A program made the position numbers and the translations under genes. The notes under the pieces were generated by a model that worked only from the letters and a program-made list of their open reading frames with translations, was not told where the DNA came from and made no database searches. From a virus: a stretch of DNA of 64,000 nt. Location: positions 29,561 to 93,560 of IMG/VR virus record IMGVR_UViG_3300005336_000001; one strand, given 5' to 3'. Shown in pieces: positions 1 through 64,000 of this stretch (position 1 is its first letter; the number at the start of each line of letters is the position of its first letter).

Positions 1-2586
1 CCATCAGCATCGGGGACTACCTCGGCGCTGGACTGCACGGGCGGAACGATAACCACCAGTGGTGTTAATCGCATCCACACGTTCACGAGTGGCGGTACTC
101 TAACGTGCACTGGTAGCGGAACCGCAAGCTATCTGATTGTCGCAGGTGGTGGCGGCGGTGGCTCTGGTGTCGCTGGCCTATCGAACGGCGGCGGCGGCGG
201 TGCGGGTGGCGTGTTGAGCGGAAGCGCGTCTCTTGGGGCGGGTACGTTCACAGCCGTAGTTGGCGGCGGCGGCGCTTCAAATATCTCCGGGTCGAATAGT
301 TCATTCAATGGCGTTACCGCGACCGGCGGTGGCGCGGGCGGCGGCAACGGTGGCACCGGCGTCAACGGCAGCGCGGGAGGCTCCGGCGGCGGAGGTAACG
401 GCACCACCACCAATTTTGGCACCGGCGGTGCTGGCACCGGCGGCCAAGGCAACAACGGCGGCGCGGGTGTCGGCAGCACGGCGGCACCGGGTGGCGGTGG
501 CGGCTGCAATGCAGTCGGCGGCGCGGGCGTCGGAAGCAATGGTGGCGCAGGTGGTAACGGCTGCTCGTCGTCGATCAGCGGTAGCGCGGTCACTTATGGT
601 GGCGGTGGCGGTGGCTCGACCGCGACCGGCGGCGCGAGTGGCGCGGGCGCTGGGGGCTCCGGCGGCGGTGGTCAGGGTTCAACTGGCGGTGCAGGCACGG
701 CAGGCACAGCCAATCTCGGCGGCGGTGGAGGCGGTGGAGGCAACGCTGGTTCAGCGGCGGGTGGCGCAGGCGGCTCCGGCGTCGTCATCGTCTCCTATGC
801 CGCGCAGGTCACGGTGTTCCTAACGTCGTCGAGCGGCAACTGGGTTGCCCCGTCGAATTGGAACAGCGGCAACAATTCGATCGAGACTATTGGCGGCGGC
901 GGCGCAGGAAACAACTCCGCAGGTGGCGGAGGTGGAGGTGGCGCGTATTCCAAGGCTACTAACGTAGCACTCACGGCTGGTACTCCAGTTTCGTTCGTCG
1001 TCGGTTCGGGCGGCGCAACGTCGGGCAGCAGCGGCGGAGACACCTATTTCTGTAATGCCACCTCCAACTGCGCGAGCATTTCCGGTACGTCGGTTCAATC
1101 GGGAGCGAAGGGCGGTGTAGGTGCCACCACAGGGACTGGTGGGGCTGGTGGCGCTGCCGCGTCCGGCGTGGGCAGCACAAAGAACAGCGGCGGCACGGGC
1201 GGCAACGTCGGCACCAATTCATGGGGTGCTGGTGGCGGCGCTGGAGGTCCGAACGGTGCGGGTGCGACTGGCGGCAACGGTATCAGCTCTGGCTTGGGAT
1301 CGGGCGGTGGCGGTGGCGGCGGCAATGGCGGCGGCACGGCTGGTGCTAACGGTGTCTCGACAACGACCGGCGGTGCAGGCGGCAATAACTCTCTAGCGGC
1401 TGGCGGTGGGGCTGGCGGCATCAATGCGTTTGGCTCTGCGGGAACATTTGGCGGCGGCGGTGGCGGCGGCGGTGGAAATGGAAACGGCGGTGGTGCTGGT
1501 GGTGCCGGTGTCGAATTCAGTGCGTCTCCCTCGTTCGGATCGGGCGGCGGCGGCGGTGGTGGCGCGAGCAATGGCGTGCCGGGCGGCAACGGTGGTCTTT
1601 ACGGTGGCGGCGGCGCTGGCGGTCTCACGACCGCAGGTGCGGGCGCGCTGGGCCTGATCGTCATCAAGTGGACGCCGACCACGGGCACACAGGTCTACAC
1701 ATTCACCGCAAGCGGTACGTTTTATGCACCGAGCAGTTTTTCATCGTCAACTTCAGAGGCGTGGGGTGCTGGCGGAAGTGGTGCCGCTGGGACGTCATCG
1801 CTCCGTGGTGGTGGCGGCGGTGGTGGCGGAGCATATTCATTCTCCTCTGCATCTTTAGCTGTAAATACGCCCTATGTGCTTACGGTGTCTGGATCGACCA
1901 CTGGTGGAGTCGCCTCAGGTAATGATGGCACAACGGGTGGTGATAGTTATTTCGGTGGTGCAAGTTGTGGAGCCGCACTCGTATGTGCCAAGGGCGGCGG
2001 AGCAGGTCTTGCATCCGGTAACGGCGGATCAGGAGGTGCGGCAACTTCTGGCATTGGTACTGTCAAGAAAAATGGGGGTGCAGGCGGTACAGGCGTCACC
2101 AATCGCGCGGGCAACGGTGGTGGTGGTGCTGGTGGCCCCAACGGAGATGGACAAACAGGCGGCAGCAATAGCGCCGCCAACGGACCCGGAGCTGGTGGCG
2201 GTGGACCGGATGGTGGTTCGGCTGGCGGCTCCCCGTCGGGCACGACGGGCGGCAATGGCGGCAACAATTTCGCAGGAACAGGCGGTGGTATAGGAACGAC
2301 GACTGTTGCTGGGTCAGCGAGCGCTGGCGGCGGTGGTGCTGGGGGTGGCGCAGGATCGACCTTCAATGCCGGGGGTAATGGAGCTAACGGAACAGCAAAC
2401 AATGCGGGTGGCGGCGGTGGTGGCGGCGGCAACAATAACACCACATCGGTTGCTGGCGTCGCAGGCGGAAATGGTGGCTTATACGGCGGTGGCGGTTCTG
2501 GTGGTATGGGGACCGGCGCAGTTAGTTCGTCCTCAAACGGCGGCAATGGTGCTGCTGGTGTTATTGTCGTAAGTGTAAAACCATAG
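1..2586 (+). CDS. Glycine-rich tail fibre/adhesin-like protein, C-terminal part (5' end outside window)
   Basis: The frame is open from the first base and ends in TAG, giving 861 residues without the start. About half the residues are glycine, with Ala, Ser and Asn. Three tandem modules are visible: a beta-type lead-in (YLIVAGGGG near residue 43; VTVFLTSSSGNWVAPSNW near 267; TQVYTFTASGTFYAPSS near 563), a long Gly-run region, and a closing hydrophobic strand (GVVIVSYAA, LGLIVIKWTP, GVIVVSVKP). Polyglycine-rich repeats of this kind are known in receptor-binding tail adhesins, so a virion-tip or fibre role is inferred. It is much more GC-rich than the replication genes. It lies just upstream of the lysis genes, as late tail genes often do. 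Confidence 0.75.
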   Translation, partial: PSASGTTSALDCTGGTITTSGVNRIHTFTSGGTLTCTGSGTASYLIVAGGGGGGSGVAGLSNGGGGGAGGVLSGSASLGAGTFTAVVGGGGASNISGSNSSFNGVTATGGGAGGGNGGTGVNGSAGGSGGGGNGTTTNFGTGGAGTGGQGNNGGAGVGSTAAPGGGGGCNAVGGAGVGSNGGAGGNGCSSSISGSAVTYGGGGGGSTATGGASGAGAGGSGGGGQGSTGGAGTAGTANLGGGGGGGGNAGSAAGGAGGSGVVIVSYAAQVTVFLTSSSGNWVAPSNWNSGNNSIETIGGGGAGNNSAGGGGGGGAYSKATNVALTAGTPVSFVVGSGGATSGSSGGDTYFCNATSNCASISGTSVQSGAKGGVGATTGTGGAGGAAASGVGSTKNSGGTGGNVGTNSWGAGGGAGGPNGAGATGGNGISSGLGSGGGGGGGNGGGTAGANGVSTTTGGAGGNNSLAAGGGAGGINAFGSAGTFGGGGGGGGGNGNGGGAGGAGVEFSASPSFGSGGGGGGGASNGVPGGNGGLYGGGGAGGLTTAGAGALGLIVIKWTPTTGTQVYTFTASGTFYAPSSFSSSTSEAWGAGGSGAAGTSSLRGGGGGGGGAYSFSSASLAVNTPYVLTVSGSTTGGVASGNDGTTGGDSYFGGASCGAALVCAKGGGAGLASGNGGSGGAATSGIGTVKKNGGAGGTGVTNRAGNGGGGAGGPNGDGQTGGSNSAANGPGAGGGGPDGGSAGGSPSGTTGGNGGNNFAGTGGGIGTTTVAGSASAGGGGAGGGAGSTFNAGGNGANGTANNAGGGGGGGGNNNTTSVAGVAGGNGGLYGGGGSGGMGTGAVSSSSNGGNGAAGVIVVSVKP

Positions 2587-2650
2587 ATGTGATTGCAATT
2601 ACGTCATAAATCATCTATCTATCATGCACGTAAACACATGAGGAGTTCCA

Positions 2651-2902
2651 ATGCGTAAAGTTATGTGTCTGGCAGCCTTGTTGATTTTTACTTCTCCCGC
2701 CTCTTCTCAAAACGTTGAAATCAGCCCAGTTGTTCAGAAAATGATGGACTCTCTTGCTACCCAAAGAAACACTGCTTTGAACGCTCAGGCAATTGCCGAA
2801 TCCAATCTGGCAATTGCAAATGAGGATCTAAAAAAGGCTCAAGATCGCATCAAAGAACTTGAGAAAAAGACTGATCCTGACAAAAAACTTCCAACAAAGT
2901 AA
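2651..2902 (+). CDS. Small secreted coiled-coil protein
   Basis: 83 residues. A typical Sec signal peptide (MRKVMCLAALLIFTSPASS) is followed by a mature part rich in Ala, Glu, Lys and Leu heptads (residues 35-75) that predicts a single coiled coil, ending in a charged Lys/Pro tail. AGGAG sits eight bases before the ATG. It lies between the tail protein and the endolysin, so a role in the envelope at lysis or in tail assembly is possible. No family was recognised. Confidence 0.7.
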   Translation: MRKVMCLAALLIFTSPASSQNVEISPVVQKMMDSLATQRNTALNAQAIAESNLAIANEDLKKAQDRIKELEKKTDPDKKLPTK

Positions 2903-2911
2903 GGCAGCGTC

Positions 2912-3766
2912 ATGCAAATAGTTGGAAAGAAATTTACTCACGCAGAATTCCAATCATATCTCGATAACTTGTCCGTATCTAAGTGGGCAAAGTTTGTAGT
3001 GGTGCACAATACCAGTGAACCTGATATTGCCCTCTATCATCAGTGGGAAGCGCGTCAAGGCAAATATGCCAATTGGACATCGGAACAATGGTTGAGGAAT
3101 CTTTCCAGCTATTACTCAAGCTTGGGGTGGTCAGGTGGGCCACATTTGTTTGTCCCACCCACGCCTGACACAATTCTTATTCTTAATCCACTTACCACAA
3201 GTGGCATTCACACCCCTTCTTGGAATACCATCAGCCTTGGTGTAGAAACAGTTGGTGAGTTTGAACGCGAACCATTTGATGATCCCACTCGAGCCAATTT
3301 GGTGTTTGCACTTGCTGCTCTTCATAAGAAGTTTGGGTTGAATCCAGTCGACTTTCAACTTGGTGTTAAAGGTTTGCATTTCCACAAAGAGGATCATGCG
3401 ACCACACACAAAACATGCCCCGGTAAGAACATGGTCAAAATTGACCTTGTTTCCAGAGTAGCTCTTGCCATGAACATTGTGGCTCCCAAACCACCAGTTG
3501 TTCCATCTGATCCCCATACGCATGACGTGCCTCTTGCCTCACAAGAGGCAGACACCAGCAAATTGAACTCAGTAGAGCTAGTTTCTATGTATTGGCTGCA
3601 AGCTGCATTAAATCAGTGGAAGCCTGATCTTAAGTTGGCGGTGAACGGTAATCGTGATACACCGACAATCAATGCCATTGAGGCTTTTCAGACTTCTCAT
3701 GGTCTGGTTGTGGACGGAGTAGGTGGCCCCGTCACTCGCATCACCATTAAACATGCAAACGCATAG
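2912..3766 (+). CDS. Endolysin: N-acetylmuramoyl-L-alanine amidase with peptidoglycan-binding domain
   Basis: 284 residues. The N-terminal ~190 residues match the Amidase_2 zinc amidase pattern: His32 in VVVHNTS, His156/His158 in GLHFHKEDH, and Cys169 in HKTCPGK are the expected zinc site. Residues ~215-282 look like a PG_binding_1 domain (LQAALNQWKPDLKLAVNG...AFQTSHGLVVDGVGGP). It would cut the amide bond between muramic acid and the stem peptide at the end of infection. There is no signal peptide, so release should need the holin encoded next. It ends in TAG. Confidence 0.9.
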   Translation: MQIVGKKFTHAEFQSYLDNLSVSKWAKFVVVHNTSEPDIALYHQWEARQGKYANWTSEQWLRNLSSYYSSLGWSGGPHLFVPPTPDTILILNPLTTSGIHTPSWNTISLGVETVGEFEREPFDDPTRANLVFALAALHKKFGLNPVDFQLGVKGLHFHKEDHATTHKTCPGKNMVKIDLVSRVALAMNIVAPKPPVVPSDPHTHDVPLASQEADTSKLNSVELVSMYWLQAALNQWKPDLKLAVNGNRDTPTINAIEAFQTSHGLVVDGVGGPVTRITIKHANA

Positions 3767-3775
3767 GGGAATGTT

Positions 3776-4081
3776 GTGACCAGTCAATCTTTTCAACAAT
3801 ATGTGCGTATTCTTTTGTATAACTTGTTCGCCGCACTCGCATCCTATGGCATCACCACTCCTGACAATACCAAAACGCTGATCTTCAGCGTTGTTGGCCT
3901 CATGGCCAATCTTGTGTGGACGATGTACGGAACACGTCTGAACGGGCTGCTTGAACAGGTCAAAGAAAAGACTGGTGTTCAGGAAGTTGCCATTAAAGTT
4001 GATCCTGAAGTAATTACAGCAACCGATGTCAATGCAGCTACTTCGGTTGGTATTATTGCTACTCCAGCAAAAGGCACCTGA
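3776..4081 (+). CDS. Holin-like two-TM membrane protein
   Basis: 101 residues from a GTG start with AGGGGA upstream (the nearby ATG is followed at once by TGA). Two hydrophobic helices, about residues 10-28 (ILLYNLFAALASYG) and 35-55 (TLIFSVVGLMANLVWTMYG), are followed by a charged then Ala/Val-rich C-terminal tail. Size, topology and position ten bases after the endolysin fit a class II type holin, which is inference from context. The next gene starts one base after its stop. Confidence 0.7.
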   Translation: MTSQSFQQYVRILLYNLFAALASYGITTPDNTKTLIFSVVGLMANLVWTMYGTRLNGLLEQVKEKTGVQEVAIKVDPEVITATDVNAATSVGIIATPAKGT

Positions 4082-4082
4082 C

Positions 4083-4484
4083 ATGAAGAAGTACCTAGCA
4101 GTAGCGTTGCTTGCCATTTCATTGGGTGGCTGTGCGCAACTCCAAGCCATCCAATCGGCCATTCAGATTGGAACGGCCACCGCTGCCAACCCAGTAACAC
4201 CTGATCGTCTTTTCCAAATGGAAAATGCAGCTCAGTTGATTTTTGTTGGCCTCAATACGTGGAAGACTTCGTGCAAGAACGGGATACTTCCTGTTAGTTG
4301 CAAAACTCAAATTGCAGCAGTGCAGGTCTATACACGTCAAATTCCGCCATACCTTGCACAACTTCGATCATTTGTTAAGAAAAATGATCAAATCAACGCA
4401 CAGGTCGTTTTCAATCAGATTACCAGCTTGATTTCTATTGTTAAAACACAAGCTGCGCAATCCAACGTGCCATTGGGGAGCTAA
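4083..4484 (+). CDS. Lipoprotein of the lysis cassette (outer-membrane spanin candidate)
   Basis: 133 residues. MKKYLAVALLAISLGGC is a lipoprotein signal with the cleavage Cys in a Leu-Gly-Gly-Cys lipobox. The mature part is helical with two further cysteines (SCKNGILPVSC) that may form a disulfide. The start at 4083 was chosen over an upstream in-frame ATG at 4026 because it gives the signal peptide and directly follows the holin-like gene. A lipoprotein in this place could be an o-spanin, though no separate i-spanin with a long periplasmic coil is evident. Confidence 0.75.
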   Translation: MKKYLAVALLAISLGGCAQLQAIQSAIQIGTATAANPVTPDRLFQMENAAQLIFVGLNTWKTSCKNGILPVSCKTQIAAVQVYTRQIPPYLAQLRSFVKKNDQINAQVVFNQITSLISIVKTQAAQSNVPLGS

Positions 4485-4486
4485 AA

Positions 4487-4696
4487 ATGGATATCGCAGC
4501 AATCTTGGCATTGATTGAAAAGGGCGTAGCAGTCATCAGCACTGCTATCTCAATTGGTGCTAGCGCCGCACCCGCAATCAAAGTGATAGAAGATTTAATT
4601 GCAGGTGCCAAATCAGGTACTGTCACAGACGAGGAACTCGCTGCTGCTGAACTTGCATTGGATGCAATGATCGACGACTTCAACACCCCTCTTTAA
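4487..4696 (+). CDS. Small hydrophobic/helical protein
   Basis: 69 residues, starting two bases after the lipoprotein gene with GGGGAGC as ribosome site. The first ~35 residues are hydrophobic and Ala/Ile-rich (ILALIEKGVAVISTAISIGASAAPAIKV). The rest is an acidic helix with the phrase TVTDEELAAAELALDAMI. Such proteins occur in phage lysis regions and may be membrane-associated. Function unknown. Confidence 0.65.
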   Translation: MDIAAILALIEKGVAVISTAISIGASAAPAIKVIEDLIAGAKSGTVTDEELAAAELALDAMIDDFNTPL

Positions 4697-4712
4697 AAGT
4701 GGGTGGACTAAA

Positions 4713-4913
4713 ATGCCGGATTGGATTGACAAGGTCGTCACTGGTGGCCCTGCGTTTATATTTGCGGTCTTATGGTGGCTAGAGCGGCAAGAACGTCATC
4801 AAGAGCGTGACGAACACAGAACCGTATCTAAAGAAATGCTTTCAGCCATGATTAAAACTGAAAGTACTCTTGACACCCTTGGAAAAATCTTTGAAGGCGG
4901 AAGAGCACCATGA
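4713..4913 (+). CDS. Small membrane protein with cytoplasmic coil (holin/spanin-like)
   Basis: 66 residues. One transmembrane helix near the N-terminus (GGPAFIFAVLWWLERQ) is followed by a strongly charged helix (ERQERHQERDEH) with possible coiled-coil character. The topology resembles inner-membrane spanins or antiholins but it is short. It overlaps the next gene by four bases (ATGA). Confidence 0.65.
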   Translation: MPDWIDKVVTGGPAFIFAVLWWLERQERHQERDEHRTVSKEMLSAMIKTESTLDTLGKIFEGGRAP

Positions 4914-5140
4914 TGTCGAAACTGTTGAAATGGTTGCGGCCCACAAAATCATCCTCTCCTGATGTTGAGCAGGCAAAAGAGCTTGCGCGTCGCATCCATC
5001 ACAAGGCCGAGAAGCTTCAGAAGCAATTAGATCATTACCGCAACGCAAAAGAGCCTGCTGTAGCTCTTTTTGCCGACGTCTATAATGCACGCCAAGTCAG
5101 CCGCATTCATTACGGTTTGAACGGCAAGCATCATATCTAA
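4910..5140 (+). CDS. Small basic helical protein
   Basis: 76 residues (or 75 if the second Met of ATGATG is used). Helical, basic, with a coiled segment (ELARRIHHKAEKLQKQLDHY). Its start overlaps the stop of the preceding membrane protein, so the two are probably translationally coupled. No family recognised. Confidence 0.6.
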   Translation: MMSKLLKWLRPTKSSSPDVEQAKELARRIHHKAEKLQKQLDHYRNAKEPAVALFADVYNARQVSRIHYGLNGKHHI

Positions 5141-5217
5141 AACGAGTCAAGAGGTTACAACGCCTTTTGATTTTTGTAATTTGGCCCCCTCGTTAAACAA
5201 AGCAGGGGATACTTCCT

Positions 5218-5727
5218 ATGAAATTACGAAGCTTTTTCGCCGTGCTGGTATTTTTGGCGTTTGCCATTAGCCCGGCCCAAGCTCGAAAGCAGCATCAGGT
5301 CTATCAAGCTGCTGAGGGCTGCAATGTGTTGTGGCCTTGTGAGGGAGTAAACACCTCCTCGCGTGGAGTGGCCATTGTAAAGGCCATGCACGGCTTTGGG
5401 GTGGCTCGTAAGGTGTACAGGGTCAATGGAGCAGTCATTGGGGGGAGGCCCTCAGGCTGCCCCTACCAGTTCTGTGGGTGTGGAGCATCATTGTACTTGT
5501 TTGGCAAAATCATCCCACGCCTCAACCTTGCAGCCAATTGGTTCAGCTTCCCACGTTCAACACCAGCCCCCCGTATGGTAGCAGTCCGCAGTCACCACGT
5601 GATGGTGTTGGTATCTCACGTATCAGGCGACACGTGGATGGTTCATGATTCCAACAGCGGCGGCCATCAGACACGACTTCATGAGCGTTCAATCCGTGGC
5701 TACTCAATCGTAAACCCAAGCGCATGA
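5218..5727 (+). CDS. Secreted cysteine-rich CHAP/NlpC-like protein
   Basis: 169 residues. A signal peptide ends near Ala22 (FAISPAQA). The mature part has Cys residues in GCNVLWPCEG and GCPYQFCGCGASLYLFG, then SHHVMVLVS and TWMVHDSNSGG. The spacing of Cys, His and Asn resembles a CHAP/NlpC-P60 papain-like fold, inferred. Proteins with this wording are, to my knowledge, common in Rhizobiales, which supports transfer from such a host. The preceding 77 bases contain an AACGAG/CTCGTT inverted repeat and AGGGGA as ribosome site. It may modify the cell wall or act at lysis. Confidence 0.65.
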   Translation: MKLRSFFAVLVFLAFAISPAQARKQHQVYQAAEGCNVLWPCEGVNTSSRGVAIVKAMHGFGVARKVYRVNGAVIGGRPSGCPYQFCGCGASLYLFGKIIPRLNLAANWFSFPRSTPAPRMVAVRSHHVMVLVSHVSGDTWMVHDSNSGGHQTRLHERSIRGYSIVNPSA

Positions 5728-5954
5728 TATTGCTTCTGCCACCACAATTGGCACATGACGCGAAGAGGCAGATAGTCATATCTGCCGCTTTGCACGGTAT
5801 CAAGAACCCTGTGGTGGTGGAATTGCCTTCTGACGAAGGCATGCGACGGTTTGAGATAACTCAGGGGGAGCAGGTGCCGGAGTCTGCTCCCCCTAGTTCA
5901 GACGTTGATCAGCCCAAGATCACTCAGGGGCCGCTCACTCCACAAGGGCAGTGA
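5724..5954 (+). CDS. Hypothetical protein, last gene of the late block
   Basis: 76 residues. ATGA overlap with the secreted protein gene. The N-terminal half is compact and hydrophobic (MILLLPPQLAHD...VVVELPSDEGM); the C-terminal half is Pro/Ser/Gln-rich and probably disordered. No family recognised. The convergent - strand genes begin 18 bases downstream. Confidence 0.55.
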   Translation: MILLLPPQLAHDAKRQIVISAALHGIKNPVVVELPSDEGMRRFEITQGEQVPESAPPSSDVDQPKITQGPLTPQGQ

Positions 5955-5971
5955 AATTAAAAACCCAACGT

Positions 5972-6181
5972 CTAAAGTTTGTGACCCAAGGCCACGCGGC
6001 AAGCTATAACAGCCGCCTTTGCAGTTGCATCGTCAGGAAAACGAGCGAGGTGTTTCTTCAGATTCACCAGCTTGTTCTGTTCACGACGATGGGAGTTTTT
6101 GTAGTGCAAGCAATAAACGGACTGACGCCCATGCTTGCGGTTTTTCTTAGACTTTTTTGCACGATGTTGTGCGGTAGCCAT
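5972..6181 (-). CDS. Small very basic protein
   Basis: 69 residues, start MATAQHRAKKSKKNRKHG, highly basic with a Cys-His pair (YCLHYKNSHRREQNK) and a helical C-terminal half. Basic small proteins of this design are common in large phages and suggest nucleic-acid or ribosome binding. It is the last gene of the long - strand block and ends in TAG. A + strand frame here is the antisense shadow. Confidence 0.65.
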   Translation of the reverse strand: MATAQHRAKKSKKNRKHGRQSVYCLHYKNSHRREQNKLVNLKKHLARFPDDATAKAAVIACRVALGHKL

Positions 6182-6190
6182 GACATGCCC

Positions 6191-6301
6191 TCAAGGGCGG
6201 AAGTGCCCTAAGTACTTGTCATGACGTGCTCCTGTTTCATGGGTCAGCTCCTTGCCAATGTGCGGCTTGATAGTTGCACAGCCTGCACAAGTAAAGGAAA
6301 T
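6191..6301 (-). CDS. Tiny Cys/His protein with apparent ATT start
   Basis: A 36-residue frame (ISFTCAGCATIKPHIG...) with a CxxC pair and several His, resembling a small zinc-binding peptide. There is no ATG, GTG or TTG in frame. The frame can begin at ATT overlapping the upstream stop as TAATT, exactly where neighbouring genes show TAATG. Either a rare ATT start is used, or the start has been lost by a G-to-T change. No Shine-Dalgarno is visible, as for the gene before it. Confidence 0.4.
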   Translation of the reverse strand: MSFTCAGCATIKPHIGKELTHETGARHDKYLGHFRP

Positions 6302-6606
6302 TATTTGTTACGTGCCAAGTAAAGTTCACAAAAGAGCGCGTCTCTTGTTTCTTTGGGCTCAGCAGATAGCCTAGACAAGATCTCCAAGTACGGGCTGCCC
6401 CATATCTTTTGAGCAATATAATGATCAAAGATAAGGTAATCCGCACTTGGTATTTCTTGTGGAGCTTGGCTCCCATTTTGGGTGAAAATCAGATGGTGCC
6501 CAGTAACAGCCACATCTACGTTTGGAAACGCTTCACGGATGACAGCACAAAAAACTTCTGTGTTGTCAGTATTCCGTTTGTTTTCTGTTTCCCACAAACG
6601 AGCCAT
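6301..6606 (-). CDS. Conserved phage protein, paralogue of 53623-53973
   Basis: 101 residues, TAATG overlap with the GcrA-like gene. It shares clear blocks with the protein at 53623-53973: EN-RN near the N-terminus, TGHHL/IGHH, EIPSADYLIFDH versus EVPSADTLIFDH, AQKIWG, and a final ELYLARNK versus KLYYGRGK. The two copies are at opposite ends of the window, so this is an old duplication within the phage. Function unknown. Confidence 0.75.
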   Translation of the reverse strand: MARLWETENKRNTDNTEVFCAVIREAFPNVDVAVTGHHLIFTQNGSQAPQEIPSADYLIFDHYIAQKIWGSPYLEILSRLSAEPKETRDALFCELYLARNK

Positions 6607-7142
6607 TATCTGTTTATGTAAGTTCGTACAGCCAGCAGCGTGTGTGTCTCGCAATATGGTTTATCAACCAAACGACGGCATCCACAAAATCGGAAATCGG
6701 ATTGCTTTGGATCTCCCATCGGCCACTTGCACATGGTGGGCTGGAGTTCAGCAAACGTGACTGCCGTATCGCTCTCAATAAGTTTCAACCTTACTCGTTC
6801 CTTCTTTTTAACTAATACCAGTCTAGCTGGTCGTGGCATCAATCCTCTGGCTATCAATGCGGTATTGGCGCGAAGGTTTTTGTGAGACTTGAAAATGTTT
6901 CTGCTAATGACTTTCTCACCAGCCGGTTTTAACAACCCAGCTTTTCGTGCCCTATCTAATTTTCCTGCTATTGAGCCCCTTGAGCGGCCTACGTCTTCAG
7001 CGATTTTGCCCATTGAATGACCATCATTAAAGAGGTTGATTACGACAGTGATCTCTTCAGAAGTCCATGCTTTGCCAATTCCGCGCCAGTTCAACTTAGT
7101 TGATTCTGCTGTCGGCTTCAATTGTGATGCTGCTTCTTCCAT
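6606..7142 (-). CDS. gcrA: GcrA-like cell-cycle transcription regulator
   Basis: 178 residues. N-terminal HTH region (WTSEEITVVINLFNDGHSMGKIAEDVGRS, then IAGKLDRARKAGL), a basic linker, and a C-terminal domain with CKWPMGDP, FRFCG and KPYCETH, the hallmark of GcrA. GcrA binds sigma70 and GANTC-methylated promoters in Alphaproteobacteria. A phage copy could redirect host cell-cycle transcription or drive phage promoters; that is inference. AAGGAAAG precedes the ATG, and the first 47 bases overlap the SbcC-like gene. Confidence 0.85.
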   Translation of the reverse strand: MEEAASQLKPTAESTKLNWRGIGKAWTSEEITVVINLFNDGHSMGKIAEDVGRSRGSIAGKLDRARKAGLLKPAGEKVISRNIFKSHKNLRANTALIARGLMPRPARLVLVKKKERVRLKLIESDTAVTFAELQPTMCKWPMGDPKQSDFRFCGCRRLVDKPYCETHTLLAVRTYINR

Positions 7143-8952
7143 TTTTGTCTTTCCTTGCTGTGATTATTCCTTCAAATTCACCAAAGTTGGCGATTGAAGT
7201 ATGGTCAACAATCCAAATACGTTTCCCTTCCTCCATGGCACGCTCATGCAACGTGTTTGCTAAATCCATCATCCCTTCAGTTGAAAGGTGCGTGGATGGT
7301 TCATCATAGAACTCTATCTTGTTGTTGAGACCTGCACCCTGCATGATTAAGTTGGCTAGACCAAGATCACCGGCCAATTGCAGGCGTTGTGTTTCACCCC
7401 CGGACCATGTTTCCCATTTGACCGGAGCAATATTGCCGGGTGACTTGACAAAAACCACAAAACCTTTGGTGACACCACCAGATTTATTTTCCCGCTCAAT
7501 ATCAAATGTTATTTGCCAGTCTGGCATTCCAAGTTGAGCCAGCACATTATTAACTTCCAGCTCTAGTGTTCTGAAAGCCTGCTCAATGATGAACAGGCGG
7601 ACACGTTTGAATCCTTTCACCCAAAAACTGATGGCTGCGTATTTTGCTTCGTAGCCCTCAAGGACGTTTCTGTCTTCGGTTAAACCCTCAGTCAAATCTT
7701 TAACCAAAAGTTTCTTACTATTTAGCATTTCCTTGTGAGGATTACGTTCAGCGGCAATCAGGTCTATCTGAGTATTGAGTGCGGCAAGCTGGTCATTTGC
7801 TCTTAATTCATTAACTTCTTGCTTGTTCAGTTCTTTTTCTAATTTAAGGATTTCATCCTGCCATTCAAAAGCTAATGTTTCTTGACGGCTGAGCCCATTC
7901 TTTGCTTTGATCATTTCCTTAGTCAGAGTTTGTAAAGTGTCATCTACAATTGCAATTTGTACATCTAGTTCAAGTCGCATGCGTTCATTGATATGCTTGA
8001 CGCTCTCAACGTGTTTGTGACTGATTTCTTGTAAACAGAGTGGGCATCCCCCCACTTTTAATTTTTCAGTACGGATGGCCTTTTTGTCAGCCAGTATCTC
8101 AGTACGTTTTTTGGATACGGCTGCAATCTTGTCCAAGAATGAATTTCGTGTGCTGGTCCAATTTTTCATCTCAAAATCACAAGCTTTCAATTCAGCTTTT
8201 GCTTTTACGATATTCCCTTTTATTTTTGAAATCTTAGGAGCGATTATGTTATCTATGTCATTTGCAATTCTTGTGTATTGAGTGTTTATCTTCTTGATAC
8301 GTTCTTTTTTGTCAATGTCGTAATTGTCCGTTGATATTGTCAGTGTTTTAATATCTTCCTTTAACACAGTCAAACGACCTTCATCATGGTTAATGCTGGC
8401 TGTGCATTCAGTTATTTTAGAAGAAAATTTGTCAGCCTGTTTCCCCGCCGCCTTGCTCAACTCAAGCCAGTAGTCCAGATTTTGAATATCTGAGAACAGA
8501 TTGAGTTTTGCCGTAGGCTGCATGGCAAAAAATGATTCTGAGAACTGTGGGTTCAGGACTGAGTATTTGAAAGACTCATAGTTGAGCCTCAGATATTTCT
8601 GAAGTTCAACCTGATCCACGGGTTTGTCATCAAGGAACAGCCCATTGGGCTTTTGAGTGCGTTTAATGAGGCTGCGGCGGTCACCTACAGTGAGTTCTAT
8701 GGTGACGGTAGCGGAGGTAGCCCCCCAAGACACCACTTCAGCGGCCTTTAGACCGCGTGTGGTGCGGCCAAACAAAACCCACGAAATGGCGTCAAGGAAG
8801 GTTGATTTGCCTGCCCCATTGGCCCCGAGTGCTGGGGACATGATGTTCCTACCTGACAGAAAATACAGTCCGTGCTTGGTTGGGAAGTCAAACTCATGGG
8901 TACCAAGGTATGACCTGAAATTGGTCAGGATGATGCTGTGAAGGTCGAACAT
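7096..8952 (-). CDS. SbcC/gp46-like recombination ATPase (SMC-like)
   Basis: 618 residues. Walker A GANGAGKST at 43-51, two coiled-coil arms around a zinc-hook GGCPLCLQEI, the ABC signature WSGGETQRLQLAGDL, Walker B IEFYDEPSTHLS and a switch His in IWIVDHTS. This is the length and layout of T4 gp46 rather than the longer bacterial SbcC. With the SbcD-like nuclease two genes upstream it should form the end-processing complex for recombination-dependent replication and host DNA breakdown. TAATG overlap with the preceding small gene. Confidence 0.92.
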   Translation of the reverse strand: MFDLHSIILTNFRSYLGTHEFDFPTKHGLYFLSGRNIMSPALGANGAGKSTFLDAISWVLFGRTTRGLKAAEVVSWGATSATVTIELTVGDRRSLIKRTQKPNGLFLDDKPVDQVELQKYLRLNYESFKYSVLNPQFSESFFAMQPTAKLNLFSDIQNLDYWLELSKAAGKQADKFSSKITECTASINHDEGRLTVLKEDIKTLTISTDNYDIDKKERIKKINTQYTRIANDIDNIIAPKISKIKGNIVKAKAELKACDFEMKNWTSTRNSFLDKIAAVSKKRTEILADKKAIRTEKLKVGGCPLCLQEISHKHVESVKHINERMRLELDVQIAIVDDTLQTLTKEMIKAKNGLSRQETLAFEWQDEILKLEKELNKQEVNELRANDQLAALNTQIDLIAAERNPHKEMLNSKKLLVKDLTEGLTEDRNVLEGYEAKYAAISFWVKGFKRVRLFIIEQAFRTLELEVNNVLAQLGMPDWQITFDIERENKSGGVTKGFVVFVKSPGNIAPVKWETWSGGETQRLQLAGDLGLANLIMQGAGLNNKIEFYDEPSTHLSTEGMMDLANTLHERAMEEGKRIWIVDHTSIANFGEFEGIITARKDKNGRSSITIEADSRIN

Positions 8953-9272
8953 TATTCCGGGTCTGAGCCTCTGGTGATTGCTTTGACTCTATTCATCCAC
9001 AAATTGACGCAATGCGGGCACAAATCCACATCTATGATTTCAATGGGGGGTTTTGAAGGTGCCGCAAGATTTTGCGCAACACTAACCCCACCAATCCCAC
9101 CACCACCACCGTAATTCCCAGCCGCATTCTGCTGTGCATGAATGTGCATTTGCACTGCTTGTTGCATCCTTTGCGTCTCATATGAGAGTTGTTGTTTCAC
9201 ACCACCAAACGACAGTACTGTTACGTCACGTGCTACATTTCCACAGTGGTCACAGAATGTTTTTGTTACCAT
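8952..9272 (-). CDS. Small zinc-ribbon protein between SbcD- and SbcC-like genes
   Basis: 106 residues from Met at 9272, chosen because GGAAAGGGA precedes it; a longer frame to 9395 would lie inside the nuclease gene. Two CxxC pairs (CDHCGN near the N-terminus and CPHC near residue 87) flank a Gly/Gln-rich loop, suggesting one zinc site. It overlaps both neighbours, so it is co-translated with the SbcCD pair. No family recognised. Confidence 0.7.
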   Translation of the reverse strand: MVTKTFCDHCGNVARDVTVLSFGGVKQQLSYETQRMQQAVQMHIHAQQNAAGNYGGGGGIGGVSVAQNLAAPSKPPIEIIDVDLCPHCVNLWMNRVKAITRGSDPE

Positions 9273-10260
9273 TGATGATTCCCTTTCCTGCATCTCTAAT
9301 ATTTCGTGATAGATTTTCCGCATTGCTGAACTGATCAAAGACGGCAGCGGGATCATTTCCAGTATTGCTTGCCATACTTCGTTTTTTAACTTCATTTGTT
9401 TTCATCTCCATCTTAGCTCCATAGACGTCAAGTTTGAGTTCCTTGCAGGCGTCAAGCACACGTTGCCTGATTTGTTTCCATTCAACGGCTTCTTCACGTG
9501 TGACTTCTATTACCAATTTTACCTGATCGCCTTCCATCAAATGTTTATTGTTAAGAAGGTTGTCAGCGTCACGTATTTTGAGTGACCATTTCCGTGGCGC
9601 ATCCATCCATGGGTATGCTTCAGTGCCATTTTGACTCACATGGATGCATCTAGGCTCAAAATCATCACCGAAACGCACCTGATAGGGGCACCCTATATAA
9701 GTCACCAGACCTTGGGTCTGGGGGCGGTGCACGTCCCCGGCGTATACCCCTAGCTCTGGCTTGGCAGACTCAATCAGTGAGGCCGACAGGCCCGATAAAC
9801 GTACCCCTGACTCAGCTATAGCCCCTTCAAAGGTTTGATGCACAAGAAAGCTATCAGGATCATCACCAAGACAGAGGTGAACAGCAGCGTCAAATTCATC
9901 CTGCGTCCTGTAGTGTGGGATAATTGCCATCCGTTTTTCCGCCTTAATGACGGTCGGTTTCGTGACAAAATGTAATCCTTCTATGTGACTAAGAAACTTG
10001 AAGAATGGATTCTTGTTGTCCCTGTAGTCGTGATTGCCCATGTCAATGTAGACGGGCGGTCTTAGCTGTGTGAGGCCCGTCACAATCTGGTTGACCAATG
10101 TGGCTGAATGCCTGTCCTTACTGTCAGTGATATCACCAGCCAAGAAAGTAGCGGCAACAGGATTCTTTTTCTGTTGCCGCTTAATCCAGTCGAAGATGTT
10201 GAACCTATACGCGTCCTGACCACGATCAGTTAAGTGCAGGTCCCCTACCAATAACCACAT
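9250..10260 (-). CDS. SbcD/gp47-like recombination nuclease
   Basis: 336 residues. Metallophosphoesterase motifs in order: GDLHLTD (6-12), GDITD, GNHDY, a late VHQTF and GDVHRPQ. These bind two metal ions in Mre11/SbcD/gp47 nucleases. The C-terminal third would cap the active site and contact the ATPase partner. TAATG overlap with the upstream small membrane protein. Confidence 0.92.
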   Translation of the reverse strand: MWLLVGDLHLTDRGQDAYRFNIFDWIKRQQKKNPVAATFLAGDITDSKDRHSATLVNQIVTGLTQLRPPVYIDMGNHDYRDNKNPFFKFLSHIEGLHFVTKPTVIKAEKRMAIIPHYRTQDEFDAAVHLCLGDDPDSFLVHQTFEGAIAESGVRLSGLSASLIESAKPELGVYAGDVHRPQTQGLVTYIGCPYQVRFGDDFEPRCIHVSQNGTEAYPWMDAPRKWSLKIRDADNLLNNKHLMEGDQVKLVIEVTREEAVEWKQIRQRVLDACKELKLDVYGAKMEMKTNEVKKRSMASNTGNDPAAVFDQFSNAENLSRNIRDAGKGIINGNKNIL

Positions 10261-10427
10261 TACTCTTTCCGTGCTTCATAGTGAGCCAGCCAAATAACCA
10301 AGAACAGCAACACTGGCACAATAAACAAGTGAACTACGAAACTGGCGAAGGACGGTTGCGCCATGAAGCCAGTGGCACCCCACACAACGAGTGCAAGGTA
10401 CACCGATGGTTTAGTGTGAAAGTTCAT
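10260..10427 (-). CDS. Small two-TM membrane protein
   Basis: 55 residues from MNFHTKPSVY, whose ATG overlaps the end of terC by 17 bases. A longer frame upstream is inside terC. Two hydrophobic segments (SVYLALVVWGATGF and FVVHLFIVPVLLFLVIWLA) and a short basic tail. It may work with TerC in the membrane; otherwise unknown. Confidence 0.65.
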   Translation of the reverse strand: MNFHTKPSVYLALVVWGATGFMAQPSFASFVVHLFIVPVLLFLVIWLAHYEARKE

Positions 10428-11094
10428 GTGTTTTCCATTTTGACCAGAGGTAGGCGACACCAAGCACAAATCCAACGCCCTGTGCAGCCCAGATACGTGG
10501 ATCAATCTCAAGTTGGGTGATAAAGCCCTCACTGGCGATCAACTCGCCGGCAAGCCAGCCTAGCAGCGCGGCCCCCGCCCAAATAAGGATGGGGAATTTG
10601 TTCAGGATCATGGTTATCAAGGTAGCCCCAGTAACCACTAGCGGGATACTGACAGCCAAACCAATGGCAAGAAGGAGGACGTTGCCTTGTGCAACAGCAG
10701 CCACCGCCACCATGTTATCCACACTCATGACAATATCAGCCAACACGATGATTCTGATTGCTGCAAAGAGTTTGTCAGAAGACTTTACGTCACTCTCACC
10801 ATCATCAGGCAGACACATCTTGATGGCTACAAAGAGCAATGCCAACCCGCCAGCAAGTTTGAGGTAAGGAAGTGTCATTAGTGTGGACACAACGCCTGTA
10901 GCGGCAATACGCAACAAGACAGCACTCAGGGCACCTAAGATAATACCCCAAAAGCGTTGACGCTCAGGCAGGCCACGGCATGCCATAGCTATAACCAGTG
11001 CATTGTCACCAGACAATAGTGCATCTATCCAAATGACTTTGCCAATAGCCAGCCAAAAGGCTGGGTCGTGCAGTTCCATTTCTAACCACGGCAT
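10411..11094 (-). CDS. terC: TerC-family integral membrane protein
   Basis: 227 residues with about seven transmembrane helices. The two TerC inverted-repeat motifs are clear: DALLSGDNALVIAMA and DIVMSVDNMVAVAAV. TerC/YjbE proteins are linked to tellurite resistance and to metal handling at the membrane. It is followed by a small membrane protein and preceded by terB, so the phage carries a partial Ter set (see also the vWA protein at 23636). Confidence 0.9.
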   Translation of the reverse strand: MPWLEMELHDPAFWLAIGKVIWIDALLSGDNALVIAMACRGLPERQRFWGIILGALSAVLLRIAATGVVSTLMTLPYLKLAGGLALLFVAIKMCLPDDGESDVKSSDKLFAAIRIIVLADIVMSVDNMVAVAAVAQGNVLLLAIGLAVSIPLVVTGATLITMILNKFPILIWAGAALLGWLAGELIASEGFITQLEIDPRIWAAQGVGFVLGVAYLWSKWKTHELSH

Positions 11095-11120
11095 GTTTGA
11101 TCCTCAAATATAGACAAAGC

Positions 11121-11165
11121 GGGGCGGCCTATTTAAGCACCGCAAGAACAGTGCCGAGCCGCCCC
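11121..11165 (-). terminator. Strong hairpin between terB and terC
   Basis: An inverted repeat GGGGCGGC/GCCGCCCC encloses a second small hairpin (GCAC/GTGC). It follows the terB stop on the - strand. Only GCTTTGTC, not a clean U-run, follows it, so it may attenuate rather than terminate. Confidence 0.45.
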
Positions 11166-11182
11166 TACCCAGCCGGGGTTAC

Positions 11183-11644
11183 TTAGAAGTCAAACTTGGA
11201 AGGATCAACATTCAGGCGCTTTGCAATCTTTTCAAGCACCTTGGTCTCATCTTCACCAGCTTTGCCGTTGTGGTTTGACGAGGCCACGTCTACCGCAACA
11301 AGGTAGACGTCATCAGCCATTTGGCTCGCATTGGGCAGGCTGTTCACTGCATCAAGGTTCCGTGCAAGCTCTTGCTTGCCAGAAGCAGTGGTGGCATGCC
11401 CTAGTGCGTTGTTGAGGGTGCTTTCAATCTGTTGACGGGTGTACAGGCCCGACAACTGGGTGTGGCTGGTAAGCACTTCCATGGCCTTTTTCTTTTCAGC
11501 ATCCTCACAGGTGCCGTCAGCATAGGCAATGAGGGCACATGAAGCAGAGACTGCCTTCAGGAAGTCTTCAGTCTTGCCATACTCCTTGTTCAGTTCCTTC
11601 ATGCCTGAGGCAAAGACGCTCTTAAACATAGACGAGATTGACAT
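11183..11644 (-). CDS. terB: TerB-like tellurite-resistance/stress protein
   Basis: 153 residues. Matches TerB: an all-helical protein with SASCALIAYADGTCEDAEKK near residue 35 and a second related half with EDETKVLEKIAKRLNV near the end; the acidic loops are the usual metal-binding sites. TerB associates with TerC and with vWA proteins in Ter complexes. In phages it is thought to affect membrane stress or exclusion; that is inference. Confidence 0.88.
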   Translation of the reverse strand: MSISSMFKSVFASGMKELNKEYGKTEDFLKAVSASCALIAYADGTCEDAEKKKAMEVLTSHTQLSGLYTRQQIESTLNNALGHATTASGKQELARNLDAVNSLPNASQMADDVYLVAVDVASSNHNGKAGEDETKVLEKIAKRLNVDPSKFDF

Positions 11645-11699
11645 TTACGCTTCTCCATTGCGCAGTTAAGCAAATGGGATGGTTGCGCGTTCCATCCCA

Positions 11700-12212
11700 T
11701 CATACAAAAGGCTTAGTAATTTTGAAGAACTTAGCTGCCTCTATAATGTGCAAATTGTGGCGCACACTGATTAACAGCATATTCTTGTACATAAGCCCTA
11801 AAAGCCTCCGGCCCTCTATATCAAGGCAAACCATCGGTTGCATACGGTTTTGACGGACCACCATTAGCGGGCGCTTTTTGTACCTTCCAGCCTGTTTTTG
11901 GATCTCGTCCCAAAACGTCAAAAGCTTGCCTTTGCCTGTCAATAGACCGGGATAGTCAAGGTTGGCATAGAACTTACACTCGGGGGCAAATGCTTCTATG
12001 AACTTGCTACCAGCATGGTGGACACATGAAATGTCACCAACCTGTGACGCATGGTGCTTGCCGCGTTTGTGTCCAACGGTGGCACGGCCTCCAGACATGG
12101 CACTCCGCCAAAATACGTCCTCACGTTCATTGTTAGTTATCCATTTTGAAAGCATGACACAGACATCACGCTCGAACTGCGCTCCCTTCTGCTTTCCCCC
12201 ACCAGCTCGCAT
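11700..12212 (-). CDS. Predicted PD-(D/E)XK nuclease (Holliday-junction-resolvase-like)
   Basis: 170 residues. After a start of the type KGAQFERDVCVMLSKW, the core has GDISC and PECKFY, which fit the D...ExK catalytic signature of the restriction-endonuclease fold used by Hjc-type resolvases. A basic cluster (HKRGKHHASQ) precedes it. The place within recombination genes fits. TGATG overlap with the upstream gene; the apparent TTG start three bases earlier was not used. Confidence 0.6.
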   Translation of the reverse strand: MRAGGGKQKGAQFERDVCVMLSKWITNNEREDVFWRSAMSGGRATVGHKRGKHHASQVGDISCVHHAGSKFIEAFAPECKFYANLDYPGLLTGKGKLLTFWDEIQKQAGRYKKRPLMVVRQNRMQPMVCLDIEGRRLLGLMYKNMLLISVRHNLHIIEAAKFFKITKPFV

Positions 12213-12430
12213 CAATTGTCCCTTTTTGGATCATCTTCTAAAGTACGGCAGTAATAGTGTGTGGTGCGCTTTGTAGTATCTTCAAAATAGATCACACACC
12301 CTTTATCTGTTTGAGATAAAGGCATTTTACATTCAGCACATAAGGCACCACGAACTATTTTTTCAAATTCATTTTTGACATTCATGGCATTACTCACTCG
12401 ATTTTTTCTTTTTCCACCACCGGGTAGCAT
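12212..12430 (-). CDS. Small zinc-finger-like protein
   Basis: 72 residues if started at the ATG directly after the preceding stop (TAAATG). GTG 12397 or ATG 12385 are alternatives, of which GTG has GGAAAAAG upstream. CAECKMP and a later YYCRT suggest zinc binding. The middle is acidic. Function unknown. Confidence 0.55.
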   Translation of the reverse strand: MLPGGGKRKNRVSNAMNVKNEFEKIVRGALCAECKMPLSQTDKGCVIYFEDTTKRTTHYYCRTLEDDPKRDN

Positions 12431-12523
12431 TTAGAACAAACTCGCAATAGATAAAATTAGCCAAACTGCCAAAATAGGAGTAAGGATAATTACAATAACA
12501 GGAATTATGACATCCTCAATCAT
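12431..12523 (-). CDS. 30-residue single-TM peptide
   Basis: Starts ATGATTGAGG, overlapping the upstream stop as ATGA, and ends TAA directly before the next ATG. After MIEDV almost every residue is hydrophobic (IIPVIVIILTPILAVWLIL), a single membrane helix. Perfect fit between two genes argues that it is translated. Function unknown. Confidence 0.6.
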   Translation of the reverse strand: MIEDVIIPVIVIILTPILAVWLILSIASLF

Positions 12524-13095
12524 GGCATTATCCATGCAATCTGATAACCAAAAGTAAACGGAGCAACGTCAATCTGTTTGAACCACTTGGCGACGAAGGC
12601 ACCTTTGCCACCTACCTCAAAGCCCGGACCCATAGGCGAATCATCAATGAACACGATTGAACCGGGGCGCAGACGTGGCCGTGCAGCGCAGAATTCAAAC
12701 AAACAGTGCATCGCAGCCGGGCCAGCATTGGCCATGTCGACGTCAAAGCTATCAAGATACAACATATCTATGACCGGGCCGGGCTTTGACAATTCAAGTA
12801 CGCTATCGCTAACAACAGACCCTGAATTCTTTAATGTGGTACGAACCAATTCAATAGCATCTTGGTCAGTGTCTATCGTGGTGAATGATCCGGTGTGCCA
12901 TTGAATGTAACTATCCCAAATGACAGTGGATTGCCCATCACCTTCCCAATTGTCAAGTTTGCGCATGCAGCCAGTTTCTACGATGTGCCGTACTTGGCGT
13001 GTGACGGCCTCACGAATCACAGCCCTGAAGGTTGGGGCGCGGATTCCAAGCTTGGGCATGTACGCAACATCAAACCTATCTACAAAATCAGGCAT
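12520..13095 (-). CDS. Class I methyltransferase-like protein
   Basis: 191 residues from MPDFVDRF at 13095 (GGAG eight bases upstream), overlapping uvsX by eight bases. HIVETGCMRKLDNW resembles SAM-binding motif I, FTTIDTDQDAIELVRTTL the acidic end of strand 2, and DMLYLDSFDVD plus SIVFIDDSP the later strands. This pattern fits the Methyltransf_24-type fold. The substrate is unknown; capsule or sugar modification enzymes have similar cores. Confidence 0.55.
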   Translation of the reverse strand: MPDFVDRFDVAYMPKLGIRAPTFRAVIREAVTRQVRHIVETGCMRKLDNWEGDGQSTVIWDSYIQWHTGSFTTIDTDQDAIELVRTTLKNSGSVVSDSVLELSKPGPVIDMLYLDSFDVDMANAGPAAMHCLFEFCAARPRLRPGSIVFIDDSPMGPGFEVGGKGAFVAKWFKQIDVAPFTFGYQIAWIMP

Positions 13096-14110
13096 ACTTA
13101 CTCCGCTTGGGCAAGAAGGTAGTTTCAATTTCACCCCATACTTGTTTGACGGCCTCTGCTGCACGAAGACGTTCTTCCTTGTGCTCAGCATCAGTCATTT
13201 CATTCAAGCCCTTGAGGTAATCCTTGAACTCTGTCTTTTTTAGGTCTATGGCATCAAGTCTATCCACTTCATTGAGCCAGTTTACACTGGCCAGAAGGTC
13301 ATTGATGCCGTAGCCGAATTCAAAGGTGAACTCTGCCTCTCTGAACGGCATGCCTACCTTGTTCTTTTTTACCTTGGCTTTAATTTCAATCCCGTATGGC
13401 CGTTCAACCTTGTTGATGGTCTTTTTGAGGATTTTGATATGGGCAAGCCAGAACACTTGAGAGGCGTAGAAGTCGAGAGCCTTCCCCCCGCTTCTCTTAT
13501 GCTTCTCTCCAAACATAGCGCCAATATTGTCCCGCACTTGGGACACAATGAAAAGAAGGACGTTGGCTTGTTCCTGCTTTCGTGTAATTTTACGAAACAT
13601 CTCACTCATCTTTTTGGCTTTAGCTGCTCCAAAAGATGCCTTGTCAATATCTCGATCCATTTCAGCGTCGTCGGAAAGGGCGTCAAAAGAATCAAGGACG
13701 TAGAGGCCCGGCTTCTTAGCTTTTTTCTGTTGGTCACAAAAAGCATCAAAGTCCTTGTAGAAGTCCTCAACAGTAATAATTGGATTTTCACGATCGCCAA
13801 AGTCAATGCGGTCAAGAGGCAAACCCATAGCCTCAGCGTAACTGTCATCCCATGCAGCTTCTGTTTCACGATAAGCAATGTTGCCATCTGGGCACACTAT
13901 TGAGAAGTTTATCATGACTTCAGTGGCAGTTCCGGTTTTAGCCGTGCTCTTGTCACCCACAATGTTGGCGGTGCGCCCTAGAGCAAGCCCACCGCCCAAA
14001 GCGCAGTCCAACAGAGTGCAGCCAGTGCTAACAAACTGAATGTTAGTCTTTTCAGAAGTGAAATAATTGTTTCGTGGCTTCTCAACGACTGCCCGTACCC
14101 TTTTTACCAT
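13088..14110 (-). CDS. uvsX: UvsX/RecA-like recombinase
   Basis: 340 residues. RecA core: the ATP loop GDKSTAKTG, GLYVLDSFDALSDDAEM (Walker B), IVSQVRDNIG and a DNA-binding loop RSGGKALDFYAS. The Walker A is unusual: RecA and UvsX normally have GxxxxGK[ST], whereas Ala takes the place of the invariant Gly. It should pair DNA strands for recombination-dependent replication with gp46/47-like and gp32-like partners here. Starts at ATG 14110 (TGATG overlap). Confidence 0.9.
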   Translation of the reverse strand: MVKRVRAVVEKPRNNYFTSEKTNIQFVSTGCTLLDCALGGGLALGRTANIVGDKSTAKTGTATEVMINFSIVCPDGNIAYRETEAAWDDSYAEAMGLPLDRIDFGDRENPIITVEDFYKDFDAFCDQQKKAKKPGLYVLDSFDALSDDAEMDRDIDKASFGAAKAKKMSEMFRKITRKQEQANVLLFIVSQVRDNIGAMFGEKHKRSGGKALDFYASQVFWLAHIKILKKTINKVERPYGIEIKAKVKKNKVGMPFREAEFTFEFGYGINDLLASVNWLNEVDRLDAIDLKKTEFKDYLKGLNEMTDAEHKEERLRAAEAVKQVWGEIETTFLPKRSKYA

Positions 14111-14568
14111 CACTCTTCCATCTTTGCTGGGACAGGTTCATTTACCTGATCCTGATATTTACCATTGTAGACTTGTTCAGTTGGTTTATCCAAAAATTCA
14201 AATATAATCTGAGCAATAGGCATTCCCTTCTTCAGATTAAGCATGTGGATGCCATTAAGAGCCAATTCAAGAGTTAAGTATCCCCTCCAGCCGGGTTCAA
14301 TAACTGTGTTAAATACTTGCAATCCTTGGCGTGCCCAAGTTGATTTATCATGGACACGTCCCACAACATCATCCGGCATATTGAAATGCTCAATCGTGGA
14401 AGCAAGCCTGAAACGCATGTATTCATTGGCATTGAGCATTACGTCTTGAGCAATGCGGACGTCATAACCGCAACTGGACAAGCCATAACTCATCCCAAAC
14501 TCAACTGTACGTTCACAGAAGGGGGTGATGATGCCACAACACCTGATGCTTTGTGCTGAGAGGATCAT
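14110..14568 (-). CDS. dCTP deaminase/dUTPase-family protein
   Basis: 152 residues. SSCGYDVRIAQDV, GRVHDKSTWARQGLQV and IEPGWRGYLTLEL are the family motifs; the Glu in LTLEL is the catalytic base of deaminases. It would make dUMP/dUTP from dCTP or cleave dUTP, supplying thymidylate and limiting uracil in phage DNA. The uracil-glycosylase-like domain of the polymerase is of interest in that light. ATGA overlap upstream. Confidence 0.85.
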   Translation of the reverse strand: MILSAQSIRCCGIITPFCERTVEFGMSYGLSSCGYDVRIAQDVMLNANEYMRFRLASTIEHFNMPDDVVGRVHDKSTWARQGLQVFNTVIEPGWRGYLTLELALNGIHMLNLKKGMPIAQIIFEFLDKPTEQVYNGKYQDQVNEPVPAKMEE

Positions 14569-14840
14569 CCAAACCTCGGTGCGTTCTTGAAGGCTTCATC
14601 AAAGTTGGCTTTGCAGACAGAAAGGAACTGTTGCTCAGTCATGCCTACATCTACCCCTATGATGGCTGACAGTTGAGATAGGGCTACAACACTGATGCGG
14701 GAGTAAAGCACTTGGCTCACCCCCGCATCACGCATGCCGTCCACCCAAAACTGGCGCATCTCGTTCACTATCTTAACGTGGAGGAGGTACTCAGGCGAAG
14801 GATCTTCAACCTTCGGGGTGTCAGCTTTGATTCTTGGCAT
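14565..14840 (-). CDS. Hypothetical helical protein
   Basis: 91 residues from ATG 14840 (a TTG just upstream is in frame). Mostly alpha-helical with no recognisable motif; phrases include EYLLHVKIVNEMRQFW and MTEQQFLSVCKANFDEAF. Overlaps both neighbours, in a run of DNA metabolism genes. Confidence 0.6.
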   Translation of the reverse strand: MPRIKADTPKVEDPSPEYLLHVKIVNEMRQFWVDGMRDAGVSQVLYSRISVVALSQLSAIIGVDVGMTEQQFLSVCKANFDEAFKNAPRFG

Positions 14841-14973
14841 CAAATCTAGCCTTTAACAGTTCGGCCCAAGTGCGGTGGCCTGAACGGACAATGACCAATT
14901 GCTCTCTGGCCCATCTCATATACGGAATTTCGTCGTTCATGATTTCTGCTGAAGAACGCCGGTCAAGAACCAC
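14821..14973 (-). CDS. Small hypothetical protein, start uncertain
   Basis: A frame of 50 residues from GTG 14973 (AGGA seven bases upstream) or 39 from ATG 14940 fills the gap between the ssDNA-binding protein and the next gene. It is open further back to about 15048 without a standard start. The sequence (AREQLVIVRSGHRTWAELL) is protein-like and helical. It overlaps the following gene by 20 bases. Confidence 0.45.
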   Translation of the reverse strand: MVLDRRSSAEIMNDEIPYMRWAREQLVIVRSGHRTWAELLKARFDAKNQS

Positions 14974-15004
14974 GGGGTCCTTGCCGGCTCTTTTTAGAAG
15001 TTCC

Positions 15005-16210
15005 TCAGTCCTCTTCTGAGTTTCGAGTTCGACGCCTCGCAGCTAGCTTGGCGCGGAGGCTGCCGCCAGTGTCCTCATCCTCATCTTCAGATTCAGTCTT
15101 CCCACGGCGGCTTTTCGTAGGGAGTGCTTCATCCTCATCTTCAGGTTCAGCCCTTACCCGTTTGCGGGCCGCAGGCTTTTCTTCAACATCATCATCATCG
15201 TCAGGATCGGCCTGTTTGCGTGATGACGAGCGACGTGCTGGTTTTTCATCTTCATCTTCATAATCAGGCTCAGGGTCTGGCCTTGCACGCTGTCTAGTCC
15301 GGGCCGGTTTTTCTTCAACCTCATCTTCATCCAGTTCTTGGTCCCTACGTGGGCCACGTGTTTTAAGTGGAAGCTCTTCCTGTTCAGGGTCCGAGCGCCG
15401 GGTGCGGCTACGCACCGGCTTTTCATCAACTTCATCCTCACCCGGATCACATGCCTTGCGACTACGGATAGTCTTTTCTTCAGATTCAGGATCATCCTCA
15501 TCCCTACGGCCAGCCTGACCACCAAAGGTTGCAGCAATGTGGTCATAGTCATAGAAGTTCAACACGTCAGGCAATTGGTTCTCAGCAATGAAATCCAGCC
15601 ATTCAGCTTCAAGCCCTTCATCCTCATGAATGTTTGAGGGCTTCAGCACCTTCATCTTGGAAGGGTCATACTTGGTCAACAGACCAGTACCCTCCTTGTA
15701 GAAACGCACGTCACGGCCATCAGACGGGCCATCAATGAAGATTACATCCTTGGTATCTTCATCAATGCACAAGTTGGACAGTGATTTGTCAAAGGTGAAA
15801 GGTGCGGCCCAAAGCAGTGGCCCTTCATCTTCATCCATGCGGTCAATGATCCAGTACAAAATGCGTTGTGACGGATTCAACGCCTTGGCCAGATCCTTAT
15901 CACCTTCCTTCTGAGCATCACGACGTGCTTCTGCCAACGGATCAGCACCTTTGCCGTGCTTGCTCAAAGAGAGGTACGATTGATTGTCAGCGCCAATATT
16001 GAAATTGACAAAGATATCCAAGCCGTAGTGTTTAGCCTTTTCCCACGTAGGGGGCAGAATACGGATAACGTTTTTTCCATCCTTTGGTTTCCACTGCTTG
16101 AACTTGGGCTTGATGTAGGTGTCATAATTGCCACCTTTCATATTGGCCCGTTCCTTCAGTGTGTCCTTTGAACGCTTTTGATACTTGAACCCACGCTCTT
16201 CTTTAGGCAT
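15005..16210 (-). CDS. gp32-like single-stranded-DNA-binding protein with long charged tail
   Basis: 401 residues. The N-terminal ~230 resemble phage gp32-type ssDNA-binding proteins (NVIRILPP, basic N-terminus, OB-type core). After residue ~235 comes a ~165-residue low-complexity tail of repeating acidic clusters followed by basic KPxRxRxR units. gp32 tails are normally short and only acidic; here acidic and basic blocks alternate about seven times. The acidic parts probably recruit replisome partners; the basic parts may bind DNA. AAAGGTGACAA precedes the ATG. Confidence 0.8.
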   Translation of the reverse strand: MPKEERGFKYQKRSKDTLKERANMKGGNYDTYIKPKFKQWKPKDGKNVIRILPPTWEKAKHYGLDIFVNFNIGADNQSYLSLSKHGKGADPLAEARRDAQKEGDKDLAKALNPSQRILYWIIDRMDEDEGPLLWAAPFTFDKSLSNLCIDEDTKDVIFIDGPSDGRDVRFYKEGTGLLTKYDPSKMKVLKPSNIHEDEGLEAEWLDFIAENQLPDVLNFYDYDHIAATFGGQAGRRDEDDPESEEKTIRSRKACDPGEDEVDEKPVRSRTRRSDPEQEELPLKTRGPRRDQELDEDEVEEKPARTRQRARPDPEPDYEDEDEKPARRSSSRKQADPDDDDDVEEKPAARKRVRAEPEDEDEALPTKSRRGKTESEDEDEDTGGSLRAKLAARRRTRNSEED

Positions 16211-16227
16211 TTGTCACCTTTCTCATG

Positions 16228-16722
16228 TTAATCTCCTCCTCTGGCTGACCGTGCATTAGCTATGCGGTTGCGGTTTGCAGCATAGTGAGAAGCTTCTTGG
16301 GCTTTGGTAGGCTTAACGGATGCATCCTCATAATAGTTGGCAGAATATAATGAGACTAAATCTCTAAGCATGTAACTACGTTGTTGAAAGGCTTCTTTTA
16401 GAGCAAGTAATTTGTCTGATTTTGTTTTGGCATCTAAATATTCATCAAAGGCTTTTTCATGGTCAATGTGCGTCTGCACGTAATTTTTGACCATGGTCTC
16501 GGTGACCTTATCAAACTTCTTAGCCAGTGCTCGCCTGCCTTCATTATCCAAATCAGCATCAACCACCGCTAGATTTTCCTTAGCACCATCCTTGTCAGCC
16601 AAGGCGTCAGTCAGCATTTCACTGATGGTGTAGAATAGGACAGGTTGCCTGATAACCTCGTCATCAAGCACAGACTTATCGATAGCTAATTGCGCTTGAA
16701 GATCACTTATTGTTAGTGGCAT
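16228..16722 (-). CDS. Helical protein, UvsY-like recombination mediator candidate
   Basis: 164 residues from MPLTISDLQAQ (overlapping the preceding gene by 20 bases). All helical, with HIDHEKAFDEYLDAKTKSDK, QQRSYMLRDLVSLYSANYY near the C-terminus. Similar wording occurs in phage UvsY-position proteins, and its place next to the ssDNA-binding protein fits a mediator that loads UvsX. This is inference only. Confidence 0.5.
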   Translation of the reverse strand: MPLTISDLQAQLAIDKSVLDDEVIRQPVLFYTISEMLTDALADKDGAKENLAVVDADLDNEGRRALAKKFDKVTETMVKNYVQTHIDHEKAFDEYLDAKTKSDKLLALKEAFQQRSYMLRDLVSLYSANYYEDASVKPTKAQEASHYAANRNRIANARSARGGD

Positions 16723-16897
16723 CGGGCAACATGATCTCGATTTCAACATAGTGAGCCCGCTCAGTGGCGGGATCAAATGACCAAATAGGCTGCATGGCTT
16801 TAAACATCTCAAGTGATGTTTCGGCATCTGATCCGTGGATCATGTAGCCACCTTTGTCGTCGACAAGGACGACTGCTTTTACAGTCAGTGCTGGCAT
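16703..16897 (-). CDS. Small hypothetical protein
   Basis: 64 residues. A compact alpha/beta pattern (TVKAVVLVDDKGGYMIHG... HYVEIEIMLP). Starts directly after the clamp-loader stop and overlaps the next gene. No family recognised. Confidence 0.6.
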   Translation of the reverse strand: MPALTVKAVVLVDDKGGYMIHGSDAETSLEMFKAMQPIWSFDPATERAHYVEIEIMLPDATNNK

Positions 16898-17845
16898 TTA
16901 AACATCCAATTTCAAAGCTAGGCCGATTGAATACATCAGGGGAGCTTGTTTGTCTGAAGTCAGGTATGGTTTAGAGAAAGCCTCAATAAGTGAGAGTAGT
17001 TGGATGGCTGTTTTGTCTGATTTAGTGCCCTTCAATACGGCTGCAAAATAATTCATCAGAACTATTCGAACACTTTCAGCTTCCTGACCCTCCAACCCCT
17101 TTAGATACTTCGTAGCTTCAGCCCAATTGTGTCCCTTACCTGATACGAGCCAACGCGCGAGGTCCACTATTTCTTTGGATTGGCCAGCATTGCGCATGAT
17201 CTCACGCGCTTCATTTAGTGTTTTGCAGGAGAGACACTCCTCAAGATACACTAGGGCTTGACGTGGCGAGCCCCCACAATTTTCTACTATGGCCTCAATA
17301 ATTTCGTCTGAAACGTCAAACTTTTCATCATCTGCCACATGCACTAACAGGTCAAGTATCAGCTCTTCCTTGACCGGCTTGAGGTCGTACCTGAGGCATC
17401 GGGTGATGATTGCCTTTGGCATCTTTGCCACTTCGGTAGTGCAAAATGCCCAGTAGACGTGTGCTGGTGGCTCCTCAATAGGCTTGAGCATGACATCCCA
17501 CGCTGCCGCTGACAGCCTGTGAGCCTCATCCATGATGATGAATTTAGTAGGGCTCCCACCAATGGCCCTGTACAGTGTGCGGCTTACCAGCTCTTGGACG
17601 TCTTCCTTGCCTGACTTGGAAGCACCATTTACTTCTTCCAAGTTAATAACACTGCGCCCACTACCCCCAAACTCACCAGCAAGAATACGAGCAAGAGTTG
17701 TTTTTCCTGTACCGCTAGGCCCGGTGAAGATAAAAGCATGAGCACGTGCATCTTTGACTACCCTTTTCAAACTACGGACCACAGGGTCTTGGCCTAAGAC
17801 GTCTTCAAACTTCTCAGGACGGTATTTAGTGTGAAGGGAACTCAT
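16898..17845 (-). CDS. Sliding-clamp loader ATPase (gp44/RFC-like)
   Basis: 315 residues. KYRPEKFEDVLGQ, Walker A GPSGTGKTT, Walker B IIMDEAHRL, and a sensor region CTTEVAKMPKAIITRCL with an SRC-like arginine finger. This is the AAA+ loader that opens the clamp and places it on primed DNA. Only one loader subunit was recognised; the 158-residue gene that overlaps it may be the partner (T4 gp62 position), by location only. Confidence 0.92.
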   Translation of the reverse strand: MSSLHTKYRPEKFEDVLGQDPVVRSLKRVVKDARAHAFIFTGPSGTGKTTLARILAGEFGGSGRSVINLEEVNGASKSGKEDVQELVSRTLYRAIGGSPTKFIIMDEAHRLSAAAWDVMLKPIEEPPAHVYWAFCTTEVAKMPKAIITRCLRYDLKPVKEELILDLLVHVADDEKFDVSDEIIEAIVENCGGSPRQALVYLEECLSCKTLNEAREIMRNAGQSKEIVDLARWLVSGKGHNWAEATKYLKGLEGQEAESVRIVLMNYFAAVLKGTKSDKTAIQLLSLIEAFSKPYLTSDKQAPLMYSIGLALKLDV

Positions 17846-18318
17846 AGGTCTTTGTCTCGTTCACCATCACGAAGTCTGTGAACTATTTCTTTAGGTGTCT
17901 CAGGATGTACATGCAATGCACGCATCCCTCGTAAATAGAAATTCCAACAACGTTTTCTGATTGTTTCATCAGGAAAATGAATGCCTGCAATAGCAAAGGC
18001 ATGCCACAGATGTTGGAGGAAATGAACGTTATATTGATCAATTGATCCGTAGAAAGTATTAGTCGCTCCCTTCCATGGATCTTCAAAATCAGCACCAATT
18101 AGGACGGTTTGCATGAATGGATCATCACGCCATACAACACCTTTATCCATTGGCTTGCCTTCACGTCCTGAGACCATCACCAAAGCACGTAAAGCGCGGA
18201 CAATTGGTTTTGCCACATCCTCTTTGGCAACTCCATCAGGCCCGCGAAGTGCGAGTATCAACACTCCTTGCTGCCTCAATGAGATATTCATTACCCAATC
18301 TTGGAGTACGCTAGGCAT
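17842..18318 (-). CDS. Hypothetical protein between polymerase and clamp loader
   Basis: 158 residues, ATGA overlaps on both sides. It has conserved-looking blocks (LILALRGPDGV, TFYGSIDQYNVHFLQHLWHAF, ALHVHPETPKEIVHRLRDG). Its location is that of the T4 clamp-loader small subunit but no similarity is visible. Confidence 0.6.
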   Translation of the reverse strand: MPSVLQDWVMNISLRQQGVLILALRGPDGVAKEDVAKPIVRALRALVMVSGREGKPMDKGVVWRDDPFMQTVLIGADFEDPWKGATNTFYGSIDQYNVHFLQHLWHAFAIAGIHFPDETIRKRCWNFYLRGMRALHVHPETPKEIVHRLRDGERDKDL

Positions 18319-20939
18319 TAGAGATCCTTATGTGACCAGAACTTGCCAATTCCCTTTTCACTCATCTCAAGCCAGTTATAGCCTTTTGAACCGGTGACGG
18401 ATAGAGGCACGTTGATGAACGGGTAAACAGGAGCCAACATGGTTTTGTAGATTCTTTCAACAGCCTCTTCTATGATCTTAGGATCATCAGGTATACTGAA
18501 TGTGAGATCGTCGTGAATGTTCATTATTGGATGGAAATACCATTTGCCTGTAGACGAAGCGTAGCTAGACAGATCAACCATAGCCCTGCACACAATGTCG
18601 CAAGCAACACTCTGTATTGGATAATTAATCGCCTGCGGACGGGAGAGAGGATAATGACGCCTGCGCCCCGTCGGGCTTTCCACAAAACCTGTCTCATAGT
18701 AGTTGCTCACTAGACGTTTTTGCCATTGGTACACCCCGCTAAAGTCTTTCCAGAAATCATTAAACAGCTTCTCAATGACGTGCTTGGGTGCTTCCACTCC
18801 AGTAGCCGCACTGAGATATCCAGCAATGGATTCCTTAGCTGCACCAAAGAAGGCTGGAAACACCAATTTGTTTTTGATCAAGCCACGGAAGGTTTTCATC
18901 GTGGTCTTGTCATCGTACATATGGGAGCCACCTATGTAGGCAGGCCAGAGTTTGGCGGCACGTTGCGCCCACTCCATGTGCATATCATAATCTTCCCATA
19001 AAGCTTTGACAAAGGTTTTGTCTTTGGAGCACATAGCCCCCGTGCAACCTTCAAGCTGGCCGTAGTCAAATGCCAAAAGAACATGGCCTTTTTCAGCCAC
19101 TACTTGTTCGCGAACCCATTTATCATTGCGTGACGGCCAGTTTTGTTGGTTCGGTTGATCGCTGGAAGTGCGTCCTGTTTCAGCAAACGTTGTGTTGAAG
19201 GATGGATGTATCTTGCCATCAGGCCAAATAACCGTGCCAGTCCCTAGTGTAAATTCATCCACATAAGTTGATTTCAATTTGCTGCGATTTCTGAAGGGCT
19301 CAAGGTCTTTGGCAAGTGGGTGGTTTATCTTGCTGAGAGTAGCCTTGTCACTTGATTCCTTACCTTCAGCATTAATCAGTAGCTTCCCAAACTTGGTGTG
19401 TTCTTTGAACAGCTTGATGACGTGAGGGCCGGAAGCTGGATTGAATTTCTCATAGTTCTTGATCTCAAAAGCTTTGACTTCAGGGAGCGATCGTATTCGT
19501 TCCTCAATGGGAGTGATTTCATCAGCAAGTTTTTTCGCAAACTTTTTGTTCGTGTCTTGATCAATGTTGATTCCCATATGTTGCATCAATGCCACAGTAG
19601 GTTGTCGTGGCTGTGCTTCACGGTAGGCTGCAAGGAGCCCTTCAATTTCCAACATAATCATCTGAAGCTTGAACAGACGCAGCGTGTATTTGGTGTCTGC
19701 ACCGTTATAGATCAGGGTCTCGTCAAGGTCAGCTTTGTGCATATTCTTTTTGTCAAGCTTGAAGAGACTTTTGTAGCCGATGCCAAAGTTTTGTTTTACG
19801 AGGAAATCTAAAGCCTGATATGGGTTTGGTTGGAATTGCTCGTCATTGCCACCACGCTTTCCCCTACGTTCATCCAAAAAGTGAGACTGCATCATTGTGC
19901 ATTCCCAAACATCGTGGAAGATTGAATTCCTCCCCAAAAGTGAAATCAGCCACTCAACTTCGAAAGGGGTGTTATGGGCTATCACTGTGGTTTGATCGGA
20001 TAGGAGATCTTTCAGAGCTGCTTTTAGTTTTGTTTTCGCAATATCATCCCAGCCTGCTTTGTCATGATCCATGGCAAATGAGAAGTTGGTTTTGCCAAAG
20101 CTAATTGCGACTGTGAGAACCTTGGCACCCACCGCGTAAGGGCGCAGAGGCCACGTTTCCAAATCAATGGCCTTTTCAGGTGCCTTGCGGGCCTCACTGA
20201 TAAGCGCCAAGACCTGCCCTAGTTGGGTACTGCTCTGCCCATTAAACGCTTGTATGCCTGCCCTAACGCTTTGGGGGGTATCAATTTCAGGGGGGTCTAA
20301 TTCATCAGCTAGTTTGCTAGCGCGAGCTAGGTCAAACTTGAGGCAATGCCCTAGTTTTGATCTGAGGGGCTCACTTCCTTCATAAGCGTGTTCGATAATG
20401 AAAGATGGGTGGTAAGTTGGCATGAACCAGCAGGCATGTCCCCCCACTTTGACGGCGAAGAGTCGTCCACGCAAACCAACCATGTCACTTGACCCCAACA
20501 TCCATTGAAGAGGTAACACCCCCAAACCGATGATAAGTCTCGGCTTTGATCTTTCAATAGATGTGGTGACAAGAGTTCGGCAGCATTCCATTGCGACCCA
20601 CTGAGGCTGGTCTTTGTAGTGGTCGTAATCACGAATAACATTATCATAACTAAACCTATCAGCGCCCCGCAACAAGCTGCCAAGAAGTTTACCAGCCGGT
20701 CCTCCGAACGGTTGACCTTTTTCGTCACCGATTTCAGTAGGGGCGTCTCCAAGGACGTAGATTCCATTCTGTTCACCCAAGTCAGGCGGCATTTTTGGAG
20801 TGCAATTGTTGGCCTTATCCAAAGGGCACGCACGGCAACCTAATCGGTTGAACGTTTCCTTGGACGATTTTCCAGCCTTGGCTGGAGCTGACCCACGTTT
20901 AATTGGAGCAGCTTTTTTCTGAGTAAAAAAGAAAGACAT
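18318..20939 (-). CDS. Family A DNA polymerase with N-terminal uracil-DNA-glycosylase-like domain
   Basis: 873 residues. N-terminal ~220: CRACPLDKANNC (iron-sulfur type cysteines), YVLGDAPTEIGDEKGQPFGG and PTYHPSF, as in family 4/5 uracil-DNA glycosylases. Then a 3'-5' exonuclease (AIDLETWP; VIAHNTPFEVEWL) and polymerase motifs A (AFDYGQLEG), B (KNKLVFPAFFGAAKESI) and C (NIHDDLTFSI). A glycosylase-like domain fused to a phage polymerase is known from SPO1. Whether the domain cuts uracil or only reads it is open. Confidence 0.92.
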   Translation of the reverse strand: MSFFFTQKKAAPIKRGSAPAKAGKSSKETFNRLGCRACPLDKANNCTPKMPPDLGEQNGIYVLGDAPTEIGDEKGQPFGGPAGKLLGSLLRGADRFSYDNVIRDYDHYKDQPQWVAMECCRTLVTTSIERSKPRLIIGLGVLPLQWMLGSSDMVGLRGRLFAVKVGGHACWFMPTYHPSFIIEHAYEGSEPLRSKLGHCLKFDLARASKLADELDPPEIDTPQSVRAGIQAFNGQSSTQLGQVLALISEARKAPEKAIDLETWPLRPYAVGAKVLTVAISFGKTNFSFAMDHDKAGWDDIAKTKLKAALKDLLSDQTTVIAHNTPFEVEWLISLLGRNSIFHDVWECTMMQSHFLDERRGKRGGNDEQFQPNPYQALDFLVKQNFGIGYKSLFKLDKKNMHKADLDETLIYNGADTKYTLRLFKLQMIMLEIEGLLAAYREAQPRQPTVALMQHMGINIDQDTNKKFAKKLADEITPIEERIRSLPEVKAFEIKNYEKFNPASGPHVIKLFKEHTKFGKLLINAEGKESSDKATLSKINHPLAKDLEPFRNRSKLKSTYVDEFTLGTGTVIWPDGKIHPSFNTTFAETGRTSSDQPNQQNWPSRNDKWVREQVVAEKGHVLLAFDYGQLEGCTGAMCSKDKTFVKALWEDYDMHMEWAQRAAKLWPAYIGGSHMYDDKTTMKTFRGLIKNKLVFPAFFGAAKESIAGYLSAATGVEAPKHVIEKLFNDFWKDFSGVYQWQKRLVSNYYETGFVESPTGRRRHYPLSRPQAINYPIQSVACDIVCRAMVDLSSYASSTGKWYFHPIMNIHDDLTFSIPDDPKIIEEAVERIYKTMLAPVYPFINVPLSVTGSKGYNWLEMSEKGIGKFWSHKDL

Positions 20940-21167
20940 TTATTGCTGTTGCCTGTTGTGATGCTGTTCACAGATACGTTTTGCCCGTGCAAAAGTTTTC
21001 ACAGGTTTTTCGTACTGAATTAGGTAGTGCGTCTTTCCGTCAAGGTCTTTGAATGAGGCCGTAAACTGTTCATCTTCAAGAATTACATAGGTGCCAATTG
21101 CTGTTCTAGCACCCCACAATTTTTGATCAGACAAAGTCAGTGGTGGCAGCAGCTCTTCAAAGACCAT
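20940..21167 (-). CDS. Small hypothetical protein
   Basis: 75 residues, directly upstream of the polymerase (TAAATG). Beta-rich core (GTYVILEDEQFTASFKDLDG) and basic C-terminus (FARAKRICEQHHNRQQQ). Unknown; may be a polymerase accessory from position. Confidence 0.6.
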   Translation of the reverse strand: MVFEELLPPLTLSDQKLWGARTAIGTYVILEDEQFTASFKDLDGKTHYLIQYEKPVKTFARAKRICEQHHNRQQQ

Positions 21168-21169
21168 AA

Positions 21170-22189
21170 CTACCCCATATTGCTTACGAGCAACAAAGCC
21201 CCAATATCGTCATTCTCAAGCATGATACAATTGTCATGGATAGCTATTTTCCCACAGTAACCCAAAGCCCGTTGGAGGTGGCCAGCGTTGATGCTGGCTT
21301 CCACGTCGGGATGACCCTTCAACAACATACTATCCTTGATTTCCCCCATGTGAGTTTCCGTGTGCAATGACAGCTTGCCTTTGACTACAGAGGCCGTTGT
21401 CTTTTGACTTTCAGGGTCGGATAATACTCTTGCACGTGAAAGTGCCTCAACTAAGGCATCAGGCACATCTTGGACAGCAATTTTTGCCTTCACTGTCCTC
21501 TTTATCAGGTCATCAAAATCAATTGGTTCTTTTACTTCAAGAATGGTGCTGTAAACTGCCCACTCACCCATGCTGGCAAATATCCATTTATCATTGAATT
21601 GGATGCTGCCTTTGGTCATGCTCAGCACAGACCACAGTTTCAAAACGGCAGAGCAGAAGGGAGTCGGCATCAGAACACGGCTTTTGATGCCAGCCTTTAG
21701 TTGGACCCTTGTGATGGTGTCACCATTGCATGAGAACAGTTTGTCGCCGTTGAGGGTCACCCCTTGCAACGCAACCTGTGTCTCATCGCTGGATACTGTC
21801 TCAAGGCACATCGATAGGGCATTAGCAAAGCTCTCAGTAAAAGGCACTTTGAAATGCCAATCATCTTCAGGCACTTCAAAGATAAAGTCTTCCTCAGATT
21901 GAAACGGCAACTTGCTGATAGTTTTACCAAGCTTAATGGTTGCCGTATCCTGCTCAAGGTTGATTTCCATATCCTCAACTTGACTATTGGATAGCAAGCC
22001 CAACAACGTTGCCCCGTGGATGCCACAGCTCCACTCAAACTCTGATGGCCCAATAATGGCAATTGTCCCGTTGTGGGCCGACACCGCACCCTCAGTGAAG
22101 TTGAAACATTGGAAGATAGGAACTGTTCTATCCACAGCCAATGCAGGCTTTACCAGTTCAAGCGTTTTTACCAACTCTGCTCGATTCAT
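21170..22189 (-). CDS. DnaN-type sliding clamp
   Basis: 339 residues from MNRAELVKTLELVKPALA, whose start overlaps the previous stop as TAATG. Three repeats typical of the bacterial beta clamp (each ~110 residues, with phrases such as LQGVTLNGDKLFSCNGDTITRV) can be seen, so it would act as a dimer ring. A bacterial-type clamp combined with a gp44-like loader is a mosaic arrangement. Confidence 0.8.
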   Translation of the reverse strand: MNRAELVKTLELVKPALAVDRTVPIFQCFNFTEGAVSAHNGTIAIIGPSEFEWSCGIHGATLLGLLSNSQVEDMEINLEQDTATIKLGKTISKLPFQSEEDFIFEVPEDDWHFKVPFTESFANALSMCLETVSSDETQVALQGVTLNGDKLFSCNGDTITRVQLKAGIKSRVLMPTPFCSAVLKLWSVLSMTKGSIQFNDKWIFASMGEWAVYSTILEVKEPIDFDDLIKRTVKAKIAVQDVPDALVEALSRARVLSDPESQKTTASVVKGKLSLHTETHMGEIKDSMLLKGHPDVEASINAGHLQRALGYCGKIAIHDNCIMLENDDIGALLLVSNMG

Positions 22190-22608
22190 TATAATTCTTT
22201 CATCCAAGCTCTGTGACGGGCTGCAAGTGTGATGCAGTTTTTCTTTTTGGCCTCTTCCCATGTTATCCCATATTTTTCAACCCACGGATTTAAAATTGCT
22301 TCAATTCCAGCTTTATAAAGTTTTCTCCTCCATGGAATTAGATATCCAAAAATGTTAAGATTCCTATAATATCTGTTTTCAATATAAAAATCCAAACCAT
22401 ACATACTGTTAGCCATCCAAATTTCCATATTTTCAGTTTTGTTTGCAAGACGAAATGGAAAATGACATCGCCAATTTCGTGGTCTGAATTTGAGGCTGAC
22501 AAGCACCCTTGTCAGGTCGTAATTGAAGCGTTCTCGTTTAGCTTTCTGGCGTTCGAAAAATGAGTAGATTTTCGTGACGCGGCACGAGCTTGTGCCCCTT
22601 CCAAGCAT
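22189..22608 (-). CDS. Hypothetical basic protein
   Basis: 139 residues if started at 22608 with GAGGG before the ATG; then it overlaps the methyltransferase by 71 bases. Aromatic and basic (FGYLIPWRRKLYKAG, TWEEAKKKNCITLAARHRAW). Later starts are possible. No family recognised. Confidence 0.55.
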   Translation of the reverse strand: MLGRGTSSCRVTKIYSFFERQKAKRERFNYDLTRVLVSLKFRPRNWRCHFPFRLANKTENMEIWMANSMYGLDFYIENRYYRNLNIFGYLIPWRRKLYKAGIEAILNPWVEKYGITWEEAKKKNCITLAARHRAWMKEL

Positions 22609-23431
22609 TGCTTGCCCTCACTGCGGCTGACGCGAAGTTCTTAGATAGGATGATATTCTGCCAATAGATAAATCCAGCATCACGGAAATTCTCAACTGTG
22701 TCAGCCGGGAAATCAATTAGCTCTCCTTTCTTGTCTCTAAATAAACCTACAATAATACATACAAAAGAGCCCGGCTTCATCCTATGCTTGTGAGCATGTG
22801 CACATAGATACATAGAGGCATTAAACTCAGCATAACTGCCAAGATTCGATATGTCATCCTGTTGGTCTGAGTAGACTTCCAAATCAAAATAGGGAGGGCA
22901 AGTAATGGCGCAATCAAACATAGCATCAACATCAAGATAACGACCATCAGAATTAACATAGGTCGCTCCTTTCAATTTCAATTTCTTTAGTATGGCTTCA
23001 TTTTCATCAATCTGCTCTTGACGGATTTCAAAGCCGACATATTCATGGCCCATAATACACGATACCAGCCCACGCGGTGGGCCACCAGCGAAAGCATCAA
23101 GAATCTTACTACCAATTGGACCTCCGTATCGCACAATGATCATTTCCATCAGTGGTGCGGGGAATACTGAGTGAGTGCCTGTGTAAACCGAGTTATGGTC
23201 AGCCCTGAAGCTTTGATCGCGAGCGCCGGTGTGGCCTGTTTCACCCGTCAGCCTGCGCCAATCACGGACACGACGTTTGATTATCTCATCTACCTGCCAG
23301 ATGGTAGTGGTGGTGCTGAACCAATCCTTGCCCTGTGAAGGCCGGACATATGCCTGCTGCGGGGTAATGAGCAGAGGCCTGCTGGTCTTGAGTGTTTTTC
23401 CAGATACCTTGTCTATTGTTTTAAACAGCAT
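22538..23431 (-). CDS. DNA methyltransferase (amino-methylating)
   Basis: 297 residues. Motif I ILDAFAGGPPRGLVSC (SAM binding) near residue 110 and motif IV TCPPYFDLEVYS near 185 give the order I then IV with a short distance, as in gamma-type or phage orphan enzymes. It could protect phage DNA from restriction, or mark GcrA-type targets; the target site cannot be read. Eleven-base overlap with the upstream gene. Confidence 0.82.
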   Translation of the reverse strand: MLFKTIDKVSGKTLKTSRPLLITPQQAYVRPSQGKDWFSTTTTIWQVDEIIKRRVRDWRRLTGETGHTGARDQSFRADHNSVYTGTHSVFPAPLMEMIIVRYGGPIGSKILDAFAGGPPRGLVSCIMGHEYVGFEIRQEQIDENEAILKKLKLKGATYVNSDGRYLDVDAMFDCAITCPPYFDLEVYSDQQDDISNLGSYAEFNASMYLCAHAHKHRMKPGSFVCIIVGLFRDKKGELIDFPADTVENFRDAGFIYWQNIILSKNFASAAVRASNAWKGHKLVPRHENLLIFRTPES

Positions 23432-23639
23432 ATTTCACCGTGTCATACCAGATGCCACTCTCAAACACTCTATTGAGAGCCATGGTATTGCCTATTAATT
23501 TTTTATATTCTTTAACTGAGGTAGGGATTAACCCTGCCTTTAATGCTCGTTTTCGGACTGTGGGCTTCACTTTGTGAAGTAACACATAGTTCCGGAAGGT
23601 GGGATAACCACCCTCCGGATATTCAATTATGATCTTCAC
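23421..23639 (-). CDS. Small hypothetical protein
   Basis: 72 residues, MKIIIEYPEGGYPTFRNYVL. Basic middle (KPTVRKRALKAGLIP) that could be a DNA-binding helix pair. Overlaps neighbours by four and eleven bases. Unknown. Confidence 0.55.
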   Translation of the reverse strand: MKIIIEYPEGGYPTFRNYVLLHKVKPTVRKRALKAGLIPTSVKEYKKLIGNTMALNRVFESGIWYDTVKYAV

Positions 23640-24250
23640 TTCTTGGCTTCAGCTTTTTCTTCATCACTGAAGGATACAGATTGTCCTGTGGCACCATAGA
23701 CACCACGTTTGGAAGCCATGGCACTCATGGTGGCCCCCATGCTACGCATCGAGGAATTCACGTGCATCCCCTTTGCTGCACCATAGCCAGTAGCTTGTGC
23801 AGCATTGTCGAAGTTTGCACCCAAGAAAATCACCTGCCAATTCTTGGCACGCGCCCGGTCAAGGCGTTCCTTGATCTTGGCCACAGTGTATTCACTGGAC
23901 GAGTTTTCCTGACCATCAGTCATGATGATGATGGCGACCTTATCGTATTGCTCACCGCCCGGTGCGCCCTTCTCAGCCAGATCAAGGAGCTTGCCGGTGG
24001 CATCATTCAAAGGTGTTCCACCACGCGGTGTTGCATCCTTGTCAGTGACTTCATGCCACGTAGAAGGCGTGATACGATCACGGATGATCTTGAATGGCTC
24101 ATTGGAGTCAAACACAGCCAAGGTCACGCCGGTATCGACCTTGTCATCAGCCAACTTCTTGACGTAGCCGTTGATGGCACCAAGTGCTTCCTTCCACATT
24201 GTCCCTTCCATGGAGCCAGAGCGGTCAAGTAGGATAAAATCATGTTGCAT
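23636..24250 (-). CDS. von Willebrand factor A-domain protein (TerY-like)
   Basis: 204 residues from ATG 24250, seven bases after AACAGGAG. MIDAS motif DRSGSM, then TPRGGTPLND and IIMTDGQENSS, a complete metal-dependent adhesion site. A single-domain vWA protein like this occurs with TerB/TerC in Ter stress operons (TerY), and both are present in this phage though not adjacent. The C-terminal 50 residues are low-complexity Ser/Met/Gly. Confidence 0.82.
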   Translation of the reverse strand: MQHDFILLDRSGSMEGTMWKEALGAINGYVKKLADDKVDTGVTLAVFDSNEPFKIIRDRITPSTWHEVTDKDATPRGGTPLNDATGKLLDLAEKGAPGGEQYDKVAIIIMTDGQENSSSEYTVAKIKERLDRARAKNWQVIFLGANFDNAAQATGYGAAKGMHVNSSMRSMGATMSAMASKRGVYGATGQSVSFSDEEKAEAKK

Positions 24251-24277
24251 TCTCATACTCCTGTTTAAGACACAAAT

Positions 24278-24308
24278 GAGGCCAGCCCTAAGGCCAGCCT
24301 CATTTAGT
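24278..24308 (-). promoter_or_regulatory. Hairpin before AACAGGAG
   Basis: An inverted repeat AAATGAGGC/GCCTCATTT with an inner GGCC/GGCTG pairing follows the stop of the 24310 gene's upstream spacing and is followed by AACAGGAG. It resembles the SL1 hairpin plus ribosome site of the 39-56 kb array but has no evident arms A and C. Confidence 0.5.
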
Positions 24309-24309
24309 T

Positions 24310-24840
24310 TTAGGCGCTGGCCGAAATGGCTGCTACCTCTTTTTCCGCTTTATGTGCGGCCGTCTTGGCTTTCAACGCAGCAATGCGTTGGGGCCTTGCT
24401 CTGTTGAGCAATTCAATTCTGTCCTCGTTGCCCTCATACCACTTTTTAGCATCAGCTAACCACTCAGCGAACTTTTGCATGGTTCCCTGAGTGTCATCCT
24501 CATCCTTGGTGAAACGCTCCACCATGGCCTCAATATCAGCCCATCGTGGTTCACTGCTGCCGTAACCTTTTAGGACACCATAGCAAATGATCTCCATCGC
24601 GGAGTATGGAATTCCCCGGAGAGCACCATATGCAAGGTGGGTGGTACGAGCTTCTATCTTAAGTTCATTTCTGTGACCACGGAGGGTCCAGAAAGCCTTT
24701 TCAGCATGAGCCACAGAGGCATACTTTGAGGCGTTGATGCGGCCCAGTTGGGCTCGCTTTTTCCACTTGCGTTCTTGACGCCTGATGTACGTCATTTCAG
24801 CCGCAAGGGACACGACCTTAACTTGTAGATGGGTTTTCAT
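24310..24840 (-). CDS. Conserved hypothetical phage protein
   Basis: 176 residues, basic N-terminus with helices, then RNELKIEARTTHLAYGALRG followed by IPYSAME, a wording seen in many phage proteins of unknown role as I recall. C-terminal Ala/Lys-rich helix. TTAGGAGATATAA precedes the ATG. The leader (24,841-24,918) has a CTCCC/GGGAG hairpin. Confidence 0.65.
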   Translation of the reverse strand: MKTHLQVKVVSLAAEMTYIRRQERKWKKRAQLGRINASKYASVAHAEKAFWTLRGHRNELKIEARTTHLAYGALRGIPYSAMEIICYGVLKGYGSSEPRWADIEAMVERFTKDEDDTQGTMQKFAEWLADAKKWYEGNEDRIELLNRARPQRIAALKAKTAAHKAEKEVAAISASA

Positions 24841-24918
24841 TTATATCTCCTAAGGGGTTTTGAACTTTATACGCTACTCTCCCTTAGGGAGGTGGCCCTC
24901 GTGGTAATCTAAGACATA

Positions 24919-25086
24919 TTACTCTCCTTTCGTCTTCGAAAATAGATCATAGAGCATGATCATCACCTTGGTCATAACCCAAAAACCTACCATTAAAAAC
25001 AGGAAGTTAAGACCCGTGTAATGTGGGAGGCTTTGAACTGAGCCTCCGCATCCACCATTTGAGCCGCACACGTAATACATGAACAT
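24919..25086 (-). CDS. Small membrane protein
   Basis: 55 residues with GAAGGA 11 bases before ATGTTCATG. N-terminal YYVCGSNGGCGGS has two cysteines; then a membrane helix GLNFLFLMVGFWVMTKVMIM and a charged end. It lies between a tRNA-like gene and the 24310 gene. Unknown. Confidence 0.6.
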   Translation of the reverse strand: MFMYYVCGSNGGCGGSVQSLPHYTGLNFLFLMVGFWVMTKVMIMLYDLFSKTKGE

Positions 25087-25111
25087 TTAATGTATCCTTC
25101 AATGGGCTAGC

Positions 25112-25182
25112 TGGAGCCGGATGTGGGAGTTGAACCCACATCCTATGGATTTAGAGTTCCTAGGACCCAACCCGGACCCAGC
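25112..25182 (-). tRNA. Non-canonical tRNA-like gene, apparent CUA anticodon
   Basis: 71 nt with encoded CCA. Acceptor GCTGGGT/ATCCGGC (two G-U pairs), T-arm GTGGG-TTCAACT-CCCAC is perfect. The loop CTCTAAA gives anticodon CUA (reads UAG). The D-arm is very short (GGG-TTGGGT-CCT) and the five-base anticodon stem AGGAA/TCCAT has two mismatches; a longer alternative CCTAGGA/TCC(A)TAGG pairs better with one bulge. It begins one base past a CDS stop. It may be an amber suppressor, a degenerate tRNA or a tRNA mimic. Confidence 0.6.
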
Positions 25183-25953
25183 TTACTTCTTTTTGGCTTT
25201 TGCCTTAGCCTTGTCATCAGAGTGGGTTATTCTGATAACAGATCCCTCCTTAACCATAGTGTGGCCGTTTTGAACCATCTTACCCAAGATATTGTAATAG
25301 GTTCCGCCAAGCGATTCTTTCACTTCCTTGGCAGTCGCACCCTTCTCAAACATGGCCAACGCTTGGGAGTTCTTGCTTCCCTCCATGCAGCCCCATTTGT
25401 CAACGACGACGTCCTCTTCGTCATCAAGCGATTTGGCTTTTGCTTTTGGTGGCTTCTTTGTTTCTACCTTTGCCTTTGCTGGGGCCTTTTCTTTGGCCTT
25501 TATTTTCTTGGCAGGCACAGCCTTTTTCTTGGCAGGCTTTACCTCAGGCGTCTCATCTTCAGGTTCATCATCAGAGTCAGTAGATGAGGTTTCCTCATCT
25601 TCATCAGAGATTTCATCCTCTTCATCTGCCTCAGATTCATCTTCAGTTTCATCCTCATATTCCTTAACACCACCAGCCTCGTCATCGTCAGCCTCTTCAT
25701 CCTCAGGCTCATCTGCTTCCTCAGAAGCAACCACTTCATCAAAGTCAGGAAGTTCATCCTCTTTGGCATTGATGGCGGCTACCGCAGCATTGGTCCATTC
25801 AGCCGCTTCATCAGTCAGCTCGTCAAACTCCTCATTGGTGAGTTTCATTAGATCATTGACCAATGACCGCAGATAATCGTTTCGGTCTGTAAACTTCTTG
25901 CGAGGGGTCTTTCCCCCAATTGCCTTAATGATTTCACGTTCAACTGCGTGCAT
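25183..25953 (-). CDS. Acidic/basic tailed nucleoid-type protein with WG-x-GS domain
   Basis: 256 residues. Helical N-terminus, acidic stretch ~80-135, Lys/Ala/Pro-rich H1-like stretch ~140-180, then a C-terminal ~65-residue domain (DKWGCMEGSKNSQALAMF, ATAKEVKESLGGTYYNIL) that looks like a winged helix and recurs in the protein at 41481. This suggests DNA compaction or transcription control. Stop is directly next to the tRNA-like gene. Confidence 0.7.
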   Translation of the reverse strand: MHAVEREIIKAIGGKTPRKKFTDRNDYLRSLVNDLMKLTNEEFDELTDEAAEWTNAAVAAINAKEDELPDFDEVVASEEADEPEDEEADDDEAGGVKEYEDETEDESEADEEDEISDEDEETSSTDSDDEPEDETPEVKPAKKKAVPAKKIKAKEKAPAKAKVETKKPPKAKAKSLDDEEDVVVDKWGCMEGSKNSQALAMFEKGATAKEVKESLGGTYYNILGKMVQNGHTMVKEGSVIRITHSDDKAKAKAKKK

Positions 25954-26024
25954 TTTGCCCTCGAATTATGTGCTGATTGGGTGGAAGTAAGTCTATCCAA
26001 CTTGAACCTTCCACCCTCAAACTG

Positions 26025-27128
26025 TCAAGGCTTACCAGACAGTTTTTTAAGAAGTGCATTGCTCTTTGTCATGTTTGATCTAACATATGTCGCTTGCATT
26101 AGTGGGCCTAAGCGGGGGCCACGAGAATGCCAGCCAAACCCCATGATTGGTTCTGACATTTTCTCAAGATGAGAATAACGTAGCTCTCCGGGATCATCTA
26201 TGCCAACTGGCAAATCTAATGTCTCAACATTTAGCCAAGAAGCCAGATCATTGGCTGGACCTTCAGCACCACGATCAAACAGGATGTAGGTCTCTTCGTA
26301 TTTTTTGACTAAGCCCCGCAAGATAGCAATTTGGCTGATGGTCAACGAGGTGCCGAAAGTACATGTGGCACGATAATGCACCATATCTTGATTGGATACC
26401 AATGTGGGTGGCACGTGTGAAAGGCTGTAATTGTCTATCTTGATAGCATCAAACGGGCCTTCAACGATAAACAGCCGCTCACCACCTTTCTTGATTTGGT
26501 CATAGTTAAAGATAGTAGTTTTGACATCTTCGGACGAAGCCAAGTAACGTGGTGCGTTTTCAAGCGAGCCGATGGCACGGCTGGTCCACCCAAGAAGTTC
26601 CTTGTTGTGCCTGACTGGGATAATTATCCGATCCTTGTATCGGCCCGTCAAAACACAACGCAAGCCATACCTCTCAATTATTTCTTGGGGGTTGTCATAT
26701 CCACGGCTCACCAAATAGGTGAAAAACCGTTTGGTTATTCCACGCGGTTTTATTTCGTAGAAGTCCTTATATTGAGGTTCAAGTGGCTGGTTGAATTCTT
26801 TTCGTTCTTCAGGTGCGCTATCCGTAAGTGCGGCCAAGGCTGCCTCCAGTGTGTCTGGATCACTATGACTGTACTGTTTGACGATAAGCTGTGCTTGTGA
26901 TGCCGAGCAGCCTAATATATGACGTATTAATGATCGAGCGGCTAGGCCCCTGTGACTGCCATCGCGATGGCAGCCCCATTTCCCATTTGTAAGGTTGATG
27001 CCTAAATGCTCTGACGGATCTTCATCACCACACATGGGGCATTGGATAGAGACTTCACCACGTTTTGTATTGGGGCCTCTATCAACGAAGTGAATATTAT
27101 TCTCTTCTAAGAACCTGCGCCAGTCCAT
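26025..27128 (-). CDS. DNA primase (zinc-finger plus Toprim)
   Basis: 367 residues. N-terminal zinc site CPMCGDEDPSEHLG...GKWGCHRDGSHRG, then a Toprim catalytic core with LFIVEGPFDAIKI (metal-binding Glu) and YILFDRGAEG. The helicase is a separate gene (31083), unlike T7 gp4. It makes primers for lagging-strand synthesis. Confidence 0.88.
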   Translation of the reverse strand: MDWRRFLEENNIHFVDRGPNTKRGEVSIQCPMCGDEDPSEHLGINLTNGKWGCHRDGSHRGLAARSLIRHILGCSASQAQLIVKQYSHSDPDTLEAALAALTDSAPEERKEFNQPLEPQYKDFYEIKPRGITKRFFTYLVSRGYDNPQEIIERYGLRCVLTGRYKDRIIIPVRHNKELLGWTSRAIGSLENAPRYLASSEDVKTTIFNYDQIKKGGERLFIVEGPFDAIKIDNYSLSHVPPTLVSNQDMVHYRATCTFGTSLTISQIAILRGLVKKYEETYILFDRGAEGPANDLASWLNVETLDLPVGIDDPGELRYSHLEKMSEPIMGFGWHSRGPRLGPLMQATYVRSNMTKSNALLKKLSGKP

Positions 27129-27363
27129 CTCGAAGCCTTTGAGTGTGGTAACGAGCCAATGATTGTTGGCGATGTTTCATTCGAAATTGTTCATTATTGT
27201 GACGTTTTGTAGTGAGCCTTTCACTTCGACATATTTTACATGCGCGTGATTTGTGGCCGTTCTTAGTCGTGACGAAATAGGTGGTGCTTTCGCGCCACCT
27301 ATGTCCGTGTTTGCAATGCGTCTTATCCACGACGCACCTTTGCATTTTGCTTAAAAGCCACAC
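27097..27363 (-). CDS. Zinc-binding HNH-like small protein
   Basis: 88 residues (82 from the second Met). CKHGHRWRESTTYFV and RACKICRSERLTTKRH are the CxxGH...CxxC pattern seen in small phage zinc/HNH-like proteins, without a clear HNH catalytic triad. Overlaps the primase and the AAA ATPase gene. Confidence 0.6.
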   Translation of the reverse strand: MWLLSKMQRCVVDKTHCKHGHRWRESTTYFVTTKNGHKSRACKICRSERLTTKRHNNEQFRMKHRQQSLARYHTQRLRDGLAQVLRRE

Positions 27364-28354
27364 CTAAGAAGCCAGCAGGCTGCTTCCTTTCATCACCATC
27401 ATCGTTCATATCAAATGCTTCCTTCATTTTATCTAGACGATCAAACACCTCTTCTTCAGGCTGTTTGAAACATTGGGTGGCAATACATACTTCCCGCAAG
27501 TGCGCTACACTGTAGCCCTCTGTGGCATCCACCCATCGTTCAATGGTTTCTTTTGAAAGGCCGGGCTCTTTGGCCTTGAAGTAGACAAGACGTGCTTCAG
27601 GAGAGGGCATTCCCACCTTCATGATGGTGTCAAAGCGGCTGGGACGGTCAATAAAGCGCCTATCCAGCATGTGTGGATAATTGGTGGTGGCAACATGGAC
27701 CACGTTGTTAATTTGGAATTCACCATCAAGAAGTGCCAATAAGTGATGGTCACCATTTTCTTGAATGATGGCGTCAATGTCTTCCATCACCGTAATCATG
27801 GGCCGCGTTGGCTCAATCTTGCGGATCATGCTCAGACACCAGACAGCTATTTGCGGGTTCTCTACAAACACCACAATGCCATCATTATCCTTAACCAGTT
27901 TTTGGGTCATCTGCCACACAGCAGAAGTTTTGCCACTACCCGGAGGACCCCACATGAGCATTCCACGTTTGAAGGTAAAACCACGTGCATCAAAAGCAGG
28001 ACGAAGTTTCCAAAACTGGTCAAATTCATTCAGAAGAATTTCTGTTGAACTATCAGGCAGCGACAACAGATTATCAATCTGAATTTTCATCTTTTCAATG
28101 TATGGACCAGTATTGGACATGCCACAGCGGTAGGCACCTGCTGGCACCAAGTCCACAACGTCACTTACTGGAAAATAAGAATTGCCGGTCTGTGCCCAAC
28201 AAGAGGCCGCAGCCATGTTCTTGGCCCAGTCATGTTGACCGCTGGCTGCTGCTCCTTCAATTGAAGAAGGATGGTGACGTGGTGGTTGTTGTGCGCGAAC
28301 AGTAACTTCTTCACGTACTGCATCAATGAAATCACTCAGGTTGTCTTTTGCCAC
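27323..28354 (-). CDS. AAA+ ATPase
   Basis: 343 residues. Walker A WGPPGSGKTSA near residue 135, Walker B VMEDIDAI, sensor ATTNYPHMLDRRFIDRPSRFD with an arginine pair like the second-region-of-homology of classic AAA proteins. Such phage ATPases may remodel proteins or load helicases. It sits between primase and helicase genes. Confidence 0.85.
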   Translation of the reverse strand: MAKDNLSDFIDAVREEVTVRAQQPPRHHPSSIEGAAASGQHDWAKNMAAASCWAQTGNSYFPVSDVVDLVPAGAYRCGMSNTGPYIEKMKIQIDNLLSLPDSSTEILLNEFDQFWKLRPAFDARGFTFKRGMLMWGPPGSGKTSAVWQMTQKLVKDNDGIVVFVENPQIAVWCLSMIRKIEPTRPMITVMEDIDAIIQENGDHHLLALLDGEFQINNVVHVATTNYPHMLDRRFIDRPSRFDTIMKVGMPSPEARLVYFKAKEPGLSKETIERWVDATEGYSVAHLREVCIATQCFKQPEEEVFDRLDKMKEAFDMNDDGDERKQPAGFLGVAFKQNAKVRRG

Positions 28355-29921
28355 TAAACTTCTCCGTGCCCTTCAAGAGCTGTTCTAACAGGTTCTTGCC
28401 CTGTGTGTTTGCATAGTAAATTCGTTCATCAACCGTTCCTTCCATGAAGGGGTCTATGTAATAGACTGGCTGTGTTTGCCCCGGCCTCCAGATACGACGT
28501 TCCCCCTGTTGACGATTAATAGGCGAGTCAGGTTGCTCAAAAAAGAACATATAGTTGGCGTGTTGCAGGTTCAAGGAATTTGAACCTGATTGATCGTTTA
28601 AAACCAGAACAATGCACTTTGGATCATCTCTGAACTTCTTCAATTCACCGATGACGTCTTTTTGACCTGACCATATACGTGCATGTTTGATTTTAAGCTT
28701 AGAAAGCCGTTCACTGATAAGTCCGTTAGTGTGAATGAAGTGATGAAATACGACCATCTTGCGGCCATACGGCATGGCGTCTATTTTTTCTTCAAGTAAA
28801 TCCAATTTAGGATTGGTGTCAAACGACACCTTTACCTTGGCATTGCTCTCACCATTAACCGTCATGAAGCCGGAAGCTAACTGTCGTAATTGAAGGTAAG
28901 AAGCTTCTGCGGCTCGTGTCCTATCACCACTTTGACTTTTAATTGCGGCAATAAATTGAGCGGCAGCAACCGAGACATACCCTTCCATGGCTGTGGGCAA
29001 TGGCAGCTTGGCCTTGATATAACGCCGCTCCGGCAAGTCATGCATCTCAGATGCTTCGTAATGAATGCTGTTGTGCTTGATTAATTTTCGCAGCAGTGGC
29101 ATCTTTTTCTTATCAAATTTGTACTCTTTGAATTTGGTGAAAAAGTTTATTTTCTCCTCAAAGAATGCAGCTTGGAACAATCCTTTAGTTTCACCAATGG
29201 ATTCTCCAAAATCAATCAGATAAAACTGTGCCCAAATGTCCTCAACATTTTTACCAAAAGGTGTTCCGGACAAACCGATACCATATTCACATTCATTGCT
29301 GATGGCACGACACATCCTGTAGGTCAGGCTGCTCACATTGGAGCATTTGTGAATCTCATCCGCCACAAAAGTATCAAAGCCAGCAAACACCTTGCGTGTG
29401 TTCTTTGGATCAATTGTCCATGCCTTTTTCTTGCGTTTGGCTACAGGCATATCCTCTGCCAGCATGGCAACGGCACTAGCGTAACAGATCACATAGACGT
29501 CACTGGTACTTTCCTCGAGGTGACGAAGGTTTTGAATGGTGGAACCAATTAGTGGTGTGAGGCTTAGAGCTGGACTGTACTTCTTGCATTCTTCAATCCA
29601 TGTATCTACAGCCGTCACATAAGGCACAAAGATAATAGCCTTTGGTTTCTGCCCCAACATCTTGCGGTGTAGGATAGAAAATAAAGTGATCAGGGTTTTT
29701 CCCCCACCCATATCGATGTGAAGCATGAACCGCTTCAGTGTTGTGCAGAGCAAGAAACAGACGAGTTGATGGTCCCAAAGTTTTTCAAAGTTTGGAACGT
29801 TTTTCAGTTCTGAACGAAGCTCTTTGGCTAAAACCACTCGCTTTAGCTTTTTCATCCAATCATGATTGTCAGGCTTGCGCTCAAGAAGTGCGTTGACAGC
29901 TTGCTTAGCGATCAGGCCCAT
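28332..29921 (-). CDS. SNF2-type helicase/translocase
   Basis: 529 residues. Motif I HIDMGGGKT, II VADEIHK, III GLSGTPFGK, and late motifs QQGERRIWRPGQTQPVYYI and GTVDERIY. These are SF2/SNF2 signatures; T4 UvsW or Gp41-independent branch migration functions are analogous. It overlaps the AAA gene by 23 bases. Confidence 0.88.
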   Translation of the reverse strand: MGLIAKQAVNALLERKPDNHDWMKKLKRVVLAKELRSELKNVPNFEKLWDHQLVCFLLCTTLKRFMLHIDMGGGKTLITLFSILHRKMLGQKPKAIIFVPYVTAVDTWIEECKKYSPALSLTPLIGSTIQNLRHLEESTSDVYVICYASAVAMLAEDMPVAKRKKKAWTIDPKNTRKVFAGFDTFVADEIHKCSNVSSLTYRMCRAISNECEYGIGLSGTPFGKNVEDIWAQFYLIDFGESIGETKGLFQAAFFEEKINFFTKFKEYKFDKKKMPLLRKLIKHNSIHYEASEMHDLPERRYIKAKLPLPTAMEGYVSVAAAQFIAAIKSQSGDRTRAAEASYLQLRQLASGFMTVNGESNAKVKVSFDTNPKLDLLEEKIDAMPYGRKMVVFHHFIHTNGLISERLSKLKIKHARIWSGQKDVIGELKKFRDDPKCIVLVLNDQSGSNSLNLQHANYMFFFEQPDSPINRQQGERRIWRPGQTQPVYYIDPFMEGTVDERIYYANTQGKNLLEQLLKGTEKFSGKRQPE

Positions 29922-29922
29922 A

Positions 29923-30099
29923 TCAGGCTAGGAACATCAATAATGGCAGACACAACCAGAACCAATTCCCATTGCCAGTATGAAATCCCATGACTGCCCC
30001 AATCCCAATGGATACAACCATGCTTACCACCAAAGCATTCATGCGCCATCTCAACAACATGGAATGCAACCTTTTGTTCATCTGTGAATTATCCGGCAT
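29923..30099 (-). CDS. Small two-TM membrane protein
   Basis: 58 residues. Basic N-terminus (MNKRLHSMLLRWRMN) and two hydrophobic segments (ALVVSMVVSIGIGAVMGF and WFWLCLPLLMFLA). The stop lies next to the helicase start. Its start is 26 bases from a divergent + strand gene. Confidence 0.6.
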   Translation of the reverse strand: MPDNSQMNKRLHSMLLRWRMNALVVSMVVSIGIGAVMGFHTGNGNWFWLCLPLLMFLA

Positions 30100-30125
30100 A
30101 ACTTAACGTGTCTGGAGACACAATC

Positions 30126-30374
30126 ATGGCTGGGATCATTATAGGCTTTTTTGAGATGGCACTCTACTGTGCCATCATCATCTTCATAGCGTACCTGTTT
30201 GTGTGGGGCCTTCAATTCTTTCTTGGGATTACTATTGATGGCAACGTACTAAAGTGGGGGCGCGTAATTGTAGGATTGCTTTGCTTCTTGGCGTTCCTCA
30301 CTTGGCTCTTTTCAGTATTGGGCCTTGGAGGTGGTTTTCCACACTTCTTTCCACACGGATATCTATCGCGCTAA
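30126..30374 (+). CDS. Lone + strand membrane protein
   Basis: 82 residues from ATG with TGGAGA upstream. Two or three long hydrophobic segments (GFFEMALYCAIIIFIAYLFV, VIVGLLCFLAFLTWLFSVL) joined by a loop. It is one of very few + strand genes within the - block, with only 26 bases from its divergent neighbour, so its promoter would lie inside that neighbour or it is read from a longer antisense transcript. Confidence 0.6.
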   Translation: MAGIIIGFFEMALYCAIIIFIAYLFVWGLQFFLGITIDGNVLKWGRVIVGLLCFLAFLTWLFSVLGLGGGFPHFFPHGYLSR

Positions 30375-30434
30375 GTCTCAGATAGGCCCATTGCCGTCAA
30401 TACCACCACCACCGCCTAGAATTTGTCGCAACTG

Positions 30435-30707
30435 CTAGTGTGGTTTAACCAGCTTGGATCGCGGTCCTTTTCCAAGCTGACCATTTTCATGGGCTTGGAT
30501 CATGGTGTTGTATAAGTGAGGGGGTGGCATGACGAACTTGCCAGCGTCCTGAATGGTGAGTTGATTGCCATCCCTGAACACACAAATGACGATGCAAGCC
30601 TCAGCGCCTACACGTCGTGCTACCCGTTCAGACTCACGTGTCATCTTGAGCATCAGCTCGGCCTTATCGCGTGCCGTCATTTTTGGCTTCGGTGCTTCTT
30701 CAGTCAT
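30435..30707 (-). CDS. Hypothetical protein
   Basis: 90 residues. Basic helical N-terminus, then ACIVICVFRDGNQLTIQDAG and a Pro-rich loop. Starts within the stop of the DUF2158-like gene (ATGA). Unknown. Confidence 0.6.
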   Translation of the reverse strand: MTEEAPKPKMTARDKAELMLKMTRESERVARRVGAEACIVICVFRDGNQLTIQDAGKFVMPPPHLYNTMIQAHENGQLGKGPRSKLVKPH

Positions 30708-30880
30708 GCTAACCTCAAGGCTAGAGCTGGGATTTCAGCATCATTAAGCCTGTCTGACCCATACATAATCCATATGCAACGGCAATTTTCCCCATTGATG
30801 GAAATAATCACCATCCTTGGTGAACCAGACTTCAGGTAAACCCTGTCACCCGCTTTGAATTTATTCCCTGTTTCAGTCAT
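30704..30880 (-). CDS. DUF2158-like small protein
   Basis: 58 residues. FKAGDRVYLKSGSPRMVI and CRCIWIMYGS follow the DUF2158/YodC pattern (FxxGDxVxLKSGxPxM, then CxW). ATGA overlaps with both neighbours. Function of the family is unknown. Confidence 0.7.
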   Translation of the reverse strand: MTETGNKFKAGDRVYLKSGSPRMVIISINGENCRCIWIMYGSDRLNDAEIPALALRLA

Positions 30881-31086
30881 TTGTAATCTTTCCTCAACCT
30901 TGCCAGCTCTTTTTGAGCTATTTTTACTTCTTTTTTTCCAATACCGGCATACTTCCGTTTGGCTCTGAGTTGTCGCAATTCATGCAACCACCAATGCCGT
31001 AAATCCATGTACTCCTTGGGGCGCTTACATTCGGACGGAATCAGTATAACTGAACGCATCCGCAACTTTAGTCTGACCCGTTTCAT
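30877..31086 (-). CDS. Small basic protein
   Basis: 69 residues, strongly basic and helical (LRAKRKYAGIGKKEVKIAQK). ATGA overlap with the helicase gene. Unknown; could bind nucleic acid. Confidence 0.6.
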   Translation of the reverse strand: MKRVRLKLRMRSVILIPSECKRPKEYMDLRHWWLHELRQLRAKRKYAGIGKKEVKIAQKELARLRKDYK

Positions 31087-32510
31087 GGTTCCTCAGCTTC
31101 GCCATCACGACCTACCTCTGGTATGTTTGGCCAATAACTTGCCCCAGTCATCAAGATAGAATCCACGGCGAATATACCCATCGCATAGTTTTGTGAGACG
31201 CAGAGAGTTATCTGGTCCTCGTCATTGCGTCCACCTGATACGAACAAGCGCGCCAACCCCATCTTGTGCTCAGCAACTGTCTGATTGTAGGTGATGATGC
31301 AATCCGCATGGGCCACCTTGCTGTAAGCCTCAGCAACGCTATCTGACCCTACATGCTTAGCCTTGGCATTGGCCCGATTACTCTGGCTGACAACGGCCAC
31401 AGCCATGTTCCGGGTAACCCCCATACCACGCAGTTCCTTATAAATTTCGTCAATACTGAGGCGGTAATTGTTCTTGTCAATTTTCATAAGATCAGGATAG
31501 TCAATAATAAGAAGATCAGGTATAAATCTTTCATTACTCTCAAGACCGTCCAAATAGGCTTCTAACTGCCTTACTGTAAGTGAGCCGGTTGGGAACTGTT
31601 TGACAATTACATTGTCCAGTAAGCGGGGGCCAAATTTAGAAATACGATGTTCAAGCTTTGCCCTGATCTTGGGGTCGTCCATTGACAGCTTGGGCACCAT
31701 TTCCTTTTCGTTAAACCCAACCAATCGGCCCAATTGGTCACGGTCAAATTTGGTAATTATCTTTTTTTCTTTACGTTTAGATAGTGCAAACAACGCTTGC
31801 ATATATCTCTGTGCCGACCTTTCCTCAGACATTTCAAGTGAAATGTGACACACACGGAGCCTGTGAACCATCGCCATTTTGGCCAACTGGATCAACATCC
31901 ATGTTTTACCACGCTTTGCGGCTGCTATGTATAGCCATAGTTCTTTTCTGGTCGGTCCAAACCCACGTTTATCAAATTCGGGTATGCCAGTTGGAAAACA
32001 GTTCACTTGCTGATCAAGGAAATCTAGAACACGGTCTTTATTGCTTAGCCGGAGGCCGGAATCGAAAACCGATAGTTGTTGATTCTTTGTCCCTGCAAGC
32101 AGGGCCATTGCCTCATCGAGAGACTCATCCGTATCCTTTTGCAGAGCTTTGGCTAGGTCTATCGCTATAGAGCGCATTGATTGCCGTGTGATGAATTTCT
32201 CAAGTTGAGACATCACATAATCAGTGTTGATGCCGTCATGCAGGTCTTTGATGCCTAAGAGAATATCCTCGTATAGGCCAGCCTCACGTTTGTTCTTTTC
32301 ATCAAGCTTGTCAGCCAACAGGTCAGCAATGTGATCCTTGGGAGCCTTTTTGTATCGATCTATGTACTCATAGATGCGTCGTGCTATCAGCGCGTATGGA
32401 CCACCCCAAAACTCTGGCTCAATGACGTTGCGTATGAGCACACAATTCTTGTCGTCATATGCCAATAAAGTCACGAAGTTTTCTTGTAGCGCCGAGAGGC
32501 TTACAGCCAT
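31083..32510 (-). CDS. Replicative DNA helicase (DnaB/gp41-like)
   Basis: 475 residues. RecA-type core: AAAKRGKTWM (Walker A), HISLEMSEER, LLIIDYPDLMKI (Walker B), VAVVSQSNRAN. The Walker A has AAKRGKT, a known variant in phage helicases. It unwinds DNA as a hexamer and works with the separate primase. It follows tRNA-Pro on the same strand. Confidence 0.9.
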   Translation of the reverse strand: MAVSLSALQENFVTLLAYDDKNCVLIRNVIEPEFWGGPYALIARRIYEYIDRYKKAPKDHIADLLADKLDEKNKREAGLYEDILLGIKDLHDGINTDYVMSQLEKFITRQSMRSIAIDLAKALQKDTDESLDEAMALLAGTKNQQLSVFDSGLRLSNKDRVLDFLDQQVNCFPTGIPEFDKRGFGPTRKELWLYIAAAKRGKTWMLIQLAKMAMVHRLRVCHISLEMSEERSAQRYMQALFALSKRKEKKIITKFDRDQLGRLVGFNEKEMVPKLSMDDPKIRAKLEHRISKFGPRLLDNVIVKQFPTGSLTVRQLEAYLDGLESNERFIPDLLIIDYPDLMKIDKNNYRLSIDEIYKELRGMGVTRNMAVAVVSQSNRANAKAKHVGSDSVAEAYSKVAHADCIITYNQTVAEHKMGLARLFVSGGRNDEDQITLCVSQNYAMGIFAVDSILMTGASYWPNIPEVGRDGEAEEP

Positions 32511-32533
32511 GTGATACCCTTGTGATGCTAAAA

Positions 32534-32610
32534 TGGTCTGGATGGTTGGACTTGAACCAACGGCCCCCGCATTCCAAGTGCGGTACTCTACCTGACTGAG
32601 CTACATCCAG
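32534..32610 (-). tRNA. tRNA-Pro (TGG)
   Basis: 77 nt with encoded CCA. Acceptor CTGGATG/CATCCAG, D-stem GCTC/GAGT, anticodon stem CCGCA/TGCGG with loop CTTGGAA (anticodon TGG), T-arm GTTGG-TTCAAGT-CCAAC. All stems pair. It reads CCA and related Pro codons. Confidence 0.93.
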
Positions 32611-32614
32611 CTAT

Positions 32615-32986
32615 TTAACTGCGCCCTTTAATACTGTCAGGTCGTTTCCGCAACTCTACCAACTTCTCAATGTCATAGTGTGAGTCAAATACGGCGACAT
32701 CCCGGTAGGTGAATTTCTCCCGTGCCTCATGCTCAAGTGCGGTGAGGACCGCTTTGAATGCAGTTTGGACAATTTCGCCATCAGTCATGTGGATTGACAA
32801 ATTCCATTTACGGGACTTCCATCTGATATCAGCATCTGTCACGTTACATTTGTCATTACATTCTATTTGCATGTAATAGTTGCCGTTGACGACACCGACT
32901 ACAAAATAGAAGTTCGGGAAATCAACTCGTGTCAGGACATCACTAAAATGAGATATGTTAGTCTGTTCGTCTTGTAATTTGCTCAT
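32615..32986 (-). CDS. Conserved phage protein
   Basis: 123 residues from ATG 32986 with AAGGAAA upstream. IRWKSRKWNLSIHMTDGEIV, then EHEAREKFTYRDVAVFDSHYD follow a pattern common in phage proteins of unknown role. Overlaps the preceding zinc protein by 29 bases. Confidence 0.65.
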   Translation of the reverse strand: MSKLQDEQTNISHFSDVLTRVDFPNFYFVVGVVNGNYYMQIECNDKCNVTDADIRWKSRKWNLSIHMTDGEIVQTAFKAVLTALEHEAREKFTYRDVAVFDSHYDIEKLVELRKRPDSIKGRS

Positions 32987-33185
32987 GGTAATTTTCCTTA
33001 CACAGGACGTAAGTCCCTTTGCATGCTGCACAAGTGAAAACAGTATGGCCGTAAACGTCTACTGCCCCTTTATCCCAACTGTGGAAACCAGCATCACATG
33101 CCGAATTTCTTAAGAATGAACGGTCCCAAACCAGACTCAATGTAGTTAGGGAACGCTTGATCAAAGATGCGAGGTATTTGGCCAA
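32958..33185 (-). CDS. Small zinc-binding protein, start uncertain
   Basis: The convincing part is AGFHSWDKGAVDVYGHTV and FTCAACKGTYVLCKENYH, a zinc-ribbon-type pattern, at 32958-33110. There is no ATG; the frame begins with TTG at 33185 or 33140, inside the upstream gene. No Shine-Dalgarno is visible. Confidence 0.45.
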   Translation of the reverse strand: MAKYLASLIKRSLTTLSLVWDRSFLRNSACDAGFHSWDKGAVDVYGHTVFTCAACKGTYVLCKENYHEQITRRTD

Positions 33186-33570
33186 GGTTGCTCACCATAG
33201 TTCCCATGTTGGTTGGAACACTACGCTTTAACAGATCTTGGGAGAGGAGTTCAAACAGCATACGGAGCAGGGCCATTTGCCCTACTTTGTTTTTGTCCCA
33301 ACCCGGCAGCTTGCTGTCAAACCATTTGCCGAGGGGTAGTACCTTGGCATCAAATGCCCGCCCCCACTTGCTTGCCGCAAACGTGGCATAGGGCACAGGT
33401 GACGCTAAGGCCGCCCCTAGTGCCTCATAAACTGTTGCCCCTAGTTGGGTGGCGGGCTGGCCAATAGCCCCTGTACGGCCTTTGCAAAGGTGGCTGGCTA
33501 CGGAGGCAATGACGGCCTGATCTTCATGGGATAGGCCCGGCAACGCCGCTAGGATTTGATCTTTGGTCAC
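33094..33570 (-). CDS. Hypothetical protein
   Basis: 158 residues, helical and Ala/Leu-rich, with PGLSHEDQAVIASVASHL at the N-terminus and LPLGKWFDSKLPGWDKNKVG in the middle. ATGA overlap with the upstream membrane protein gene. Unknown. Confidence 0.6.
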   Translation of the reverse strand: MTKDQILAALPGLSHEDQAVIASVASHLCKGRTGAIGQPATQLGATVYEALGAALASPVPYATFAASKWGRAFDAKVLPLGKWFDSKLPGWDKNKVGQMALLRMLFELLSQDLLKRSVPTNMGTMVSNLGQIPRIFDQAFPNYIESGLGPFILKKFGM

Positions 33571-34031
33571 AGGCTTTGGCTCTGTGGTGCGAAGACTATT
33601 TTCTCCGGTGGCTCACGCTTCCTGATCTGCCATGACAAAGCATAGTTGAAAAAGAGTATGTTCAGCATACAGGAAATTGCACTGAAGTATTGTCCACTTG
33701 CTGTTTCAACAATGGCTATTGCCAGAAAAGACACACATATCACAATTCGCATTACTGAGGATGACCAACTGCGTGCGATGGCATTGTATATTTCGTATTT
33801 TTCGGAGTTTTGCAACACACAGCGGAAGATGCAATTGGCTCCATTGAGCCCAATATTGAACATGGTCAGACCAGTGAATGCTTTGTCATCTAAATTATCA
33901 AACATCTCACCTGCGAGGAATGCAGTGACTGCGACGGTCCCTGCATACACCCCCGTCCTGTCAAATAACCACAAGTAAGAATCTTGTGTGCGTTTCAGGA
34001 TAAATTCATCCCATTGTTTTATTTTTTCCAT
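33567..34031 (-). CDS. Integral membrane protein, about four TM helices
   Basis: 154 residues from MEKIKQWDEF (GGGAAGTTGGACAA upstream). Hydrophobic helices in GTVAVTAFLAGEMF, LTMFNIGLNGANCIF, IVICVSFLAIAIVETASG and CMLNILFFNYALSW. The longer upstream frame is in the next gene. Possible superinfection or membrane role; unknown. Confidence 0.6.
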   Translation of the reverse strand: MEKIKQWDEFILKRTQDSYLWLFDRTGVYAGTVAVTAFLAGEMFDNLDDKAFTGLTMFNIGLNGANCIFRCVLQNSEKYEIYNAIARSWSSSVMRIVICVSFLAIAIVETASGQYFSAISCMLNILFFNYALSWQIRKREPPEKIVFAPQSQSL

Positions 34032-34065
34032 TTGTCCAACTTCCCTTTGGTGAACTTGTTGAGGG

Positions 34066-34689
34066 TCATGTGGGCGCAGACTCGCGCTTGCCGCAGTCTT
34101 TTGCCACTTTGGCACCACTCCCGGCGTCCGATTTCCCTTGCGAGGTGAGGGCGGCGCGAATGTCGTGGACGGCACGGTGGATTTTCTGAGAAATGATTTT
34201 GTAGTGCTGGTTCTTGGTGTCGTTGCCGAGCGCGTAAAGATCGGCGAGCCCCTTCGTGATCACGTCGTCCCCCACCACATAGGCCGACGTATCGGCGGGG
34301 GTGGCGAGTGGCGTTCCGGTGTTTTGACATGCGCCACTTCCCCAACACCAGCCGGTGTTTGGGCACTTTTCGCAAGCCTCATGGATTGGCTTCACCCCCG
34401 CCGTTTCCGCTGCTGGCGGGGAGGCGAGCGCTGCAATCATCCGGTCAAACGACGCGTCAATGTCGCGCCGAATTGATCCGACTGAATTGTTCATCCAGTA
34501 TGATCGCTCAGCTTCTATCGCCTTTTCCACCTCTCCCCTTCCTGCGGTGGACGCAGAGGCGGAGTGGCGGAGGGCGGTTACGATCATGCCCCATTTATCG
34601 CCACTGATTATCGCGTCACCGGTATGAGATACCGCAAGTTCGATGCTGTCGGCCAGCTTCAGCAACTCGGGTGGGGTGGGGATCGTCAT
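34066..34689 (-). CDS. GC-rich hypothetical protein, likely recent import
   Basis: 207 residues. Ala/Ser/Asp-rich with GDKWGMIVTALRHSASA near the start and a cysteine cluster ACEKCPNTGWCWGSGAC. Its codons are rich in G/C in the third position, unlike the genes beside it, and similar proteins are typical of rhizobial prophages in my memory. A 16-residue frame overlaps its stop, which was not counted. Confidence 0.6.
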   Translation of the reverse strand: MTIPTPPELLKLADSIELAVSHTGDAIISGDKWGMIVTALRHSASASTAGRGEVEKAIEAERSYWMNNSVGSIRRDIDASFDRMIAALASPPAAETAGVKPIHEACEKCPNTGWCWGSGACQNTGTPLATPADTSAYVVGDDVITKGLADLYALGNDTKNQHYKIISQKIHRAVHDIRAALTSQGKSDAGSGAKVAKDCGKRESAPT

Positions 34690-34731
34690 AGCTTAAAATT
34701 CCTTTTGTGTGCATTTCACCATGTTTTTCTC

Positions 34732-34992
34732 CTACGGAGCCAAACGCTCAATTCTGCGTTGGACTTTGCGCCAGAACTTCTTGTCCTTCTTGCCTGATGT
34801 CATCACCAAGGCGCGGCCAGACTTGACCGCCTTCCGGATCACATTAGAGACTGCCGAGAAATCGTGCCAGCGGCCCCAGCTCAAAGTCTCGGTGCGGTCA
34901 CGCATGTCCCCGGTGATGCGCCAAGCGTTGCCTCTGTTGTGCCAATTTGGTTTGGCACCTGTCCTTATTCTTATCGGAACTGGTTTGCTCAT
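34732..34992 (-). CDS. Hypothetical basic protein
   Basis: 86 residues, basic throughout (RIRTGAKPNWHNRGNAWRI; GKKDKKFWRKVQRRIERL). Lies between the GC-rich gene and tRNA-Gln. No family recognised. Confidence 0.55.
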   Translation of the reverse strand: MSKPVPIRIRTGAKPNWHNRGNAWRITGDMRDRTETLSWGRWHDFSAVSNVIRKAVKSGRALVMTSGKKDKKFWRKVQRRIERLAP

Positions 34993-35011
34993 TTCATGAG
35001 TCCTTTGTAAG

Positions 35012-35088
35012 TGGTGGGGGTGGAGAGATTCGAACTCCCGATGGCGGCATCAAAAGCCGCAGTCTTGGACCAACTAGACGACACCCCT
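35012..35088 (-). tRNA. tRNA-Gln (TTG)
   Basis: 77 nt with encoded CCA. Acceptor AGGGGTG/CACCCCC with an unpaired first position, typical for tRNA-Gln; anticodon stem GCGGC/GCCGC with loop TTTTGAT (anticodon TTG); T-arm GGGAG-TTCGAAT-CTCTC. Reads CAA. Confidence 0.9.
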
Positions 35089-35093
35089 AAAAC

Positions 35094-35495
35094 TTAATCT
35101 TGAGTTGGTGTTTTTTCACTCAATTCAGCGATCCGCCTTATATCACTGTTTGATACGTTCCCATAAGTCCACGGCAACACCCATTTTTGGAACTGAGCGT
35201 AGCTGTCAGCGTGATTAGAGACAGCCCCTTTTACAAAGGTATATTTACGTTTCCCTGCTTCCTCATATAACTGGAAGTATGAAGGTATCCAAGGATGACC
35301 CCCACGTTTGGACCATACGACAACAGTGGCTACCCACTTCTGGCTTTTGAACTCCTTGAGTGCCTCCTTGCGAGCCAGCCTAGCACGTCGCCATGCCCGG
35401 AAGTCACCAAGCAAACACGACCACCATGGCACTTTGAAGTCACTGGCTTTCGGTGTGTGCGGACTCAATTTGGTTTGATTCTTTGATCGCTTCTT
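35094..35495 (-). CDS. Hypothetical protein
   Basis: 133 residues from MKKRSKNQTK at 35495, overlapping the sigma-like gene by 56 bases. Basic N-terminus, then FKVPWWSCLLGDFRAWRRARL and ATVVVWSKRGGHPWIPS. Compact aromatic fold. Unknown. Confidence 0.55.
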   Translation of the reverse strand, partial: KKRSKNQTKLSPHTPKASDFKVPWWSCLLGDFRAWRRARLARKEALKEFKSQKWVATVVVWSKRGGHPWIPSYFQLYEEAGKRKYTFVKGAVSNHADSYAQFQKWVLPWTYGNVSNSDIRRIAELSEKTPTQD

Positions 35496-35724
35496 CATTA
35501 GCCCATTTCCTGAACTTGATGATCCTCTGTTTGGCACGGTAAAGGCGGGATTTGACAGTGCCTACTGGCACGCCAAAGTGAAATACCAATTCGTCATAGG
35601 TCATGCGTGGTGTGACTTCAGAATTCAGCAATAGATCGTATTGGTTCTGACTCAATTTCTTAAGTTTGTTCAGATGTGGGCCATCAGCATCCGTTAATTT
35701 GAACGGCTCAGGTTTAGTTTTCAC
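35440..35724 (-). CDS. Sigma-70 region-4-like DNA-binding protein
   Basis: 94 residues. MTYDELVFHFGVPVGTVKSR followed by LYRAKQRI is a standard sigma region 4 helix-turn-helix. There is no region 2, so it is not a complete sigma factor; it may act as an antisigma-like or promoter-recognition factor for phage transcription. ATGA overlap with the XRE gene. Confidence 0.75.
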   Translation of the reverse strand: MKTKPEPFKLTDADGPHLNKLKKLSQNQYDLLLNSEVTPRMTYDELVFHFGVPVGTVKSRLYRAKQRIIKFRKWANEEAIKESNQIESAHTESQ

Positions 35725-35948
35725 AGAGTGTTCCTTCCACGGGCTATGTTGATTAACATGTTGCGCACTCCAAATATTTTTTCAAGTTTGAAGATGTCAT
35801 GAAGTGCGATGCGTTGCCTCCCAGCCTCTATGTTGGCAAGTGCCGGGCGGCTCATTTTGGCTTTCTTAGCAAGGTCCTCCTGTCTCATACCTATTTCAAG
35901 TCTTGATTCCTTGATCGCTTTCCCCAACCTCTTGTAACATTGTTCCAT
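35721..35948 (-). CDS. XRE-family helix-turn-helix regulator
   Basis: 75 residues. IGMRQEDLAKKAKMSRPALA then NIEAGRQRIALHDIFKLEKI is the Cro/CI-type HTH. It is in a small regulatory group with the sigma-4 protein, just downstream of GPH-box genes. Overlaps the upstream gene by 53 bases. Confidence 0.85.
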   Translation of the reverse strand: MEQCYKRLGKAIKESRLEIGMRQEDLAKKAKMSRPALANIEAGRQRIALHDIFKLEKIFGVRNMLINIARGRNTL

Positions 35949-36180
35949 TTTCTTTATCCTTTGCTCTCATAGCAGCAAGCATGGTTTGCCAATTGTCACC
36001 TGACAATGCTTGTAATCTTGCTCTTTGTTCTTTTGATAGAGCTTGCTTTTCATGGGCTCCTGTCCCTATGACTTCATCTACAATCTTCAGGACAGCGCCT
36101 GGCTTGTTTGTGTCCTTTAATTGCATTAACAGATTTTTGACTGCTGGAAAGAAAATTTCTGTAAATTCTTTATCTGTCAT
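35896..36180 (-). CDS. GPH-box family protein (divergent)
   Basis: 94 residues. The box is LQALSGDNWQTMLAAMRAKD near residues 56-76, with Asp-Asn in place of Pro-His, preceded by the linked helix LSKEQRAR. The box is drawn from the family seen throughout this window: helix, G-P-H turn, helix rich in Lys/Arg. Helical N-terminal half, acidic C-terminal extension beyond the box. Confidence 0.6.
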   Translation of the reverse strand: MTDKEFTEIFFPAVKNLLMQLKDTNKPGAVLKIVDEVIGTGAHEKQALSKEQRARLQALSGDNWQTMLAAMRAKDKENGTMLQEVGESDQGIKT

Positions 36181-36412
36181 GTTTAACCTTCAACATACGT
36201 TTGATTGTTTCAGAGTGCGGACCTGCCAACGCCTTGAGCAGTTGTCTTTGTTTCTCAGTCAATGATTGTTCTTGAAGACGGATGTCAGGGTCCAAACCAA
36301 TAAGCAGTTTCAGTGGTTTGATATGTCCACTTCCGTTCCCAAAGCATTTACGTTTTGCGGGGAACCACAATTCAAGATCTTCTACTGACCAACGTTTCAT
36401 CCGTTTCATCAT
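36170..36412 (-). CDS. GPH-box family protein
   Basis: 80 residues. Box LKALAGPHSETIKRMLKVKH at the C-terminus; preceded by LIGLDPDIRLQEQSLTEKQR, a linker seen also at 36884 and 37176. Basic aromatic N-terminus (MKRMKRWSVEDLELWF). Confidence 0.75.
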   Translation of the reverse strand: MMKRMKRWSVEDLELWFPAKRKCFGNGSGHIKPLKLLIGLDPDIRLQEQSLTEKQRQLLKALAGPHSETIKRMLKVKHDR

Positions 36413-36939
36413 AGCTTCAATCCATGTCTGGCCCTGTAGGCCATGTGGATGGCATGGCCATGCTCACCATTGAACCTTTTCAAGAAAGTATCAAAGTTTT
36501 TAGGGAACCAATGGCTGCCAATCAGAAAAGATTTGTTTCCACGTAAAGTCTCATGGATGAGTATTCGGTCAGACTTGACCCTCACGTTGTGCAACTTGCA
36601 TAGGTATGTGGCTGTATGGAAATTTTCAGCATACTTGATTGAAGAAGTAATAATCAGATTGACCTTGCCCTTACGCCATGCGTCGAAATCACCGACTATA
36701 AACAAGTTACTATAATCCTTGATTTCAGACTTCTTGTATCCATTCCTTATCAAGGTTAGCCCAGTCTGCACACAATCCTCAGTGTAGACCAAGAAATCAA
36801 TATCCGTGAACATGGGCGGGGGTGAGCATACATACCGTGATCCGGCAGGGTGGATGGATGCATCTGGCAGGAGCCGTCTCAACTCATTCAACCGAGGCTT
36901 TATCGTAAGGTGGTAAGCCAATTTCTGTAACAAGCCCAT
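36409..36939 (-). CDS. Nucleotidyltransferase-like protein with GPH-box tail
   Basis: 176 residues. IHPAGSRYVCSPPPMFTDID then FLVYTE has the GSR...DxD arrangement of the Pol-beta nucleotidyltransferase fold, and DSNLFIVGDFDAWRKG may supply a later acidic strand. The final residues FNGEHGHAIHMAYRARHG read as a GPH box with Glu for Pro. This is the only recognisable enzyme-like partner of the box. Whether it is active is unknown. Overlaps neighbours by four and 56 bases. Confidence 0.6.
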   Translation of the reverse strand: MGLLQKLAYHLTIKPRLNELRRLLPDASIHPAGSRYVCSPPPMFTDIDFLVYTEDCVQTGLTLIRNGYKKSEIKDYSNLFIVGDFDAWRKGKVNLIITSSIKYAENFHTATYLCKLHNVRVKSDRILIHETLRGNKSFLIGSHWFPKNFDTFLKRFNGEHGHAIHMAYRARHGLKL

Positions 36940-37186
36940 TTCTGATCTCCATCATACGCTTGATCGTTGCCCCGTGCGGGCCAACCAGAGCTATAAGTTT
37001 GCTTTTTAGTTCGTCAGTCAGCTTTTGCTCCATGGTTGACATGTCAGGGTTCATACCAAGAAATATCCTAAGCTCCCTAGCCCTCACCAAAGGCCCCCTC
37101 TTGGTTTCCCAACTGTACAAGGCAGGGCCAAACAAACCACTGTCCCTAACAGGCTTCCAATACTTGTTGAACTCGTCACTGGTCAT
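36884..37186 (-). CDS. GPH-box family protein
   Basis: 100 residues. Box LIALVGPHGATIKRMMEIRN; a 20-residue tail follows. N-terminus MTSDEFNKYWKPVRDSGLF closely resembles the next gene (MTKDEIERYWRPVRDGVLF), so the two are recent duplicates. Confidence 0.78.
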   Translation of the reverse strand: MTSDEFNKYWKPVRDSGLFGPALYSWETKRGPLVRARELRIFLGMNPDMSTMEQKLTDELKSKLIALVGPHGATIKRMMEIRNGLVTEIGLPPYDKASVE

Positions 37187-37430
37187 TTGCCACCTGCTTG
37201 ATCAAGATGATTTTGAGGAACACTTCAGCATGTGGACCTGCCAAACCAATCAATTGTGCCCTCAATTTGTCATCCAGTTCCATATTATTGGCATCAATAA
37301 AGGGATCACGGCCAAGAAGGCTTTTAATGGCTCTAGCCCTAGAAGGCATATTGTGGCGGTCGAACATGTTACGAAACAGCACACCATCCCGTACAGGCCG
37401 CCAATAACGCTCAATTTCGTCCTTAGTCAT
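37176..37430 (-). CDS. GPH-box family protein
   Basis: 84 residues. Box LIGLAGPHAEVFLKIILIKQ. Sister of the gene at 36884 over its whole length (YWxPVRDxxLF, RAR, LGxxP, DxLxxxLI). Overlaps by eight to eleven bases on either side. Confidence 0.78.
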   Translation of the reverse strand: MTKDEIERYWRPVRDGVLFRNMFDRHNMPSRARAIKSLLGRDPFIDANNMELDDKLRAQLIGLAGPHAEVFLKIILIKQVANDQ

Positions 37431-37728
37431 CAGAACCCTCCCTTGCTTCTATAGCCTTAAGAAGTGTCATCAGGTGTGGGCTATCGTGGAAGTCACGCAT
37501 CACTTCTAGCTTCTTGGCTGCTACCTCAGAAGTCTTGATGTATTGAACAAAGGTGAAAGGTTTCCTCCTCTTGATACTGATTTGAAAACGTTTCCACTGC
37601 CCCTTGGTAATTCCAGCCGTTTTCCTCAGTTTTTGCTGTTCTTCACGATGGGATTTGTGTGTATAGGAAATACCTCCTACTAAGCCTATCGTAGCTTCAT
37701 TCAAGAGACTTCTATCTATCTTAGGCAT
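37423..37728 (-). CDS. GPH-box family protein (variant)
   Basis: 101 residues. Box FHDSPHLMTLLKAIEAREG, with Ser in place of Gly. N-terminal ~60 residues are basic (HREEQQKLRKTAGITKGQW; RRKPFTFVQYIK). First gene after the 540-base structured gap. Confidence 0.7.
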   Translation of the reverse strand: MPKIDRSLLNEATIGLVGGISYTHKSHREEQQKLRKTAGITKGQWKRFQISIKRRKPFTFVQYIKTSEVAAKKLEVMRDFHDSPHLMTLLKAIEAREGSDD

Positions 37729-38271
37729 GAGGAAGCTTCCTTCTACGCTTCTTATTGTAGTCTATAAATTGTCTAATTTAATGGTTTAGGCATAGTTCCG
37801 CTTTCCGCAATGTCGGGTATAGCTGCCTATACCATGCGGTTGCGACGGTTATATAGCACGTACTTCCATGGATACATTTTAACGTGTGCCGCACGGTCGG
37901 GCTAGAAGCTAACCTTCTAGTGTATATTGCCTCTACTCACGTAGATGCTTCCCTTAGAAGTCCATGGTATGGATCAGCCCAATAACCTGCAACTGACCCG
38001 GTACGGAAAGTCCCTGCCTCTGTACCCGTAGAAGTGTTTCACGCTTCCTTGGATAGCTTTGCGCGAGCAAAAGATACCCGTGCTCCGTCTTCAGGTGGTT
38101 TGTTGATGGAGGACTCAATCGGCCTAAGGCCGGGTCTAGCAAGCTTGCCGATTTGACCTCTGGCGGGTTTTGGCTTATCTAGGCCTCTGCCCTGCCGGGC
38201 TTTTCCAGTTCCTTGCTGTCATCAAGATCTGGATCGGAGCCGCTCCTGCTGAATACAGGGCGGCTCCACTT
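37729..38271. other. Structured 543-base region without genes
   Basis: No convincing frame on either strand. Inverted repeats: 37805-37839 (CCGCA, then GGTATAG CTGC CTATACC, then TGCGG, a nested pair), 37902-37920 (CTAGAAG/CTTCTAG), 38120-38132 (CGGCCTAAGGCCG), 38236-38267 (GGAGCCG/CGGCTCC with an inner CTCCTG/CAGG). It could hold a non-coding RNA, a promoter region or an origin. It is GC-balanced, not AT-rich. Confidence 0.5.
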
Positions 38272-38592
38272 TTATACGCCGGGGGCAGCCCCAGATGTCA
38301 AGTGCCTGCCTAACCTGCGAACCGGGCCATGTTTTATCTCATAAGCCTTCAACAATGTTTTGAAGTGCGGGCTTTGAAGCATTCTGTACTTCGGCACCGC
38401 ATGTGCGTCAATCATCACCTTGTTACTGTTGATGTCCGAATAGTAAACAGCCCAAACATCGTGTCCCGTAAATTCATCTAATCCATTATCAAAGGTTGGC
38501 CGATTACAAAATTTCTTTTTAATTTTTAAAAATCTATCCCAATTGAGACAGGCTCTGAGCCATTCATCATAAGGCATTTCAACCTTGCTCAT
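38272..38592 (-). CDS. GPH-box family protein (variant)
   Basis: 106 residues. Box MLQSPHFKTLLKAYEIKHG with Ser for Gly; a 15-residue Arg/Gly tail follows. N-terminus aromatic and acidic (MPYDEWLRACLNWDRFLK). Stop is followed by a strong hairpin at 38236-38267. Confidence 0.75.
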   Translation of the reverse strand: MSKVEMPYDEWLRACLNWDRFLKIKKKFCNRPTFDNGLDEFTGHDVWAVYYSDINSNKVMIDAHAVPKYRMLQSPHFKTLLKAYEIKHGPVRRLGRHLTSGAAPGV

Positions 38593-38873
38593 TTATTCCT
38601 CTTTTTGGTCCACGTGTTGGCAGGTACCTCACTGATGCCATCGCCAAGATCATACAGGAAGACGGTAACCATGAAATCCATCTTATAAGCAGTCAGCATT
38701 GCCAGCGACACGCTTATATCAGCGAATTCTTGATAACCAACCTCCTCACCTTTTCCCTGTTCAGCCTGATCGGCACCTGTACAGGAATTGTCATGCCATG
38801 TTGGTTCCATGATGGCCGTGACATTTTTCCATACGTAGGGCTTCTTGCGTCTATCAATCACGTTTCCGATCAT
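38589..38873 (-). CDS. Hypothetical protein without GPH box
   Basis: 94 residues. VWKNVTAIMEPTWHDNSC near the start, MDFMVTVFLYDLGDGISEVP near the end. Sits between GPH-box genes with short overlaps. No family recognised. Confidence 0.55.
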   Translation of the reverse strand: MIGNVIDRRKKPYVWKNVTAIMEPTWHDNSCTGADQAEQGKGEEVGYQEFADISVSLAMLTAYKMDFMVTVFLYDLGDGISEVPANTWTKKRNK

Positions 38874-39135
38874 TTTTTAACTCCCATGCTTTCAAGATAG
38901 TTTTCCAGTATGGCCCAGCCAACATGTTAAAACGTTGCTCCACCTCTTTAGAGGGCACACCTACAATTTTTTTACTATTATCTGTAAACACAAGCGATTC
39001 AATCCTACAACCTACGTATTCAAATACGTTGTATCGCGACATATCTGGATAGTGACATTCCCAATTTTCTATCGCAACGACAAAAGTCGTGTATAGGATT
39101 TTGCAGTCACACATAGGCCATTGTGTTGGTTTCAT
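38854..39135 (-). CDS. GPH-box family protein
   Basis: 93 residues. Box NMLAGPYWKTILKAWELKND with Tyr for His; N-terminus cysteine-rich (QWPMCDCKIL; ENWECHYPDM). First gene downstream of the terminator at 39169-39194. Confidence 0.75.
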   Translation of the reverse strand: MKPTQWPMCDCKILYTTFVVAIENWECHYPDMSRYNVFEYVGCRIESLVFTDNSKKIVGVPSKEVEQRFNMLAGPYWKTILKAWELKNDRKRD

Positions 39136-39160
39136 GGTTTCACCAGTTGGAAAATTGACT

Positions 39161-39194
39161 AAAGAAAAACTGGGGATGATTGCTCATCCCCAGT
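39161..39194 (-). terminator. Rho-independent terminator
   Basis: On the - strand: ACTGGGGATGA, GCAA loop, TCATCCCCAGT, then TTTTTCTTT. Eleven-bp stem with a GNRA loop and a U-rich tail. It follows the 39217 gene, whose stop is itself inside a second small hairpin (ACCGCC/GGCGGT). It should end the 39-40 kb transcript. Confidence 0.8.
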
Positions 39195-39216
39195 ATCCCT
39201 TAACCGCCTAGAAATA

Positions 39217-39585
39217 TCAGGCGGTCACTTCTTCATCGGAATCGCTGAGGTCGTCAACGGCATCACCGTCATCCTCACCTTCATCCGAGTCAGCCTGACC
39301 ATCGAAATCCATCAAGCTCTTGATGAACTCGTCGTCGTTCGCCTTGCCCATGGTCAGTTCGCCCGACATGATGTCAGTCAGGGCACCGGCCAACGCCGAG
39401 CCGCCACGATTGAGGTTATCCACGCAATCATCGAGGTCGGCTTTTTCCTGATCGTTGATCAGGCCAGCCCGGTGCAGATCGCCGGTGTGAATGTGCTTCG
39501 CTTCGTCATAGCCGTTCGCCTCGGTCAGGCGAGCAGCGATGTGTGGGCGGTGCTTTGCAATGGTTGCCTTGAGGAGCTTTGACAT
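39217..39585 (-). CDS. Hypothetical protein with acidic tail
   Basis: 122 residues from MSKLLKATIAKHRPH (AAAGGAAAAG upstream); an earlier ATG at 39609 lies in the leader hairpin. N-terminal helical part, then a C-terminal tail almost wholly Asp/Glu/Ser (DSDEGEDDGDAVDDL). Possibly a DNA mimic or a capsid/nucleoid partner; unknown. Confidence 0.65.
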   Translation of the reverse strand: MSKLLKATIAKHRPHIAARLTEANGYDEAKHIHTGDLHRAGLINDQEKADLDDCVDNLNRGGSALAGALTDIMSGELTMGKANDDEFIKSLMDFDGQADSDEGEDDGDAVDDLSDSDEEVTA

Positions 39586-39599
39586 GTGGTCTTTTCCTT

Positions 39600-39699
39600 T
39601 TGTGAGCATACCGATACAGGAAGGTCCTGCTCACAACCCTCCTGTTGAAGCGTAATGCTTCTCACTGAGGCTGATTAAAGCCTCAGGACAGAAACATTA
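39600..39699 (-). promoter_or_regulatory. ABC RNA element (copy 1) with extra hairpin
   Basis: Arm A AATGTTTCT pairs nine bases with arm B AGAAGCATT around SL1 GAGGCT-TTAATC-AGCCTC; arm C GCTTC pairs with B alternatively. AACAGGAGGG follows, but here a second hairpin (TTGTGAGCA/TGCTCACAA, nine bp) stands between it and the start, whose own site is AAAGGAAAAG. Confidence 0.65.
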
Positions 39700-39813
39700 T
39701 CTGATCTGCTGATATAGAAGGATGTTTCCAATTGTGATTCCAATAAAGATGTCAAATAAGGCAGCAATCATGAACCACAACATGATTTGCAATGCTCGTT
39801 TATCATTACTCAT
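39697..39813 (-). CDS. Small membrane protein
   Basis: 38 residues from MSNDKRALQ. One hydrophobic helix, IMLWFMIAALFDIFIGITIG. Its start overlaps the stop of the zinc protein gene, and its stop TAA opens arm A of the ABC element (TAATGTTTCT). Confidence 0.6.
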   Translation of the reverse strand: MSNDKRALQIMLWFMIAALFDIFIGITIGNILLYQQIR

Positions 39814-40030
39814 AGATAGACCCTTTCTGCCCCGGCTCATTGGAGCCTGTGCACGCAAGATTGTGATTAGTTGCTTTGGGGCAACGTTTGTTCCCGCAGT
39901 TGCGACACACCACCATGTGAACGGCAAGCTCGTTGCGCTCTTTGATACATTTGTGACAACCACATGCACCATTTGTGAGGGAAGCAAATGTACGTTCTTG
40001 CTTTTGCTGCATTTTCTTTAGACAGTCCAA
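39806..40030 (-). CDS. Zinc-binding small phage protein
   Basis: 74 residues from TTG 40030, five bases after AGGAGG. ACGCHKCIKERNELAVHMVV, CRNCGNKRCPKATNHNLAC give two or more Cys/His pairs of a type widespread in phages. Function unknown. Confidence 0.7.
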   Translation of the reverse strand: MDCLKKMQQKQERTFASLTNGACGCHKCIKERNELAVHMVVCRNCGNKRCPKATNHNLACTGSNEPGQKGSIYE

Positions 40031-40096
40031 GGCAACCTCCTATTAGGATTAATACTTTTGTGGTAGTTGAGAGTTCTCCAAAAGGAGGACCCCATT

Positions 40097-40393
40097 ATGT
40101 GGGATTGGTTCCAACGGAAGCGACGAGGGCACATCCTTCGCCGCATCGAACGAAAGGTGAATTGGCTCATGTCCAGTTTTGATGACCTTGCGGCAGCGCA
40201 AGCAGATACGCTTACCAAAGTGGCGGCAGTGAAGACTGACGTCGAAACTTTGCTTGCCCAGATCAAAAACATTCCGCCTGCTGGCTTAACGCCAGAGCAA
40301 CAGGCAGCGTTGGATCAGGCTGTGACCACTGCACAGAGCATCAATACTGCGCTCTCTGCGGTAGACACGGAGGTTCATCCTCCAGCGGCCTAA
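40097..40393 (+). CDS. Lone + strand coiled protein
   Basis: 98 residues from ATG with AAAAGGAGGACCCCATT before it. Basic N-terminus (MWDWFQRKRRGHILRRIERK) then an Ala-rich helical region with a PPAGLTPEQQAALDQAV motif. Such small proteins occur beside phage structural genes. It lies divergent to 40030 with 66 bases between. The terminator hairpin follows it. Confidence 0.7.
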   Translation: MWDWFQRKRRGHILRRIERKVNWLMSSFDDLAAAQADTLTKVAAVKTDVETLLAQIKNIPPAGLTPEQQAALDQAVTTAQSINTALSAVDTEVHPPAA

Positions 40394-40403
40394 TGCACAA
40401 AAA

Positions 40404-40448
40404 TGGCCACTGAGGAAACAGGAGGAGAATCCCAAACCTCAGTGGCCA
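40404..40448 (-). terminator. Terminator whose loop is complementary to the phage ribosome site
   Basis: Perfect 12-bp stem GGCCACTGAGG(T)/..., 21-base loop, then ATTTTTG on the - strand, so a Rho-independent terminator for the 55-40.7 kb transcript direction. The loop reads ATTCTCCTCCTGTTT on the - strand, the exact complement of AAACAGGAGGAGAAT. On the + strand it shows AACAGGAGGAG itself, in the 3' end of the 40097 gene's transcript. It is thus either a coincidence, an antisense to, or a decoy for, the common ribosome site. Confidence 0.75.
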
Positions 40449-40673
40449 CCTTCTGCTGCACTTATAATGGTGAAAGGACCGAACCCATCATAAATGCGCG
40501 AACCGACGCCTTGGTAGGTTTCACTGTGAAGTCAAACCCGGAGGGCCAACAGTGACCACAGAACCTACCCTTGATTTATTCACCCGTTGACGTCGCGCGG
40601 CTGTAACTGATCTCACCGTCACTGCGGCCTCGGGTCCAAACTATGCGTAAACTTTTGACACCGCAACAGGAAA
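40449..40673 (-). other. 225-base 3' region between the 40674 gene and the terminator
   Basis: No gene found. Contains small inverted repeats (GGTTTGACTTCACAGTGAAACC). Likely a long 3' untranslated region or RNA ending in the anti-ribosome-site loop. Confidence 0.4.
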
Positions 40674-40880
40674 TCAAAAGTCTTTGGATTTGAACGCTCT
40701 TGATGCGGCCTTTTCAGCCAGTTCCTCATATGAATAGGGCCCAATCAATTGGCCCACTGGTTCATCATCTTCATCAATGAACTGGTAGTAATATCCAAGC
40801 ATTTGGTCCCCGTCTTCATCAAAGAAAGGCATTTCAGAGGGGACAAACTCATGGATAAGGGCATTGCATACCGCCATCAT
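40674..40880 (-). CDS. Hypothetical acidic protein
   Basis: 68 residues (Met-Met start, GAAGGAAAC upstream). MPFFDEDGDQMLGYYYQFID and VGQLIGPYSYEELAEKAA; beta-rich then helical. Unknown. Confidence 0.6.
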   Translation of the reverse strand: MMAVCNALIHEFVPSEMPFFDEDGDQMLGYYYQFIDEDDEPVGQLIGPYSYEELAEKAASRAFKSKDF

Positions 40881-40887
40881 GTTTCCT

Positions 40888-41115
40888 TCATTTTACAGCC
40901 TTTACCAAGGCTGACTGTTGGCCGACGACGGCGTATATCAAATACCTCCCACCGCCTACGGCTATTTTAGTTTTGGCAAGCGCCTCAACTTCCGCAAGGG
41001 ATTTACATTCATCCCTCGTATAATGCCCGACACCGTCTTTCTTGACGAGAGTAAAGTAGTCGGCATGTTCACAGAACCAATCGTCCCTTTCTTGATACGT
41101 TTTGAAGTCTGGCAT
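40888..41115 (-). CDS. Hypothetical protein
   Basis: 75 residues, YQERDDWFCEHADYFTLVKK, GGGRYLIYAVVGQQSALV. Compact alpha/beta pattern. Overlaps the upstream GPH-box gene by 47 bases. Confidence 0.6.
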   Translation of the reverse strand: MPDFKTYQERDDWFCEHADYFTLVKKDGVGHYTRDECKSLAEVEALAKTKIAVGGGRYLIYAVVGQQSALVKAVK

Positions 41116-41380
41116 CAGCTTCCCTCCTTTTGATTAACAGTGCTTGATAAATTGCCCAACCATGCGGACCGGCGATTGCTTTGCACTTTGTAAGATGCGG
41201 CTTGAGTAAGTCGATCCATAACCCATACTGACTGTTTATTTCAGGAATTTCACCGCTGAATAGCCAGCATAAGTATGGTTTTCCTCTCGCTCTTCTATAA
41301 TTAGGCACGACGCGACCTTGATCATACCAGTGCTTGAGTGTGCTACAGGCATCTTCAATTATGTCAGTGAATGTTTCCAT
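41069..41380 (-). CDS. GPH-box family protein
   Basis: 103 residues from METFTDIIED. Box CKAIAGPHGWAIYQALLIKR; a 17-residue tail follows. An isolated member away from the arrays. N-terminal phrase ACSTLKHWYDQGRVVPNYRR. Confidence 0.75.
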   Translation of the reverse strand: METFTDIIEDACSTLKHWYDQGRVVPNYRRARGKPYLCWLFSGEIPEINSQYGLWIDLLKPHLTKCKAIAGPHGWAIYQALLIKRREADARLQNVSRKGRLVL

Positions 41381-41407
41381 GTTCAGCTCCTGAAAATTGA
41401 CAAACGA

Positions 41408-41446
41408 AAGCCCCCTCACCAGCATCACTTGGCGAGGGGGCAGATT
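41408..41446 (-). terminator. Terminator hairpin after the H1-like gene
   Basis: GCCCCCTCGCCA/TGGTGAGGGGGC, 12 pairs with one G-U, then TTTCGTTTG on the - strand. It lies between the H1-like gene and the GPH-box gene. Confidence 0.65.
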
Positions 41447-41480
41447 AGTTCAGGTGCTCGGGAGGCTAAACCTAAACTAA

Positions 41481-42011
41481 TTACTTCTTCATCTTCAGGA
41501 AATAACGTGTGACCGAACGTTGGCCTTCACGCTCCTCCTTAACACGCTTGACCTCATGGCCAGCTTCTTCAAGGCCATTGAGGACGTTCAGTTGGACCGA
41601 ACCAACCGCTTCCTTGACCTCTTCAAGAGTAGCACCCGCTTTGGCGGCATAGAGCGCCACAGCTTGAGACTTGGCGCTGCCTTCACGGAAGCCCCATGCG
41701 TCCTTCTTCACTCCCTCGGCCTTTGGCTTGGCAACCTTGGGCTTTTCTGACCCTTTAGCGGCCTTTACCGTGGCCTTGGGTGCGGCCTTGGCCTTGGCCG
41801 CTACCTTGACCGCCTTTGCCACCTTAGGCTTGCCAGCGGCCTTTACAGGCGGTTTAGCCGCCCCATTTGCCTTGACCAGTGCCTTTGCCTTTGCCTTGGC
41901 CTTTGGGGCCGTCTCTTCCATTGCTTCACTCATGTACATAAACTCTGCTTTGTTGTTGGCATCCCGTTTAAGGAAAGTGGGGATGTCAAGGGGTTCAGGC
42001 ACTGTGCCCAT
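41481..42011 (-). CDS. Histone-H1-like protein with WG-x-GS domain
   Basis: 176 residues. Residues ~35-105 are almost only Lys, Ala, Pro and Val, as in H1 tails. The C-terminal ~65 residues (DAWGFREGSAKSQAVALYAA, ATLEEVKEAVGSVQLNVL) are homologous to the end of the 25183 protein. Probably binds DNA by the tail and by a winged-helix-like domain. Confidence 0.75.
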   Translation of the reverse strand: MGTVPEPLDIPTFLKRDANNKAEFMYMSEAMEETAPKAKAKAKALVKANGAAKPPVKAAGKPKVAKAVKVAAKAKAAPKATVKAAKGSEKPKVAKPKAEGVKKDAWGFREGSAKSQAVALYAAKAGATLEEVKEAVGSVQLNVLNGLEEAGHEVKRVKEEREGQRSVTRYFLKMKK

Positions 42012-42115
42012 TACTAGGTTCCCTTTCCTCAGATTACAGAGCTAAAGAACTGGAACCGCTAAGTCAAGCGGGATTCCAATTCATTTAGAGGTTTTTGGTT
42101 TCAAACTATTTTGGA

Positions 42116-42340
42116 TTACTTTACTTCGTTGAGAATTGGCTCACCTTTGGCCAAAATCTCTCGAGCACCCTCAAGTCCGCCCTCTACACCTTCACCACAA
42201 AGCGTGCAATTAGGTTCTGCAATGCCTTGCTCCACTTGATCCTTGAGGCATTCAAAGACCTCAAGCCCATCATCTGTGCCGGGCAAGATATCATTGCATA
42301 TGGGACATTTACGACAATAATTCATGTCTTTTGTTGACAT
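42116..42340 (-). CDS. Zinc-ribbon small protein
   Basis: 74 residues; AACAGGGGGGAG six bases before ATG. CRKCPICND and CTLCGEGVEG give paired CxxC. Unknown role. Confidence 0.7.
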   Translation of the reverse strand: MSTKDMNYCRKCPICNDILPGTDDGLEVFECLKDQVEQGIAEPNCTLCGEGVEGGLEGAREILAKGEPILNEVK

Positions 42341-42343
42341 GTT

Positions 42344-42412
42344 TCTCCCCCCTGTTGAAGTGTAGTGCTTCCCGGAGGGCTGACCTAAGCCAGCCCTCGA
42401 AGCTGCACTCGT
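42344..42412 (-). promoter_or_regulatory. ABC RNA element (copy 2)
   Basis: SL1 GAGGGCTG/CAGCCCTC (eight bp). Arm A GTGC(AGC)TTC pairs with B GAAGCAC with a bulge; C is CTTC. Ribosome site AACAGGGGGGAG. The least regular copy. Confidence 0.55.
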
Positions 42413-42678
42413 TACTTTTTCAGCTTCTGACGACCTTCAGATGTAAGGGGAAGGCTCGTAGCCCCCATTGCAACAGCAGCCGCAGCAACTGTCGCAAATT
42501 GCGGCCTACGGGTCTTACCCTTGAACCAATTACGAAGGGTAGAAGTAGTGGGGCCACCTCCAGCAGTGATTTCACCATCTGACATGTCAGTGTCACGCTT
42601 GAGAGTGCGCAACACATCGATAACCGGGTCCTTATCCACAAAGGGATAAGCCTTATAACGCAAGAATCCTCTTGCCAT
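42412..42678 (-). CDS. XRE-type HTH protein
   Basis: 88 residues from MARGFLRYKAYPF (AACAGGAGAGAG upstream). VLRTLKRDTDMSDGEITAGG then TTSTLRNWFKGKTRRPQ is a phage HTH pattern. C-terminal Ala-rich helix. Possibly controls the array. Confidence 0.7.
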   Translation of the reverse strand: MARGFLRYKAYPFVDKDPVIDVLRTLKRDTDMSDGEITAGGGPTTSTLRNWFKGKTRRPQFATVAAAAVAMGATSLPLTSEGRQKLKK

Positions 42679-42683
42679 ACGTT

Positions 42684-42758
42684 CTCTCTCCTGTTTTAAC
42701 ACTGAAGCCTTTAGAGCTTCGTGCTGGGGCTTGAGAAGCCCCAGTGTCGAAGCTCTAA
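42684..42758 (-). promoter_or_regulatory. ABC RNA element (copy 3)
   Basis: A:B is a perfect 11-bp pairing, TTAGAGCTTCG with CGAAGCTCTAA, closing SL1 CTGGGGCTT/AAGCCCCAG. C GGCTTC pairs with B GAAGC. Best A:B example. Confidence 0.75.
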
Positions 42759-43097
42759 TCAGACCCTTACGAAATGTCCACGTGAACGTGGCTTTGCCAG
42801 CTTAGCCTCCTTCATGGCCTTTACATAATGATTGTATGCGGAGGCAGAAGCGCCGAGTTGGGTAAGGTGTTGTTTGATGTTCTTAGAAGTGAACACAGTG
42901 TCCTTGGGAAGCTTCTCAACGTACTTGAGAAACATATCCTTGTAGGATGAAGCATTGGTTTCAGCCTTGACAACGCCCTTCTCAACTGTGGCATTCACCA
43001 CCGGCTGCGGCGGCTCCATGTTCAACACCATGCCTTGCACGGCGTGAAGGACTTTTGACAACTTGTTGTCCTCCACAAAAAACGTAACTCTGAACAT
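42759..43097 (-). CDS. Hypothetical protein with possible winged helix
   Basis: 112 residues. C-terminal half (VFTSKNIKQHLTQLGASASA, MKEAKLAKPRSRGHFVRV) resembles a small winged-helix DNA-binding fold. Start fits AACAGGAGGAGAAAAT. Confidence 0.6.
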   Translation of the reverse strand: MFRVTFFVEDNKLSKVLHAVQGMVLNMEPPQPVVNATVEKGVVKAETNASSYKDMFLKYVEKLPKDTVFTSKNIKQHLTQLGASASAYNHYVKAMKEAKLAKPRSRGHFVRV

Positions 43098-43101
43098 ATT
43101 T

Positions 43102-43172
43102 TCTCCTCCTGTTGGTTGAAGCGTTAATGCTTCTGACTACGCTGGTTTGATCCAGCGTAGGGTAGAAACATT
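43102..43172 (-). promoter_or_regulatory. ABC RNA element (copy 4)
   Basis: A AATGTTTCT, SL1 CTACGCTGG/CCAGCGTAG, B AGAAGCATT (nine bp with A), C GCTTC. Site AACAGGAGGAG. Confidence 0.75.
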
Positions 43173-43533
43173 ACTCGTCGTCATCAACTTCAGTCAGCTC
43201 GTCCTTGCGGACACGCTTCTTGACATTTAGTGTGGCCGAAAGGTTCAAGAGCTCGAATTTGAGATCGATCAGATCAGTATATTCTCGTGCCCTGTACCAG
43301 ATATTGTGATTGACCTCCTTGCCGGATTTTTTGCTGACAAGGTAGGTTTTGTACCATGACTTGGACTTGGACGGCTCACCTTCCACATCTTTGATTTTTT
43401 CGTATACGTGAACTTCACGTGAGGGGGAAACATCAATCACCCATTTGGGCTTTTCAAGAAATGCTTCAGGCAATGTGAGAGCAAATTTCTCAGCTTCAAC
43501 ACGCTCAGTGACAACGTTGGTAGTTTTTCGCAT
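43171..43533 (-). CDS. Hypothetical protein
   Basis: 120 residues from MRKTTNVVTERVEAEK. Beta-rich middle (WVIDVSPSREVHVYEKI, WYKTYLVSKKSGKEVN) and a helical end. Unknown. Confidence 0.6.
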   Translation of the reverse strand: MRKTTNVVTERVEAEKFALTLPEAFLEKPKWVIDVSPSREVHVYEKIKDVEGEPSKSKSWYKTYLVSKKSGKEVNHNIWYRAREYTDLIDLKFELLNLSATLNVKKRVRKDELTEVDDDE

Positions 43534-43537
43534 ATTC

Positions 43538-43598
43538 TCCTCCTGTTGGAGCACTATTGCTCACCAACACCCCGCGTGCGGGATGCGGCGTGAACATT
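43538..43598 (-). promoter_or_regulatory. ABC RNA element (copy 5)
   Basis: A CTAATGTTCAC pairs ten of eleven with B GTGAGCAATAG; SL1 around ATCCC/GGGGT; C TGCTC with B GAGCA. Arms differ from the AGAAGC class but pair. Confidence 0.7.
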
Positions 43599-44439
43599 AG
43601 GTTACCGTCATAGAACCGGATACTTCCAACTTTGGAAACGGCTCAGGGGATGAGCCCTGATTGCGCCACGTCAAGCTCTTGACGTCCCTTTTATAAAAGG
43701 CGGCATTTGCCGCCTTTATCATCAGGGCAATTGTGACTACCGGATCCTTTTTCCTCGTGTTGTCGCTTGCAAAGTACATGCGCAACCTGAAGAATGGATC
43801 GTTCATGCTGATACCTGCCGGGTTTTCCAAAGTATGTACCATCCGTTCAGCCAATTCAGGGCTGCGGTTGGCCAAAATATAATAGAAAAACCCAACAATG
43901 GAGGGGTTTGCCAAACCCCTCAAACGGCTGACACGTTCAATCGCTCGTTCAACACCGGGGTTATTGTCGTACATCAATTCGATGTCTGAATTTTCAATCC
44001 GGTTTTGCGGTGAACGATAGTTCTCAATTGTTCCACGCTGCCATCGTATCAGCCACTGGAAAGCTGCTGACATGTAGCTTCGGTAACGCCCCGCACCTTT
44101 CAATGCAAGGATGTCAGAGCCGGAACGTGCTTTACGTAGAGTATCAATGGTGGCAAATGCGTCCGCTTCAATTCCCTCAACAATGAGGGTTTCAACAGGC
44201 ACATTTGCTTCCACGATGGCCCACAACCTGTGTTGTCCATCCAACACGTCTTTCTTCACTGAGAACTTGATAGTGTCCCCATTGAAACGCCATTTCCCTG
44301 CAATGATCTGTGCAGCAATTCGCTTGACGTGTTGCTCGTTCAACGGCCTGTTGTGGGTATTGTATTCAAGATACTGCATGGCCATCTCAGGCGTCAGAAG
44401 TATCTTTCTTGGATTGCCGTTGGTGGGAGACCCACTCAT
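43597..44439 (-). CDS. ParB-like N-terminal-domain protein
   Basis: 280 residues. Early IKFSVKKDVLDGQHRLWAIV with DGQHR is the ParB/Srx-like catalytic or CTP-binding motif. The rest is helical. With the upstream HTH protein it may form a ParB-type pair for partition, transcription or host takeover. Start ATG 44439 with GGAG; overlaps the HTH gene by 53 bases. Confidence 0.75.
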   Translation of the reverse strand: MSGSPTNGNPRKILLTPEMAMQYLEYNTHNRPLNEQHVKRIAAQIIAGKWRFNGDTIKFSVKKDVLDGQHRLWAIVEANVPVETLIVEGIEADAFATIDTLRKARSGSDILALKGAGRYRSYMSAAFQWLIRWQRGTIENYRSPQNRIENSDIELMYDNNPGVERAIERVSRLRGLANPSIVGFFYYILANRSPELAERMVHTLENPAGISMNDPFFRLRMYFASDNTRKKDPVVTIALMIKAANAAFYKRDVKSLTWRNQGSSPEPFPKLEVSGSMTVT

Positions 44440-44905
44440 GTTCAAACTCCATAAGCCACGCAGTTGCAGTTTCAAGAAGCTCGTTGACGGTGCCCTCACG
44501 CCCCCTGTTGCGCAAGACCACCCCAACCATTTCTTTTGGACTTGGAAGGCTTGTTAGGCTCTTCAGTGCGGGGCGCAAGTCACCCCACAGAGCCGTGTCT
44601 TGCTCAGACACGGTCATGAATTTCTCAGAACGTATTCCAGCGAAGCGTCGATCAAGCACTTCCTTGATCTGTTCTTCAGTCATATGCTTTTTGACCCTTT
44701 TGTAGATATCACTTAGGCCATAAGCACCGGACTTGAACTGAGCTATTTCATCTTCAGTACCGTACAAGATGATCACACGAGCTTTGTTTACCGAACCGCG
44801 CGAAAGACCTGCTTCCTCAGCAACCTGTGTCAAAGGTACCTTGGTCGTACCGATGGTCTTTTGCACGGCAGACATGACCTTTACAGGGTCATATTTCCAT
44901 ACCAT
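44387..44905 (-). CDS. HTH protein of ParB/KorB type
   Basis: 172 residues. PLTQVAEEAGLSRGSVNKAR is a helix-turn-helix; following GAYGLSDIYKRVKKHM resembles ParB HTH partners. Its downstream overlapping gene has the ParB N-terminal motif. The two could be one split ParB. Confidence 0.7.
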   Translation of the reverse strand: MVWKYDPVKVMSAVQKTIGTTKVPLTQVAEEAGLSRGSVNKARVIILYGTEDEIAQFKSGAYGLSDIYKRVKKHMTEEQIKEVLDRRFAGIRSEKFMTVSEQDTALWGDLRPALKSLTSLPSPKEMVGVVLRNRGREGTVNELLETATAWLMEFEHEWVSHQRQSKKDTSDA

Positions 44906-44908
44906 GTT

Positions 44909-44974
44909 TTCTCCTCCTGTTTTGAGCGTAGATGCTCACCACTGCCGCTCGTAAGCGGCAGGACGTGAACAACT
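44909..44974 (-). promoter_or_regulatory. ABC RNA element (copy 6)
   Basis: A TAGTTGTTCAC pairs ten of eleven with B GTGAGCATCTA; SL1 TGCCGCT-TACG-AGCGGCA (UACG loop); C GCTC with GAGC. Confidence 0.75.
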
Positions 44975-45149
44975 ATTTTTCAACATAGCTTTTCAAGCTA
45001 AGTCGAATTTCATCAGCACTTTTTTCGTCACTTTGATTTGGGAACACATAATCATATGATCCCATTTCAAAGATTCGATTTAAAAGTTCAAGATGACGTT
45101 TGGCTTGAAGCGGGGTAAATTCAAGCCACAGAGGCGGCTTATTTCCCAT
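44973..45149 (-). CDS. Small hypothetical protein
   Basis: 58 residues from MGNKPPLWLEFTPLQAK; TAATG overlap with the metallopeptidase gene. Helical, YDYVFPNQSDEKSADEI. Unknown; stop TAG lies in arm A. Confidence 0.6.
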   Translation of the reverse strand: MGNKPPLWLEFTPLQAKRHLELLNRIFEMGSYDYVFPNQSDEKSADEIRLSLKSYVEK

Positions 45150-46333
45150 TAACCCGTCTCTGACACATGGATGCTGGTGCCAAACGGGGCACGTGCAACC
45201 AGTTGGTCGAAATATTGTGACGGACCGTAGACTGCCCACATGACTGGGCAACCGGGGTCTTCACCATATTCGTTAACCTGAAGGTCAGTCAGGTAGATGA
45301 CGCAACTGGCATCAGGATGATTTTTGCTGAGCCAATTAAACGAGTCACGGAAATCAGTTCCGCCACCCGTGTATTGACCAATGGTAACCATATCGCCCTG
45401 CACGAATTCATCAACGTGTTGAACCCGTGTGTCGGCGTAGGCCACCACGATCATGTCAGCGGTGCCCTGATCCAACGCACCACCGACTTCACTGAGCATT
45501 TCAAGCGCCATCTTGTGACTGACGGAACCTGAAACATCAATAAAGAACACCAACTTGTTGAGCCTGTCTGACACATAGCCCGGCATCAGAACACCCAATG
45601 CCGCCGAGCGCCTGTTGGGGCGAGCCCAACTGGTAGCCTTTGACATTGATTGATCGATGAAGCGCATGGTCAGATCACGCCATGACACCTTTGGTTTGCT
45701 CAATTCCGCGATCAAGTTCCTGAGTGATCCCGGTATTTGGCCAGCATTTTGTCCTGCGGCAACCTGTACCGCAGCGCGCACTGACATTTCCCATTCATGC
45801 TTAGTTGCTTCCTTCTTATCAGCATTGCCGGGAGCATCCATCACACCACCACACCCACCGGGATCGGTGCCGTCACCAAAGCTATCCACGTACACTTTTT
45901 CAAAAGTGTCATAGATTTCTTCAGTGGTCATTCCCTTGTACTTCTTGTCAATGCAACACTTGAAGTTTTTTCCACTAATCTCACGATCATGGATTAACTT
46001 GAAGCCTGCCTCCTGAAGATCAAGGTTGATGACGAAATCACCTGCAATGTTCCACGCTTTGGGATCGCGCGTACCACGGCGAGTGAAATGCTGGAAGCAA
46101 CAGTGCATGACTTCGTGCGCTACCAAGAACTCCAACTCACGATCGTCCAATTGATTGACGAAATTGGGATTGTAGAACATGGACACGCCGTCAACACCGG
46201 CGGTTGGCAGATCATAACTTTCCACCAACCGCAATTGTAGTGCAAGGAAGCCAAAGAAACCGTTGCTCACCAGCAAACTTGTGCGGGCGGACACCATTTT
46301 CTCTAAAGCTCCTTTGTCCTTTATCTTAGCCAT
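45149..46333 (-). CDS. vWA-like metallopeptidase (DUF2201-type)
   Basis: 394 residues. N-terminal zinc motif HEVMHCCFQHFTRR (HExxH) and C-terminal vWA-like half with VFFIDVSGSVS, GGGTDFRDSF and CVIYLTDLQVNEYG. DUF2201 proteins work with MoxR ATPases; a MoxR gene is at 47593. Ribosome site AACAGGAGGAG. Confidence 0.85.
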   Translation of the reverse strand: MAKIKDKGALEKMVSARTSLLVSNGFFGFLALQLRLVESYDLPTAGVDGVSMFYNPNFVNQLDDRELEFLVAHEVMHCCFQHFTRRGTRDPKAWNIAGDFVINLDLQEAGFKLIHDREISGKNFKCCIDKKYKGMTTEEIYDTFEKVYVDSFGDGTDPGGCGGVMDAPGNADKKEATKHEWEMSVRAAVQVAAGQNAGQIPGSLRNLIAELSKPKVSWRDLTMRFIDQSMSKATSWARPNRRSAALGVLMPGYVSDRLNKLVFFIDVSGSVSHKMALEMLSEVGGALDQGTADMIVVAYADTRVQHVDEFVQGDMVTIGQYTGGGTDFRDSFNWLSKNHPDASCVIYLTDLQVNEYGEDPGCPVMWAVYGPSQYFDQLVARAPFGTSIHVSETG

Positions 46334-46336
46334 ATT

Positions 46337-46468
46337 TTCTCCTCCTGTTTTTGAAGCATAACACTTCACTAAAAAGATGAGCCCCCACACAGAGGTAGGT
46401 CAAACTTGTATGGGGGCGATGCCTTACGTGTTTCCACGTCTTACAGGCACATCTTTTTAAAGCAGAGT
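46337..46468 (-). promoter_or_regulatory. Long variant RNA leader/terminator
   Basis: Larger than other copies: outer stem TAAAAAGATG/CATCTTTTTA (ten bp), inner GCCCCCA/TGGGGGC and a small CGTG/CACG. A T-run (CTTTTT) after the GC stem suggests a terminator. GAAG/CTTC and AACAGGAGGAG follow as in the other copies. Confidence 0.6.
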
Positions 46469-46818
46469 TAGCGTAGTTCGAAACTCACACGTTCATCCGT
46501 GTCATTACGGATGAATTGCTCATAGATAGAAGGTTTTTCCTCTTTGAGCTTCTTTTGATCAAGCCGATCAATGGGGATCAATTTCAGGATAGCCTTGAAC
46601 AAAGTTCCCTTCAATTCACCCTCATCGTGCTTAAGTTTGTCCTTGATTTCGTTCTTGATGGACTTGTCAAGCACCTCGCATGTTTTGGCCACAGGTTTAA
46701 GGCGTGCGGCCAAATCGATCTTGTCTTTGAGTGTCATGGTGTCAAGTTTCTTGGAAAAGCCTTCCAAGATATCGGCCATGTCAGCAAGGTCCATTTCTAC
46801 TGCTGGTTTCAAGTGCAT
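46468..46818 (-). CDS. Conserved helical phage protein
   Basis: 116 residues. Helical Lys/Leu-rich, DLAARLKPVAKTCEVLDKSI, ending LDQKKLKEEKPSIYEQFI. Common in large phages as I recall; function unknown. Confidence 0.65.
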   Translation of the reverse strand: MHLKPAVEMDLADMADILEGFSKKLDTMTLKDKIDLAARLKPVAKTCEVLDKSIKNEIKDKLKHDEGELKGTLFKAILKLIPIDRLDQKKLKEEKPSIYEQFIRNDTDERVSFELR

Positions 46819-46821
46819 TCT

Positions 46822-46884
46822 CCTCCTGTTGAAGTTTGATACTTCCTGCTGCGGTGAGATTAGTCACCGCAGAGTGGAAACATC
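46822..46884 (-). promoter_or_regulatory. ABC RNA element (copy 8)
   Basis: A TGATGTTTCC pairs ten of ten (two G-U) with B GGAAGTATCA; SL1 CTGCGGTGA-CTAATC-TCACCGCAG; C ACTTC with B GAAGT. B changed to GAAGT and C to ACTTC together. Confidence 0.78.
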
Positions 46885-47518
46885 ATTTGGTCAAGTAAAG
46901 GAATTTAGTGCCGGGGGACTTCAGTTTGATCAAGATTTTGAGCATGTCATTGATCAGACGCTTTAGCCCTTTCAAATCCTTGACGTGAGCCATGTAGTCG
47001 CATTTAACGTCAATGGACTCATTAAGTTTGACATTACAGTAAAACTCATTGCCAGCCTCAAGGTTTTTGAGAGCTTCTTCAAGCTCCTTACGCTTGTCGG
47101 CAATGCCAGCAAGATATGTCTTGCGACGCTGGCTGGACCATTTGCTGAAGATGTATTCACGCATGGCGTCATTCCATTGTTCAGTAGTGATGGCTTTCGC
47201 CGAACCCAATTGGGCAATGGCAATCTTACGCAAGCCACGACTACGCTCCATCTTGGTCTTTTCAGAGTTCTGGCAACCATCCTCGTCATTCCAATAACAG
47301 GAATCATTGAGGCCAATCTTCATGTCACGGATTGCGCGCAATACACACTTTGGGTTATCCGTGTGAGGTTCACCCATGGCATATGCCACGGCTGCTTCTA
47401 CACACATCTGGCCCGGCTGAGGGCTGCCCACACCATGGGATAACCCTGCATCGACAACCTTCAGCACTTTGAGAACAAGTGCTTTGGTTATGGGTGTGTT
47501 TTTGACTTTCTTAGCCAT
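46883..47518 (-). CDS. Hypothetical protein
   Basis: 211 residues from MAKKVKNTPITKA. PQPGQMCVEAAVAYAMGEPH and CVLRAIRDMKIGLNDSCYW; then helices. A frequent companion of MoxR genes in large phages; unknown. Confidence 0.6.
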   Translation of the reverse strand: MAKKVKNTPITKALVLKVLKVVDAGLSHGVGSPQPGQMCVEAAVAYAMGEPHTDNPKCVLRAIRDMKIGLNDSCYWNDEDGCQNSEKTKMERSRGLRKIAIAQLGSAKAITTEQWNDAMREYIFSKWSSQRRKTYLAGIADKRKELEEALKNLEAGNEFYCNVKLNESIDVKCDYMAHVKDLKGLKRLINDMLKILIKLKSPGTKFLYLTK

Positions 47519-47521
47519 AGA

Positions 47522-47594
47522 AATCTCCTCCTGTTGACGAAGCATTAGTGCTTCTCACATGCCCGGCTGTGAACCGGGCATGGACAGAAGGACT
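47522..47594 (-). promoter_or_regulatory. ABC RNA element (copy 9)
   Basis: A TTAGTCCTTCT pairs ten of eleven with B AGAAGCACTAA; SL1 ATGCCCGG/CCGGGCAT; C TGCTTC with B GAAGCA (six bp). Confidence 0.78.
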
Positions 47595-48618
47595 AAATGT
47601 GCAGCGACTTGTTGTTCTTGGCCCACGTCACAAACGTGGGGGTATCGCACAACGTGCTGTCACGCTTGGTAGCGTCCAGCACAACCACGGTGCTGAAGTC
47701 CGCACCAAAACCATCCCGGTTGATGTATTTGTAGATGGCCGGGAAAGTGTCCTTGGTCGTGCTGCGTGCTAACAACGCACTGAGGGCGTACCGGCCAGCC
47801 GGTGCATCGGGGATATCAGCTTTCATCGGGTTGGACAAGATGTCCTCCAAGTCCGGCAACTCAGCCGTCTTGAAGTAGGTCTCAACCTCCAACGCCGCGC
47901 CCTCACCGACAATAGCTGCCACCAGTTTGAAACGCATGCCCTCCGGTGCGTCGAACACCTTCGAAGCACTTGCCCAAGAACGCGGTGACGGGAAGGCCAA
48001 CAAGTCAGCTCCTTCCATGCTGTGGATGAGGTTGGGACGGTACTTGATGAAACCGATCAACATCGGATCGATACCATTCAAGTTCGCCCAATGCCCCCAG
48101 CATTCAGCATCAGCCCGGATGTGAACATGTGCGAAGCGGTTTGCCAAAGCTGATGACAGCGATTGCGCCGCAGCACGATCTTCCCTCCGGTTGCCAGCGG
48201 CTACCGGCCACCACCCATCGGGTAACTTGTAATCGCCGATCTGACGATCCAAGATCACCCGGTAGATGCATGACTGCAACTGACGCGGTGCGTCACTGAG
48301 TTCGTCAAACGCGATAATGCCCTTCGGGCCATCACGGTTCACGTCAGGCCAGAAGGCAGCCCGCAACCATACTGCCAGTTTTTTCTCGAGGTCAGGCACC
48401 GGGATGCCTGTGAGATCTTCAGGCAACATGGTGCCCACACGGACGTCGATAAAGCCGGACTCATCCTCAGCAGCAAGCTGTTTCATGATGTCCGACTTGC
48501 CGATGCCCGGCGCACTGTGGAAGTATGTGGGAATGTTTTTTGACCTGAAGATGCGGGCAATATCCTTTGCCGTCTCAATGGTCTCAGTGCGTACCCCACT
48601 TGTTACGTTTTCACTCAT
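47593..48618 (-). CDS. MoxR-family AAA+ ATPase
   Basis: 341 residues from MSENVTSGVRTETIE. Walker A HSAPGIGKSD, Walker B IIAFDELSDAP, sensor AAGNRREDRAAAQSL then ALANRFAHVHI. With the vWA/metallopeptidase it forms a chaperone-like module known in phages and bacteria. Confidence 0.88.
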   Translation of the reverse strand: MSENVTSGVRTETIETAKDIARIFRSKNIPTYFHSAPGIGKSDIMKQLAAEDESGFIDVRVGTMLPEDLTGIPVPDLEKKLAVWLRAAFWPDVNRDGPKGIIAFDELSDAPRQLQSCIYRVILDRQIGDYKLPDGWWPVAAGNRREDRAAAQSLSSALANRFAHVHIRADAECWGHWANLNGIDPMLIGFIKYRPNLIHSMEGADLLAFPSPRSWASASKVFDAPEGMRFKLVAAIVGEGAALEVETYFKTAELPDLEDILSNPMKADIPDAPAGRYALSALLARSTTKDTFPAIYKYINRDGFGADFSTVVVLDATKRDSTLCDTPTFVTWAKNNKSLHI

Positions 48619-48623
48619 AGTTC

Positions 48624-48700
48624 TCTCCTCCTGTTTAGGAATGAAGCATTGTCGCTTCTTACTACTGTCACCTTTATGGCGACAGTAGGGTAGAAACGTC
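48624..48700 (-). promoter_or_regulatory. ABC RNA element (copy 10)
   Basis: A TGACGTTTCT with B AGAAGCGACA (nine of ten), SL1 CTACTGTC/GACAGTAG, C GCTTC. Confidence 0.72.
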
Positions 48701-49034
48701 ACTTCATCGCAAGTTCGCTTTCACGGATCAGATCAGATCTGATCACGTCTGGGAGTGCCAACCGTGCACGTTCCATTGCCGCTCCGTAAGTACGGGGATG
48801 GTTCATGGCAATGTCGTTCACGACCTGTGGGATGACAAAATCATCATCATCGATGGTGGCTTCGGTCAAGCCAACCAACACTTTCCGTGCTTTTGGGAAA
48901 GCAGCTTTCAACGATTGAGCCAGCAAACATGAACGAGGATTGCCCGCATCATAGATGCCGTCGTAAGGTTTTGCCTGAAGCCATTTGATCAGGCTCTCCA
49001 CGTCCTGACGTGTGGCCGGTTTTTCATATACCAT
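48699..49034 (-). CDS. Hypothetical protein
   Basis: 111 residues. DVESLIKWLQAKPYDGIYDA and LLAQSLKAAFPKARKVLVG. Helical. Unknown. Confidence 0.62.
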   Translation of the reverse strand: MVYEKPATRQDVESLIKWLQAKPYDGIYDAGNPRSCLLAQSLKAAFPKARKVLVGLTEATIDDDDFVIPQVVNDIAMNHPRTYGAAMERARLALPDVIRSDLIRESELAMK

Positions 49035-49038
49035 AGTT

Positions 49039-49105
49039 CTCCTCCTGTTAGATGCGGTAATGCATCTTTGAGCGCACCCCGTAGGATGCGCCCCGTAGAT
49101 GAACT
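49039..49105 (-). promoter_or_regulatory. ABC RNA element (copy 11)
   Basis: B is GATGC and C GCATC, while A has CATCT: TAGTTCATCT pairs nine of ten with AGATGCATTA. SL1 GCGCATCC-TACG-GGGTGCGC. All three arms changed together from the GAAGC type. Confidence 0.78.
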
Positions 49106-49220
49106 ACTTCAGTTGTATTCTGATGATGTATGGTAAGCGAACACCCGCCACCATCCTGCGAACGCCATCGTGTGGCACGTAGACGTATTTGCCAAAACAA
49201 AGCCAAACACTGTATGTCAT
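49104..49220 (-). CDS. 38-residue protein
   Basis: ATG 49220 with AAGGGC upstream; MTYSVWLCFGKYVYVPHDGV then RRMVAGVRLPY. Fills the gap exactly between the DUF3150-like gene and an ABC element; stop TAG opens arm A. Confidence 0.6.
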   Translation of the reverse strand: MTYSVWLCFGKYVYVPHDGVRRMVAGVRLPYIIRIQLK

Positions 49221-49233
49221 GACGATGCCCTTA

Positions 49234-50109
49234 TCACTTCATGTAGCTTTGGACTTTCTTCAGGATCTTGTCGGCCTTGCTGATAGTTTCAGCACGCACC
49301 TTGTTATCCGCACGCAGAATTTCAGGTGAGTGCTCAACCAGATCAGAGCGTAACTGCTTTGCCAATTCAGTGATGCGTGGATCATCAGTGACATTCAGAA
49401 CTGGAATGAGGTTGACCAGTTCATCAATGTTGTACACCAGCGAACTGTGGATGGTGCCTTCAGCCTTGTTGCCATCCTTGGATGGCACGTAAGCCTTAAG
49501 CTTTTCAGTCATGTGCCGAACGAGCCCCTCAACCCGTCCAAAGACGTCCTTCATGGCATTTTCCAGACGCTCATTGGTGCGCCGTTCAATGTCCTTGATG
49601 ATGGCCTTGGTGGATTCATCGCTGAGTTTGGCACGGAAATCCTGTGCCTGTGGCAGCGGCTTGACCTCGACGTCGAAGTCAAACTTGGCCTCAAGCACAC
49701 TCACGTCAGGGTAATCGTCCTGATTGAACATGTCACCCAGCCGCGTTTTGCCTTCCTTGATTGCATTGGGCAAATCATCAAGGAAAGCTTTCACTTCCTT
49801 CTCAATGGCAATGCGGCAATCACGCATCTTTTTGGTGTACTCGATGTACCCCGTGTTGCTGAGGATGCGCGTACCATCATCCTCCCACGGCAACGTGTAC
49901 AGCCGATGCACCTTGCGGGCATTGCTGTGCGCCGTGGAAACGCCACTGAAGAAACTGGCCTTGACCAACCGCTTGTTATATCGGCCTGCTTCTTTCTCAG
50001 CCTTGAAGTCAGCATTGACGGAATCAGTGACCTCTCGGTCCACCATCATGCCTGACCATGACTTGATATGGAGCGATGAAAGCATCGCCCTTTCAGCTAA
50101 TTTGCTCAT
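49234..50109 (-). CDS. DUF3150-like protein, MoxR-module partner
   Basis: 291 residues from MSKLAERAMLSSLHIKSWSG. SWSGMMVDREVT and the long helical remainder resemble DUF3150 proteins that accompany MoxR/vWA genes. C-terminal helix with LEHSPEILRADNK. Function unknown. Confidence 0.62.
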   Translation of the reverse strand: MSKLAERAMLSSLHIKSWSGMMVDREVTDSVNADFKAEKEAGRYNKRLVKASFFSGVSTAHSNARKVHRLYTLPWEDDGTRILSNTGYIEYTKKMRDCRIAIEKEVKAFLDDLPNAIKEGKTRLGDMFNQDDYPDVSVLEAKFDFDVEVKPLPQAQDFRAKLSDESTKAIIKDIERRTNERLENAMKDVFGRVEGLVRHMTEKLKAYVPSKDGNKAEGTIHSSLVYNIDELVNLIPVLNVTDDPRITELAKQLRSDLVEHSPEILRADNKVRAETISKADKILKKVQSYMK

Positions 50110-50114
50110 GGTTT

Positions 50115-50180
50115 TTCTCCTCCTGTTTGAAGCACAAATGCTTCCTACTATGGCCCGCAGGCCATAGAGTGGAAACATTC
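50115..50180 (-). promoter_or_regulatory. ABC RNA element (copy 12)
   Basis: A AATGTTTCC with B GGAAGCATT (nine), SL1 CTATGGCC/GGCCATAG, C TGCTTC. Confidence 0.78.
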
Positions 50181-50712
50181 AGTAACCAGCCTTCTCAAGC
50201 TTGGCCTGAAACTTCTTCATGGCCGCATGGAAAGGCTCAGGGTCCATGGGCTCATATGGTGGGATGTCAGTGCATAACTTATTCAACTTTCGAGTCTCAG
50301 GAGTGTTGTCCCAGTCATACATGTTTGCATCAGGAAACAAACTGCTGTAAGCCACCAGAGCTTGACCAGTTCTCAGATTGTTGATGGCATGGAGCTGCTT
50401 CATGTTGGCGGGAAATGAAGCAGGCTCCATGTAGCGTTTTTTGCCATCGGCACCCAGTGAGAAGGCCATGACACTGCCAGCGGCACAGACCGAACATATC
50501 TTGGTCTTGCTGATGGTGCTGTCACCGACAACACAGGTCAATTCCGCATTGGGCTGATACCAATCATCCATGTCGACCGCGTACTTGGTCTTCATTTTTT
50601 CCACTTTGCGGAGATCCTTCAAGGCAATGGCAACGAGCTTGCTCATGACCATGGGCAGGATGACGAGTTTCTTGGCTTTGGGTTTAGTTCTAGCTTTGGC
50701 TTTCTTAGCCAT
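50179..50712 (-). CDS. Hypothetical protein
   Basis: 177 residues from MAKKAKARTKPKAKK. KICSVCAAGSVMAFSLGADG and LHAINNLRTGQALVAYSSLF. The basic start may bind nucleic acid. Unknown. Confidence 0.6.
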   Translation of the reverse strand: MAKKAKARTKPKAKKLVILPMVMSKLVAIALKDLRKVEKMKTKYAVDMDDWYQPNAELTCVVGDSTISKTKICSVCAAGSVMAFSLGADGKKRYMEPASFPANMKQLHAINNLRTGQALVAYSSLFPDANMYDWDNTPETRKLNKLCTDIPPYEPMDPEPFHAAMKKFQAKLEKAGY

Positions 50713-50718
50713 AATTTT

Positions 50719-50792
50719 TACTCCTCCTGTTTGTGGGGACGAAGCGTAATGCTTCTCACTGCGGCCACATGAGCCGCAGGACAGAAACATTA
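50719..50792 (-). promoter_or_regulatory. ABC RNA element (copy 13)
   Basis: A AATGTTTCT with B AGAAGCATT, SL1 CTGCGGC/GCCGCAG, C GCTTC. Stop TAA of the 38-residue gene opens arm A. Confidence 0.78.
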
Positions 50793-50906
50793 GTCAAAGT
50801 CGGTGTACTCGTCAGGTTTGCTGTCCTTGCAATAAAGGAAGTTCCCCACTAGCACCAACGCAATAGCAAAGAAGGTCATGGTGAACAGAAACGCTTCTTT
50901 TGACAT
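50790..50906 (-). CDS. 38-residue membrane protein
   Basis: MSKEAFLFTMTFFAIALVLV then GNFLYCKDSKPDEYTDFD: a single N-terminal membrane helix and acidic tail. AACAGGAGGAG five bases before ATG. Its leader lacks the RNA element. Confidence 0.68.
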   Translation of the reverse strand: MSKEAFLFTMTFFAIALVLVGNFLYCKDSKPDEYTDFD

Positions 50907-50918
50907 GTTCTCCTCCTG

Positions 50919-51452
50919 TTAAGTTAGGCTGAAAATGTCAGCCAAGACTTGTGTGATAATTGGCAAACTGGCCTCATCGCCCGTAATTTTCCATTGATTA
51001 CGGGACACCATTTGAAGTTCGTACATGGTGTTGATATCGCCCGGCTTCCCCGTGTAGTAACCAAACTCCCTTAGGTTGATCACGAACTTTTTGTCATACC
51101 GTCTACGGAAGTGTTTCATCATCTTTTTTGAATTAAGATGGATGACTTGATAGTCCTCGTTTTCAGCAACTCTAGTAAGAAGTGCATGGCCGAAAATGCT
51201 GATGGTTTGGCGGATGAAGCGCTCACGCTTCAATGCCCTACTGGTAGCTTCAGGGTCGGCAAAGTCCCCAGATGATTTGACATGCTCAAGTTGAAACTTG
51301 AGGCAATCAGCAGCTTCTTGGCAGGACAAGAAAGGTAGCAGCCCTCTATGGAAGTCAGGTCGGCCACTGTAGCTTCGCACACACATGACAATATAATCCT
51401 GCCGTGTGGTGTTTAACTTGTCCAAATAAGTAGCGAGTGTTTTTACACTCAT
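50919..51452 (-). CDS. Hypothetical protein
   Basis: 177 residues. LSCQEAADCLKFQLEHVKSS, RFIRQTISIFGHALLTRVAE and a C-terminal MYELQMVSRNQWKI. Unknown. Its stop is immediately followed by the next ribosome site. Confidence 0.6.
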   Translation of the reverse strand: MSVKTLATYLDKLNTTRQDYIVMCVRSYSGRPDFHRGLLPFLSCQEAADCLKFQLEHVKSSGDFADPEATSRALKRERFIRQTISIFGHALLTRVAENEDYQVIHLNSKKMMKHFRRRYDKKFVINLREFGYYTGKPGDINTMYELQMVSRNQWKITGDEASLPIITQVLADIFSLT

Positions 51453-51455
51453 TTT

Positions 51456-51518
51456 CTCCTCCTGTTTTGTAGATGTTCACCACTGCCCCTCCACGTGGAG
51501 AGGCAGGACGTCAACATC
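51456..51518 (-). promoter_or_regulatory. ABC RNA element (copy 14)
   Basis: A GATGTT pairs with B AACATC (six), SL1 TGCCTCTCC/GGAGGGGCA (nine bp). C is not evident. Confidence 0.65.
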
Positions 51519-52002
51519 AGATATTATCGGCAGCCGCCACAAATTCACGGATTTGTTTGGCAACTGCAAGTTCACCTTCAGCACCAACAGGAAGTTTCCT
51601 GTTGTCGTATTTCTCTTCATATCCTTCACCGGTGAAGAGATGGTAGACAGCCCACCTGTCAATTTCAAAGAAATCACCGACGGCCTCAAAGTTATCCAAG
51701 CCGTTGAAGTAAGGCGTGAGATAGTACGCGCCTTCCGCAGACTTGAGTTTGTAGGTCAACCCTTCATCCTTGAAGATGCCACTGATGGCAGCAAAACCCA
51801 CAGCACACGCGACGGTCCCACAATCAACCGGGACAGTCTCAGTTTCAGATTTGAACAAATATGGAATATTCGTGTCATAGTCTGCGTCGGCATTGTAGCC
51901 ATCCTTGGCTGCCCACGTGCCGATATCAAATTTGATACCAGTGGGATTGGCTGCGTCCATTTCAAGGGCAGCGGCCAACCTCAACAAAAGATCTTTACGC
52001 AT
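51517..52002 (-). CDS. Conserved hypothetical phage protein
   Basis: 161 residues from MRKDLLLRLAAALEM. VPVDCGTVACAVGFAAIS is a motif seen in several phage proteins; FEIDRWAVYHLFTGEGYEE later. Unknown. Confidence 0.62.
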   Translation of the reverse strand: MRKDLLLRLAAALEMDAANPTGIKFDIGTWAAKDGYNADADYDTNIPYLFKSETETVPVDCGTVACAVGFAAISGIFKDEGLTYKLKSAEGAYYLTPYFNGLDNFEAVGDFFEIDRWAVYHLFTGEGYEEKYDNRKLPVGAEGELAVAKQIREFVAAADNI

Positions 52003-52009
52003 AATCATC

Positions 52010-52081
52010 TCCTCCTGTTTGACACTCACCATGAGTGTTCAGTCCTGCTCACCCAATTAAGGATGAGCAGAGTGAAGACTC
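52010..52081 (-). promoter_or_regulatory. ABC RNA element (copy 15)
   Basis: A GAGTCTTCA with B TGAACACTC (eight of nine), SL1 GCTCATCC/GGGTGAGC, C GAGTGT with B ACACTC (six). Arms unlike other copies. Confidence 0.78.
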
Positions 52082-52295
52082 AGCCTTCGTCGAGATCAAA
52101 CGTGATACGCTTTGGCGCCCGGCCATCCAATTTGGCCTTACGCAAGTAGAGCGTACCGACGATGGCACCGTCAGCGTCAGTCTTGAGATGAACGCCGTTT
52201 TCATCCACTTCCTGATAGCGCAGTGCGCCCGGCGTAGTCTTGATCAGCTCGAAACTGACCTTGGCGATATGACCCGCATGAGTTTTCTCAGTCAT
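52080..52295 (-). CDS. Small conserved phage protein
   Basis: 71 residues. DADGAIVGTLYLRKAKLDG, then APKRITFDL follow a beta-strand motif common to many phage small proteins. Unknown. Confidence 0.7.
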   Translation of the reverse strand: MTEKTHAGHIAKVSFELIKTTPGALRYQEVDENGVHLKTDADGAIVGTLYLRKAKLDGRAPKRITFDLDEG

Positions 52296-52301
52296 GATAT
52301 T

Positions 52302-52372
52302 CTCCTCCTGTTGAAGCTTAATTGCTTCTTTGGACGCTGATATTTTGCCCAGCGCCCCGTAGAAACAATTTC
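52302..52372 (-). promoter_or_regulatory. ABC RNA element (copy 16)
   Basis: A AATTGTTTCT with B AGAAGCAATT (ten bp). SL1 GGCGCTG/CAGCGTC, C GCTTC. Confidence 0.76.
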
Positions 52373-52790
52373 AGAGATGTGTCAACATAGAAATGACAAA
52401 CTCCTCATTGGAACAATCATACAATCCAGCCACATATTTTGGCCGGGCATGATCTGCCCGCACACGCGCTGCAAACCGAACATTCGGCTGCCTGCGCAGC
52501 AATGAGACGGCGTTAGCTGCCGACTCAGGATTGTTGAAGCGCAACACGCTCGCAGTGCCGTCACGCTCCATGACCAACACGTTCATAGGTTCGGGCTTCA
52601 TGTGATGCTTCTCCGCTTTTTTGAATTTGGCTTCCATGATTGCCGCATCCAGATCTTGACCACGCAGGCCAGCACCAAAAAGCCGTGCACTGAGCACGGC
52701 CTCTGAATCTGTCCCATTGATGAAGTCTGTTTTGATCTGAGCAATGCGGCGGTTTACTTCTGGCCACAATGGCTCGCTAATCGTCGGCAT
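52371..52790 (-). CDS. Hypothetical protein
   Basis: 139 residues from MPTISEPLWPEVNRRIAQIK. LRFNNPESAANAVSLLRRQP and YVAGLYDCSNEEFVISM. Unknown. Confidence 0.6.
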   Translation of the reverse strand: MPTISEPLWPEVNRRIAQIKTDFINGTDSEAVLSARLFGAGLRGQDLDAAIMEAKFKKAEKHHMKPEPMNVLVMERDGTASVLRFNNPESAANAVSLLRRQPNVRFAARVRADHARPKYVAGLYDCSNEEFVISMLTHL

Positions 52791-52968
52791 TATCAGCCTC
52801 AAGTACACCCAAATTGTTGTACTCCGTTACCGGAATAACAATTTGAATGTTCCATTCAGCGTTGCGGACAGTTTGAGCAAAACGATCGGCTGCCTCAAAC
52901 GAGTCATAAGGGCCAACCAACCGTGTGCCATCGAACGCATTGCCAACTGCAACGACGTACTTAGGCAT
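52777..52968 (-). CDS. Small hypothetical protein
   Basis: 63 residues, VVAVGNAFDGTRLVGPYDSF, FAQTVRNAEWNIQIVIPV. Similar to many phage alpha/beta small proteins. Overlaps neighbours by 14 and 8 bases. Confidence 0.65.
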   Translation of the reverse strand: MPKYVVAVGNAFDGTRLVGPYDSFEAADRFAQTVRNAEWNIQIVIPVTEYNNLGVLEADNADD

Positions 52969-53128
52969 TGGAGCGCTCCTTCTTTGGAAGCGTCAAAGTC
53001 GCCAGTTCCCACCCGCTGTTCCACTCACCGGCCAAAACCGAACCAAGTGGATGTGGGCAGTCTTGAAGTTGCTTGCCCTCTTCACAGGCACGGACTCCTT
53101 CGAGCCATGCCTTTTCAAACTCATTCAT
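52961..53128 (-). CDS. Ribosome-modulation-factor-like protein
   Basis: 55 residues; AATAGGAGGAG before ATG. FEKAWLEGVRACEEGK, CPHPLGS and EWNSGWELA follow the RMF-type pattern (W...G...C, P, W..GW). RMF dimerises ribosomes in the host; a phage version may act on translation. Inference. Confidence 0.65.
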   Translation of the reverse strand: MNEFEKAWLEGVRACEEGKQLQDCPHPLGSVLAGEWNSGWELATLTLPKKERSNA

Positions 53129-53131
53129 TTT

Positions 53132-53195
53132 CTCCTCCTATTACAGTCATAATGACTGACCACTACCGCTCGTAAGCGGCAGGACGTCAGCAATC
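53132..53195 (-). promoter_or_regulatory. ABC RNA element (copy 17)
   Basis: A TGATTGCTGAC with B GTCAGTCATTA (ten of eleven, two G-U), SL1 TGCCGCT-TACG-AGCGGTA, C TGACTG with B CAGTCA (six). The B/C sequence is wholly different from GAAGC/GCTTC. Confidence 0.78.
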
Positions 53196-53388
53196 ATGCT
53201 TCGCTGGGATCGAGCGCAAACAAAAGGTTCGTAAGAAATGCAATGTGCATTTCATAGTGCGGATGCCACTCGTGAACCGCCCAAATGCCACCAGCCGCAC
53301 AGATGAGAACTATGCGGTAATGACGCTTGCGTACCTTCACCTTCTCAATGTGAGGCAGGTGAAGTTTGGACCAACGTACACTCTTCAC
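53194..53388 (-). CDS. Small membrane-associated protein
   Basis: 64 residues from GTG with AAAGGAGGTGGACC. Basic start, then a hydrophobic segment (YRIVLICAAGGIWAVHEW). Unknown. Confidence 0.6.
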   Translation of the reverse strand: MKSVRWSKLHLPHIEKVKVRKRHYRIVLICAAGGIWAVHEWHPHYEMHIAFLTNLLFALDPSEA

Positions 53389-53401
53389 GGTCCACCTCCT
53401 T

Positions 53402-53551
53402 TCATTGGCTGGCAGCTCGCTCGTAAGTGCCAGCGCGAGTGTTTTCAGTGAAATTCATTTGGGAGGAGATGTCCCACCAAACGATCATGAAAAAAGCCGC
53501 CCCAAGCAGAGCGGCTTTAAACAGATGCTGAACCTTTTCGCGGTTGTCCAT
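53402..53551 (-). CDS. Small membrane protein
   Basis: 49 residues from MDNREKVQHLFK. Helix AALLGAAFFMIVWWDIS. Ribosome site AACAGGAGGAGAA. Unknown. Confidence 0.62.
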   Translation of the reverse strand: MDNREKVQHLFKAALLGAAFFMIVWWDISSQMNFTENTRAGTYERAASQ

Positions 53552-53555
53552 TTCT

Positions 53556-53624
53556 CCTCCTGTTTCATTGAAGCGTGATTGCTTCTCACTGCCCCACGTA
53601 TGGGGCAGGACAGAAACAGTCATT
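53556..53624 (-). promoter_or_regulatory. ABC RNA element (copy 18)
   Basis: A GACTGTTTCT with B AGAAGCAATC (nine of ten), SL1 TGCCCCA-TACG-TGGGGCA, C GCTTC. Confidence 0.76.
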
Positions 53625-53973
53625 ATTTGCCGCGCCCGTAGTAGAGCTTGGCCAATTCAGCATCCCGCTCTTCAGCGGGGATGAGCACCAACCGCGTCAG
53701 CACCGTGCCCCAGTCTTTGCCCCAAATCTTTTGGGCGGCCAGATGGTCAAAGATCAACGTGTCAGCACTGGGCACCTCTTCCATGACGGTCACATTGAAA
53801 CCGCCTTGGTTTTCTTGGTACTCATAACAGATGTGATGACCAATCAACACATCCTGCACGCCATACACTTCACGGATGATGTCCTTGAAGAGTTGACGGC
53901 TGATGGCATTCCGGTCGTTTTCCCACACGCCTTCAATTTTCACGCCACCGGGCGTGAAGTCCTGTTTGTTCAT
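53623..53973 (-). CDS. Conserved phage protein, paralogue of 6301-6606
   Basis: 116 residues from MNKQDFTPGGVKIEG. EVPSADTLIFDHLAAQKIWG shared with the 6301 gene. The copy here has its own RNA element and strong ribosome site; the other is coupled to GcrA. Unknown role. Confidence 0.75.
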   Translation of the reverse strand: MNKQDFTPGGVKIEGVWENDRNAISRQLFKDIIREVYGVQDVLIGHHICYEYQENQGGFNVTVMEEVPSADTLIFDHLAAQKIWGKDWGTVLTRLVLIPAEERDAELAKLYYGRGK

Positions 53974-53978
53974 TTCTC

Positions 53979-54048
53979 TCCTCCTGTTCAGATTAGAAGC
54001 ACAGATGCTTCTCACATGGCTGATTGCTCAGCCATGGACAGAAACATC
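53979..54048 (-). promoter_or_regulatory. ABC RNA element (copy 19)
   Basis: A GATGTTTCT with B AGAAGCATC (nine), SL1 CATGGCTGA-GCAA-TCAGCCATG, C TGCTTC. Confidence 0.78.
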
Positions 54049-54232
54049 AGTGAAGGATGCCAACCACAATGGCCAGCACGATGACCACCGAGCCAATGAT
54101 GCCAAGCATGGCAATCCAGTTGACCCGGTAAGGCTGCTCAGTGAACACATCGACCGCTTCATCAAGCTCGTCCCTGCGGTCAAGCTTGTCGTCACGGTTG
54201 GGGTCCGGCATCATGTATTCAGAACCAATCAT
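54047..54232 (-). CDS. Small membrane protein
   Basis: 61 residues. Acidic/basic N-terminus (DPNRDDKLDRRDELDEAV), C-terminal helix WIAMLGIIGSVVIVLAIVVG. Tail-anchored topology. Confidence 0.65.
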   Translation of the reverse strand: MIGSEYMMPDPNRDDKLDRRDELDEAVDVFTEQPYRVNWIAMLGIIGSVVIVLAIVVGILH

Positions 54233-54237
54233 ATTTT

Positions 54238-54306
54238 CTCCTCCTGTTATGAAGCTTAAATGCTTCTTGCAGGGCGCTTATTCATCGCCCTGTGTAGAAA
54301 CATTCT
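54238..54306 (-). promoter_or_regulatory. ABC RNA element (copy 20), overlapping a coding end
   Basis: A AATGTTTCT at 54296-54304 lies inside the GPH-box gene, SL1 CAGGGCG/CGCCCTG spans its stop, B AGAAGCATT at 54259-54267, C GCTTC. The protein's last residues (KNVSTQGDE) are encoded by the element. Confidence 0.78.
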
Positions 54307-54574
54307 TGTAGCCATGCTTTGCTGCGATGGCTTTCAAGATTGTTAGAACGTGTGGGCCTCTTGCTTGCGTAAGTGATATCCTTTTTGATATTAGATCCTC
54401 TTTACACCTGCGCCAGCTATCCAACCCATCACCCCATGGTTCATCTGGAAAACCAAAGGTTTGTGCGACTAGCAACAAAGCATCGTGCAAACTCGCCGTC
54501 TGCCCATTGGCACGTATATGTCTGAGGGCATAAATTACCCCCAACATGTAATCATCTTTTTTATCTATGGCCAT
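54278..54574 (-). CDS. GPH-box family protein
   Basis: 98 residues. Box TQARGPHVLTILKAIAAKHG, then a ten-residue tail encoded by the RNA element. N-terminal ~75 residues unique (TFGFPDEPWGDGLDSW). Overlaps the next upstream gene by ten bases. Confidence 0.78.
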   Translation of the reverse strand: MAIDKKDDYMLGVIYALRHIRANGQTASLHDALLLVAQTFGFPDEPWGDGLDSWRRCKEDLISKRISLTQARGPHVLTILKAIAAKHGYKNVSTQGDE

Positions 54575-54900
54575 TTGGGATACTTGCTCAAGTCAACCCC
54601 ACGGATGGTTGCCAGTGCGTACACCAGTATTTTTCCATGAGGGCCAGCCAATGCTTGGAGCATCAGTGCTCGTTTTGCATCACGAGGCTTTTGACCATGT
54701 GATGCAGCAGTGTGGAAGTGTTGAGATGCTGAATTGCGCCCCTTGAGATCCTTTACTTTGTATCCCAACAAGGCACGCAACACGGATGGACTTCCACGCT
54801 TGTCACCCATCCGTCTTGGCATATTGCCCAAGGCGGCATGCCAAATCTCAGTCCAATCAGCACGTTCAGGGATGTGACGTCTTGGATTACCTCTAGGCAT
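54565..54900 (-). CDS. GPH-box family protein
   Basis: 111 residues from MPRGNPRRHIPERADW. Box LQALAGPHGKILVYALATIR. Basic N-terminus. Second member of the small 54 kb cluster. Confidence 0.75.
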   Translation of the reverse strand: MPRGNPRRHIPERADWTEIWHAALGNMPRRMGDKRGSPSVLRALLGYKVKDLKGRNSASQHFHTAASHGQKPRDAKRALMLQALAGPHGKILVYALATIRGVDLSKYPKWP

Positions 54901-54911
54901 CGCCTTAACCG

Positions 54912-55118
54912 TCAGTGATGCGTGTGATTGGGATCGTCCACGTCCACGCCACAAGCACCGCATATCATCGGCATCTTGTTGACCAACGGGAACTGCCCTA
55001 CTGGCTTATCACACGTGGAGCAATGAATGCCCAACGTAGATGAATCCATCAGCCCAACCTCAAGGCTGTCCTTGCGACCTTCCTGCAAGCAAGACTTGCA
55101 GTGAAAATACATCTTCAT
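54912..55118 (-). CDS. Zinc-ribbon protein with two CxxC pairs
   Basis: 68 residues from MKMYFHCKSCLQEG. CxxC at CKSC, CSTC, CGAC and a HTHH end. ATGA-type overlap with the upstream gene. Unknown. Confidence 0.7.
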   Translation of the reverse strand: MKMYFHCKSCLQEGRKDSLEVGLMDSSTLGIHCSTCDKPVGQFPLVNKMPMICGACGVDVDDPNHTHH

Positions 55119-55306
55119 TTGTTGCTCCACTTCTCGGTGATGGCATCAAATGCGGTGATGAGGTCTTCAGCATCATTGTCCTCGTCAATGCCGTACTCAA
55201 CAGCATAGCCGTCAAGGTTGTTCAACACGACAAGCATCTGATCCTTACGAGTGTCAGCATTTGCTTTTTCAAACAAAGCTAACCATTCATCTTTGCTTAT
55301 ACTCAT
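55115..55306 (-). CDS. Small helical acidic protein
   Basis: 63 residues. ISKDEWLALFEKANADTRK and GIDEDNDAEDLITAFDAITE. Unknown. Confidence 0.62.
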   Translation of the reverse strand: MSISKDEWLALFEKANADTRKDQMLVVLNNLDGYAVEYGIDEDNDAEDLITAFDAITEKWSNK

Positions 55307-55310
55307 GTTT

Positions 55311-55374
55311 TCTCCTCCTGTTTGAACATAGTGTTCACCACGGAAGCTTGTTAAAGCTTCCGGACGTCAACACT
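55311..55374 (-). promoter_or_regulatory. ABC RNA element (copy 21)
   Basis: A TAGTGTT with B AACACTA (seven), SL1 CGGAAGCTT/AAGCTTCCG (nine), C TGTTC with B GAACA. Confidence 0.78.
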
Positions 55375-55588
55375 AAGATTTAGCATTTTTCATTTGTTCT
55401 TCAGACAACAGATGAAAACACTTGTCTCCCTCAAACGTGGACAACCAAATTTCACCAGCACCGGGCTCTTCAGAAAGAACATCTGGTTGATATTGCCCCA
55501 GATACTTTCCATCTTTGTCATATTTGTAACGGGCGGAACCATCATCCCGTTCAAACCCAGTTTTAGTCTTAATGATAAATTCACGCAT
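55373..55588 (-). CDS. Hypothetical protein
   Basis: 71 residues. FERDDGSARYKYDKDGKYLG and EIWLSTFEGDKCFHLL. Beta-rich. Unknown. Confidence 0.6.
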   Translation of the reverse strand: MREFIIKTKTGFERDDGSARYKYDKDGKYLGQYQPDVLSEEPGAGEIWLSTFEGDKCFHLLSEEQMKNAKS

Positions 55589-55594
55589 GACCTT

Positions 55595-55660
55595 TATCCT
55601 CCTGTTGAAGCAAATGCTTCTGCCTGCACTGAGATTAGTCAGTGCAGGATAGAAACATTA
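55595..55660 (-). promoter_or_regulatory. ABC RNA element (copy 22)
   Basis: A AATGTTTCT with B AGAAGCATT, SL1 CCTGCACTGA/TCAGTGCAGG (ten), C GCTTC. Site AACAGGAGGA. Confidence 0.78.
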
Positions 55661-55855
55661 ACCCCTGTGTTTTTTTAACATAGGTTCAATAGTTGAGATG
55701 CCACGATGCCAAGCAGCCAATACCTCTATGCCCGTATAAGGTTGTTTAGGATACAACAACTGGGCCGCTGCCTGCAAATGTTCCACAGCTTTTAAAGTTG
55801 CTTCCAACTCATTAGCATCACCGCGTATTTCATCTACCGTAAGTGGTTTAGTCAT
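55658..55855 (-). CDS. Small helical protein
   Basis: 65 residues from MTKPLTVDEIRGDANE. Helical, LEATLKAVEHLQAAAQLLYP. First gene (in - direction) after the structured region. Ribosome site AAACAGGAGGATC. Confidence 0.6.
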   Translation of the reverse strand: MTKPLTVDEIRGDANELEATLKAVEHLQAAAQLLYPKQPYTGIEVLAAWHRGISTIEPMLKKHRG

Positions 55856-55885
55856 GATCTTGATCCTCCTGTTTGATATCAATGG

Positions 55886-56081
55886 GTATCGGTGGAAGGC
55901 CCTAATCACATGGTGCAGCCGGTCAGTTTTGCTTCAAACACAGCATTCTAAACGACATATACCCTGCATCTATCAACAGGTGTTGGGGCCACCCTCCTGA
56001 TGCAGTCATCCCTAATCTATCGCTGGGCTTGGGGGCTGTTGGTTGCGATAGTTAGTTGACTAGGGCCTTCCGCCGATAGCC
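55886..56081. ncRNA. Large branched RNA structure candidate
   Basis: The ends 55886-55908 and 56058-56081 pair over about 22 bp with one bulge and one mismatch. Inside, CTGCATC/GATGCAG (around GGTG/CACC) and CTATCGC/GCGATAG form two further stems, giving a multi-branch fold. The strand cannot be decided from G-U pairs. As a - strand RNA it would be the leader of the 55658 gene. Confidence 0.55.
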
Positions 56082-56140
56082 ATTATTGTAATTCTTATTC
56101 CTGCAACTTTGCAGGCTTCTAAGATTGAATGATGATAGCA

Positions 56141-56241
56141 GGGGAAGCCGTTAAGCTTCCCCCACTTTCACCGTTTGTAAACAGGCACGGACATTGCTGT
56201 CCGTGTGCACTTGCAATTAAGCAAGTGCAAGGAGGAGATAT
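56141..56241 (+). promoter_or_regulatory. Three hairpins and ribosome site on the + strand
   Basis: GGGGAAGC-CGTTAA-GCTTCCCC (56141-56162), CACGGACA-TTGC-TGTCCGTG (56186-56205), GCACTTGC-AATTAA-GCAAGTGC (56207-56228), then AAGGAGGAGATAT and ATG at 56242. It mirrors the - strand hairpin-plus-GGAGGAG design in the opposite direction. Confidence 0.6.
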
Positions 56242-56328
56242 ATGTACCCATGGTTATTGAATACGCTTAATGACGTGGGCCACCTCTCATTGCCTGCAAT
56301 TAGGTTATGTATCTTTCAAGCCCTGTGA
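56242..56328 (+). CDS. 28-residue peptide behind a perfect ribosome site
   Basis: MYPWLLNTLNDVGHLSLPAI then RLCIFQAL, stop TGA. AAGGAGGAG lies five bases before the ATG, which is why it is listed. Small, hydrophobic, unknown. Its stop is followed by another hairpin series. Confidence 0.4.
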   Translation: MYPWLLNTLNDVGHLSLPAIRLCIFQAL

Positions 56329-57155
56329 CTTAACAGGGTCAACGGCTCTCATGTCCGTTGTGCTTCATTGCTTTGAAGGAGTTGATACAAATACGCAGGG
56401 GCTCTGACTTCCCTACTAGCTCACACGGTTCATGCTTTCTACTTCTAACAACAGCCATGAACGTCACATCCACGTACCCGCGCTATCTCTAGCGGCGTTG
56501 GGTTTGGAACCCCAAACGAATTATACATATGGATTGCTTGTGCAGCATTTTATATCAACCATGCTCAAAGCGCCTAGCAGGCTCATTGGTGCGGTTTGGC
56601 TTGAATTGGGGGTTAGGTAGGCCGTTGGCAAACAAACGCGCCAGCGGCCTTTAAAACACGTTATAGGCCCTATCAAACCAATGCCTTAGCTTTGGGCGCA
56701 ATAATTCCATGGGTACGGCGGCCCATTCATTGCCTGACTTTGTGCTTACCACCGCTTCCCCGTTCTAATCACCGGGTACAACGTTCCTAGGCAATTGCCC
56801 CATAGGGGGGCGTCAGACAAACTTGCGCTCAGCGCGCGGGCAAACGACCGTGACGGGGATGGATGTACGTCCTAAGTGCCACATATTTCAGCGGTAGGTT
56901 ACAGTGGAAACTGCTTGTTAGCGCAACAGCCCCAAAGTGACATTAACCCAATCGCCTGATGCAGCGGGCTTCAAGTGCCCATTTGCAGAGGAGTCATCAA
57001 CCCGTGTTTATTGACCTGTTAGGCACCGTATTTGCCACACCGCCTAAGATATGACCGGTAGCACCGGGTGCAAAATTCGCGCTCAAAGTAGGCGCAAATC
57101 ACCCGGTAGTGTGCCAACGGTAGCCCAACATAATGGCTTGCCAAGGAAGTTCATG

Positions 57156-57479
57156 TCACTCGTCAAGTTTATTTGGACTTCTGGTTAACGGCGTTTCCAG
57201 ACCGCGCTTCACATGCCAAATCGTGAAGAACGCATGTCCATTAGGCCCTATAAGCTTCTCACAGAATGCAATGTCGTTTGCATTGAAATTCCTGATCATT
57301 GTGTGTTTGTCTGGGTAATCACACATGAATGCCAGATACTTTGGACCAGCCCAATTGGATGGCAACGGTCTGTAGCTGTCAAAGAACGCATAGACTTTGC
57401 CTCTTAGTCGGCTTTCTTCATCCGTTTGTTGTAATGTTCTTGTTCTGCGGTCGTACTGATATTTAACTATCCCGCTCAT
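57156..57479 (-). CDS. GPH-box family protein
   Basis: 107 residues. Box EKLIGPNGHAFFTIWHVKRG with Asn for His; a 14-residue tail. N-terminus basic with YQYDRRTRTLQQTDEE. Confidence 0.75.
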   Translation of the reverse strand: MSGIVKYQYDRRTRTLQQTDEESRLRGKVYAFFDSYRPLPSNWAGPKYLAFMCDYPDKHTMIRNFNANDIAFCEKLIGPNGHAFFTIWHVKRGLETPLTRSPNKLDE

Positions 57480-57783
57480 GTTGTTTGTCCTCTTCCCGCG
57501 CTATGGCCTGTTGCAGAAGAACATTATAAACAAGAAATCCGTTTGGCCCAAGCATCTTGTCAAGCAACTCTTCTGATTTGTTGGACCAAAACTCGTCCAT
57601 TATCAATGTGTTTTCATATCCAAGTATCCACGCAATGTGCTTCTTGTTTAAATATGGAAATGGTTGAACGAGGATTGAATCTATCTTGCCAGCACCCTTC
57701 CACCGCCAAAGCTTTTTATTGAGTACGTACAGTTTTACCCCCATCATAGCTGTTTGTGCTCCAATTGACGCCGCATTACCCAT
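57463..57783 (-). CDS. GPH-box family protein
   Basis: 106 residues. Box DKMLGPNGFLVYNVLLQQAI. N-terminus hydrophobic (IGAQTAMMGVKLYVLN). Overlaps by 8-17 bases. Confidence 0.72.
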   Translation of the reverse strand: MGNAASIGAQTAMMGVKLYVLNKKLWRWKGAGKIDSILVQPFPYLNKKHIAWILGYENTLIMDEFWSNKSEELLDKMLGPNGFLVYNVLLQQAIAREEDKQHERDS

Positions 57784-58060
57784 GTTTGGCTTCCAACGCT
57801 TTGAAGATAGTCAAACCATTGGAGCCAAGCAGCATCAGGGTAAGTTTATCTATTTTTTCTTTATCCTTGGCACGTGTCAATTCCTCAACTGTTTTATATT
57901 CCAAAAGTTTCAAGATAATTTCATCAATTGCATTTGGGACAACGAGAATTGGTGGAGCAGACTGTCCACAGTTTATTTGCCCACTCCCCCACCATACAGC
58001 CAACACATTATAAAGATCAGCAGTGAGTGCACAAAATTCCTGTCGTATGAAGCTGTTCAT
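57776..58060 (-). CDS. GPH-box family protein
   Basis: 94 residues from MNSFIRQEFCALTADLY. Box LMLLGSNGLTIFKALEAKHG with Ser-Asn for Pro-His. ATGA-type overlap upstream. Confidence 0.75.
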   Translation of the reverse strand: MNSFIRQEFCALTADLYNVLAVWWGSGQINCGQSAPPILVVPNAIDEIILKLLEYKTVEELTRAKDKEKIDKLTLMLLGSNGLTIFKALEAKHG

Positions 58061-58299
58061 GTTTGATCCCGATTGGCCTCCAACGCTTTGCACACAGCAA
58101 CGGTATGAGCCGAGGCTAACATTCTGAGTGCTCTGTCTATCTTGCCATCCAGTTCATAACTATGGGCAGTAATGAATAACCAATAGTCGGCATAGCCAAA
58201 CAACCATGGCAGATACCGACCGGGGTCTTGCGTGACGCCGCAAACGACAAGCCTCTGGCCTGCCGCCATACGCAATTCAGCTCTGGTACCAAATGACAT
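58057..58299 (-). CDS. GPH-box family protein (variant)
   Basis: 80 residues. Box LRMLASAHTVAVCKALEANR lacks the Gly-Pro but keeps His and KAxEA. N-terminus aromatic (YLPWLFGYADYWLFIT). Confidence 0.65.
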   Translation of the reverse strand: MSFGTRAELRMAAGQRLVVCGVTQDPGRYLPWLFGYADYWLFITAHSYELDGKIDRALRMLASAHTVAVCKALEANRDQT

Positions 58300-58584
58300 C
58301 TACCCAAGCCCCCGTTTGATCTTCATGGCGACCCATATTGCATCTCCATGCGGACCAAGGAGCAGTTCTAATTGCCTGCTGACAGGTCCATTGTCTTTTT
58401 GGAGGTAATGTGTTTCCTGCATGTGCTTGTAATCCCTAAAACCGAGCATTTTACCAAGCAACGTGCCACTCTCGCCTCCTTGTTCCCAAGGTAGCCCTTT
58501 ATTGTTGAAATGCTTCATTGAGACATCTACACGCAAGGCCAGTTTGTAATCCGTATCACCATCATCTAAGAAGTAAACAGACAT
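58300..58584 (-). CDS. GPH-box family protein
   Basis: 94 residues. Box ELLLGPHGDAIWVAMKIKRG exact. Preceding GFRDYKHMQETHYLQ. Abuts the next gene. Confidence 0.78.
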   Translation of the reverse strand: MSVYFLDDGDTDYKLALRVDVSMKHFNNKGLPWEQGGESGTLLGKMLGFRDYKHMQETHYLQKDNGPVSRQLELLLGPHGDAIWVAMKIKRGLG

Positions 58585-58842
58585 CTATCTGACCTCACGC
58601 TTGACAAGCATGGCTTTGAAGAGGGTGAAACTGTGATCAGAGGTGAGAAGTAATTTGATTTTGGCTTCTATCTCAGGGGTATCTGTTTTATCATTGATGA
58701 AGTCATACCAATCCTCAAAACCAAATGCCTCAGCAACCTTGGCCTCAGCAATCCTGGCTTTTTTTAATTCATTGTAGCTGCCGGGGAATAGACGTTCGAC
58801 CAAGCTTATCAGCCGCCAATACCTTTTCATGTCAGTTCTCAT
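58585..58842 (-). CDS. GPH-box family protein (variant)
   Basis: 85 residues. Box LLTSDHSFTLFKAMLVKREV, Ser-Asp-His replacing Gly-Pro-His. N-terminus YWRLISLVERLFPGSYNE. Confidence 0.7.
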   Translation of the reverse strand: MRTDMKRYWRLISLVERLFPGSYNELKKARIAEAKVAEAFGFEDWYDFINDKTDTPEIEAKIKLLLTSDHSFTLFKAMLVKREVR

Positions 58843-59312
58843 CTATCTAACCCCAAATCAAAACTCAAACCACGGTAACCCGTAAAACAAAACAACGGCA
58901 AGGAACAACAGTAACTTCTATCCAGTAGATTAGGCCGCATTTAAGCAAACACAGATTAAAACCAATCCAATCTTCAGATAGCAATCATCACCAGACGCAA
59001 ATAAAATAGACAAATGAAACAGGCTTATGGAAACATAGTTACAGGACGATCACTGATCAATTGATAGATGTGTCAGATGAATCTATCAGCCAACATTGGC
59101 GTATCAGACAGTCTAAATACCCTTGTAGACAAAGACAAACATAGATCATCCATAGAAGTGAACTTCTGCATACTTGTGGATATGGATAGATGAGGCTATT
59201 AGCCCATAAGCACATACTAAAGCGCTCGGAGACAACCCGCGAGACATGGCAGACAAACAAGAGCAAGACGATTTATAATTGCTTCTTCATAGATGAGGAG
59301 GATAGATGAGAT

Positions 59313-59341
59313 GAGCAGATGTCTAATCGTCTGCTCTTTTT
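59313..59341 (+). terminator. + strand Rho-independent terminator
   Basis: GAGCAGA...TCTGCTC followed by TTTTT. No + strand gene precedes it, implying a + strand non-coding RNA or a short peptide gene from the same region. Confidence 0.6.
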
Positions 59342-59395
59342 ATACTTCTTGGTCTTACTCTTCCATGATTAACTCAAATGAAGAAGTAACCTAAG

Positions 59396-59432
59396 AAGAC
59401 AATGCAAAGAACAAAGCTAAGAAGATAAGGTG
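59396..59432. repeat. Direct repeat, left copy
   Basis: AAGACAATGCAAAGAACAAA followed by GCTAAGAAGATAAGGTG. The elements GAACAAAGCTAAGA(G/A)GAT and CTAAGA(G/A)GATAAGGTG recur at 60772-60803 and 60829-60848, flanking the 59522-60320 gene pair. TCAGGTAT follows both copies. Confidence 0.6.
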
Positions 59433-59481
59433 TGGAAGTAAGAAGTAAGAATAACCTTATTTAGTCAGGTATTGGGGGACG

Positions 59482-59521
59482 AAAAAACCGCCCAACCCGG
59501 TCAAGGGCTGGACGGTGTTTT
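59482..59521 (-). terminator. Bidirectional terminator
   Basis: ACCGTCCAGCCC-TTGACC-GGGTTGGGCGGT, 12 pairs with two G-U, then TTTTTTC on the - strand; GTTTTT on the + side. Directly after the 59522 gene stop. Confidence 0.82.
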
Positions 59522-59716
59522 TCAAACGCGGGTGGCAAAATCCGCTTCTAGCTTTTGCTCAATGGCACGCCAGCTAAAGCCAAATTGTTCTTGTAGTGGG
59601 CCATAACCTAATTGCTTTTGCACGAGCGCCAGCAATGCCAGCAATTCACCATTGGTGAACCGGAGTTCAAAAGGTTTTGCATCGCCTTGTGAAAGTGAGC
59701 GTTCAAGATTTGTCAT
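59522..59716 (-). CDS. Small helical protein
   Basis: 64 residues. ELRFTNGELLALLALVQKQL then LQEQFGFSWRAIEQKLEADF. Ends at a terminator. Unknown; possibly a repressor-sized HTH. Confidence 0.6.
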   Translation of the reverse strand: MTNLERSLSQGDAKPFELRFTNGELLALLALVQKQLGYGPLQEQFGFSWRAIEQKLEADFATRV

Positions 59717-59744
59717 GGTGGAAGACTTTCATTTGAGCCAATGA

Positions 59745-59770
59745 AAAGGGCGGCATTGCTGCCGCCCTTT
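59745..59770 (-). terminator. Terminator after the 59784 gene
   Basis: AAAGGGCGGC-AGCAAT-GCCGCCCTTT then TTC. Ten-bp stem with flanking A/T tracts. Confidence 0.78.
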
Positions 59771-59783
59771 ATTGAGTTGACGC

Positions 59784-60320
59784 TTAGGCTTGCACCGTGG
59801 CGTCAGCCGTATCAGGCACCGTAACGGTGACGCTGGCGGCCTCACTGGTGCCAGTAACCGGTTGAACCGGGGTATTGGCCTGCTTGGCGTTGCGCGTACC
59901 CTTGGCCTTTGCTTTGGCCTTGGGTTCACCCTCAGCCGCACCAGCCGCCTCGGCCTTGGCCAGCGCCTTCTCAGCGCGTTCAATGCGCTGCTTGCCCTTG
60001 GCCGTCAGTTCCAGCTTGTAGCAGGTGTGCCCATCCACCTTGGGCGCGGCCACCCGCTTCAAAAATGCATCGGTAATGAAACCGCGCATTTTGTTGAGCT
60101 GCGGAGCGCCGCAAGCGATCTGCATTTGCGCCGCAGTGATACCCGTTTCACGCAGGCCCATGGCAATAGCCAGTGCCTGCTTGCCGGGCCGAGCGCCCAG
60201 CTTGTGAACGGCATCAAGGGTTTCAGCCGTCGGCTTGGGACCGAGCAGCTTGGCCTTTTCACCGGACCAGCCCTTGAAAGTGTCAGCGTAGTGGGTCGCA
60301 GCATTGTTTGAGTTTGTCAT
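59784..60320 (-). CDS. Lys/Ala-tailed DNA-binding-like protein
   Basis: 178 residues. Helical core with KLGARPGKQALAIAMGLRET, a winged-helix-like MRGFITDAFLKRVAAPKVDG, HTCYKLELTAKGKQRIE, then an H1-like KAKAKAKG stretch and a Thr/Ala/Val-rich tail. Resembles in design the 41481 protein. GC-rich. AAAGG before ATG; leader contains hairpin CCTAGGG/CCCTAGG. Confidence 0.65.
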   Translation of the reverse strand: MTNSNNAATHYADTFKGWSGEKAKLLGPKPTAETLDAVHKLGARPGKQALAIAMGLRETGITAAQMQIACGAPQLNKMRGFITDAFLKRVAAPKVDGHTCYKLELTAKGKQRIERAEKALAKAEAAGAAEGEPKAKAKAKGTRNAKQANTPVQPVTGTSEAASVTVTVPDTADATVQA

Positions 60321-60956
60321 GGAAGTGACCTTTCACAGAAATGCCAAAGCCTAGGGACGGTTTGCCCCTAGGTCAATTAGCGGGTTAACAATGAGAAACA
60401 GCCCGTCAACGCAACGCGCGTCAACATGCCAAACATAAGCAAACCACCACCAAATTCAAGTGATACAAGTCACACATCTAAAGTTTTTTCATATTTTCAT
60501 TATCACGTATTGTTACAGCGCAAGCACGCTTCCACGCATTCACTTCTATCCATGCATCCAGAGCATAGCAATAGACGTTCATTTCATGTTGCCAAGGCCG
60601 CCCAATAGCCATCCATGGAAGTGGCATCTATCCACCTACCTCAAGAAATAACTCACCAGACGCCAAATGTCGCGGTGTAGGATAGAAGCAACACCCTGTC
60701 TCATCGTAGGGACTAGATAGATGCATCCATCCTTGTATACCAGACGAGTGCATAGAAGCGACAGGTGTCCCAAGACAACCATGAAGAACAAAGCTAAGAG
60801 GATCAATGAAGCCACACACCTATGGAAAAAGGCTAAGAGGATAAGGTGACTCGCTCAGGTATCAGGAAAAACGTCCAGATGACAAAATGGTCCCCCTCCC
60901 CCCATGCCATGGCTATATCCTCCGCCTACGATGCACATAAAAAATTCAAGATGCTT
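60321..60956. other. Gene-free region with repeats
   Basis: 636 bases. Leader hairpin of the 59784 gene at 60351-60373, a weak TTGACG promoter candidate near 60404-60409 (- strand), and further ATAGATG/CATCTATCC copies. Contains the right copies of the direct repeat. No convincing frame. Confidence 0.45.
60772..60848. repeat. Direct repeat, right copies
   Basis: GAACAAAGCTAAGAGGAT at 60786-60803 and GGCTAAGAGGATAAGGTG at 60831-60848 repeat the left copy at 59396-59432. CTCAGGTATCAGG follows. Confidence 0.6.
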
Positions 60957-61241
60957 CTACGGAAGTGTTTTGCTTGAGTAGTACTTGACCAACCACGCTC
61001 TCACATAGGTAGAAGCATGTGGACCCATAATGGCATCAAAGCGACGCTTCCCGGTGATGCTCAATTCAAATATGTCAATGTCTTCCGGATCATCAATGTC
61101 GTCTCGAAATACAACCCGGTTTTGTGGACTAAGATACGTCCTGAAGTCTGGTGCTACTAGAAAAAAATCACCGGGCAAGTCATAGACAATTTGCCAATAA
61201 AGACACTCTGCTTTTAGAAACTGCAATCCAGTTACTTCCAT
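60957..61241 (-). CDS. GPH-box family protein
   Basis: 94 residues. Box DAIMGPHASTYVRAWLVKYY. Acidic middle DIDDPEDIDIFELS. First member of the right array in - direction end. Confidence 0.75.
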   Translation of the reverse strand: MEVTGLQFLKAECLYWQIVYDLPGDFFLVAPDFRTYLSPQNRVVFRDDIDDPEDIDIFELSITGKRRFDAIMGPHASTYVRAWLVKYYSSKTLP

Positions 61242-61291
61242 GATTCTCGTCTCCTCCCCTTAGGACCCACACCAAATATTTGAGATGCTTC

Positions 61292-61564
61292 TTAGGAAGT
61301 AGCATGACGCACCAACCATGCTTTTATCAGCGCGTAGGCATTACTTCTGTTCAGGCACAGTTCTATCAGCTTTGCGCCTTCATCAGATACGGTCACCACA
61401 TGTTCACTGGGTCTTTGCATGGTTGTCATTTGTGGCACTATTGCCGAAGTCAGTTTTTTGAACTCGTTATAGCCAGATTCATTTGGATACTTCTCACTAT
61501 TGTACATTACATGATGATAGTGGTTGAAAGCCCAAAAAAATTTGACTCTGGGTATGATTGGCAT
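61292..61564 (-). CDS. GPH-box family protein (variant)
   Basis: 90 residues. Box ELCLNRSNAYALIKAWLVRH with Asn-Arg-Ser-Asn for Gly-Pro-His. N-terminus MPIIPRVKFFWAFNHYHH. Confidence 0.7.
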   Translation of the reverse strand: MPIIPRVKFFWAFNHYHHVMYNSEKYPNESGYNEFKKLTSAIVPQMTTMQRPSEHVVTVSDEGAKLIELCLNRSNAYALIKAWLVRHATS

Positions 61565-61573
61565 TTCTTGCTT

Positions 61574-61831
61574 CTATCCATCTACTGATGTGTAGGGGTC
61601 TGCCCCATTCAGTTCCATGACTTTTGCCACGGCCCTGTAATGTGGTCCTTTCAGCGCCTGTACCCTCTTGCATACTGCTTCTGGGAAGTCCCAATCGCCA
61701 TCAGGATTCATTCCTGGTCTTTTCAGGCCAATGAAATGCCAGAAGTAAAAACCTTTGCCGGTGCCGCTGGGGAAGTACACTTTCATAAAATTTGTGTAGG
61801 CGGCACTTACATCTTGGTCGCTTTGGATCAT
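61574..61831 (-). CDS. GPH-box family protein
   Basis: 85 residues. Box QALKGPHYRAVAKVMELNGA. N-terminus SAAYTNFMKVYFPSGTGKGF. Confidence 0.75.
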   Translation of the reverse strand: MIQSDQDVSAAYTNFMKVYFPSGTGKGFYFWHFIGLKRPGMNPDGDWDFPEAVCKRVQALKGPHYRAVAKVMELNGADPYTSVDG

Positions 61832-61870
61832 TTGTGAATTCCTGCCTTGGATAGATAATTTTTATTTCAG

Positions 61871-62107
61871 TTACTTCTTGGGTATGTTTACTTCTAGAGC
61901 CTTAAGCAAGGTGTGACAATGTGGGCCATTCAACATGGCAATCTTGCGGGCCGCTTCTATTGACATGTCGTATCCATCATATGGCACATACATCTTGTTC
62001 TTGGCACCAAGCCAGCCCCAGAATGGGTACCAGTGGCGTTCAGACTTGCCCCAGTATTCAAACCAGCGTGCTTTGGCTGTTTCTACGTCTCGCTTCTTTA
62101 CCTTCAT
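61871..62107 (-). CDS. GPH-box family protein
   Basis: 78 residues. Box AMLNGPHCHTLLKALEVNIP. Aromatic N-terminus ARWFEYWGKSERHWYPFWGW. Confidence 0.78.
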   Translation of the reverse strand: MKVKKRDVETAKARWFEYWGKSERHWYPFWGWLGAKNKMYVPYDGYDMSIEAARKIAMLNGPHCHTLLKALEVNIPKK

Positions 62108-62116
62108 TTTTGACCC

Positions 62117-62341
62117 TTAGAAGTACGTGGCAATGTAGGCTTTGGTTATTGTGTTGGAATGTGGCCCTGTCAGGTATTGAATTTTCCTGCTGAGTACTTC
62201 GTCACACTGACCTTCGTGCACGAGATAACAAAGGCGTGAGAAGTCCATTTGTAGGTAGTCTTCAAGCTGCGGCCAATTGCCCCCTGAATTGTTCCAGTTG
62301 GCTGCTACCTGAAATATGTCGCTGAAGGATGGTTGTGTCAC
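62117..62341 (-). CDS. GPH-box family protein
   Basis: 74 residues. Box QYLTGPHSNTITKAYIATYF. N-terminus FQVAANWNNSGGNWPQLEDY. ATGA-type overlap. Confidence 0.75.
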   Translation of the reverse strand: MTQPSFSDIFQVAANWNNSGGNWPQLEDYLQMDFSRLCYLVHEGQCDEVLSRKIQYLTGPHSNTITKAYIATYF

Positions 62342-62583
62342 TTCTTGTACTTTGCTTCTATGGCCTTGAACAGGGTCAAGGTGGTTTTAAGGTCTGGGCT
62401 TGATCGCAATATGAGACGTATCTTGGCAACGTGCATGGGTGAGAGGCCTATTTTCCCACATTGACGATATCTCTGTATTTGTTTGGACGTCACACCAATC
62501 CTTTTGAGGAGCATCTCATCGCAAGAAGTGGAACTGTAGAAGTTCATGGCTGCGTGCCTGATGATGTCGGCTTTTATTTTCAT
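62338..62583 (-). CDS. GPH-box family protein (divergent)
   Basis: 81 residues. Box region SSPDLKTTLTLFKAIEAKYK. N-terminal half has an HTH-like VTSKQIQRYRQCGKIGLSPM. Overlaps both sides. Confidence 0.68.
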   Translation of the reverse strand: MKIKADIIRHAAMNFYSSTSCDEMLLKRIGVTSKQIQRYRQCGKIGLSPMHVAKIRLILRSSPDLKTTLTLFKAIEAKYKK

Positions 62584-62795
62584 TTTTGCTTCCGTGCAAA
62601 ATAGGCTTTCACTAGTGTCGGCCCATGCGGGCCAACCAGTTGCCTGAACCTGATGTTTTGCTCTTCATCCGTTTTGTCATCAAAACCAATGAATTGCCTA
62701 TAGTGAGACAGCCCATCTGGATAGAAAATGCCTTCTGGCACGTTGTTCCACCAGACTGCCCATGCTGATTTCCCCCATGTTTTTGACACAATCAT
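62580..62795 (-). CDS. GPH-box family protein
   Basis: 71 residues from ATG 62795, eight bases after AGGAG (a frame back to 62864 overlaps the next gene). Box RQLVGPHGPTLVKAYFARKQ. N-terminus WGKSAWAVWWNNVPEGIFYP. Confidence 0.75.
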   Translation of the reverse strand: MIVSKTWGKSAWAVWWNNVPEGIFYPDGLSHYRQFIGFDDKTDEEQNIRFRQLVGPHGPTLVKAYFARKQK

Positions 62796-62827
62796 TTCCA
62801 TTTCTCCTATGGAAGCAATGTTTATAT

Positions 62828-63082
62828 TCAAAGCGGTTTCAAATTTCCATGTTTTGCGAACCATGCCTTGATGATTGTCACGCTATGCGGCCCATTCAGT
62901 TGATTTATTTTGCGTCCTGCATCTTTATCTACCAACATCATGTCTATGTTTACCGAATATTGTGGATCAGGATCTCCTATATAAGCCAAAAAAGTTTCAC
63001 GAGTATGGTAAGGTGCGTACAGATCCCATTTGTCAGCCGCTAATTTCCACTCAAGGTAACCTATCTCAATTTTGTTTCCCAC
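62828..63082 (-). CDS. GPH-box family protein
   Basis: 84 residues from GTG with AAAGGAGGCCAAGC. Box NQLNGPHSVTIIKAWFAKHG. Overlaps the upstream gene by 17 bases. Confidence 0.78.
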   Translation of the reverse strand: MGNKIEIGYLEWKLAADKWDLYAPYHTRETFLAYIGDPDPQYSVNIDMMLVDKDAGRKINQLNGPHSVTIIKAWFAKHGNLKPL

Positions 63083-63338
63083 GCTTGGCCTCCTTTGCTT
63101 TAAGAATAGCGTACCAATGTGGTGAATTGAGAAGCATGATCTTTGCCACAGCACTCGGGCGCATCATTAATGGTTCACCACGCATAGAACGAAGTAATCC
63201 AATTCTGGTGACACCCAAATAGCTCGCAAAACTGCCTGTGCCATTATTGTTCATGTTTCCTGTAAATTTTATCCACCTGTTGAAAGCTTCTGCGAAGTGA
63301 ACTCGTTCAACAGGGATTGATTTAATCTTGTTTGGCAA
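63066..63338 (-). CDS. GPH-box family protein (variant)
   Basis: 90 residues from TTG 63338. Box MLLNSPHWYAILKAKEAKRG. SFASYLGVTRIGLLRSMRGE is a motif with YLG. Start lies in the 23-base repeat. Confidence 0.72.
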   Translation of the reverse strand: MPNKIKSIPVERVHFAEAFNRWIKFTGNMNNNGTGSFASYLGVTRIGLLRSMRGEPLMMRPSAVAKIMLLNSPHWYAILKAKEAKRGKQN

Positions 63339-63346
63339 GATACACC
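63324..63346. repeat. 23-base repeat, copy 1
   Basis: AATCTTGTTTGGCAAGATAC followed by ACC; identical at 63618-63640. It is start of one GPH-box gene; the other copy is both the end of one and the start of the next. Confidence 0.85.
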
Positions 63347-63347
63347 C

Positions 63348-63632
63348 TTATTTCCATGGATTGTTGACGTACCATGCTTTGATGAAAGCGTGGTAGTTGT
63401 GGCCTGATAGCAAAGTAATCCGTTTATGAATGCTCGGGAATACTTCAATAAATTCATCTTCACCTGACCACGCATCTATTGATGTTGGATTGGTATCACC
63501 GGGGTCTATCAGCCTGCAAAAACGCTCCATGGTCACTTCACAATCAATTCCATAGTGAAACTCAATCCAGTTTTCCCAAGCTTTTTCTATCTTGGCCTGT
63601 GCAATCTTCATCATGTCAATCTTGTTTGGCAA
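63348..63632 (-). CDS. GPH-box family protein
   Basis: 94 residues from TTG (MPNKIDMMK) or 87 from the ATG pair. Box TLLSGHNYHAFIKAWYVNNP. N-terminus IEKAWENWIEFHYGIDC. Confidence 0.72.
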   Translation of the reverse strand: MPNKIDMMKIAQAKIEKAWENWIEFHYGIDCEVTMERFCRLIDPGDTNPTSIDAWSGEDEFIEVFPSIHKRITLLSGHNYHAFIKAWYVNNPWK

Positions 63633-63843
63633 GATACACCTTGATCATTGTTTTGTGGTTGTCATTCAATAACATATTTATTCTTTTGCACTGTTCCTCA
63701 GAAATTGCATTGTTGTTTGGATCGCTATAAAATCTGCCCAAGGTAAATCCTAGATAGGCTTCTAGTTGACCATTCAATTCTGTGCCAACTGCATCCTGCC
63801 AATTAAGGATAGCTTTATGAATGTTGAACTGAGTTATCCTCAT
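63616..63843 (-). CDS. GPH-box family protein (variant)
   Basis: 75 residues from MRITQFNIHKAILNWQ. Box NMLLNDNHKTMIKVYLAKQD. LEAYLGFTLGRFYSDP parallels the YLG segment at 63066. AAGGATCAAG before ATG. Confidence 0.72.
   Translation of the reverse strand: MRITQFNIHKAILNWQDAVGTELNGQLEAYLGFTLGRFYSDPNNNAISEEQCKRINMLLNDNHKTMIKVYLAKQD
63618..63640. repeat. 23-base repeat, copy 2
   Basis: Identical to 63324-63346. Encodes VYLAKQD at the end of one gene; the other copy is out of that frame. Confidence 0.85.
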
Positions 63844-64000
63844 TTCTTGATCCTTGTTTTGTGGACTGAGATATAAGCTTTCCAATTGTCACTTAGAAGC
63901 ATACCCAACCTTTTCAAACCATCGTTGTTGACTTTGAATGAGCCAGTCCAAGTGGTGGATATGGCATCCATAGGATCTGTTTTTAGAAATTTCCAAAAAG
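63840..64000 (-). CDS. GPH-box family protein, partial (5' end outside window)
   Basis: C-terminal ~53 residues visible; box LGMLLSDNWKAYISVHKTRI. TGA overlaps the next ATG. The array continues beyond the window. Confidence 0.65.
   Translation of the reverse strand, partial: FWKFLKTDPMDAISTTWTGSFKVNNDGLKRLGMLLSDNWKAYISVHKTRIKK

What the first reader, a model, noticed from the sequence alone, without database searches (positions are those of the whole stretch)
39600..55660. About 22 copies of a three-arm intergenic RNA element with mutually exclusive pairings
Between genes at 39.6-55.7 kb, arm A (often TAATGTTTCT, opening at the stop codon) can pair with arm B (AGAAGCATT) over 6-11 bp around a variable hairpin SL1, or B can pair with arm C (GCTTC) just before AACAGGAGGAG. 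Internal-loop sequence GUCC/GUG recurs. A long hairpin with an internal loop is what RNase III sites of T7 look like; after cutting, B:C would form a 5' cap hairpin on the downstream message. An alternative is a translation switch.
Basis: partly seen in the sequence, partly recalled or inferred. Interest (0 to 1): 0.9.

Follow-up and report, generated by a model that had tools for sequence, protein, structure and literature searches.

The report
Repeated phage RNA switch between genes
Many phages, from several barely related lineages, place the same folded RNA element between successive genes of one operon; it can take two mutually exclusive shapes and probably marks where the long message is cut into separate messages with a protective hairpin at each new start.

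Summary
The window has 21 full copies, all on the minus strand between genes at 39.6-55.7 kb, plus three reduced sites. Each copy is arm A (containing the upstream stop codon), hairpin SL1, arm B, arm C, Shine-Dalgarno, start codon. A:B and SL1 covary very strongly (95% of cells paired against 65% in shuffles; 734 double-change cells against 202). B:C was not part of the model, yet it is also conserved: a perfect 5-nt C in 119 of 137 copies, against 8% with tails of other copies. G.U/A.C asymmetry shows that the sense RNA is what folds. The internal loop is structured (3x2; G opposite G or A opposite A). The element is not in Rfam or in the papers found. It occurs in at least 28 records, including a Bradyrhizobium prophage, across phage lineages that share almost no genes, which points to a host factor. 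The geometry (about 20 bp, central asymmetric loop, intercistronic, before an RBS) is that of T7 RNase III sites. Best explanation: an RNase III-type processing site whose cut frees B to form a 5' hairpin with C (about 0.5). Cleavage itself is untested; a ribosome-driven translation switch remains possible.

The parts
39634..39699 (-). element copy 1 (GUC/UG loop, TAATGTTTCT..AGAAGCATTACGCTTC)
42343..42410 (-). element copy 2 (divergent, A arm with bulge)
42682..42757 (-). element copy 3 (11-bp A:B TTAGAGCTTCG/CGAAGCTCTAA)
43101..43173 (-). element copy 4, type example: A UAAUGUUUCU, loop ACC, SL1, loop UC, B AGAAGCAUUA, C GCUUC, SD AACAGGAGGAG
   Evidence: fold z -6.1
43535..43599 (-). element copy 5 (B:C GAGCA/TGCTC variant)
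44909..44974 (-). element copy 6 (B:C GAGC/GCTC variant)
46818..46885 (-). element copy 7 (B:C GAAGT/ACTTC variant)
47523..47595 (-). element copy 8
48623..48701 (-). element copy 9
49037..49106 (-). element copy 10 (B:C AGATGC/GCATCT variant, loop ACG/AA)
50115..50180 (-). element copy 11
50719..50792 (-). element copy 12
51454..51519 (-). element copy 13 (A:B and SL1 but no clear C)
52007..52081 (-). element copy 14 (B:C ACACTCA/TGAGTGT variant)
52300..52370 (-). element copy 15
53130..53195 (-). element copy 16 (B:C CAGTCA/TGACTG variant)
53552..53621 (-). element copy 17
53976..54049 (-). element copy 18
54236..54305 (-). element copy 19
55310..55375 (-). element copy 20 (B:C GAACA/TGTTC variant)
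55594..55660 (-). element copy 21
46337..46378 (-). reduced site: B:C-type hairpin + SD without A:B
   Evidence: E 0.003
50908..50943 (-). reduced site: hairpin GGCTGA..TCAGCC + SD only
   Evidence: E 0.0026
55861..55891 (-). first gene of the array: small hairpin GATA..TATC + SD, no A/SL1 (weak match)
   Evidence: E 0.87

Best explanation
An intercistronic mRNA-processing element with a built-in conformational switch. Shown by comparative evidence: in the intact transcript the stop-codon-bearing arm A pairs with B around SL1, giving a helix of about 20 bp with a central 3x2 structured internal loop; B is also conserved as the perfect complement of C, just upstream of the SD. Inferred: host RNase III recognises this two-turn helix and cuts in or next to the internal loop, as at T7 R1.1. 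Upstream messages then end in SL1, and A leaves the downstream fragment. B then folds with C into a hairpin at the new 5' end directly before the SD. Each gene, or overlapping gene group, becomes its own message with a 3' hairpin and a 5' protective hairpin, and with a slightly more open SD. A terminating ribosome on the stop codon would cover A and produce the same B:C state without cutting.
For: Covariation of A:B and SL1. B:C conserved independently of the model: 119/137 own tails against 8.3% (other tails) and 3.6% (shuffled); 22/30 for non-GAAGC cores against 9.6%; loop 5-6 nt in 106/119. Over the five shared B bases, A makes 99 G.U of 575 pairs and C only 3 of 595, so C is the better partner once A is gone. 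Predicted A:B probability 0.84 in the intact leader; B:C 0.13 intact but 0.78 in the 5'-truncated product. A-strand rebinding after a cut is only about -6.8 kcal/mol. Helix geometry is narrow: upper stem 8-10 bp in 121/133, loop 3x2 in 114/133, tetraloop in 86/133. T7 R1.1 has the same layout: 60 nt, asymmetric 4/5 loop, between genes 1 and 1.1 (PMC6121014; fold of T7 sites), and its cut matures and protects T7 mRNA (PMC8708148). In the array overlapping gene pairs mostly lack the element and most spaced junctions carry it; the first gene has only a small hairpin plus SD. No phage protein shared across the element-bearing lineages was found, which fits a host enzyme. No U-tract terminators or promoters coincide.
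Against: No cleavage data. RNase III specificity has no strong sequence consensus (PMC8708148), so geometry alone is weak evidence. The strong conservation of GUUUC/GAAGC and of the loop is more than RNase III is known to need. The internal loop is smaller than that of R1.1 (3x2 against 4/5). Stop-codon placement in A is not required by this model. A few copies lack C (51454) or lack A:B (46337, 50908). The host of the window phage is unknown.
Confidence: 0.5

Rival explanations
1. Ribosome-driven coupling switch without cleavage: a ribosome terminating at the stop codon inside A melts A:B, B pairs with C, and the downstream RBS becomes more accessible; without upstream translation A:B re-forms. 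It tunes or couples expression of neighbouring genes.
For: Stop codon at offset 0/-1 of arm A in 62/89 copies, so a terminating ribosome would cover A. The two states differ by only about 3.8 kcal/mol. SD opening costs 0.9 kcal/mol less when B is free to pair with C (2.75 vs 1.85; Wilcoxon p 3e-13).
Against: The SD is not closed more by the real C than by shuffled C (2.75 vs 2.89, p 0.16), so no designed SD sequestration. The effect is small. SL1 length and the structured central loop are unexplained.
Confidence: 0.22
2. Binding site for another RNA-binding protein, host or phage, that recognises the internal loop (GUC/UG or ACN/NA) and the adjoining GAAGC helix, for translation control or mRNA protection of the whole operon.
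For: Loop and inner helix are far more conserved than needed for pairing; G.G or A.A is coupled across the loop (61 and 42 of 114).
Against: No protein is shared by all element-bearing lineages at the sensitivity used, so it would have to be a host protein. Does not explain why B:C is maintained.
Confidence: 0.15
3. Pure mRNA-stability insulators: SL1 protects upstream 3' ends left by exonucleases and B:C protects 5' ends left by RNase E or other cuts; no dedicated cleavage at the element.
For: Stable SL1 with tetraloops; 5'-terminal hairpins stabilise mRNA in E. coli (titles cited in PMC3997798; general knowledge).
Against: A:B pairing and its covariation, and the exact loop, would be unnecessary.
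Confidence: 0.1
4. DNA-level repeats or transcription signals (terminators, promoters, recombination sites).
For: Repeated in an array; SL1 is a GC-rich inverted repeat.
Against: G.U pairs far outnumber A.C (95 vs 21 in A:B, 66 vs 1 in SL1), which only the sense RNA explains. No U-tract follows SL1 and promoter or terminator matches are at chance level. Stop, SD and start context is constant.
Confidence: 0.03

Closest known systems
Phage T7 intercistronic RNase III processing sites (R0.3, R0.5, R1.1, R1.3, R4.7 etc.)
   Same: Between genes of a polycistronic phage message, before an RBS; lower stem, central asymmetric internal loop, upper stem, about 20 bp in all; repeated along one transcript.
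   Different: Not found by the covariance models. 3x2 rather than 4/5 loop. Stop codon built into the stem. Conserved arm C that re-pairs B after removal of A. Present at most spaced junctions of one gene block; many unrelated phages; cleavage not shown.
Lambda cIII mRNA (two alternative structures, RNase III) [own knowledge]
   Same: Two mutually exclusive RNA structures near an RBS with an RNase III connection.
   Different: A single site in one gene; there one structure occludes the RBS, whereas here the SD is not selectively occluded.
Translation attenuators of the erm type [own knowledge]
   Same: Arms that pair 1:2 or 2:3 depending on whether a ribosome covers arm 1.
   Different: No short leader peptide or antibiotic stalling; arm 1 holds the stop codon of a full gene; no anti-SD arm enriched above chance.
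5'-terminal protective hairpins (ompA, papA leaders; titles cited in PMC3997798)
   Same: A hairpin at the extreme 5' end just upstream of the SD, as B:C would be after a cut.
   Different: Here the hairpin would form only once a competing arm is removed.

Membership tests
T7-type RNase III processing site | Long sense-strand hairpin of about 20 bp (two helical turns) in a polycistronic transcript | tested here: met
   17-20 bp in most of 133 copies; sense strand by G.U/A.C asymmetry
T7-type RNase III processing site | Asymmetric internal loop near the middle of the helix | tested here: met
   3x2 loop in 114/133; T7 R1.1 has 4/5
T7-type RNase III processing site | Intercistronic, upstream of an RBS | tested here: met
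T7-type RNase III processing site | Cleavage by RNase III in vivo or in vitro | not testable with these tools
   needs an experiment
T7-type RNase III processing site | Sequence/structure homology with the T7 sites (not required of RNase III substrates) | tested here: not met
   R1 and R2 find nothing in T7
Any Rfam 15 family | Match at or above gathering score | tested here: not met
   No relevant match even at E up to 1 in 39.0-56.5 kb
Intrinsic terminator | GC hairpin followed by a U tract | tested here: not met
SD-sequestering translation attenuator | One alternative state selectively occludes the SD | tested here: not met
   real C no more occluding than shuffled C
N4 (Schitoviridae) hairpin promoters | Phage encodes a giant virion RNA polymerase | tested here: not met
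   no vRNAP-size ORF in the records read (read in pieces, so an ORF cut by a piece boundary could be missed); element absent from the 50 kb of N4 and 29 kb of DFL12phi1 searched

The most novel reading that the evidence does not exclude
A previously undescribed, widespread phage RNA element, spread between otherwise unrelated phages, that works as a cleavage- or ribosome-triggered strand-exchange switch: removing arm A lets a tuned, better-matched arm C capture B, giving every gene of an operon its own message with a hairpin at its 5' end.
Probability: 0.5. Interest if true: 0.85.

Novelty: new variant of a known kind. Interest (0 to 1): 0.76.

Why it matters
Repeated, strongly covarying RNA elements in DNA phages are rare. 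This one sits at most spaced gene junctions of one block, recurs in at least 28 records across lineages that share almost no genes, and has two alternative structures both under selection, with a base-pair asymmetry (G.U with A, Watson-Crick with C) that suggests tuned strand exchange. If it is a processing site, phages other than the T7 group use host RNase III to split a long message into individually protected mRNAs; if not, a new RNA-recognition system is implied. The prophage copies in Bradyrhizobium make it testable.

Tried and rejected
Rfam search: nothing. Vibrio phage blastn hits share only a CCGCTTACGAGCGG-type hairpin and lack the element. Drexlerviridae hits share only an SL1-like hairpin (fold; no match with R2). 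N4-like phages have MoxR/VWA genes but not the element, so the element is not tied to that gene module. Known phages with the nearest terminases were searched for four records and lack it. Records with related ParB-like or distant MoxR genes (L098, L099, L103, L104) lack it. Phage-encoded RNase III (PF14622) absent in seven records. Several percentages are wrong because of bad reading frames; one search replaces them. Weak Bradyrhizobium hits (L340, L342-L345, E about 2e-4 to 8e-4) are not counted as members. DNA-level, terminator and promoter readings rejected. SD-sequestration switch rejected. Literature searches found no description.

Full report
What is there. The window is part of a 93.6-kb virus record with no close relative in the phage collection. 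Its DNA polymerase is 29-32% identical to those of 71-79-kb Edwardsiella/Vibrio phages and its terminase is at most 50% identical to a Microcystis phage. The host is unknown. In 39.6-55.9 kb the genes run on the minus strand. Between them lie 21 full copies of one element: arm A, a 3-nt loop strand, hairpin SL1, a 2-nt loop strand, arm B, a short linker, arm C, a spacer, SD (mostly AACAGGAGGAG) and a start codon. A contains the stop codon of the upstream gene (offset 0 or -1 in 62 of 89 copies of window and relatives). Most spaced gene junctions in the block carry the element and overlapping genes mostly do not; the first gene has only a small hairpin before its SD.

Statistics. For 19 window copies, A:B plus SL1 give 94.3% standard pairs (shuffle mean 64.2) and 101 double-change cells (31.6); slid controls fall to 38-51%. 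For 139 copies from 24 sources the figures are 95.0% against 64.7 and 734 against 202 (that alignment was fitted to the structure, the one was not). G.U against A.C is 95:21 in A:B and 66:1 in SL1, so the sense RNA is the folded molecule. Single copies fold with z-scores of -3.5 to -6.1.

The alternative pairing. B:C was not part of any model. A 5-nt perfect C follows B in 119 of 137 copies, in 8.3% when B is tested against tails of copies with a different B core, and in 3.6% of shuffled tails; for the 30 non-GAAGC cores it is 22 of 30 against 9.6%. Variants include GAACA/TGTTC, GATGC/GCATC, TGAGC/GCTCA and CAGTCA/TGACTG. The same five B bases pair with A using 99 G.U of 575 pairs and with C using 3 of 595. 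A:B wins in the intact leader (probability 0.84) and B:C in the product lacking A (0.78, against 0.13 intact). After a cut, A would bind the product with only about -6.8 kcal/mol, which by simple calculation is a Kd near 10 micromolar, far above mRNA concentrations (inference).

The loop. In 114 of 133 copies it is 3x2. The first 5' base and the last 3' base are coupled: G with G (61), A with A (42), A/C combinations (8). So it is a structured motif in two isoforms, GUC/UG and ACN/[UCA]A.

Distribution. Pattern scans of IMG/VR followed by covariance-model screening found the element in G001-G007 and in 19 further records; the Bradyrhizobium elkanii WSM2783 prophage (L162/L279, five copies) was also found, and 9 of 149 Bradyrhizobium genomes have a match, some of them weak. 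Where whole records were read, copies cluster in one block. SDs differ between lineages (AACAGGAGGAG, AGAGGGAAA, GAAAGAGAGC, GGAGCAA), but A, loop, SL1, B and C stay. In group i (G000, G001, G004, G005) terminases are 75-79% identical; group ii (G003, G006, G011, G012) is only about 25% identical to group i, sharing with it mainly the MoxR/VWA/314-aa module; the Bradyrhizobium prophage lacks that module. No phage protein was found common to all (blastp sensitivity), so the acting factor is probably of the host.

Mechanism. The helix length (about two turns), the central asymmetric loop and the intercistronic place before an RBS are those of T7 RNase III sites. A cut in the loop on the 3' side, as at R1.1, would leave SL1 at the 3' end of the upstream message and release B to fold with C at the 5' end of the downstream message. 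This explains why B:C is kept although it cannot coexist with A:B, why A is the weaker partner, why the first gene needs only the hairpin, and why one host enzyme could serve unrelated phages. Cleavage is inferred, not shown. The main rival is a ribosome terminating on the stop codon in A and producing the B:C state; freeing B lowers the cost of opening the SD by 0.9 kcal/mol, but C does not close the SD more than shuffled sequence does, so a designed SD lock is unlikely. Both may operate.

Novelty. No Rfam match, no paper found (open-licence papers only), no sequence relative in T7, N4 or the other named phages searched. I file it as working like a T7-type RNase III site, membership unproven, with a conserved strand-exchange arm that I do not know from those sites.

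Noticed in passing
window 40403-40450 (+): A 12-bp hairpin on the plus strand (GGCCACTGAGG...CCTCAGTGGCC) carries AACAGGAGGAG in its loop (fold -33 kcal/mol for 100 nt); the only plus-strand copy of this SD, also in L089:688-713.
   Followed up: partly
window 25112-25182 (-): ARAGORN calls a tRNA with CTA anticodon (labelled Pyl), a possible amber suppressor, in a window that also has tRNA-Pro and tRNA-Gln; yet TAG ends 4 of 19 element-anchored genes in the window. Not seen in the related records scanned.
   Followed up: partly
window 55900-57150: About 1.2 kb without clear minus-strand genes and with several strong inverted repeats, just upstream of the first gene of the array; likely the promoter/leader region of the operon.
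   Followed up: no
L342, L344, L343 (Bradyrhizobium genomes): Weak model hits with quite different sequence but the same apparent anatomy (A:B, SL1, B:C, e.g. GATGCAATTGTGCATC) before small genes; L342 lies beside an integrase-like gene.
   Followed up: partly
window 45149-50178: MoxR-like ATPase, a 314-aa protein and a DUF2201/VWA protein form a module found in the element-bearing lineages compared except the Bradyrhizobium prophage; MoxR and VWA-type genes also occur in N4-like phages.
   Followed up: partly
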